This document shows positions 1 through 20,772 of a DNA stretch of 20,772 nt, piece by piece. The stretch's first letter is position 1, and the number at the start of each line of letters is the position of its first letter. The notes beneath the pieces were generated by a model, which was not told where the DNA came from, ran no database searches, and saw nothing but the letters and a program-made list of their open reading frames with translations. Source of the stretch: a virus; the IMG/VR virus record IMGVR_UViG_3300012358_000010, positions 1 through 20,772 of that record. The stretch is one strand, 5' to 3'. The position numbers and the translations under genes are program-made.

Positions 1-565
1 CCAGTGTCTGCGCCAAAGCGCGTAGCTCGCCGTCGCCGATGCCGCTCGCGCGCAGCGCCTGCGCGATGCCGGCGGCGTTGTGCGTGAGCGTCGATGCCGG
101 CGCAGGCGGCGACGCATCGCTCCAGTCATCGGCGGCGCGCATGAACTCGCCGAGGCGACCGACCGCGGTGTTGAGCGCGGCGACCGCCGCCGTCTCGGGC
201 GCGCGGGGCGCAGCGCGCTCGGCGCCATCGGGCTCCGCGATTGGCGTTTGGCCGGGCGCATGGGCTTTTTCGCCGAAATAGCCGGGCGCGACCGCCTTCA
301 TGACGGACGGATTCAACGCCGCCGCCTGCGCCAGCGCGTCGGGAAGACCGGCCGCCGCAAGCGCGGCATACGTTTGCGCCGGCACACGCCGCTGCTCGTC
401 GAGGCGCGTCCCCTGCATCCAGCCCTCGAGCCCGCGGCCGATCGATTGCCCGACATTACCGCCTTGGAGCGCGCCGGCGAGGTAACCGAGGATCGCGTTG
501 TCGTTGAGCCCGCCGAGCAGCCCGCCGCGCGGCGCAGCGCCGGTCAAATCGAGAATTCCCGCCAT
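1..565 (-). CDS. phage internal-virion-like protein, 5' part (runs off left edge)
   Basis: An open frame begins with ATG at 565-563 and stays open for 188 codons to the window edge, so its C-terminus is not seen. AGGA lies about 8 bases upstream. The N-terminus is rich in Gly, Leu and Ala (MAGILDLTGAAPRGGLLGGL, then a GYLAGALQGGNVGQSIGRG stretch), followed by an Arg/Gln-rich segment and an Ala/Pro-rich linker near residues 100-130. This hydrophobic, Gly-rich head is common in internal virion and DNA-ejection proteins encoded at the end of podovirus structural modules. It reads in the same direction as the phage genes and would follow the 1994-3076 gene, although a host-like stretch lies between them. 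The family is not securely recognised and the role is inferred from position and composition. Confidence 0.6.
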   Translation of the reverse strand, partial: MAGILDLTGAAPRGGLLGGLNDNAILGYLAGALQGGNVGQSIGRGLEGWMQGTRLDEQRRVPAQTYAALAAAGLPDALAQAAALNPSVMKAVAPGYFGEKAHAPGQTPIAEPDGAERAAPRAPETAAVAALNTAVGRLGEFMRAADDWSDASPPAPASTLTHNAAGIAQALRASGIGDGELRALAQTL

Positions 566-646
566 GGTTTATTCCTGTTATGCGAATCTGGTTGATCTAG
601 CTCGGTGTCGGCTCTACGAAAGCGTATAGGCGCTAAGTTAAGGAAC

Positions 647-734
647 GTGTCCCGGGCGCAGCGCAGCACAAGCGATAAGCGCGTTACGCGCTTATGGCTC
701 CACTTCGTTTCGCGCTGCACCGCATCCGGGACAC
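647..734. repeat. palindromic repeat, family D (GTGTCCCGG...CCGGGACAC)
   Basis: Terminal GTGTCCCGG and CCGGGACAC form an inverted repeat, with inner arms built on GCGCAGCGCAGCAC and GCGCTGCACCGCATCC. A related double element lies at 13088-13203. It fills most of the gap upstream of the leftmost phage gene. Confidence 0.8.
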
Positions 735-784
735 CTGGCTAGGGCGTCATTCATAAATCGCGTTTGTCCGGCAATCACTCGCTG

Positions 785-824
785 ATGTCCGCATCACCCC
801 CGAAAGCGGCCGTATAGCGGACAT
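785..824. repeat. short inverted repeat ATGTCCGC...GCGGACAT
   Basis: Eight-base arms at 785-792 and 817-824 can form a hairpin. It lies about 100 bases downstream of the stop of the 922-1296 gene and could end that transcript, but there is no T-tract. It may equally be a fragment of a dispersed repeat. Confidence 0.4.
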
Positions 825-921
825 CGGTGGATGTCTCAAAAGTGCTATTAGCGGACTCATGCGCCGCAGCAAAAGGCACAAGCAGACTGTGACGCTTCGT
901 TGAAAGTGTATCTGCTCCCTT

Positions 922-1296
922 TCAAAAGAGTCCCGGCGGCAGGATCGCGCAACGAGTGGAAAACCGGGATAGATGCAATCCCGGATGATTCGGTTGTGGC
1001 GGATAGTCGAACCTCTCTTTCCAATTCGTGACCCCGCACCAATGTCCGCCACCGGTTTCGCCGGTATCGCCGTCGAGACTGCGATATTGAATTATGTTAT
1101 TGGGCACGCGGACCCACTCGTTATCGACCAACATGTCGACGCCGGCGGACGTGATCCGGTAATGCGCCGGATGGCAATCCGTTTCGTCGCAGCAGCTCGT
1201 CTCTCCAGACCGATCCATTAGTCCGGTATAGATGTCGTGGCCTTCCGCGCGTGCGGCGGCTAGGATGAGTATCGTAATCATCATCAAGGTTCGCAT
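922..1296 (-). CDS. small exported Cys-rich protein of unknown function
   Basis: This 124-residue protein begins MRTLMMITILILAAARAEG, a good signal peptide. The mature part has a Cys cluster (SCCDETDC), a VDMLVDNEWVRVPN segment, the line QYRSLDGDTGETGGGHWCG, and a late single Cys. This arrangement, with a CC-x4-C motif and a C-terminal HWCG, is typical of small exported proteins common in Bradyrhizobium relatives; no biochemical role is known to me. Upstream ATG/GTG codons would add 11 residues, but AGGG lies 8 bases before the ATG at 1296 and the signal peptide begins there, so this start was chosen. It does not resemble a phage gene and sits alone between two phage-like genes. A perfect CRP-type palindrome lies 108 bases upstream of the start. 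Confidence 0.75.
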   Translation of the reverse strand: MRTLMMITILILAAARAEGHDIYTGLMDRSGETSCCDETDCHPAHYRITSAGVDMLVDNEWVRVPNNIIQYRSLDGDTGETGGGHWCGVTNWKERFDYPPQPNHPGLHLSRFSTRCAILPPGLF

Positions 1297-1403
1297 TAGC
1301 TTCGCCCTTTTATGGGCCATTTGACCCATTTCAAACGGTCATCGCTCAATAGAAACAAGTGCTGTCGCCGTTGCTGGGACTAAGGAGGAAGCGAAAGAGA
1401 GTC

Positions 1404-1419
1404 TGTGACCGCCGTCACA
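1404..1419. promoter_or_regulatory. perfect CRP-type palindrome upstream of the exported protein gene
   Basis: The sequence TGTGACCGCCGTCACA matches the CRP core TGTGA-N6-TCACA at all ten specified bases. Its centre (1411.5) is about 115 bases upstream of the start codon at 1296. A promoter with the site near -61 would give a leader of roughly 55 bases. Regulation by a CRP/FNR-family protein is inferred. Confidence 0.5.
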
Positions 1420-1722
1420 CTTTAGTCGAATAACAAGAAGCTATAGCGCGCCAGAGCTTCCTCACTCCGGCAGAACAGCCCATAGGAGCATGCGTTCTAA
1501 ATGATGATATCGTGCCGAGATAGCAGCCAACCGGTCAGCTTTGCGAATGGCGGCGAACGAGCAGGGTGTGCCAGCGACGTGCGGCGGCGTCGTATTGCTC
1601 CAGTTCGTAAAGAGCCTCACAATGAGTCGAACAAAAACGAACGTGAACCCACCAGCGGCCGTTCCACAAATTACGGAAGCGGACACGATGCCCGCACTAG
1701 ACATGCAGCAAAAAGCACATTT

Positions 1723-1738
1723 TGTGATCGCTATCACA
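1723..1738. promoter_or_regulatory. second perfect CRP-type palindrome
   Basis: TGTGATCGCTATCACA is another full match to TGTGA-N6-TCACA, 319 bases from the first. On the + strand a weak -10-like TAATCT (1760-1765) follows. A start near 1772 would put the palindrome at -41.5, the class II activator position. The only thing downstream on that strand is the terminator at 1825-1850. Confidence 0.5.
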
Positions 1739-1771
1739 TCGTCAATGCAACTGCGGAGCTAATCTCTTACC

Positions 1772-1850
1772 CGTCGATCGATACCGCATGCGCGGTTCTC
1801 ACGTTCGACGTTCCTCCTAAACTCAGCCCCGCTAACGCGGGGCTTCTTTT
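1772..1850 (+). ncRNA. candidate small RNA ending in a strong terminator
   Basis: A transcript of about 79 nt is proposed from the spacing of the CRP-type palindrome, the -10-like TAATCT and the intrinsic terminator. It would contain CCTCCT (about 1813-1818), an anti-Shine-Dalgarno-type motif found in many bacterial small RNAs, shortly before the terminator stem. No convincing coding sequence precedes the terminator: the best frame ends at 1762 and has no good ribosome binding site. This is inference from signals only. Confidence 0.3.
1825..1850 (+). terminator. intrinsic terminator without an assigned gene
   Basis: An 8-bp perfect stem AGCCCCGC/GCGGGGCT with a TAAC loop is followed by TCTTTT. 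The T-tract is on the + strand, so it ends a rightward transcript, while all neighbouring genes run leftwards. Confidence 0.75.
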
Positions 1851-1903
1851 GCGCCCTTTGTCAGCGGCCTGTGGCCGCATCCTTCAGACAACCGCTTCGT
1901 AGC

Positions 1904-1976
1904 GCTCATGCGCGAAAGCGGGGACCCCATGATCTCGGGCAGGTGTTCATGCGTCCCTGCTTACGCAGGGACGACA
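1904..1976. repeat. dispersed repeat, family G (CGAAAGCGGGGACC / GTCCCTGC..GCAGGGAC)
   Basis: A GCGCGAAAGCGGGGACCCC unit is followed about 30 bases later by the hairpin CGTCCCTGC-TTAC-GCAGGGACG. The element resembles a repeat frequent in Bradyrhizobium-type genomes. It ends just downstream of the phage gene that stops at 1994. Confidence 0.65.
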
Positions 1977-1993
1977 ATTGAGAGGATTCGGCA

Positions 1994-3076
1994 TCAGCGT
2001 CCGGTGAACGAACCCGGCCCCATGAAGCCGTTGCTCAGCAGGCCGAAGAGCCCGCCGCCGAGTGCGCTCGCACCCATGCCCGCCAAACTCGTGCCGCCGG
2101 TGAGCGGCGCAAACGCGAGCGGCAACAGCGAGAGCGGGTTGAACGGTGTGGACGTCGTGGTCGCGCTCGTCTCGGTGCCTGATTTCTGCCCCGACGTGCT
2201 GCCCGCCTGCGCTCCCGTCTGCGTGCCCGCCGTCGTGGCGCTATAGGAGCTGCCCAGCCCCGCGATCGGCACGCCCATCTGCACGAGCGTTTGCAAAGTC
2301 GATAACGGGATGTTGCGGCGCGCGGCCTCGGCTGCGAGTTGCGTATTGAACGGATCGCTGGCGAAAGCCTGTCCCGTCTGCGCCACGCCGAGCCCGGCCT
2401 GGCGGTTGGCGAGCCGCGTCTGATCCAGATTTGAGAGCAATCCCGCCGTCGTGCCGCCGGCGCCATACAAGCTTCCGGCCGCGCCGAGCTGCCGCTCGCG
2501 CTCGGCGTTGTAGGGATTGGCGAACATCGGCGCCGTGCCCTCGGAAATGCCGCGCGCCAGGTTGTAGCCGTAGTTGCCGGCGCCGGACGGGTCGCGGCCC
2601 GATCCGGCATACATCGCTTTGAGGCGGTTTTCGACGTCGGTGCCGATCGTGCCGGTGACCGTGTTGAACCAGGGATTCTTGGCCGGATCGAGATAGTCGC
2701 CCTGCGCCGTCGGCGCCAAACGCGCGAGATATTGGTTGTAAGCATCAAGCGCAACCGGTGAGCGATCGGCGCCGCCGCCGGCGAGCAGGTCGGTGGCGAG
2801 CGAGGTCGCGCCCGGCAAAAACTGCCTGATATAGCCTGAGCTGTCGGCCAATCCCGTGAGCGCGCTCGATTCGGTCGGCGTGAGCGACGTCGCCGGCAAT
2901 TGCCCCTGCAGCTGCGCCAGGATGCCGGAAAGATAAGGCTGCGCCGCCGCCCAGGGATTCGTCGCGCCGCTCGACGCGCCGCTGGTTGCGCCGGTGCTGC
3001 CGCTCTGGAATTGCTGCAGCGAGTTCTGGTTGACCGCGCTGTTCGTGTCTTTGGTCTGTGTCGTGCCGCCCCTCAA
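1994..3076 (-). CDS. phage internal virion / DNA-ejection-like protein
   Basis: This 360-residue protein is assigned a TTG start at 3076 because AGGAG (3082-3086) lies 5 bases ahead. The longer GTG frame from 3121 would translate the palindromic repeat upstream and is rejected. The N-terminus is Ser/Thr/Gly/Gln-rich. The middle has a NPWFNTVTGTIGTDVENRLKAM segment and a GAGNYGYNLARGISEG segment, and the C-terminus is a Gly/Leu-rich hydrophobic stretch (PLSLLPLAFAPLTGG, GMGASALGGGLFGLL). The pattern of a NP-x-F block, a small-residue GSGR/GAGNYG block and a hydrophobic tail is typical of proteins encoded after the tail fibre in podovirus modules, thought to be internal or ejection proteins. 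No enzymatic motif is seen. Function is inferred; presence as a real gene is well supported. Confidence 0.75.
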   Translation of the reverse strand: MRGGTTQTKDTNSAVNQNSLQQFQSGSTGATSGASSGATNPWAAAQPYLSGILAQLQGQLPATSLTPTESSALTGLADSSGYIRQFLPGATSLATDLLAGGGADRSPVALDAYNQYLARLAPTAQGDYLDPAKNPWFNTVTGTIGTDVENRLKAMYAGSGRDPSGAGNYGYNLARGISEGTAPMFANPYNAERERQLGAAGSLYGAGGTTAGLLSNLDQTRLANRQAGLGVAQTGQAFASDPFNTQLAAEAARRNIPLSTLQTLVQMGVPIAGLGSSYSATTAGTQTGAQAGSTSGQKSGTETSATTTSTPFNPLSLLPLAFAPLTGGTSLAGMGASALGGGLFGLLSNGFMGPGSFTGR

Positions 3077-3081
3077 TCTTT

Positions 3082-3086
3082 CTCCT
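3082..3086 (-). promoter_or_regulatory. ribosome binding site that fixes a TTG start
   Basis: AGGAG on the minus strand lies between the end of repeat B (3087) and the TTG at 3076, with a 5-base spacer. It is the only good ribosome binding site near the N-terminus and decides against the in-repeat GTG start. Confidence 0.6.
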
Positions 3087-3176
3087 GTAGGGTGGGTTAG
3101 GCGCGAAGCGCCGTAACCCACCGTTCCTGCCGCGGCTCGACCGCCGCTGGGCTGCGCTTCGCTTAGCCCACCCTAC
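3087..3176. repeat. palindromic repeat, family B copy 1 (GTAGGGTGGG...CCCACCCTAC)
   Basis: Terminal GTAGGGTGGG and CCCACCCTAC are perfect inverted arms, with inner GCGCGAAGCGCCGTAACCCACC and GGGCTGCGCTTCGCTTAGCC. It fills the whole gap between the two neighbouring phage genes. Its right end supplies the last codons (Arg-Val-Gly) and TAA stop of the gene ending at 3163. A second copy is at 13524-13617. Confidence 0.9.
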
Positions 3177-3582
3177 GAAGCGGTTTTTCCAACAGCACCC
3201 GCGTGGTGCGATAATCCGGCAACAGCTTGAGCCAGCCGCGGCGGCCGTAGATGCGCATAGCGGCGCAGCCCTCGGCCTTGCCATAAGTCTCAAGGCCGGC
3301 GAGCAGATGCACCCATTGCCCGCGATCGCTGCCGCCGCAGGCGACGATCATGCAGAACTTCTCGCCGTTTGCTTGGCCCAATTCCGTTACGGCCGCCGCC
3401 TTGATCTTCTCGCCGTTCCAGGCGATCCACAGCAGCGCCGCGCCGTTGCGCACGGAATGCTCGACGTCGGCATAGCTCGAGAGGCGCCCCTTCTCCATCG
3501 CGGCCTTGATCAGCGGCGAGACGAAAGGCCAGAACTCGTGTACTTGCGCCGGATCGACGCAGATTAGACGACATAGCGTCAT
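3163..3582 (-). CDS. GNAT-fold / T7 Gp13-like phage protein
   Basis: This 139-residue protein starts at ATG 3582 (MTLCRLICVDPAQVHEFWPF). The ATG overlaps the TGA of the tail fibre gene as ATGA, so translation is coupled. Upstream in-frame codons lie inside the fibre gene and are shadows. It has an N-terminal helix pair, a WIAWNGEKIKAAAVTEL strand pair and a C-terminal GCAAMRIYGRRGWLKLLPDY segment, matching the GNAT-like layout of short phage proteins related to T7 Gp13. A canonical acetyl-CoA loop (R/Q-x-x-G-x-G/A) is not obvious, so catalysis is doubtful. The final residues RVG and the TAA stop come from repeat B. Its position between fibre and ejection genes fits a virion-associated role. 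Confidence 0.7.
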   Translation of the reverse strand: MTLCRLICVDPAQVHEFWPFVSPLIKAAMEKGRLSSYADVEHSVRNGAALLWIAWNGEKIKAAAVTELGQANGEKFCMIVACGGSDRGQWVHLLAGLETYGKAEGCAAMRIYGRRGWLKLLPDYRTTRVLLEKPLRRVG

Positions 3583-6101
3583 GTCGGCGGGATCCGCGCA
3601 TCGAGATAGATTTTCGCGTCCGATGCCGAGCCGTTCAGCTGGATCATCGTGCAATTGCCCGCCACGAGTCCGCTCGATCCGCTAAAATCAAGGCGCGTAT
3701 TGGTTTTCGTTGTTCCGCTGAAAGCCACGCCTGTACAGGCGTTCGCTGCCGAGGCGGACGCATTGACGCAGGCAAAGTCGCTGCCGGCGCTGACGCTGCC
3801 CGTCGGGGCAATCCGCATCGGCACACGGAACACGAGTGCGGCCAGCGCCTGAGTGGTCGAATATGCCTGCCCGACCGACACCGAACTGTTCGTGGCAAAC
3901 ACGTCGTACATCTGGAACAGCCAATCACAAAGGCGCTGTTCCAAGGGAAAGGGGCGGGCCGCGATCAGCGCCGTGCCGCTCCCGATTGAGAGGCCAACGC
4001 GTCCGATGTCCAGATTGGCCGCCTCCGCGCTGTCGGCCCAGAAGAAAACCAGCAGGTTGTTGAACGATGATCCAAGCGTCGCGTTCAGTGCGATTGTCGC
4101 AAGCGTATTCGCGCCTGGCGTCACCGAACCCGTCGCCGTGATCGTCAGGCTGGTCGATTTGAAGAAATTCCCCGCCGTGAAGGTGCCGCTCGTCCAGTCG
4201 TTGACCACATCGGTGGTCGGAGCGTCCGCCGTCCCGGTCCACTCAATGACCGCGTAACGGATCGTGTGCGCGGTGTTGATGCGGACGCGCGCCGTCAGCG
4301 TAACCGTCTGCCCACGAAGATGCTTGCACAGGTCTTTCGGGATCGGCTGGATTGCGCCAAAACGGTTCGAGCCCGCCTGCGCAAACCGCATCATGAACGG
4401 TGTGCCGTTCTCGACGTCCGTTAGCTGAGACGGTGTGATGTTGCCGCCCTGCGAGAGCGCGATCCATGGCGTCCAGGTGTAATTGTTGTCGCCGACAGCG
4501 GCGAGCGGCTTGTCGATGACCTGGCCGCTCGGATTGAGGATAGGGTTTTGATCGGCCAGATATTGCTCGGCCGCGAGCGCGTTCCCGTTTACATAGAGGC
4601 CCGTCGCGTTGAGCGTCCCGGCACCCTTGTCGCCACCGGTAGGCGCGCCGATTGCCATGCCGCCGTTGCTGTAAAGCGTGGTGTGAACAGCAGCGCGGAC
4701 GTTGTCATAGAACCACCAATCGATGTTGGCCTGTGATGCCCGGACCTGAATTTGCCACTTGCTCGTTCCGCTTTTCTGCCATTGCTGAACGATGTCGAAA
4801 GAAGCGTTTTTCTGATTGAAGGACTGAAATACGCCGTTGGTGAGAGCGTCTCCCTCCATGGTCAAGTCAGCGTCCACAAAGAACGCCTGACCTTTGGAAG
4901 TCGGACTCCCTACCGCATGTGTGTTGAAGGCGAAGACTGAGGCATTGTTTGACGGCCGATTGATCGTAAATTCATCGACCAGCGCTGACCCAGCGGCCCA
5001 ATACGCGCCGACAGGAGCGGTGCTGTCCCATTTCTGAATGACAAATGACAGCGGGCGAAATTCGCCGCCGGCCTTCTTCCCCACCCGGACAACGTGCGCC
5101 TCGAATTGTGGACCGATGCCAGAGCTCGGGTGGTAATGGGTCTCCCACCCCATCCCGATGCCGTCGTCGAGGCCATTTCGAGAGGACCAGTTATTGCTGA
5201 GATTGTAGCCGAAGCCCCAGACTTCGTTGTTTCGGCCATCGAACTGTCCGGGGTTCGATTGGTGCGCGAGATTTGTCCAATCACCTTGCGCCGCTGCAGT
5301 GTCCGTCTTGGGCGCGGTCTGTAGGATGCCGGCTGTGCCGCTGTTGTAGAGCGTGACGATCGTCTGGAAGGACCCGGCAACCGTGGCGTTGGTCGTGTTG
5401 GTCAACTGCCAGCTTGCTTCCGGCGCGAACTCCCCGAGCGTGGTCCCGGCTTTGTCCTTCAATGTGAAGGCGAACGCGCCAGTATTGACGATGGAAAAAG
5501 GAACGCCGACCGGCACGCTGTTGACCGCGTTCATGGCCGGCAGCGTGACCGACTTGCCCGATGCCGTCATGCTGATGAGCGATGTGGCGGCAAGCGGATT
5601 GTCGAGCGCAAGATCAACCGCAGACGTGAAGCTTTTGGTCGCTTCCTGGAACCTGGTGAACGCCGCGCGGTTGAGCACGCTCGTCAGGTTTGCCATCGTG
5701 TCGATGAAGGTGGCGCCGAGCACATAGCCGCCCGTCACCGCGCTGGCCCAAGCGGAGTTCGAGCCTTGCAGGTCGATGTGCGTCCCGTCGATAACGGTGA
5801 TGGGCCAGTTGCCGTCGACATTCGCCGACCCGCTGCCGGCGACGGCCCAACGCTGGCCGGTTTGCATCCGGGCCGTCGTGGTGACGGTCAAACGGATGAG
5901 GCCGCTGCCGTTGTCCGCAGCCGCGCCGATCGAGTAGCCGTCGTGGTCGCCGATCGCGATGGCGCCGGCGCGGCCGCTGAGCCAGGTCAGAAACGCAGCC
6001 GAATTGTTGGCGATCATCCCGCCCGCGGCGGAGGAATAAACCTGCGTGGTCGGGTTCGTGTCGCCGACAATCCACATCCAATCGCTGACGTTGTAGCTCA
6101 T
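3579..6101 (-). CDS. phage tail fibre / receptor-binding protein
   Basis: This 840-residue protein starts at ATG 6101 (MSYNVSDWMWIVGDTNPTTQ). The ATG overlaps the stop of the upstream gene as ATGA; the longer frame to 6332 is a shadow of that gene. Residues about 1-165 look like an attachment domain, followed by repetitive beta-rich sequence. A block near residues 260-450 (WGFGYNLSNNW, GMGWETHYHP, GPQFEAHVV) resembles exposed fibre domains. A linker GAGTLNATGLYVNGNALA precedes a jelly-roll-like carbohydrate-binding C-terminal part (ALSQGGNITPSQLTDVENG to FPLEQRLCDWLFQMYDVF). The linker and PFPLEQRLC block recur in fibres of short-tailed and siphoviral phages. Bases about 4700-5400 are visibly richer in A/T than the surrounding genes, suggesting an acquired receptor-binding section. 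No catalytic motif was recognised. Confidence 0.85.
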   Translation of the reverse strand: MSYNVSDWMWIVGDTNPTTQVYSSAAGGMIANNSAAFLTWLSGRAGAIAIGDHDGYSIGAAADNGSGLIRLTVTTTARMQTGQRWAVAGSGSANVDGNWPITVIDGTHIDLQGSNSAWASAVTGGYVLGATFIDTMANLTSVLNRAAFTRFQEATKSFTSAVDLALDNPLAATSLISMTASGKSVTLPAMNAVNSVPVGVPFSIVNTGAFAFTLKDKAGTTLGEFAPEASWQLTNTTNATVAGSFQTIVTLYNSGTAGILQTAPKTDTAAAQGDWTNLAHQSNPGQFDGRNNEVWGFGYNLSNNWSSRNGLDDGIGMGWETHYHPSSGIGPQFEAHVVRVGKKAGGEFRPLSFVIQKWDSTAPVGAYWAAGSALVDEFTINRPSNNASVFAFNTHAVGSPTSKGQAFFVDADLTMEGDALTNGVFQSFNQKNASFDIVQQWQKSGTSKWQIQVRASQANIDWWFYDNVRAAVHTTLYSNGGMAIGAPTGGDKGAGTLNATGLYVNGNALAAEQYLADQNPILNPSGQVIDKPLAAVGDNNYTWTPWIALSQGGNITPSQLTDVENGTPFMMRFAQAGSNRFGAIQPIPKDLCKHLRGQTVTLTARVRINTAHTIRYAVIEWTGTADAPTTDVVNDWTSGTFTAGNFFKSTSLTITATGSVTPGANTLATIALNATLGSSFNNLLVFFWADSAEAANLDIGRVGLSIGSGTALIAARPFPLEQRLCDWLFQMYDVFATNSSVSVGQAYSTTQALAALVFRVPMRIAPTGSVSAGSDFACVNASASAANACTGVAFSGTTKTNTRLDFSGSSGLVAGNCTMIQLNGSASDAKIYLDARIPPT

Positions 6102-6961
6102 ACGTACTCGCCACCGTGGCCGTCGATGATCCCGTCGGCATTGCCGGGGAAGAAGTTCGCCCCGCCGCCCTGGGTGAAGATCGTCCCGTTGCTCTCGACC
6201 TGAAACCGGCGGCCCGTCGCCGGGCCCGAGAAAACGCTGCCGTGCGCCCTGATCTGCCCCATCACCGCATAGGCGAAGGCGAAGGCGGAAAACGATGGAG
6301 TGCCTGTCAGCGTCACCAGTTGCCCGACGCATGTAACGACGCCGCCGGTCGAGGCGCCGAAGTGCCCATAGCCGGCATTACCGTTGATGACGTACCCGCC
6401 ATCGCTTGCCGGGAGGGCAATGACGATGTTGCCACCCGAGGATTCCGCGAGCAGGTGGAAGCCGCCGCAGGTGCCGAAATTGACCTTGCGGTTGATGACG
6501 ACCGTGCCGGCCGTCAGAACATCGATGCAATGTCCGCCGGCGCGGAACTCGACGCCGCCGATCGCGATCGTTGCGCCGTTTTGAACGACGATCCCGCTGT
6601 TGATGATAACGTTCGCCGGCGTGGCCGGGTCGCCGACGATCGTGACCGACCCGCCGATGAACGGGAAATTGAGCGAGAAGCCAGCGAATGTGCCGCTGCG
6701 CATCTGAATGGTGACGGCGAAGCCGTTGAGATCGAGCTTGAGGATCGAATCGATGGCCTTCTGGAGGGTCAGGAAGGCGCGGCTTGCGCTGTCGGCCTGT
6801 CCGTCGTTTGCATCGCTGCCGTCCGCGCGGACGTAATAGGTGCGAGTCGCGCTCAGGACCTCGCGCGTCGTGGCGTTGGATCGTCCCTCCTGCAATTGCC
6901 GGATCGCAAAGACGATGTTGTAGAGATTTTTCTCATCCGGCGAGAGCGTGCCGACGGTCAT
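6098..6961 (-). CDS. phage tail protein with pectin-lyase-like beta-helix
   Basis: This 287-residue protein starts at ATG 6961, with AGGAG 9 bases upstream. The N-terminal 45 residues (MTVGTLSPDEKNLYNIVFAI) form a helical head. Then YYVRADGSDANDGQADSASR and FLTLQKAIDSI follow, the usual opening of right-handed beta-helix proteins. Regular short strands continue (VTIVGDP, VVQNGATIAIGGVEF, NIVIALP). In phages these are tail appendages or spikes that bind or cut surface polysaccharide. No catalytic acid pair could be assigned, so it may be structural. Its TGA overlaps the ATG of the tail fibre gene, so the two are made together. Confidence 0.8.
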   Translation of the reverse strand: MTVGTLSPDEKNLYNIVFAIRQLQEGRSNATTREVLSATRTYYVRADGSDANDGQADSASRAFLTLQKAIDSILKLDLNGFAVTIQMRSGTFAGFSLNFPFIGGSVTIVGDPATPANVIINSGIVVQNGATIAIGGVEFRAGGHCIDVLTAGTVVINRKVNFGTCGGFHLLAESSGGNIVIALPASDGGYVINGNAGYGHFGASTGGVVTCVGQLVTLTGTPSFSAFAFAYAVMGQIRAHGSVFSGPATGRRFQVESNGTIFTQGGGANFFPGNADGIIDGHGGEYV

Positions 6962-6969
6962 ACGCCTAC

Positions 6970-7034
6970 GCTCCTGACGGAGCTACGGCGCACAAGTCCG
7001 CCATAGCCGAACGAAGTGAGGCGACGGCGGGTCA
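6970..7034. repeat. dispersed repeat, family F copy 1 (GTCCGCCATAGC...GGCGGGTCA)
   Basis: It shares GTCCGCC(A/G)TAGC and the terminal GGCGGGTCA with 9813-9882. It occupies the gap between the tail hub and beta-helix genes. The shared GGCGGGTCA includes the TGA stop of the hub gene, and the CTCCTGACGGAG hairpin at its other end carries the AGGAG of the beta-helix gene. Confidence 0.6.
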
Positions 7035-8510
7035 TCGCTTACCCTCTTGCGCCACCATGGGCTCGATGCCGCTGGCGAAGCTCCACACAGTGCCGGCGGG
7101 GATGCGGATTTTCCCGCGGGCGATGCGCGTCGAGACATTGGCCGGAATGAAGCCCTTCGCGTTAAGCCCATGCTCGGTGCTGTAGGTGATGGTGTCGGCG
7201 ATGAGTTCACGCGTGCCGATCGAGCCCCAGCAGGCCTGCGCGTCGACGATCGGCCGGAACCCCTTCACCCGCATGCGCCGGTCGAGCGTCTGATCCGGCG
7301 TCTCGAGCGTGGCCTCGAGGTTCGAGCCGCCGGCGATCGGGCCGCCGAAGAAGCCGAGCTTGTGCGAGCTGTCGAAGATCGAAAGCTGCGACAGCGCCGA
7401 GGTGGCGACGTCGTCGAGCGAGAAGGTCAACGCGTCGATCGAGCCCGAGATGCTATCGAGGCTTTCGAGGGTGAGTCCGGGCCGCGCCAGGGTGGCGAGG
7501 TATTCCCCGCTTTGCACGATGAGCGACGCGCGCTCGAGCACGTAGTCGTAGCAGATGATCTTGTCGAACAGTCCGGCCGAACCGGCCTGCGATTTGTAGG
7601 CCCAGTAAACCCGCGGCGCGCGCGGGTCGCTGGCGCCGATGATGAGCTGCAGCTGGCCGGTATCGACGTCGGCGAAGAACGTGCGGTCGAACCGCTCCTT
7701 GCCGATGGCTGTGGGGTAGCCGCCCGGCAGGATCATATAGAAGCCGTCGTTGCCGGCGAAGAACAGCCGGTCGCCAGCGCGCACGAGCGACAGCGGCGCG
7801 AAGATGCCCTTGTCCTGCGCCACGCGATCGATCTGGAAGACGTACGGCGCGCCCGACGCGTAGACCATGCGCCGCAGCGAGGAATCCTGCGTGATGAGCC
7901 CGGTTTCGCCACCGCCGACCGCGCGCACAATGCCGCCGTCCGGCAGATCCTGGAAGTCGCTCGAATTGACGCCCGAAGTCCAGGTCGTCACCGCATTGAG
8001 GCCGGACCATTGGATGCGATAGGGCGTCGCGGAGCCAGGCCCTGACAACACGAGGAACCGGTTGACCACCGCGACGTAGCGCGCCTGCGGCGGCGAGCCG
8101 CCGAGGTCGGCGAAGGCCGACGAAGAGGTGAGATCGAACACCTGCGGCACGGTGTTGATCTGCACCGCGATGACGAAATTGTTGAACTGCGCGAACTGCC
8201 ACTGTTCGCCGTTGCCGACGGCGGTATAGCTGCCGCCGCCCTTGCTCACATCGGTCCAGGCAAACGTGGTGTTGTTGAGCTCGTAAATCTTGGTCGCGGT
8301 CGCCGCGAACACCGTGACCGACCCGTCGTTGTTGCGGGCGTAGAAGAACCCGCGACAGGCGCCGGCGAGCGCTTGGCTATATTGCGAGACGCCGGCCACC
8401 GGCCCGTAGCCGTCGCCGCGCGGGAACACGTTCTGGATCAGCTGCGAGCTTTTGCCCTTGTAAGCCGAGAGGTCGGGACGCCAATCGGCAAACGGCAGAA
8501 TGTCGGCCAT
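7032..8510 (-). CDS. phage tail hub / packaged-DNA stabilisation-like protein
   Basis: This 492-residue protein starts at ATG 8510 (MADILPFADWRPDLSAYKGK). AGGAG lies 6 bases upstream within a palindromic repeat; the 17 residues added by an earlier start would be repeat-encoded. It contains repeated strand-rich blades (SVTVFAATATKIYELNNTTF, QWQFAQFNNFVIAVQ, YVAVVNRFLVLSG, RLFFAGNDGFYMILPGG) consistent with a beta-propeller. This fits the tail hub class to which P22 gp10 belongs. In P22-like particles the hub closes the portal channel and anchors the needle and spikes, and the position after the head-tail adaptor agrees. It ends KR-TGA, with the stop adjoining repeat F. The role is inferred from architecture and order. 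Confidence 0.7.
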   Translation of the reverse strand: MADILPFADWRPDLSAYKGKSSQLIQNVFPRGDGYGPVAGVSQYSQALAGACRGFFYARNNDGSVTVFAATATKIYELNNTTFAWTDVSKGGGSYTAVGNGEQWQFAQFNNFVIAVQINTVPQVFDLTSSSAFADLGGSPPQARYVAVVNRFLVLSGPGSATPYRIQWSGLNAVTTWTSGVNSSDFQDLPDGGIVRAVGGGETGLITQDSSLRRMVYASGAPYVFQIDRVAQDKGIFAPLSLVRAGDRLFFAGNDGFYMILPGGYPTAIGKERFDRTFFADVDTGQLQLIIGASDPRAPRVYWAYKSQAGSAGLFDKIICYDYVLERASLIVQSGEYLATLARPGLTLESLDSISGSIDALTFSLDDVATSALSQLSIFDSSHKLGFFGGPIAGGSNLEATLETPDQTLDRRMRVKGFRPIVDAQACWGSIGTRELIADTITYSTEHGLNAKGFIPANVSTRIARGKIRIPAGTVWSFASGIEPMVAQEGKR

Positions 8511-8515
8511 CCTAT

Positions 8516-8627
8516 GCTCCTCATGCTGAGGAGCCGCGCGCAGCGCGGCGTCTCGAAGCATGTCCCGAGACCGCGCGCGGCCGTCCTTCGAGACGCATCG
8601 CTGTCGCGATGCTCCTCAGGACGAGGC
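8516..8627. repeat. palindromic repeat, family A copy 1 (GCTCCTCATGCTGAGGAGC...)
   Basis: It contains the perfect hairpin GCTCCTCA-TGC-TGAGGAGC (8516-8534), GTCTCGAAGCATG, and an inverted half CTTCGAGACGC...GCTCCTCAGGACGAGG. Related copies lie at 9279, 10611, 11735 and 17566. Its left hairpin supplies the AGGAG ribosome binding site of the tail hub gene. Confidence 0.85.
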
Positions 8628-9254
8628 TCACGGCGTGACGCCCATCACCCGCACGGCGCCGGGCGCGCCGCCGCGCGTCTTGTGGTTGAGCTTGTCGAGC
8701 TCGTCGAAGATTTCGTCGCGGCGCGCCTTCCACAATGGCGCGCGCTCGTCGTTGACTCCGAACATTTCCGCTTCGACCAGCGAGCCGAACAGATAAAGGT
8801 CAGGATGCGCGGTCAGCAGCCAGTTTGTCTGCGTGCCATCGCCCGGCGCGAGCGTGGCGAGCGCGGGGATTTTCTGGAAATAGTCGAACTCGAGCGGGGT
8901 GGCGTCGAGGGGCCGCACCTTCAAGGTCGAGCCTTCGATGGTGAAGAGGCGCGGCACGTCCGCCGGCGAGGTGGGGTAAGCCGCCTGCAGGTAGGACGGA
9001 TGCACGTATTCGAGCTCGACTCGGGTCGAGCCGGTCCATGTCACGCGCCGCCAGGCAAGATAGTCGGATGGAAGCGCAACCGAGCCGTTGGACGGCGTCA
9101 GATTGGTCGAGGTCTCCTGCTGGCGCACGCGCAGCCGCCGATTGGCGCAGGCCTCGAACAGCGCGATGAACTCCGGCACGCGCGCCGTGAACAGCGTGTG
9201 GTCGAGCCAATTGCCGATCGCGGTCTGCAGCTCGGCATAGGTGGTGATGGCCAT
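8628..9254 (-). CDS. phage head-tail adaptor (connector) protein
   Basis: This 208-residue protein (MAITTYAELQTAIGNWLDHT) has the layout of podovirus/SU10-type adaptors. An N-terminal helical part (FIALFEACANRRLRVRQQET) is followed by VALPSDYLAWRRVTW, then strands (RLFTIEGSTLKVRPLDATPL). The signature block FDYFQKIPALATL...TNWLLTAHPDLYLFGSLVEA is followed by a C-terminal helix. The P-x-D-x-L and NWLL-x-x-x-PDLYL-x-G segments are what I rely on. It forms a ring below the portal and joins it to the tail hub; the hub gene follows directly, separated only by repeat A. The TGA stop abuts that repeat. No strong ribosome binding site is seen before the ATG at 9254. Confidence 0.8.
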   Translation of the reverse strand: MAITTYAELQTAIGNWLDHTLFTARVPEFIALFEACANRRLRVRQQETSTNLTPSNGSVALPSDYLAWRRVTWTGSTRVELEYVHPSYLQAAYPTSPADVPRLFTIEGSTLKVRPLDATPLEFDYFQKIPALATLAPGDGTQTNWLLTAHPDLYLFGSLVEAEMFGVNDERAPLWKARRDEIFDELDKLNHKTRGGAPGAVRVMGVTP

Positions 9255-9278
9255 GGCGCTATCCGGTCAGTTGTCTCG

Positions 9279-9462
9279 GTCCTCATCCTGAGGAGCGGGC
9301 GAAGCCCGCGTCTCGAAGGATGGCCACGGGCCTCATGCTTCGAGACGCGCGCTTCCTCATGGTGAGGTGCCCGCCCCCATCCCTTCGAGACGCGGTCTTC
9401 GGACCGCTCCTCAGGATGAGGGCGGGCCTCGAACCACGCGCGGCTCCTCAGCATGAGGACGA
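9279..9462. repeat. palindromic repeat, family A copy 2 (composite)
   Basis: Several A-type units are joined: TCCTCATCCTGAGGAGC, GTCTCGAAGGATG, CATGCTTCGAGACGC, CCTCATGGTGAGGTG, CTTCGAGACGCGGTC and GGCTCCTCAGCATGAGGA. It sits between the adaptor gene and the upstream small gene. Confidence 0.85.
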
Positions 9463-9469
9463 GCCAGCA

Positions 9470-9534
9470 GTAGCCCGCATGAGCGAAGCGATATGCGGGG
9501 CACCCCGGATGTCGCTGGCGCTCATCCGGGCTAC
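9470..9534. repeat. palindromic repeat, family C copy 1 (GTAGCCCGGAT type)
   Basis: Terminal GTAGCCCGCATGAGCG and CGCTCATCCGGGCTAC are near-perfect inverted arms. The last arm supplies the TAG stop codon of the gene ending at 9531. The same family is inserted in frame in the portal gene at 15260-15355. Confidence 0.9.
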
Positions 9535-9812
9535 GAGGTCTTCAAATGCGCCCAATCCGGATCGGCGAGCTTGCGGGCGACGAGCTCGTCGAACTCGCGC
9601 GTGAACAGGCGCAGGCCAATATTGCCGCGCGCGTGCTCCTCGTTGAGCCACTGGACCAGAAGCACGTTGGGGATTTGCGCGACGTGGCGGCCCCAATCGC
9701 TGCGCTGCGGCTCTGCCCGCAGCGCCTTGTTGCGCTCGAGGATCGGCTCGACGTCCTGCGTCGTGCTGGCGATGACCGTGCCGGTATGATCGAGCAGGAT
9801 GTCGGTGCGCAT
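9531..9812 (-). CDS. small conserved phage structural-module protein
   Basis: This 93-residue protein (MRTDILLDHTGTVIASTTQD) has the layout of a small phage protein usually encoded between capsid and adaptor genes in SU10/P22-like podoviruses. The layout is an N-terminal strand pair, a TQDVEPILERNKAL helix, a H-x-A-x-x-P-x-V-L-V-x-x-W/Y-x-N-E block (HVAQIPNVLLVQWLNEE), and a C-terminal helix ending LADPDWAHLKT. Its role is unknown; capsid or connector assembly is an inference from position. The TAG stop lies in repeat C. The likely ribosome binding site GAGG lies inside repeat F upstream, so both ends of this gene are set by repeats. Confidence 0.65.
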   Translation of the reverse strand: MRTDILLDHTGTVIASTTQDVEPILERNKALRAEPQRSDWGRHVAQIPNVLLVQWLNEEHARGNIGLRLFTREFDELVARKLADPDWAHLKTS

Positions 9813-9882
9813 CCGTCTTCGCCTCGCTTTGCTCAGCTTCGCCGGACTTGTCCGCCGTAGCGCGCAGCGCGAAGGCGGGTCA
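9813..9882. repeat. dispersed repeat, family F copy 2
   Basis: It shares GTCCGCCGTAGC and AAGGCGGGTCA with 6970-7034. The GGTCA end holds the TGA stop of the gene ending at 9880, and the other end lies directly against the start codon at 9812. Confidence 0.6.
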
Positions 9883-10173
9883 CGACATTTCGGTGATGCT
9901 GATCTTGCCGGCGGTCCCGGCCTGCAGCACCGCCGCCTTCTGTCCCGGCGTCACGGTGAAATAATCCACCTGGTTGGCGCCGAGCAGCATGCTCGACGTC
10001 GTCGCCGTCGGCGTCCCGTCGCCGATCTCGACGAAGGCCGGCTGGCCTTCGGTCGCGACGCGGATCTGGAACGTCTCCGCACCGAAAGCGGCCGTCGCTT
10101 GCGACGTGCCGCTCATGGTGAAGGTCGTATTGGTGCCAGCCCGCGATGCGTGCTGTTTGTCGAAAGCGGCCAT
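9880..10173 (-). CDS. small phage head protein (possible decoration protein)
   Basis: This 97-residue protein starts at ATG 10173 (MAAFDKQHASRAGTNTTFTM), with AGGAG 7 bases upstream; the longer frame to 10278 is a shadow of the preceding gene. It is strand-rich (TFQIRVATEGQPAFVEIGDG, YFTVTPGQKAAVLQAGTAG, ISITEM) with no Cys or enzyme motif, fitting a small beta-sandwich capsid decoration or head-completion protein. Only 10 bases separate it from the preceding gene, so the two form a pair downstream of the major capsid gene. The specific family was not recognised. Confidence 0.65.
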   Translation of the reverse strand: MAAFDKQHASRAGTNTTFTMSGTSQATAAFGAETFQIRVATEGQPAFVEIGDGTPTATTSSMLLGANQVDYFTVTPGQKAAVLQAGTAGKISITEMS

Positions 10174-10183
10174 TAGCCCACTC

Positions 10184-10552
10184 CTAGGCGCGCTCGAACA
10201 CGGCGTACATCTGCCCGCCGATATTCGAGCCGGATGCACCGGAAGGCGTGAACGAGACGACGTCGTCTTCGACCACATCGCGGGCCGCCGTCGGCGCCGC
10301 GCTGAAATGCTGCCCGGCGGCCGCGCCGGAGACAGTGACGGTGATCGAGCCGCCGGTGATCGCGGTGCCGTTGATGGCGGTGGCGATGGTGGCGTCGGCG
10401 GTGCTGATCGTGCCTTGCGTAACGCAGCCGACCTTAAGGACGCGGCCGCGGAACGGGGCGCGGATATAGGCCGCCTCCGGCGAGGCGCCGATCGAGCGCG
10501 AGAACGCGTGGACGGCCGCTTCGCGCAGCGGATGATTGGCGGGAAGTGCCAT
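10184..10552 (-). CDS. phage head-associated protein, likely beta-sandwich
   Basis: This 122-residue protein (MALPANHPLREAAVHAFSRS) follows the major capsid gene and has AGGAG 7 bases before its ATG. After a short helical N-terminus come regular beta segments (YIRAPFRGRVLKVGCVTQG, SITVTVSGAAAGQHF, DDVVSFTPSGAS) with Thr/Ala/Gly-rich turns, as in head fibre or decoration proteins. It begins MALPAN, close to the MALPTN of the capsid gene, but the rest is unrelated. Its role is inferred from position and predicted strands. Confidence 0.65.
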   Translation of the reverse strand: MALPANHPLREAAVHAFSRSIGASPEAAYIRAPFRGRVLKVGCVTQGTISTADATIATAINGTAITGGSITVTVSGAAAGQHFSAAPTAARDVVEDDVVSFTPSGASGSNIGGQMYAVFERA

Positions 10553-10610
10553 GATGATCTCCTATTGGAAGGGCACCGCAGGCGGCGCCCACCACGTGAC
10601 AGTCTCTCCC

Positions 10611-10720
10611 CCTCATGCTGAGGAGGGCGCGCAGCGCCCGTCTCGAAGCATGCGGGGCACGGTGCCCGCCCTCATCCTTCGAGACGCGGTCCTACGGACC
10701 GCTCCTCAGGACGAGGGCGG
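10611..10720. repeat. palindromic repeat, family A copy 3
   Basis: It is built of CCTCATGCTGAGGAG, GCGCGCAGCGCCCGTCTCGAAGC, CCTTCGAGACGCGGTCC and GCTCCTCAGGACGAGGGCGG. It fills the gap between the major capsid gene stop (10738) and the next start (10552). Confidence 0.85.
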
Positions 10721-10737
10721 AGATAGAGCGGTGGTGC

Positions 10738-11694
10738 TTACGACGTGGTGTTGTCGAACACGCCGCCCGAGGATTTCTCGTTTCGGGCTACGAGCGCATA
10801 TTCCGACAGCATCTGCCGGCGCTCGCTGTCGCCGGTGCGCGCGAGCGGGATCGACACCATGCGGCGCCCATTGAGGTAGGCGATCGCCCACATCTCCATC
10901 TGCAGCACGAGCACGTCGCGCGCGCGCTGGAAACGGTTGGGCACGACCTTGAGCCGACCGAAGTCGGACTCATAGACGTCGACCGCGGCGACGATCTTCT
11001 TGGCTGAGGTGTCCTCGATCGGCGTGGCGCGGCCGGTAAAGGTCGAGAACGCCTGCTTGTTGAAGCCGCCGGTCATGATGATGTCGGGCTTGCCGCCGTT
11101 GTTCCAGATCGACTGCAGCACGGCCTTGAGGTTGGCCTCGATGAACGCGCGCTGCGTGCCGTCGGTGCGAGTGCCGGCGCCGTCGGCGGCCGAAGGATCG
11201 GCACCGGAGGCACCCTTCGACGTGTTGGTCTTGATCCACGACAACACCGAGGCGGTCTTGCGCGCGGTCGTGTCGTTGCCGGTCACCTTGGCCTGGTTGG
11301 TGCCGACGAGGATCGCCTCCATGTCGCGCTTGAGCTCGAGGCCCTTGAGCATCTCCTGGTAAGCGAGCTCGTCGTCGCGGCCGGCGTGGTCGACGGCGCG
11401 TTGCGTGCCGGTGACGCGGGCGACCTTGTCGGAGATTTGGCAGATGTTGCCGAGCCGCACGGTCGGAGTCACCGCGTCGGTGGTGGCGTCGTCGCCTTCG
11501 AGCACCGCGTTGGCGGTGTCGGCGGCGGCGAGCGCTTGCGTCTGCCATTCGTGGTTCACGGCCGACGCCTTCTCGCGCTCGATGCCGGTCATGAACGGCG
11601 TGTCGGTCGGATCGATGCGGTAGATCACATCGGAGAGATCTTCGCGGTTGCCGATCGCCTCATAGGTGGCGAACGTATTGGTGGGGAGTGCCAT
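10738..11694 (-). CDS. major capsid protein, SU10/DUF5309 type
   Basis: This 318-residue protein begins MALPTNTFATYEAIGNREDL, with AAAGGA 9 bases upstream. The N-terminal DPTDTPFMTGIEREKASAVNHEWQTQAL block is the hallmark I use for the DUF5309/SU10-type HK97-fold capsid family. Other blocks are ICQISDKVARVTGTQRAVDH, ELKRDMEAILVGTNQAKV (spine helix), GKPDIIMTGGFNKQAFSTF, and a C-terminal VYESDFGRLKVVPNRFQRAR domain. It would form the icosahedral shell with the scaffold-like protein encoded just upstream. The length is normal, without frameshift. This capsid differs from that of the RcGTA gene transfer agent. Confidence 0.88.
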   Translation of the reverse strand: MALPTNTFATYEAIGNREDLSDVIYRIDPTDTPFMTGIEREKASAVNHEWQTQALAAADTANAVLEGDDATTDAVTPTVRLGNICQISDKVARVTGTQRAVDHAGRDDELAYQEMLKGLELKRDMEAILVGTNQAKVTGNDTTARKTASVLSWIKTNTSKGASGADPSAADGAGTRTDGTQRAFIEANLKAVLQSIWNNGGKPDIIMTGGFNKQAFSTFTGRATPIEDTSAKKIVAAVDVYESDFGRLKVVPNRFQRARDVLVLQMEMWAIAYLNGRRMVSIPLARTGDSERRQMLSEYALVARNEKSSGGVFDNTTS

Positions 11695-11734
11695 GGCTAA
11701 AAGTCCTTTCTGATAAGCGGACGCACCGTGTCCG

Positions 11735-11923
11735 CCTCATGCTGAGGAGCGGCGCGTGGTTCGAGGCCCGCCCTCATCCTTAGGAGCGGTCCGAAGGACC
11801 GCGTCTCGAAGGATAAGGGCGGGCACCTCACCATGAGGATGCGCCGCGTCTCGAAGCATGAGGCGGGGCGCCCTCGCCCTTCGAGACGCGTCGCTTTCGC
11901 GACGCTCCTCAGGACGAGGGCGG
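11735..11923. repeat. palindromic repeat, family A copy 4 (composite)
   Basis: At least three A units are joined in alternating orientation: CCTCATGCTGAGGAGCGGC, GGTCCGAAGGACCGCGTCTC, CACCTCACCATGAGGATG, CTTCGAGACGC and GCTCCTCAGGACGAGGGCGG. It lies between the scaffold gene and the capsid gene. Confidence 0.85.
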
Positions 11924-11949
11924 ACCGATCGTCCGCAGTTCGTCGTGTG

Positions 11950-13071
11950 TTACCGGGCCGCCCGGCGCGCGCGCAGCAAGGCCGCGGCGTCCTTCAAGCT
12001 GCCGGTTTGTTCGAGCCGTTCGGTGAGGTGTTGAACGCGCGCCTCGTCCGTGCCTGCACGGGCGGTGGCGGCGCCGGGCCGCTGAACCGGGGGAACGGGC
12101 CTAGTGGCCGCAGCCTTGGCTTTGGCCTGCGCCTCGCGCCAGAGCGTCGCGTCGCGGATCAGGAGCTGCACGCGGTGGTCGCGAAGGGAGAGGTCCTTCT
12201 GACCGTTCCACGATTGCGCCAGCTCCGCTTCGTCGAAACCCAGGTCGCTCAGCACGGCGAGCGCCTTTTTCTGCAGCTCGGCGGCTTTCGCCTCGTCCGC
12301 CATGTCGGGGACTTTCTCCTTGAAGAGATGGTCCTCGCGTTTGGCGAAGTCGGTGAACTGGGCAAGCTTCTCGACAACCTGCCGGTGCTGCGCCGCGAGC
12401 AGCTGCTGGCCGACCTCAGCGATCTTCTTTTGCTGCAGGTCCCAGAGCAAGTAGCGCGGCCAATCCTCGCGCGCCAAGCGCTCGACATCCGCCATCGACT
12501 TGATGTCGGCGAACTCGCCCGCCTGTTGGTTCTGCAGGGTTGCGAGAAGCTGCGGCAGTGCCGCTTCGTAGTGCTGCCTTGCCTGTTCCACCGTCTGCTC
12601 TTTGGCGCTGAGGCCCTTGAGCTTTTCGGCGGCTTCGTTCTGACGGCGGAGAAAATCGCTCTCGCGTGACCGCTCGCGCTCGGCAAGACGTTCCTGCGTC
12701 GCGCGGGGGAGGCTCGCAAAGAGCTCCTTGTCCTCCTTCGTCCAAGACCTCGGCGGCTCGATGGGCGGCGGCTCGTCGGCCGCCGGATCGGTGCCTTCAG
12801 TCTTCTCACCAGGATCCTGCGCGTTCGCAGGAGTGGCGGCGTCCGTTGCATCAACGGTCGATTCTGTTGCAGCACCCGGCACTGCCGTTGCGGCGCGCTC
12901 GGAAGCTGTTGCATCTGTGTCACTCGGCTTGCGATGCCGCAATTTGGTGAGCATCGCGGCCGCTTCCGATGTGCTGATGCGTGTCGGCGTATCGGCCGGC
13001 GCGGTGACTTCAACGGCGTAAGGCACTGCGCTGTCGGCGCCCGAAGCGCCAACGTCGGTGGCAACGTCCAT
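11950..13071 (-). CDS. phage capsid scaffold-like protein
   Basis: This 373-residue protein starts at ATG 13071, with GAGAGGA 4-5 bases upstream. The N-terminal third is low-complexity and rich in Ala, Thr, Asp and Pro, ending DEPPPIEPPRSWTKEDKEL. The rest is strongly helical and charged, with likely coiled coils (RATQERLAERERSRESDFLR, KLKGLSAKEQTVEQARQHYE) and a basic C-terminus (RARRAAR). A disordered acidic head, a long helical middle and a basic tail are typical of phage scaffolding proteins, whose basic tail binds the capsid protein. The gene immediately precedes the major capsid gene, as expected. No protease motif is seen. Confidence 0.75.
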   Translation of the reverse strand: MDVATDVGASGADSAVPYAVEVTAPADTPTRISTSEAAAMLTKLRHRKPSDTDATASERAATAVPGAATESTVDATDAATPANAQDPGEKTEGTDPAADEPPPIEPPRSWTKEDKELFASLPRATQERLAERERSRESDFLRRQNEAAEKLKGLSAKEQTVEQARQHYEAALPQLLATLQNQQAGEFADIKSMADVERLAREDWPRYLLWDLQQKKIAEVGQQLLAAQHRQVVEKLAQFTDFAKREDHLFKEKVPDMADEAKAAELQKKALAVLSDLGFDEAELAQSWNGQKDLSLRDHRVQLLIRDATLWREAQAKAKAAATRPVPPVQRPGAATARAGTDEARVQHLTERLEQTGSLKDAAALLRARRAAR

Positions 13072-13087
13072 GATGTCCTCTCAATTT

Positions 13088-13203
13088 GTGTCCCGGATGC
13101 GGTGCAGCGCGACAGCGGTGCACCGCTGATCCGGGACCGTTACAGATTGTGGCGGTCCCGGGTCTGCAGCGCACCACTTCGTGCTGCGCTGCGCCCGGGA
13201 CAC
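13088..13203. repeat. palindromic repeat, family D, double element
   Basis: Two adjacent units are seen, GTGTCCCGGATGCGGTGCAG...CCGGGACC (13088-13137) and GGTCCCGGG...GTGCTGCGCTGCGCCCGGGACAC (to 13203). They fill the gap between the small gene ending at 13212 and the scaffold start at 13071. Confidence 0.8.
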
Positions 13204-13211
13204 GAGAGCAT

Positions 13212-13490
13212 TTAAGCCGCCAATTTCGCCAGCCGATCGAGCTCGGCTTGGGCAAGCTTGCCGTTATTGGCCACGATAATGAGATGATCCTTCACCAAGC
13301 CGATGACCTGCACCGCGAGCCAAAGTCGCTCGCGCGCATCGGTGTCGCGCGCAACGGTATTGCGCCAGCCGGCGATGTAATCGGCCTCGAGCCGCGTGAA
13401 GATATCCTTCATCAAGTCGCTCCCGAGCAGCTCCTTGGCGCGCACGCCGCGCGCGATCGCAGTCTCGAGCTTGTCGTCGATCATGGTCAT
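13212..13490 (-). CDS. small helical phage protein between portal and scaffold genes
   Basis: This 92-residue protein (MTMIDDKLETAIARGVRAKE) is predicted to be all helical (MKDIFTRLEADYIAGWRNTV, RERLWLAVQVIGLVKDHLII), with a hydrophobic central helix and a TAA stop 8 bases short of repeat D. Small helical proteins commonly lie between portal and scaffold genes in such phages, often of unknown role. ATG 13490 or ATG 13484 could be the start; neither has a strong ribosome binding site. The family was not named with confidence. Confidence 0.65.
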   Translation of the reverse strand: MTMIDDKLETAIARGVRAKELLGSDLMKDIFTRLEADYIAGWRNTVARDTDARERLWLAVQVIGLVKDHLIIVANNGKLAQAELDRLAKLAA

Positions 13491-13523
13491 GGCGTTTCAA
13501 AGTCTTGTACGGCGGATTGTTTC

Positions 13524-13617
13524 GTAGGGTGGGCTAAGGCGCGTGAGCGCCGCAGCCCACCGGCGGTATTGCCGCGCGGATGGAACGGTGGGCTGCGCTT
13601 CGCTTAGCCCACCCTAC
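13524..13617. repeat. palindromic repeat, family B copy 2
   Basis: Ends GTAGGGTGGGC and GCCCACCCTAC match copy 1 at 3087-3176, as do the inner GGGCTGCGCTTCGCTTAGCC bases. It supplies the last codons (Arg-Val-Gly) and TAA stop of the portal gene. Confidence 0.9.
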
Positions 13618-15886
13618 AAGCTTTGGCGTCGCGCACGATGCGCTTGGCCGCGTCGGCACGTTTGAGCTGCTCGGTCAGCTCGAGGATCGGACGCAGCATC
13701 GGATGCTCCGCAGGCACGCCCTCGCCGGAGGCACCGCCCGCGGCAGTTGATCCGCCGCCGTTCACGAGCGTCTCGGCAAAGGATTGCGCCATGTCCTGCT
13801 GATGGCGTTCGCGCGCGATCTGCAGGTCGAGCAGCTTCAACTCCTTCTCGAGCGCGAATTTTTCCCGCTCGAAGGCGAGCTGCGCCTCGAGCTTCATCTT
13901 CTGGTGCGCGGCGTCGGTCTCGATCTTGGCCTTCTCGGCCGCCGCCTTGGCCGCGATCTCCGCCTGCTTCGGGTCGGCCGGGGGCGTCAACGGCGCTGAG
14001 GCTCTATCTGTGGGGTTCACCGGCGCCCCCGGCGCCGTGAAGAAAGCGTCCACGTTCTTGTGGCCGGCGAGCTTCACCAGCTCCTTGGCCGAATGGTAGA
14101 GGTTTTTGGCGCTGACCAGACCGGCGGCGATCGCCTCCTTCTGCGCGGCGATGATCAGCTGCAGATGCGCCAGCTGCTCGCTCTTCGACCCGGTGCCGAG
14201 CCCGACATTGATGGTCATATCGGCCCGCGCTCTCCAGTCTCTCGGATCAACAGTGACCCACTGATTGCGCAGCCGCACGGTCTGCGCCTGCGAGCCGTGC
14301 TTGCGGATCGTGGCGTGCAACAGCGAGAAGAGATCGCGGATGCCCGTCTCGGCGAAGATGCGGGCGATCAGCTTCACCTTGGCCTGGCTCGCGTTGAACA
14401 TCTGGTTGGCGATGGTCGCCACCTGGTTCTGCAGCGCGTTGGGATCGACCCCCTGCCCTTGCCGCGACACGCCGGTGCGCCACTCGCGCGTGGCGTCCTG
14501 ATATTGCAGCAGCGGAAAGACGTCGCCGCCGATGTCGGGATGCTTGAGCACGGTGAGCCCGCCCGGCATCTTGGTGCGCACGATCCCGCCCGGGCGCGAG
14601 ACGAGAAGATCATCGAGCGTGGTCTCGGTGGCGTGGCTCTCCGGCACTTCGGTGCGCGGGTTGTTGGCGAGATAGGCGTTGTCGAGCAGGGCGCGCAGCA
14701 GCGCCGTCTTGATGCGCTGGATGTCCATCACCAGATCGGCGATCGAGCGGCCGAAAAATCGGTGTGTGACGATGACCGGCGTCATCGCCGCGAACGGGAT
14801 GACGTCCTCGCGCACCACGTCGGGCCGCCCATCCCGCAAGAGAACTTCGCCCTCCTCGCCGGCCGTGGTGACGCGGTAGAGCGCAGCCTCGCCGGCGCCG
14901 TCATAGTCCATGCGCACATAGTGCTCGGTGATGCGGATCAGCCGGCTCGCCTCGTTGAGCCCGTCGTCGCCTTGGCGCAGCGTCGACTCGTTGACCGTGT
15001 CGCGCGCCTGCTCCTCGATGGTGTGCGACTGCGTATAAGACGGCAGTTTTTGCACCTGCTCGCGGTCGTAGCCTTGGGCGATGAGTTGCGACTGCGTGCG
15101 GAACACGTCGTGGAAGCAATAGTCCGCGTCCTTGATCGAGCGTGCGCGCCGGCTGATGCCGAACTCCTCGGGCGTGACGCCCTCGACCCGGGCGCATTCC
15201 TTGGTGCGGCGGATTTCGATGGTGACATCGTGCAGCTTGGGGCGCGGCGCGGCCTGTTCGTAGCCCGGATGAGCGCCAGCGACATCCGGGGCAGTTTCGC
15301 CGCGCGGCACGAGTCCCGGATTTCCGCCCGCTTGCGCGGGCGTCATCCGGGCTACAAGCGGAGCATCGCGCTCCGTGTGCTCTACAATCTCCACTCCCGG
15401 CTGCGCAACGATCAGCGCAAAGGCATCGTCGGGCTGGTCGAGATAGGTCTCGCGCTCGACCTCCGTCCGGCACTCCCACCACACCTTGACCACGCCGACT
15501 TTCGACAGCAGCGCATCCTTGATGAAGGAATAGAGCACCAGGAAGCCGTTGTTCTGCTGCATGAAGACGTGGTTGACGTAATCGGTCTCCTGCTCGGCGG
15601 CGGCCACGTCCTCCGGCCCGACCGGGGCAAACCGCACCACCTCGTCGCCCGAGGCGAAAATCTCCATCAGCGGCGGCATCAGGCCTTCGATGGTGTCGGC
15701 GACGTCGCTCGAGACGGCTTTGGAACGTCCGTCCGGGGCCGGCATGTCTTTCGACATGTCGCCCATGTAATAGTTGAGCGCAGACGCGCGTTCGTCGGAG
15801 AGCTTCGATGCGGCCATCGCCGAAAGCGCGTCATAGCGCTCGGCGGACAGCAGCGCCTTGAGATCGATCGCGGACATTTTCGGCAT
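13604..15886 (-). CDS. phage portal protein, P22/SU10 type, with in-frame repeat insertion
   Basis: This 760-residue protein starts at ATG 15886. Blocks include KDMPAPDGRSKAVSSDVADT, EGLMPPLMEIFASGDEVVRF, YVNHVFMQQNNGFLVLYSFI, DALLSKVGVVKVWW, EEFGISRRARSIKDADYCFH, FGRSIADLVMDIQRIKTALL, and a C-terminal coiled coil (residues about 640-700). These are the usual features of P22/SU10-type portals, the twelve-subunit ring through which DNA enters and leaves the head. Residues 178-209 (VARMTPAQAGG...GAHPGY) are not portal sequence: they are encoded by a 96-bp palindromic repeat inserted in frame between EHTERDAPL and EQAAPRPKLH. The final residues CRVG and TAA come from repeat B. No terminase gene is seen upstream. 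The frame is open throughout; whether the protein still works is unknown. Confidence 0.88.
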   Translation of the reverse strand: MPKMSAIDLKALLSAERYDALSAMAASKLSDERASALNYYMGDMSKDMPAPDGRSKAVSSDVADTIEGLMPPLMEIFASGDEVVRFAPVGPEDVAAAEQETDYVNHVFMQQNNGFLVLYSFIKDALLSKVGVVKVWWECRTEVERETYLDQPDDAFALIVAQPGVEIVEHTERDAPLVARMTPAQAGGNPGLVPRGETAPDVAGAHPGYEQAAPRPKLHDVTIEIRRTKECARVEGVTPEEFGISRRARSIKDADYCFHDVFRTQSQLIAQGYDREQVQKLPSYTQSHTIEEQARDTVNESTLRQGDDGLNEASRLIRITEHYVRMDYDGAGEAALYRVTTAGEEGEVLLRDGRPDVVREDVIPFAAMTPVIVTHRFFGRSIADLVMDIQRIKTALLRALLDNAYLANNPRTEVPESHATETTLDDLLVSRPGGIVRTKMPGGLTVLKHPDIGGDVFPLLQYQDATREWRTGVSRQGQGVDPNALQNQVATIANQMFNASQAKVKLIARIFAETGIRDLFSLLHATIRKHGSQAQTVRLRNQWVTVDPRDWRARADMTINVGLGTGSKSEQLAHLQLIIAAQKEAIAAGLVSAKNLYHSAKELVKLAGHKNVDAFFTAPGAPVNPTDRASAPLTPPADPKQAEIAAKAAAEKAKIETDAAHQKMKLEAQLAFEREKFALEKELKLLDLQIARERHQQDMAQSFAETLVNGGGSTAAGGASGEGVPAEHPMLRPILELTEQLKRADAAKRIVRDAKACRVG
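15260..15355. repeat. palindromic repeat, family C copy 2, inside the portal gene
   Basis: Arms GTAGCCCGGATGA (15260-15272) and TCATCCGGGCTAC (15343-15355) are perfect inverted repeats. The 96-bp length is exactly 32 codons, and the portal frame reads through without a stop. Related copies are at 9470-9534 and 17370-17410. Confidence 0.92.
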
Positions 15887-15931
15887 GGCTATTTCCGGCT
15901 ATCGGCGCAGCCTGTCGTGCTCGAGAGTCAT

Positions 15932-15980
15932 CGGGAGGATCGGCGCCGCAAGGAGCCGGCGGCGCAAAGCGATCCTCCCG
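15932..15980. other. long hairpin in front of the portal gene
   Basis: CGGGAGGATCG (15932-15942) pairs perfectly with CGATCCTCCCG (15970-15980). Inside it GCGCCGC (15943-15949) pairs with GCGGCGC (15959-15965), leaving a 4-base bulge (AAAG) and a 9-base loop. This 18-bp stem lies 46 bases ahead of the portal start and would be in its mRNA leader. It could be a regulatory leader, an attenuator-like structure or another repeat type. Confidence 0.65.
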
Positions 15981-16025
15981 CGCCGACGCCCGCGGGAGGA
16001 GCAGGCATCGAAAACGGTGCTTAAC

Positions 16026-16088
16026 GCATATTTTCGGTGAATACGCTTTTCTGGAAGATTCCCGTTACACGAGTCAAGCGAAAAATGC
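16026..16088. repeat. direct repeat, family E copy 1
   Basis: The core TTTTCGGTGAATACGC, TTTTCTGGAAGATTC, CGTTACACGAGTCAAGCGAA is shared with 17262-17322 and 17763-17820, all in the same orientation. The TGA stop of the methyltransferase gene, and its last codons AFFA, lie in this copy. Confidence 0.88.
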
Positions 16089-17204
16089 GGGCGTATCCCG
16101 GTTCGCCTGTGGCGGAAGACGATTCGGGGGTCGCTTGTGCCAAACGCGATTGAAAAAACACGGGATTACCGGATCGCTACGGTCCACGACCAGCTCCCAG
16201 TCCGGATGCAGACGGTAGCTATGGATGGTCAGGTCGGTCCCATCGCTGGGATTTTTCCAGGCCTTGAACTGCTTGAGAAAGATGTGTCCGCGCGACAGTC
16301 GCTGAAACTCGGTGAGATAGAGATCGACCTGATCCTGGCGCATCTCCGGCAGCGTGCTGATCGATACCATGACATCGAAGTAGTTGTCCGGGAACTTGCG
16401 GATCTGGTTCGCGGTGAAGAGCGCGACGGAAGCCCGATCGATCTCGTCCTGCACATCCTCGATCCTGTCGAAGTGGCGAAAGCGAAAGACCCGTTCGCGA
16501 CCAAGGGTCTGCTCCAGGTACCATTGCGCGACGGCCAAGGCCGGCGGAATGTCGAAGATAAAATATCGGCCCGGCAACGAGCTGGCGTAGGCATGGGCAA
16601 CACGGCCGTATCCTGCGCCGAGTTCGCCGATGCGCGGCGCCGATACGCCCTCCGTAACATCTGCGAGCACGTTGCATTCCATGATCGAGCTCGCGAGATC
16701 CTGGCTCAAGAGCTTCCGGCCGCATCGCAGCGGAAACGGATTGCCGATCTCCGGCTCGGCAACTCTCAACCGCAGCCGATGGCGGTCAAGTCGGCGCATG
16801 ATCGTCCAAACGAAGCATACGTAGAGGCGATAGGTGTGGCGCTGCCTTGCGCTCAATTCGACGCGGCCATCGACCGTATTGGTTCGCAAACGCCGGGTTT
16901 CCTCCAAGCGGGTCAGCAGCGGCAACAGGTTGGGACGGCGGCACCATTGCCGAAACACGTGACGGAAGAGATCAGACTTGCGGTCGGCGACGAGCCAATT
17001 GAAGTAGTTTTGCGATACCGTGCGCTTGAAGTTCGCCAGCCCCTCTTCCTCCAACATGCGCCGGTTCTTGTCGTTGAGATCGCGCCAAAAGGCAGACGGC
17101 AAGAACACGGGATCATCGGCTTCGAGCTCGGCCGCCATGTCGATCGCGGCGACTTCGCTCGATCTCATGCTTGCAACGTGCTGCGCGTCTGGCAATTTAC
17201 GCAC
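16074..17204 (-). CDS. putative sugar O-methyltransferase
   Basis: This protein has up to 376 residues. The N-terminal block PSAFWRDLNDKNRRMLEEEG, NFKRTVSQNYFNWL is that of the putative sugar O-methyltransferase family (NanM-like; TIGR04371 by recall). The SAM-binding motif I is GELGAGYGRVAHAY (residues 193-206), followed by the acidic strand RYFIFDIPPALAVAQWYL and a post-motif FDVMVSISTLPEM. It would transfer a methyl group to a surface or exported glycan; the acceptor is unknown. The start is uncertain: GTG 17204 gives the full frame and ATG 17168 gives 364 residues, and neither has a clear ribosome binding site. Its base composition is less GC-rich than its neighbours. It lies between direct copies of repeat E, and its stop codon is inside one of them, suggesting a separate origin from the phage genes. 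Confidence 0.8.
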   Translation of the reverse strand: MRKLPDAQHVASMRSSEVAAIDMAAELEADDPVFLPSAFWRDLNDKNRRMLEEEGLANFKRTVSQNYFNWLVADRKSDLFRHVFRQWCRRPNLLPLLTRLEETRRLRTNTVDGRVELSARQRHTYRLYVCFVWTIMRRLDRHRLRLRVAEPEIGNPFPLRCGRKLLSQDLASSIMECNVLADVTEGVSAPRIGELGAGYGRVAHAYASSLPGRYFIFDIPPALAVAQWYLEQTLGRERVFRFRHFDRIEDVQDEIDRASVALFTANQIRKFPDNYFDVMVSISTLPEMRQDQVDLYLTEFQRLSRGHIFLKQFKAWKNPSDGTDLTIHSYRLHPDWELVVDRSDPVIPCFFNRVWHKRPPNRLPPQANRDTPAFFA

Positions 17205-17261
17205 TCACGTGGGGCGGCAGCGCCAAGGGAGCGATCCCGGCGGCGGCGGTACGATGGTCCA

Positions 17262-17322
17262 TGCGTATTTTCGGTGAATACGCTTTTCTGGAAGATTCTC
17301 GTTACGTGAGTCAAGTGAAAAA
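17262..17322. repeat. direct repeat, family E copy 2
   Basis: TTTTCGGTGAATACGC, TTTTCTGGAAGATTC, CGTTACGTGAGTCAAGTGAA shows only a few substitutions from copy 1. It lies about 60 bases upstream of the methyltransferase start, so the gene is bracketed by direct copies 1.2 kb apart. Confidence 0.88.
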
Positions 17323-17369
17323 TTCATGATTTTGATTTGTCGTGCCGCGATAACAGTTTAGCATCCGTT

Positions 17370-17410
17370 GTAGCCCGGATGTCGCCCGCGCAGCGGGCGG
17401 ACATCCGGGA
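17370..17410. repeat. palindromic repeat, family C copy 3
   Basis: GTAGCCCGGATGTC, then the small hairpin CGCCCGC-GCA-GCGGGCG, then GACATCCGGG. It is a short version of the element found in the portal gene. Confidence 0.85.
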
Positions 17411-17450
17411 GTCTCTGCCAACGCGGTCCTGCATGTCGCCATATCAGTTT

Positions 17451-17550
17451 GTAGCCCGGGTTGAGCCCTGCGAAAGCGGGGGGAAACCCCGGGGCGGTCT
17501 CGCCGCACTCCATCCATTCCCGCATGCCGCTACGCTCCGTCCGGCCTACG
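17451..17550. repeat. palindromic repeat, family C-like copy 4
   Basis: It begins GTAGCCCGGGTTGAGC, has an inner AACCCCGGGGC block, and ends GTCCGGCCTACG. It belongs to the longer, more divergent form of the GTAGCCCGG family and forms a cluster with its neighbours. Confidence 0.65.
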
Positions 17551-17565
17551 TAGCTTGGGGCTGAA

Positions 17566-17744
17566 TCCTCGTCCTGAGGAGGGCGCGTTAGCGCCCGTCT
17601 CGAAGGACGGCCCCGGCTCATGCTTCGAGACGCCGCGCTCCTCATGGTGAGGTGCCAGCCCTCTTCCTTCGAGACGCGGTCCTTTTGGACCGCTCCTCAG
17701 GATGAGGGCTGGTCTCGAACCACGCGCGGCTCCTCAGCATGAGC
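17566..17744. repeat. palindromic repeat, family A copy 5 (composite)
   Basis: TCCTCGTCCTGAGGAGGGC, GTCTCGAAGGACGG, CATGCTTCGAGACGCC, CCTCATGGTGAGGTG, CTTCGAGACGCGGTCC and GGCTCCTCAGCATGAG follow the same order of units as copy 2 at 9279-9462. No gene is seen between 17205 and 17842; this 640-base stretch is made almost entirely of repeats C, A and E. Confidence 0.85.
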
Positions 17745-17762
17745 GGCCGTTAGAGCCGATGC

Positions 17763-17820
17763 GCAATTTCGGTGAATAATCTTTTCTGGAAGATTCTCGT
17801 TACACGAGTCAAGCGAAAAA
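17763..17820. repeat. direct repeat, family E copy 3
   Basis: AATTTCGGTGAATAATC, TTTTCTGGAAGATTC, CGTTACACGAGTCAAGCGAA. It lies in the same orientation as copies 1 and 2, just downstream of the lipoprotein gene. Confidence 0.88.
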
Positions 17821-17842
17821 TTCGCAAGCGAGAATTCTCGTG

Positions 17843-18301
17843 TCATTGCTGCGGTTTGGCAGGATTCAGCCGCGCCGCTTCGACCTTTTCGTAGGTTTCG
17901 CCCGCGCAGCCGTCCTGCGGCGTCGCGCGGCGGCGGTCGGCGAGTTTTCCGCGCTCGATGATGACGATGAGCGTGATCGGCTGCGGCTGACCATTGATCG
18001 CCCCGGCGACGACCGCCTTCACGCAAACGCTTAAGCCGCGCCCGGTGATGCGCTTGGGCCGCGCGACGGCGAGCGCGCTGGGATGCGCGGTGAAAAGCGT
18101 GTCGGCGTTGGCGCGGATCAACTCTTTGACGTCGAGCTCGGGCTCGGCCGGGGGCGGCGGCGGCTCCGGTTGCCGAAAGGCCTTCGGCATAAGGCTCGCC
18201 GCCTGGTCGGCCAGTTTCGGCATGAAGCTCGCCGCCTGGTCGGTCAGGTCGCACGCCGCGAGCGCCATGGCGCAAGCAACGAGCATCGTTGCGATCTTCA
18301 T
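17843..18301 (-). CDS. lipoprotein of unknown function
   Basis: This 152-residue protein starts at ATG 18301 (MKIATMLVACAMALAAC) and has a lipobox LAAC with Cys17, so it should be lipidated and membrane-anchored. The ATG at 18310 adds three residues and is less likely because MKIA is the natural signal start. An 11-residue tandem repeat (TDQAASFMPKL, ADQAASLMPKA) follows the Cys. Next come a Pro-rich linker (EPPPPPAEPE) and a compact domain with LIRANADTLFTAHPSAL, CVKAVVAGAINGQPQPITLI and two Cys (CVKAV, DGCAGE) that could form a disulfide. It lies 53 bases after the 18354-18641 gene in the same direction. The family is common in rhizobial relatives, and its function is unknown to me. Confidence 0.75.
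   Translation of the reverse strand: MKIATMLVACAMALAACDLTDQAASFMPKLADQAASLMPKAFRQPEPPPPPAEPELDVKELIRANADTLFTAHPSALAVARPKRITGRGLSVCVKAVVAGAINGQPQPITLIVIIERGKLADRRRATPQDGCAGETYEKVEAARLNPAKPQQ
18185..18250. repeat. 33-bp tandem duplication inside the lipoprotein gene
   Basis: Two 33-bp units (18185-18217 and 18218-18250) share CTCGCCGCCTGGTCGG and flanks with few substitutions. They encode an 11-residue repeat directly after the lipidated Cys. Confidence 0.8.
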
Positions 18302-18353
18302 CGCTGGCATGGCAGCACCGGTCGCGCGCTTGCGCGGTGATTGGCCAATCAGA

Positions 18354-18641
18354 TCAGCTCGGGCGCGACGGGCGCAAGACCTTGCGCGTGGGCGAGCGCC
18401 ACTGGCAGCCGTACGGCCACGGCTCCTGCGGACAGGCCCAGGCCGACGTGATTGGACGAGGCTCCGGCTTGTGACGGCGAATGGCGAGTCGATCGCTCTT
18501 GGCGGTGACGGGCGCGGCGTTTGCTGCGGTCATGGGCGGGGCGGCCGGCGGCCTTACCTCGGGGCTGGCGGCGAGCGCGGTCACCACGGCGGCGCCGATG
18601 GCGAGCACGATCGAACCGGCGGCAAGCCTGAAAGCGGACAT
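18354..18641 (-). CDS. small exported or membrane-anchored protein
   Basis: This 95-residue protein starts at ATG 18641 (MSAFRLAAGSIVLAIGAAVV), with a hydrophobic segment at residues 5-25 ending TALAASPE, which looks like a signal peptide. A GTG 12 bases upstream is possible but less likely. The rest is Pro/Ala-rich, then basic (RLAIRRHKPEPRP), then a C-terminal ACPQEPWPYGCQWRSPTRKV block with two Cys that could pair. The ending with C-P-x-x-P-W-P-Y-G-C resembles small rhizobial exported proteins of unknown function. It is 52 bases ahead of the lipoprotein start, and the two probably share a transcript. Confidence 0.65.
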   Translation of the reverse strand: MSAFRLAAGSIVLAIGAAVVTALAASPEVRPPAAPPMTAANAAPVTAKSDRLAIRRHKPEPRPITSAWACPQEPWPYGCQWRSPTRKVLRPSRPS

Positions 18642-18654
18642 TGACCCACCCACC

Positions 18655-19046
18655 CAGCCGCCCCCGTTGCGCCACAGGCGCGTTCGGGGGTTCTTTGGCC
18701 GTTAGTCGCGCCGGCGCAGCAAAAGGTTCACCGGCGCGGGGAAGTTTTCCCCGCCGCACCGGTCATTTCGGGGCGCGGGCAGCGCAGGCAAGTGTACGCA
18801 GCCTGCGCAAGCTTGGCTGCGTGTGCCCGCAAGCCCGGAATCCTTAAGTACTGCCGGTGGTTATGGGTTGCAGCCCTCGCCGCTATCGCGCTTCGGCCGT
18901 GCGCGACCGCGTCGGCGCCGCCGCGTGAGGGGATCGAAACAGGCCTCGCCCGTGCTGAGATCGTATCGAATGTCCAGACCAGACATCATGCCGGCGAAAC
19001 GCTTGCGAGGCTGTCCAGCGAGCCCGCTACATGACACTGGAAACCA
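18655..19046. other. intergenic stretch with one hairpin and no supported gene
   Basis: A perfect hairpin GCGGGGAA-GTT-TTCCCCGC is at 18736-18754, without a T-tract. An 80-codon + strand frame (18792-19034) has a hydrophobic run but no ribosome binding site and no recognised similarity. Nothing else could be supported. Confidence 0.4.
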
Positions 19047-19238
19047 TCAGCCAAATGAGCGAGAGGTGGTTTCTGGCTTGTGCTTGATGCCGTCGTAGAA
19101 GGCCTGAATGATGTCTTCCTTGAAACGGGGCATGCGGGGATAAGCCGTGACCGCAGCCTCGCGTTGCGCGTCCGTGAACTCCTCATAGGCGATGCCGAGC
19201 ACATCCATCTCGACGCTGCGCGTCCCAAGCCGCGTCAC
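19047..19238 (-). CDS. 63-residue protein of unknown function
   Basis: It begins with GTG at 19238, with GAAGG 7 bases upstream, 10 bases after the stop of the 38-residue membrane peptide gene. It reads VTRLGTRSVEMDVLGIAYEE and continues FTDAQREAAVTAYPRMPRFK and EDIIQAFYDGIKHK, giving soluble amphipathic helices. There is no signal peptide, Cys or enzyme motif. Position and spacing place it as the last gene of the operon with the BTLCP peptidase. A start at ATG 19208 (MDVLG) is possible but lacks the good ribosome binding site. Confidence 0.6.
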   Translation of the reverse strand: MTRLGTRSVEMDVLGIAYEEFTDAQREAAVTAYPRMPRFKEDIIQAFYDGIKHKPETTSRSFG

Positions 19239-19248
19239 GCGCTGGCCT

Positions 19249-19365
19249 TCAGGCTGGAATGTAGAACGACAGAAGCATGACTACGAGGACCAGGACTGAA
19301 TAAAACGCGACTTCCGCGATGTTGAGACCCCACCGCCGCCGCTCCTGTGCAGCTTGCTGGTTCAT
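19249..19365 (-). CDS. 38-residue single-span membrane peptide, coupled to the peptidase
   Basis: A short frame starts at ATG 19365, which overlaps the TGA of the peptidase gene (ATGA), and ends at TGA 19249. The product begins MNQQAAQERRRWGLNIAEVA and ends with a hydrophobic run FYSVLVLVVMLLSFYIPA. A basic N-terminus and one membrane span suggest an inner-membrane peptide with its N-terminus inside. The exact overlap, open frame and the good ribosome binding site of the next gene just after its stop all support a real gene. Its function is unknown; partnership with the peptidase is inferred. Confidence 0.6.
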   Translation of the reverse strand: MNQQAAQERRRWGLNIAEVAFYSVLVLVVMLLSFYIPA

Positions 19366-20264
19366 GGTCGATCTCCTTCGGTCGTAAACAGACGCGCCGA
19401 TCTCCGCGCCATCAGCCCGTTGCCACCAAAATCTAAAATGTTCTGAATCGCTGCCGGGGCCTCCTGTGGCGCCGGAGACCCTGCAGCAAATGTCGTCATG
19501 GCTTGGTAATCCAATGCAATCAGAGGCCGATATTGTGTTGCTTCGAGGCTGTTCACCATCACCATCGTGAGGTTATCGAGCAGCAGCCATTCCTCGTCCA
19601 AATGGACGGCAAGCACGGCGTGAATGGTCCTGCGTCGCGGGTAGCTTACGATCAGGAGGCGCAGGTCATCGGGGCTGATACCTGCTTCGCGTAGCGCCAG
19701 GTATTTCAATATTGCGTAGTCCTCACAGTCGCCCGCTCCCTTTTCAAGGGTAGCGAGTGGCGCCGACCAGAAATCGTCAACGCCGTACTGGGTCCAATCA
19801 CTGGTGGCCCTGATACTCAGGTTCACCGCACGATTGATCTCTCCCAGACGGGCGCGACCCGCGCGTTGGCGACCAAGCTCAACGATCTGCAGCAACCGGC
19901 GCGCTGCTAGCGAGCACGCGTCGGGACTTGCACGACAGGCCGCGACCGTCTCCTCCTCCGAGTCAATGCGTGCCAACACGCCCCTCCATTTCGCGGAGAT
20001 ATCCCGCGTAAGAGCCTGGCCTGACTGAACGTCGGAATTATCGGGAGATTGGCGCGCGTGGGCCGCCGTGAGCAGAGCAATACGGACGAAACGGCGATTT
20101 TGCTCCACGCCATGGGAGCGCTCGACGGTCTGCTTGCCTGCCGCCGCGCCGGCCCGGCGTGCGATTACATCAGCCAAGGGATCCGGCTGTCCAGCCGCCT
20201 GCGCAGCATGGCACAAGAGCGCTATCAGCAACAGCATCGAGGCTATGTGTTGCAGGAGTCGCAT
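19362..20264 (-). CDS. bacterial transglutaminase-like cysteine peptidase (BTLCP)
   Basis: This 300-residue protein starts at ATG 20264 with a signal peptide (residues 1-23, MRLLQHIASMLLLIALLCHA, cut near AQAA). The catalytic domain follows: INRAVNLSIRATSDWTQYG, then KGAGDCEDYAILKYLALREA with Cys180, TIHAVLAVHLDEEWLLLDNL with His215 and Asp230. Cys-His-Asp in GDCEDYA, HAVLAV and LLDN are the BTLCP (DUF920) signatures. The enzyme should act in the periplasm or at the envelope; in relatives BTLCPs such as LapG cut surface adhesins, but here the target is unknown and no adhesin is in view. A C-terminal tail of 40-50 residues (GSPAPQEAPAAIQNIL and on) lies beyond the domain. The last part of the gene is duplicated upstream at 20438-20548. 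Confidence 0.88.
   Translation of the reverse strand: MRLLQHIASMLLLIALLCHAAQAAGQPDPLADVIARRAGAAAGKQTVERSHGVEQNRRFVRIALLTAAHARQSPDNSDVQSGQALTRDISAKWRGVLARIDSEEETVAACRASPDACSLAARRLLQIVELGRQRAGRARLGEINRAVNLSIRATSDWTQYGVDDFWSAPLATLEKGAGDCEDYAILKYLALREAGISPDDLRLLIVSYPRRRTIHAVLAVHLDEEWLLLDNLTMVMVNSLEATQYRPLIALDYQAMTTFAAGSPAPQEAPAAIQNILDFGGNGLMARRSARLFTTEGDRP
19395..19505. repeat. 111-bp direct repeat, copy in the peptidase gene
   Basis: It matches 20438-20548 over 111 bases without gaps and with five substitutions, all transitions. It encodes the C-terminal residues from about 254 to 290 of the peptidase. Confidence 0.92.
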
Positions 20265-20437
20265 GATGTCTCGACCAATCAGACGGGGCTATCATGAGCG
20301 CCGGATATCACTGGACAAATGGTGGTGCCGACCAGAAGTGACTTTTCGAGAATTGCTGTAAGCAATCTAATCTTGCGGAATTGCTCGTTCTCATCTTCGT
20401 GATGAACATACGGATCCCCTCCGTTAGACCCGCATTA
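20265..20437. other. intergenic stretch without a supported gene
   Basis: This 173-base stretch between the peptidase start and the duplicated fragment holds no convincing frame. It is less GC-rich than its surroundings and could contain the peptidase promoter, but no clear -35/-10 pair was found. Confidence 0.4.
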
Positions 20438-20548
20438 CGCCGATCTCCGCACCATCAGCCCGTTGCCACCGAAACCTGAAATGTTCTGAATCGCTGCCGG
20501 GGCCTCCTGTGGCGCCGGAGACCCTGCAGCAAATGCCGTCATGGCTTG
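20435..20548 (-). pseudogene. 3' remnant of a second BTLCP peptidase gene
   Basis: The minus strand encodes AMTAFAAGSPAPQEAPAAIQ, then NISGFGGNGLMVRRSA and a TAA stop at 20437-20435. This corresponds to the C-terminal part of the intact peptidase, whose tail instead continues RLFTTEGDRP. No start or catalytic domain precedes it: the upstream neighbour's stop (20549) is directly adjacent. It is a fragment left by partial duplication, or by deletion between two tandem copies. Confidence 0.8.
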
Positions 20549-20761
20549 TTAGCAGCTGTCGTCGTCGCGGGGATATCCGTGCTTCCAATCCCCGATATAA
20601 GGGTTGTAGCAATTCATGGGACGGTCACCACCGAGACTGGTGTAAGCCGGATTCGAGTCGACGGTGGCCGTTGGCTGTGCTGAGACGGTGGCCGTTTGGT
20701 GTGCTGACGCGGGCGCGAAGCTGGCGAGTGTCAGGACTGCGGAAAGAAGTAACTTATGCAT
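20549..20761 (-). CDS. small secreted protein of unknown function
   Basis: This 70-residue protein starts at ATG 20761, with GGAG 7 bases upstream. The signal peptide MHKLLLSAVLTLASFAPASA ends at an A-x-A site, leaving a mature part of about 50 residues: HQTATVSAQPTATVDSNPAY, then SLGGDRPMNCYNPYIGDWKH and GYPRDDDSC. Two Cys may pair. A 24-bp tandem duplication (20660-20707) encodes the TATVSAQP repeat. It precedes the peptidase remnant and peptidase in the same direction. The family was not recognised. Confidence 0.65.
   Translation of the reverse strand: MHKLLLSAVLTLASFAPASAHQTATVSAQPTATVDSNPAYTSLGGDRPMNCYNPYIGDWKHGYPRDDDSC
20660..20707. repeat. 24-bp tandem duplication in the small secreted protein gene
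   Basis: Two 24-bp units beginning GACGGTGGCCGTT and GACGGTGGCCGTTTGG, both ending GTGCTGA, differ at only two bases. Confidence 0.8.
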
Positions 20762-20772
20762 TCTTCTTCTCC

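Follow-up and report, generated by a model that had tools for sequence, protein, structure and literature searches.

A likely domesticated SU10-type phage particle cluster in an uncultured soil relative of Bradyrhizobium

Only a small number of phage particles count as domesticated for DNA exchange. The RcGTA (type I) is a long-tailed, siphovirus-type particle. In the BaGTA of Bartonella (type II), TerL overlaps the portal gene and the gene sizes have been published (PMC3610622); judged by those sizes, the genes that follow the portal are in our reading as long as scaffold, capsid and nozzle genes. The TerL group of BaGTA includes the Sulfitobacter phages pCB2047-C and NYA-2014a (PMC9662315), and even coverage of one B. 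japonicum genome by particle DNA has been published (PMC10127595). The stretch analysed here (the window, 20,772 nucleotides) is a 20.8-kb metagenome contig whose host is an uncultured soil bacterium related to Bradyrhizobium. It holds a short-tailed, SU10-type module with portal, scaffold, major capsid protein (MCP), adaptor, nozzle, fibres and ejection proteins (Table 1), and it is probably part of a domesticated particle cluster long inherited in the host chromosome.

Portal, MCP and adaptor match SU10 families of Pfam, in order, and a nozzle-type tail protein follows the adaptor; these families uphold the original prediction of an SU10/P22-type particle distinct from RcGTA. The listed particle genes had also been described as full length: all particle ORFs in the window are indeed open, and intergenic DNA makes up 8.7% of positions 1994-15886, but the left contig end cuts a partial ejection-protein gene and, because the contig stops inside the module, completeness at that end cannot be judged.

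Table 1. Annotated features of the window, with the basis of each assignment
Feature	Position	Strand	Basis
Partial gene, second ejection-type protein	1-565	-	ORF open at contig edge; clusters with gene after ejection protein in L032
Ejection/internal virion-type protein, 375 aa	1994-3121	-	Clusters with same-position genes of ppBeUSDA76-2 and Bradyrhizobium
GTAG-type repeat, stop codon of 163-aa gene	3145-3176	.	Repeat family D15, 97%; ORF end
Conserved module gene, 163 aa	3163-3654	-	phrog_25629
Fibre-type protein, 917 aa	3579-6332	-	phrog_27782
Tail-fibre-like protein, 287 aa	6098-6961	-	phrog_9851, weak match
Nozzle/hub protein, 509 aa	7032-8561	-	phrog_3287 6e-69; matches solved phage nozzle chains
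REP-type palindromes, in/around nozzle/adaptor gap	8512-8635	.	Repeat search, host-contig matches
SU10-type adaptor, 208 aa	8628-9254	-	PF24175 5e-29
REP palindrome cluster, adaptor/93-aa gap, including GTAG REP 9503-9536	9272-9536	.	Repeat search, host-contig matches
Module gene, 93 aa	9531-9812	-	phrog_3982
Module gene, 132 aa, evolving fast	9880-10278	-	Comparison with relatives, dN/dS
Module gene, 122 aa, evolving fast	10184-10552	-	Comparison with relatives, dN/dS
REP palindromes, gap adjoining MCP	10603-10731	.	Repeat search, host-contig matches
SU10-type MCP, 318 aa	10738-11694	-	PF17236 7e-99
REP palindromes, MCP/scaffold gap	11731-11928	.	Repeat search, host-contig matches
Scaffold protein, 373 aa	11950-13071	-	phrog_3927 1.5e-21
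Repeat pair, second site 646-734	13085-13204	.	Inverted repeats I15, I16, 100%; host matches
Module gene, 92 aa	13212-13490	-	phrog_8161
GTAG-type repeat, stop codon of portal	13586-13617	.	Repeat family D15; ORF end
SU10-type portal protein, 760 aa	13604-15886	-	PF23899 2e-196
Two GTAG-type REP pieces, portal hairpin loop	15256-15357	.	Repeats I5, I17; alignment A1; loop DNA matches host contigs
D1 dispersed host element, copy 3, directly upstream of portal	16016-16092	-	Model R1, 75 bits
Methyltransferase-like gene between D1 copies	16074-17204	-	Weak Pfam Methyltransf_11/25; missing at this place in relatives
Host REP palindromes upstream of methyltransferase-like gene	17237-17743	.	Repeat search, host matches
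D1 copy 2	17253-17329	-	Model search
D1 copy 1	17751-17827	-	Model search
Lipoprotein-like host gene lip	17843-18310	-	Also portal-upstream in L010, L011, L013, L027; present in G159
99-aa host gene, partner of lip	18354-18653	-	Conserved DNA block with G159 and L010
Transglutaminase-like cysteine peptidase (C93), host-like	19362-20264	-	PF06035; Bradyrhizobium homologues 45-51%

Nine gaps longer than 30 nt lie between 1994 and 15886, and repeats are found in seven (3122-3162, 8562-8627, 9255-9530, 10553-10737, 11695-11949, 13072-13211 and 13491-13603); the repeat test was negative for 6962-7031 and 9813-9879. The repeats noted in eight gaps between the portal and position 1994 are thus real, but the eighth such gap, 15887-16073, lies just beyond that interval, on the upstream side of the portal, and holds one copy of the D1 repeat. 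Six stretches of 1994-15886 match host contigs outside the module, five wholly or mostly intergenic and the sixth within the portal gene. Since the palindrome CTTCGAGACGC..GCTCCTCAGGATGAGG has 36 copies in one Bradyrhizobium genome and reversed-pattern controls have none, the repeats belong to host families. GTAG/CGTC-tagged REPs have been published for Bradyrhizobium, with intergenic location, some copies in ORFs and stop-codon donation all described (PMC3733652); the repeats of the window resemble them in tags, intergenic position, occasional ORF copies and stop-codon supply, the portal gene and the 163-aa gene each taking its stop codon from a copy of one GTAG-type repeat. D1, which was considered as a module promoter for its single orientation, TTGAC and conserved spacing, was rejected as such: model searches place 7-8 dispersed copies at unrelated sites, often between convergent genes, in the genomes G159, G174 and G144, which makes it a dispersed host element. 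An Rfam search gave no match, and a REP-rich G159 contig, checked as a candidate module, is not one.

Repeats had been described in the seams between genes. Most are intergenic, but two REP pieces inside the portal gene had been overlooked; they sit in a hairpin loop and preserve the reading frame. Different palindromes occupy the same loop in relatives, and palindromic inserts occur there in several lineages, the portal gene staying open across the loop. In an AlphaFold model of low overall confidence (mean pLDDT 47), the insert is predicted to lie in an unordered loop between two strands. In 11 Bradyrhizobium genomes the portal is divided into two parts at the very loop that holds repeats in the window. 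The publications consulted describe no repeated capture of REPs within a single portal loop of a phage; together, the split portal and the repeat-filled loop yield testable predictions of how far a portal can change yet work.

These 11 Bradyrhizobium genomes carry a related cluster, in most of them at one chromosomal neighbourhood, between a Nramp-transporter/malic-enzyme side and a CoA-transferase side. TerL is present, many unrelated genes stand between the particle genes, and, as far as the retrieved sequence reaches, every core particle gene is full length. Median dN/dS per gene is 0.08-0.26 (most below 0.2) at a dS of about 0.6-1.1, and amino-acid distances track those of the flanking genes (r = 0.84). 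In Bradyrhizobium the cluster is inherited vertically and its core particle genes are intact, and two features by which a gene transfer agent (GTA) is judged, vertical inheritance at a conserved position and purifying selection while resident, are both found in it. The check proposed at the outset, to look for the same cluster at the same locus in relatives, therefore came out in favour of the prediction.

Selection is also seen from the window itself. Against relatives, dN/dS is 0.11-0.17 for the portal (0.16 against contig L010), 0.16-0.18 for MCP, 0.19-0.31 for the 92-aa gene and 0.23-0.27 for the scaffold, and about 0.5-0.85 for two fast-evolving small genes (132 aa and 122 aa); purifying selection on the conserved particle genes, as predicted, is supported. 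The window shares the host gene lip, placed upstream of the portal, with L010, L011, L013 and L027, whose portals are 83-84% identical; the comparison draws on metagenome contigs, some of them not independent of one another, with the shared neighbour on few of them. The predicted long residence is borne out by these host genes, which adjoin the module in lineages about 16% diverged in portal, by the occurrence of the lip gene pair in G159, a genome lacking portal and nozzle, and by the host-family repeats. The gene order in L010 is MFS - TerL - lip - portal, which is not expected from simple reinfection at an att site. TerL was at one point thought absent from the window lineage, an idea rejected because a TerL of differing type lies upstream of lip in L010 and L013; the window ends short of that point. 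We conclude that long residence together with selection is probable.

Decay and loss of the module also occur. Among relatives, MCP has lost 31 nt in L013 and the portal 1 nt in L027, a portal frameshift is common to L047 and L063, the scaffold is shifted in L051 and MCP has a gap in L061; the portal of genome G111 stops at residue 135, and the close relative G159 has no portal or nozzle match but retains both lip (76%) and the MFS neighbour of the L010 TerL (82%). A related MCP occurs in about 31 of 266 Bradyrhizobium genomes. Such lesions, losses and patchiness are what would be expected of an ordinary old prophage in slow decay, with a core left intact since it was functional until recently and gaps that tolerate repeats. 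We nevertheless consider this unlikely, because a neutral prophage would have been lost or broken at the divergence reached in the 11 Bradyrhizobium genomes, where flanks co-diverge with full-length core genes, and because the window and L010 have the lip neighbour in common while their portals remain constrained.

The particle could instead be a weapon or delivery device, the interspersed genes being carried toxins and immunity proteins. In genome G266, a WHH/colicin-type nuclease gene directly follows the C-part of the portal, and the locus also holds an Imm11 immunity gene and an Ivy-type inhibitor; in G329, G332 and G362, similar proteins with an N-terminal SLVPVDHDPF-like motif come after the portal. 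The link of these proteins to the particle is putative, however, no nuclease- or immunity-type genes of the G266 kind were found in the window, and TerL, portal and capsid are all retained, none of which a tail-only weapon would need, so that we find this quite unlikely. A C-terminal motif common to BTAi1 genes was set aside, as it is confined to BTAi1.

No integrase or replication gene was found among the G266 ORFs scanned, and the window and the L010 sequence on the upstream side of TerL showed neither integrase nor att sites, although the contigs end there; host genes interrupt the module. Presence in one strain only with flanking integrase and att sites, named beforehand as fatal to domestication, was thus not found, although an integrase could lie beyond the ends of the short window. 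An active temperate phage family with a fixed integration site, its common location reflecting site preference and selection acting on the phage, would explain the integrase, TerL and compact late module of the B. elkanii relative ppBeUSDA76-2 and the compact module copies in G305, G310, G117 and G289, but is very unlikely given the host genes between TerL and portal in L010, the many unrelated genes in the Bradyrhizobium loci, the lack of ppBeUSDA76-2 early-gene homologues there, divergence that follows the flanking host genes, and an MCP tree in which the short-branched resident clades stand apart from ppBeUSDA76-2.

A domesticated particle is therefore likely, owing to the evidence for residence and selection, the strongest of which comes from Bradyrhizobium, outside the window. 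Host REP elements have accumulated in the gaps, the core genes are open and under purifying selection, and host genes stand inside and next to the cluster; the host would retain such a cluster for the usefulness of its particle. This suggests a use by the bacteria themselves, possibly passing DNA between cells. The family has TerL, portal, capsid, adaptor, nozzle, fibres and ejection proteins, which would most likely build a short-tailed DNA-packaging particle; it might package host DNA and inject it into relatives, a GTA-like device unrelated to RcGTA. Of the prediction of a GTA-like particle, domestication thus stands as likely, and GTA activity is plausible but unproven; we only tentatively take DNA transfer to be the particle's function. 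More speculatively, the Nitrobacteraceae, here Bradyrhizobium with its uncultured soil relatives, might carry an ancient SU10-type GTA of a new lineage, with a Bradyrhizobium portal made of two separately encoded polypeptides split at the loop where host palindromes gather in the window lineage, and with toxin/immunity genes moved in between the particle genes. If true, a short-tailed type kept intact across Bradyrhizobium, soil bacteria and symbionts of legumes, would add another case of domestication, in cultivable bacteria, and could account for the even mapping in B. japonicum (PMC10127595), provided that strain has the locus.

The Bradyrhizobium phage ppBeUSDA76-2 (OP596614) agrees with the module in the order and families of its late genes (portal about 60% and MCP 67% identical) and likewise has a portal in two ORFs, but differs in having recombination and lysozyme genes in addition to its integrase, and TerL adjoining the portal. 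SU10-like and Pa223-like short-tailed phages have the SU10 portal, MCP and adaptor families and a nozzle-type hub in common with the module, and the window portal matches their solved portal chains (9nwm, 7sxk, 7z44); they are free phages, with identities to the module of mostly 30-50%. The Bradyrhizobium TerL is 47% identical to those of the two Sulfitobacter phages; BaGTA, in another host and another genomic setting, is likened to the module by gene sizes and TerL phage relatives only. The head-tail type of RcGTA is not that of the module, whose portal, MCP and adaptor have SU10 families as their sole Pfam matches; what both have in common is the concept of particle genes passed on vertically as a cluster while purifying selection acts on them.

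The particle genes resident in Bradyrhizobium fit a domesticated particle, since the cluster stays put, its genes for head, packaging, portal, tail and ejection are kept working and contact with integration and early genes is lost. A related major capsid protein (MCP) occurs in about 31 of 266 Bradyrhizobium genomes. Most of the 11 loci examined, over 40-80 kb each, share one chromosomal neighbourhood (those of G362 and G543 are rearranged). One flank carries Nramp transporter, malic enzyme (read from sequence) and arginase-family genes; the opposite flank carries genes for CoA-transferase, acyl-CoA dehydrogenase and flavin reductase. Where the fetched sequence reaches, the large terminase (TerL), both portal parts, the 92-aa gene, the MCP, the small head genes, adaptor, nozzle and ejection protein are present at high coverage; the G003 nozzle aligns in two pieces. 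Median dN/dS of the particle genes (NG86, pairs sharing history; 0.08-0.26) overlaps the flanking-gene range (0.03-0.18), and amino-acid distances of particle and flanking genes are correlated (r = 0.84, 52 non-independent pairs). In the MCP tree, the resident Bradyrhizobium proteins (25 rows; 97/86), the window (98/85) and the B. elkanii phage ppBeUSDA76-2 form separate groups. Three TerL types occupy one slot of related modules, suggesting terminase replacement.

The window lineage is represented by metagenome contigs, several of them probably from one population. The window is an IMG/VR contig of 20,772 bases, and L014, from another metagenome, matches it at 99.98% across an 11.8 kb overlap. 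Every module gene (called with a simple codon-usage script) lies on the minus strand. The portal, MCP and adaptor match SU10 families in Pfam, the scaffold and nozzle match PHROGs head/packaging families, and the nozzle also matches solved phage nozzles; ppBeUSDA76-2 is the closest deposited phage (portal about 60%, MCP 67% identical). The window also holds a 114-nt duplication (95%), one copy of which lies at the end of the C93 peptidase gene.

Between positions 1994 and 15886, seven of the nine gaps longer than 30 nt contain repeats and two do not; the gap upstream of the portal is repeat-bearing too. These repeats are host families: (i), one Bradyrhizobium genome contains 36 exact copies of a palindrome whose arms are CTTCGAGACGC and GCTCCTCAGGATGAGG, strain BTAi1 contains 8 and genome G159 contains 4, while reversed-pattern controls found none; (ii), G159, G174 and G144 carry 7-8 copies of the 77-bp element D1, at sites unrelated to the module. 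D1 copies often lie 70-190 bp past a stop codon, between convergent genes. GTAG/CGTC-tagged REPs are known in Bradyrhizobium and others, where they are intergenic, sometimes lie within ORFs or donate stop codons (PMC3733652); in the window, the portal gene and the 163-aa gene both take their stop codon from one repeat. Close relatives carry unrelated genes at other module seams, after the MCP and between the 132-aa and 93-aa genes.

Repeats also enter the portal itself. An alignment of 13 portals has a single variable loop, at about residues 174-216 of the window protein, which a predicted structure (poor overall) places as an unordered stretch between two strands. The loop carries GTAG-type REP pieces in the window, the CTTCGAGACGC family in L010/L013 and L027, and another repeat in L015; in L016 a REP match also falls within the loop stretch, although the frame check did not resolve the loop there. 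In L018, L019 and L022 it encodes a palindromic GCGAATAGCGAA..TTCGCTATTCGC-type sequence, a family without a match among the host contigs searched, and in the distant relative L044 it is just four residues. Except in L027, which has a one-base frameshift elsewhere in the portal, separate from its insert, the insert-bearing genes keep an open frame, and this speaks for selection to preserve it. This same loop is the split point in Bradyrhizobium, where one ORF encodes about residues 1-175 of the portal and a second one residues 218-690, the two lying 50 bp to 8 kb apart, with other genes, up to 8 kb, between them. The split recurs in about 22 genomes, with both parts open in most, and about nine further viral contigs have a portal in two frames with a similar break at the loop. 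The portal of ppBeUSDA76-2 is also in two parts, but these overlap.

Comparison of the window with six relatives (L010, L013, L015, L016, L027 and L051; NG86, pairs sharing history) gave dN/dS of 0.11-0.17 (portal), 0.16-0.18 (MCP), 0.19-0.31 (92-aa gene) and 0.23-0.27 (scaffold); two small genes, g122 and g132, gave 0.49-0.85. Most core genes have a single open frame across the viral contigs. Broken copies (MCP in L013 and L061, portal in L027 and L047/L063, scaffold in L051) may be true lesions or assembly errors.

As for chromosomal place, the window, L010, L011, L013 and L027 all have the lipoprotein-like gene lip upstream of the portal. G159, with no portal or nozzle match, has lip (76%), its conserved upstream block and, together with them on one contig, the MFS gene (82%) that flanks the module in L010, where the order is MFS - TerL - lip - portal. 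Thus lip is a host gene, which the module surrounds in L010 and adjoins in the window. Since the lip of G159 is nearer to that of the window than is that of L010, the simplest history would be an ancestral module later lost in G159; possibly, the absence instead reflects incompleteness of this MAG. Among genomes that retain part of a portal, G111 is the nearest; its portal is cut at residue 135, with unrelated genes adjoining.

Features of the window, its relatives and the resident Bradyrhizobium locus
Feature	Coordinates	Remark
D1 element, 77 bp	window 16016-16092, 17253-17329, 17751-17827	dispersed host element
114-nt duplication	window 19395-19508, 20438-20551	
Unrelated genes at seams	L027:6018-6872, L013:8947-11875, L016:5820-6765	close relatives
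TerL types in one slot	L010:4027-5184, L143:9321-10607, L139:14087-15628	third from position only
Nuclease, Imm11, Ivy-type genes	L144:1737-2732, L143:6091-6744, L143:18609-19256	resident Bradyrhizobium locus

For a particle retaining terminase and portal, DNA transfer would be the function with most precedent. In a published study of B. japonicum S06B, particle DNA was reported to map evenly over the genome, and the finding was likened to gene transfer agents (PMC10127595). Alternatively, the particle might deliver toxins, a reading with some backing from Bradyrhizobium, where a WHH/colicin-type nuclease gene lies directly 3' of the portal C-part, and Imm11 immunity and Ivy-type inhibitor genes lie inside the resident locus; none of the three was found in the window. 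The nuclease-type proteins have a common N-terminal SLVPVDHDPF-like motif.

No description of this locus was found among open-access papers. The original prediction held the particle to be distinct from RcGTA, and the Pfam families of the module bear this out. A possible cousin is BaGTA: the sizes and order of its genes, as published (PMC3610622), resemble the SU10 layout, its TerL group includes Sulfitobacter phages (PMC9662315), and the Bradyrhizobium TerL is 47% identical to that of those phages.

Follow-up and report, generated by a model that had tools for sequence, protein, structure and literature searches.

Described parallels to the locus studied here come from bacteria and from phages. 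Rickettsia palindromic elements (RPEs) lie in frame in protein genes and are read through as an extra peptide, and they are reported in many unrelated bacterial genes (Ogata et al. 2000, 2002, as summarised in PMC10969869). In Bradyrhizobium, Br-REP1 and Br-REP2 are described as dispersed REP elements (PMC5082802). Among phages, the SU10 portal is a dodecamer (PMC9509320), and the prophage ppBeUSDA76-2 spontaneously gives rise to podophage particles (PMC10127595).

We analyzed the window, a stretch of 20,772 nucleotides from the virus record IMGVR_UViG_3300012358_000010, in which a palindromic repeat lies within a portal gene (Table 1). Very probably, a palindromic repeat dispersed in the host genome (family A) was inserted at a hairpin loop of the portal, where it is translated as a disordered 32-residue peptide while the portal stays functional. 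The case is larger than first stated, in that several other repeat families occur at the same site in relatives, and the site is also a point of gene fission.

The portal gene and its in-frame element

The 760-residue product of the portal gene is an SU10-type portal, matching the whole-domain profile PF23899 (SU10_portal) over residues 11-654 (E 2e-196), and it matches a PHROG portal (E 3e-168). Its top Foldseek matches are the portals of Pa223, SU10 and PaP3. After the portal gene come scaffold, capsid and adaptor genes, each of a matching family. No terminase was found in the window, the stretch upstream of the portal (15887-20772) included; the related contigs L004 and L007 have one about 1.8 kb upstream.

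Table 1. Positions of the portal gene, its repeat element and related features in the window.
Feature	Position	Strand	Basis or remark
SU10-type portal gene, 760 aa, continuous	13604..15886	-	ORF, PF23899 and PHROG portal
Family A palindromic repeat, in frame, codons 178-209	15260..15355	-	Arms; absent in relatives; dispersed in host genus
Left terminal arm GTAGCCCGGATGA	15260..15272	+	0 mismatches
Right terminal arm, reverse complement of left arm	15343..15355	-	0 mismatches
Predicted disordered loop, residues 175-216, between beta-hairpin strands; hypervariable site	15239..15364	-	AlphaFold model and loop lengths
Portal N part, residues 1-171	15374..15886	-	Separate ORF in split relatives
Portal C part, residues 218-760	13604..15235	-	Separate ORF in split relatives
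Second portal hairpin tip, residues 327-334, empty in window	14885..14908	-	Strands 316-326 and 335-342
Head scaffolding protein, no insert in window	11950..13071	-	
Free copy of family A, 65 bp	9470..9534	.	
Free short copy of family A	17370..17410	.	
Family B copy between head genes	8518..8635	.	Others near 9275-9462, 10606-10722, 11735-11924, 17567-17743

In agreement with the first-pass annotation, the element is a 96-bp palindrome with perfect 13-bp arms, exactly 32 codons long and read through in the portal frame without a stop. Its ends coincide with codon boundaries, as codon 178 begins at 15355 and codon 209 ends at 15260, and it encodes the peptide VARMTPAQAGGNPGLVPRGETAPDVAGAHPGY. 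The two free copies that had been listed alongside it are real, with 34 identical bases in the longer one and 90% identity over 52 in the shorter (17364-17413). An open frame alone is weak evidence for the window copy, because four of the six frames of the element lack a stop; for this single copy, only the length, a multiple of three, is informative. As the copy is open and a multiple of three bases long, we take it to be translated as a 32-residue peptide in a functional portal. By analogy with the SU10 dodecamer, a portal ring would carry twelve copies of the added loop.

The whole element and its downstream junction are also found in L008, a near-identical contig with 2 mismatches in 4761 bp. 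L008 ends 12 bp past the element, so that support for the upstream junction comes from the window and from these 12 bp. Repeats do break assemblies, and an end so close to the element would fit a repeat copy misplaced into the portal gene by the assembler. However, the two contigs agree through the element and the downstream junction, and other assemblies carry other in-frame repeats at the same site, which makes such an artefact very improbable.

In an AlphaFold model of the window portal (mean pLDDT 72, pTM 0.58), strands are formed by residues 165-174 and 217-237, and pLDDT falls to 43-48 at residues 181-210. The model puts the element in a loop at what is predicted to be a disordered beta-hairpin tip. 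By sequence alignment, the solved portals of PaP3 and Pa223 have about 8 residues at this site, compared with about 51 in the window portal.

Several further features of the window were observed. In place of a terminase, the region 15887-20772 contains a weakly methyltransferase-like gene and a Peptidase_C93 gene, and near the right end there is a 114-bp direct repeat (19395-19508 and 20438-20551, 95% identical). A repeat of 60-84 nt (TTTTCGGTGAATACGCTTTTCTGGAAGATTC) occurs at 16024-16107, 17261-17344 and 17759-17842. It is also present in L061, in two host loci and, in two copies immediately upstream of the portal, in L004-L007 and L021, and it may act as a promoter-like unit preceding cargo genes. 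Neither tRNAs nor Rfam elements were found in the window.

Host repeats at the portal hairpin

The genome scan with the portal yielded a single locus, and host genomes were reached via G001, an alphaproteobacterial soil MAG in which a fragment of a portal is encoded with 84% identity to that of the window. Family A matches are present in all eight genomes of the G001 genus (4-42 per genome). An 86-bp host copy has the same layout as the window element, with the arms, a ATCCGGGG/TCCCGGAT hairpin and a GC hairpin. Outside the genus, the exact 16-base family A pattern was found in 2 of 101 other genomes of the order, with 13 exact copies in one 8-Mb genome. The dispersal of copies through all eight genomes of this related alphaproteobacterial genus identifies family A as a host repeat and excludes a chance palindrome. 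Among 20 host loci sampled for families A, B and C and judged by ORF layout, with no gene caller, no copy clearly interrupted a recognizable gene. The host loci with repeat matches encode none of the phage proteins tested. Searches of a plasmid collection with the family A element and the L004 loop found no match.

Alignment with related portals, a check proposed at first, shows that the element peptide is absent from 28 aligned portals and from 57 loci of related viral contigs, except for the near-identical L008. Homologues that carry the same segment and lack the palindromic DNA were looked for, and none was seen. Together with the dispersed host copies and the 86-bp host copy, the absence in relatives upholds the earlier claim that a member of a repeat family was inserted here in frame.

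The length of the loop is highly variable: among 92 distinct loops from a broader sample, those that are continuous span 12 to 264 nt. The long loops of distant relatives are rich in Pro, Ala and Gln, mostly non-palindromic, and mostly fold no better than shuffled sequences, which would suit an ordinary variable linker whose palindromic DNA is coincidental. Against this, the window insert has matches among the dispersed host repeats, its folding is better than that of shuffled sequences (z -3.9), and we regard a coincidental palindrome as extremely improbable. Most loops of the window clade and its neighbours also fold better than shuffles; those of L011, L024 and L036 fold well too, and have no host match. 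Host repeats thus provide one source of length in an already permissive loop.

At least five repeat families occur at the portal loop. Family B (CCTTCGAGACGC...CCTCAGGACGAGG) occupies the loop in frame in L010, L021 and L004-L007, and in L021 and L004 additional repeat DNA is nested within it. Families C and E are found together in L009, family E alone in L020/L023, and family D (GCGAATAGCGAGT-type arms) in L012, L013, L019 and L022. The loops of L015, L016 and L056, which resemble family D and had no match in the host DNA searched, probably belong to it as well. Families B, C and D are dispersed in 8/8, 8/8 and 4/8 genomes of the G001 genus, respectively, where many matches of the combined C and E query cover its E part only. 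At E<=1e-3, the loop DNA of 10 of the 16 tested portals matches host DNA, compared with none of 60 control stretches taken from these portal genes, and 135 bases of the L021 loop are 89% identical to a single host copy. The inserts of families A and B share their starting codon position, and every repeat-bearing loop is in frame. A frameshift in the L021 loop was considered and rejected: a separate frameshift lies upstream, near residue 121, and the loop itself is in frame. With the insert columns left out, the tree places families A, B and C together in the window clade (10 rows, SH-aLRT 100), and therefore insertion at the loop happened repeatedly.

Repeats are also present at two other places in the head genes of relatives. 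At the second hairpin tip of the portal, L013, L015 and L016 have in-frame inserts of 32, 21 and 10 residues, respectively, with family E DNA in L013 (974-1004) and L015 (3972-4001). The N-terminal part of the scaffold contains in-frame family E DNA in L010, L021 and L013.

Within the window clade, both flanks of the loop are under strong purifying selection (dN/dS 0.05-0.12). L004 and L010, which both have a family B insert, have diverged (N part dS 0.29, dN/dS 0.11) yet share the in-frame insert, and therefore the frame was kept after insertion. These values bear on the possibility that the window is a dead or decaying prophage, in which an open frame would be a matter of luck and no portal would be made. 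The missing terminase (though the window ends 4.9 kb upstream of the portal), the many repeats between head genes and the four open element frames, by which luck is not rare for one copy, are in line with decay. In contrast, the ORFs for portal, capsid, scaffold and adaptor are open throughout and have strong matches to their families, dN/dS is low on both flanks, and several separate insertions, drawn from different families, all lie in frame; we consider decay quite unlikely.

In all, a family A repeat of the host genome very probably inserted in the phage portal gene at the loop joining the two hairpin strands. The repeat would come from the host chromosome while the phage was integrated. 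The loop may have been chosen by survival and not by the element, being among the few places in the portal that tolerate extra residues, and the inserted peptide would be close to neutral. It is also conceivable that repeat-derived loops were co-opted for a useful task, for instance binding of scaffold, capsid or DNA, and that the insertions are adaptive: the same site is used repeatedly, inserts are kept through divergence, and the scaffold protein of relatives has repeats too. But insert family, length and sequence vary among close relatives, and many portals have no insert (the 12-nt loop is found in 14 distinct cases), to which a permissive linker is the better fit, and co-option seems unlikely. 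A permissive loop tolerating repeats supplied by the host chromosome is the most likely explanation.

Portals split at the same loop

In the family of G036, 29 of 399 genomes match the portal, with the N and C parts as separate ORFs in most of them. The break falls at the same hairpin loop, with the halves on the same strand and in the same order, in 21 Bradyrhizobium-type genomes and in phage ppBeUSDA76-2 (L102-L105, L108-L124 and L067, including OP596614). The count of 21 refers to genomes with both halves on one stretch, and the label Bradyrhizobium-type was given by relation to the named phage. Between 65 bp and 8 kb separate the halves. Neither aligned half contains stops, and dN/dS is 0.02-0.19 for both in the pairs tested; both halves of the split portals are under purifying selection. 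Among viral loops, 13 of 92 are broken. On the tree, at least six transitions between the split and the continuous state are required, and therefore splitting or re-fusion occurred more than once. A group I or II intron was rejected as the cause of the split, with no Rfam match at the gathering score in the gaps (20 sources).

The two chains would assemble into a working portal. We lean slightly towards regarding the hairpin tip as a general break-and-insert point of the SU10-type portal, which takes host-repeat peptides and, in Bradyrhizobium-type prophages, is cut to give two-chain subunits with cargo genes between the halves; the ring would then have 24 chains, not 12. No published split portal was found under the phrase 'split portal' in the literature searched, which does not establish that there is no such report.

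The gaps between the halves have features of their own. About 21 different proteins share a C-terminal tag like AGGLLGMIQDYMRNNGY, and all but one of them are encoded in these gaps (e.g. L111:3532-4641, and on the portal strand L112:2193-3344 and L105:7498-7836); the motif was not found elsewhere in the loci examined. Perhaps the tag is a loading or sorting signal. One cargo gap (L105:2037-2810) contains an extra portal N-part fragment fused to other sequence.

Portals are among the most constrained phage proteins, and the loop looks like a natural site for change in one, because relatives carry other repeats there or have the gene split. Host repeats, long linkers and complete fission form a natural record of the tolerance of a single loop, and hence a test of portal assembly. 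The portal hairpin loop is also a possible tagging site. Finally, the locus is an instance, outside Rickettsia, of host palindromic repeats contributing to protein change.

Comparison with known systems

The window portal shares family and fold with the SU10/PaP3-type portals (PF23899; PDB 7z44, 7sxk, 9nwm), which are single-chain, unlike those of the split relatives. Phage ppBeUSDA76-2 (OP596614) has a related portal (60% identity) that, unlike that of the window, is encoded by two ORFs split at the loop and overlapping as TGATG. Its N half alone is annotated, an example of how annotation can miss the C half of split portals.

With its perfect 13-bp arms, the window element has terminal inverted repeats, as MITEs do. 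In contrast to MITEs, it has no target-site duplication, and its flanks (...CCGCTT and GAACAG...) contain no direct repeat. Br-REP1 and Br-REP2 are, like the families described here, dispersed stem-loop palindromes between genes of the same bacterial group; in the accessible part of PMC5082802, however, their published consensus reads differently from families A-E and they are not reported inside coding sequence. REP elements can be moved by a RAYT, and this mover found no support here: a Y1_Tnp domain (PF01797) occurs in only 2/8 host genomes, with no convincing family A-C copy beside it in these incomplete assemblies.

The first-pass annotation knew of no report of such a repeat in a phage portal, and none was found in the literature searched, in which few subscription papers are covered. 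It also drew the parallel with RPEs, which holds for in-frame insertion in protein genes and does not extend to RPE membership, the host group being a different one. RPEs are elements of Rickettsia, whereas the copies described here come from the genus of G001, the alphaproteobacterial soil MAG, and from an 8-Mb genome within its order. RPEs occupy bacterial genes; the repeats described here occupy phage head genes, recurrently at one hairpin and from several families, and the 20 sampled host copies are without clear in-gene insertion. Both are short palindromic repeats in frame in a protein gene, family A in the portal and the other families in portal or scaffold. By mode of insertion, and not by sequence comparison, RPEs are the nearest parallel, as an analogy only.
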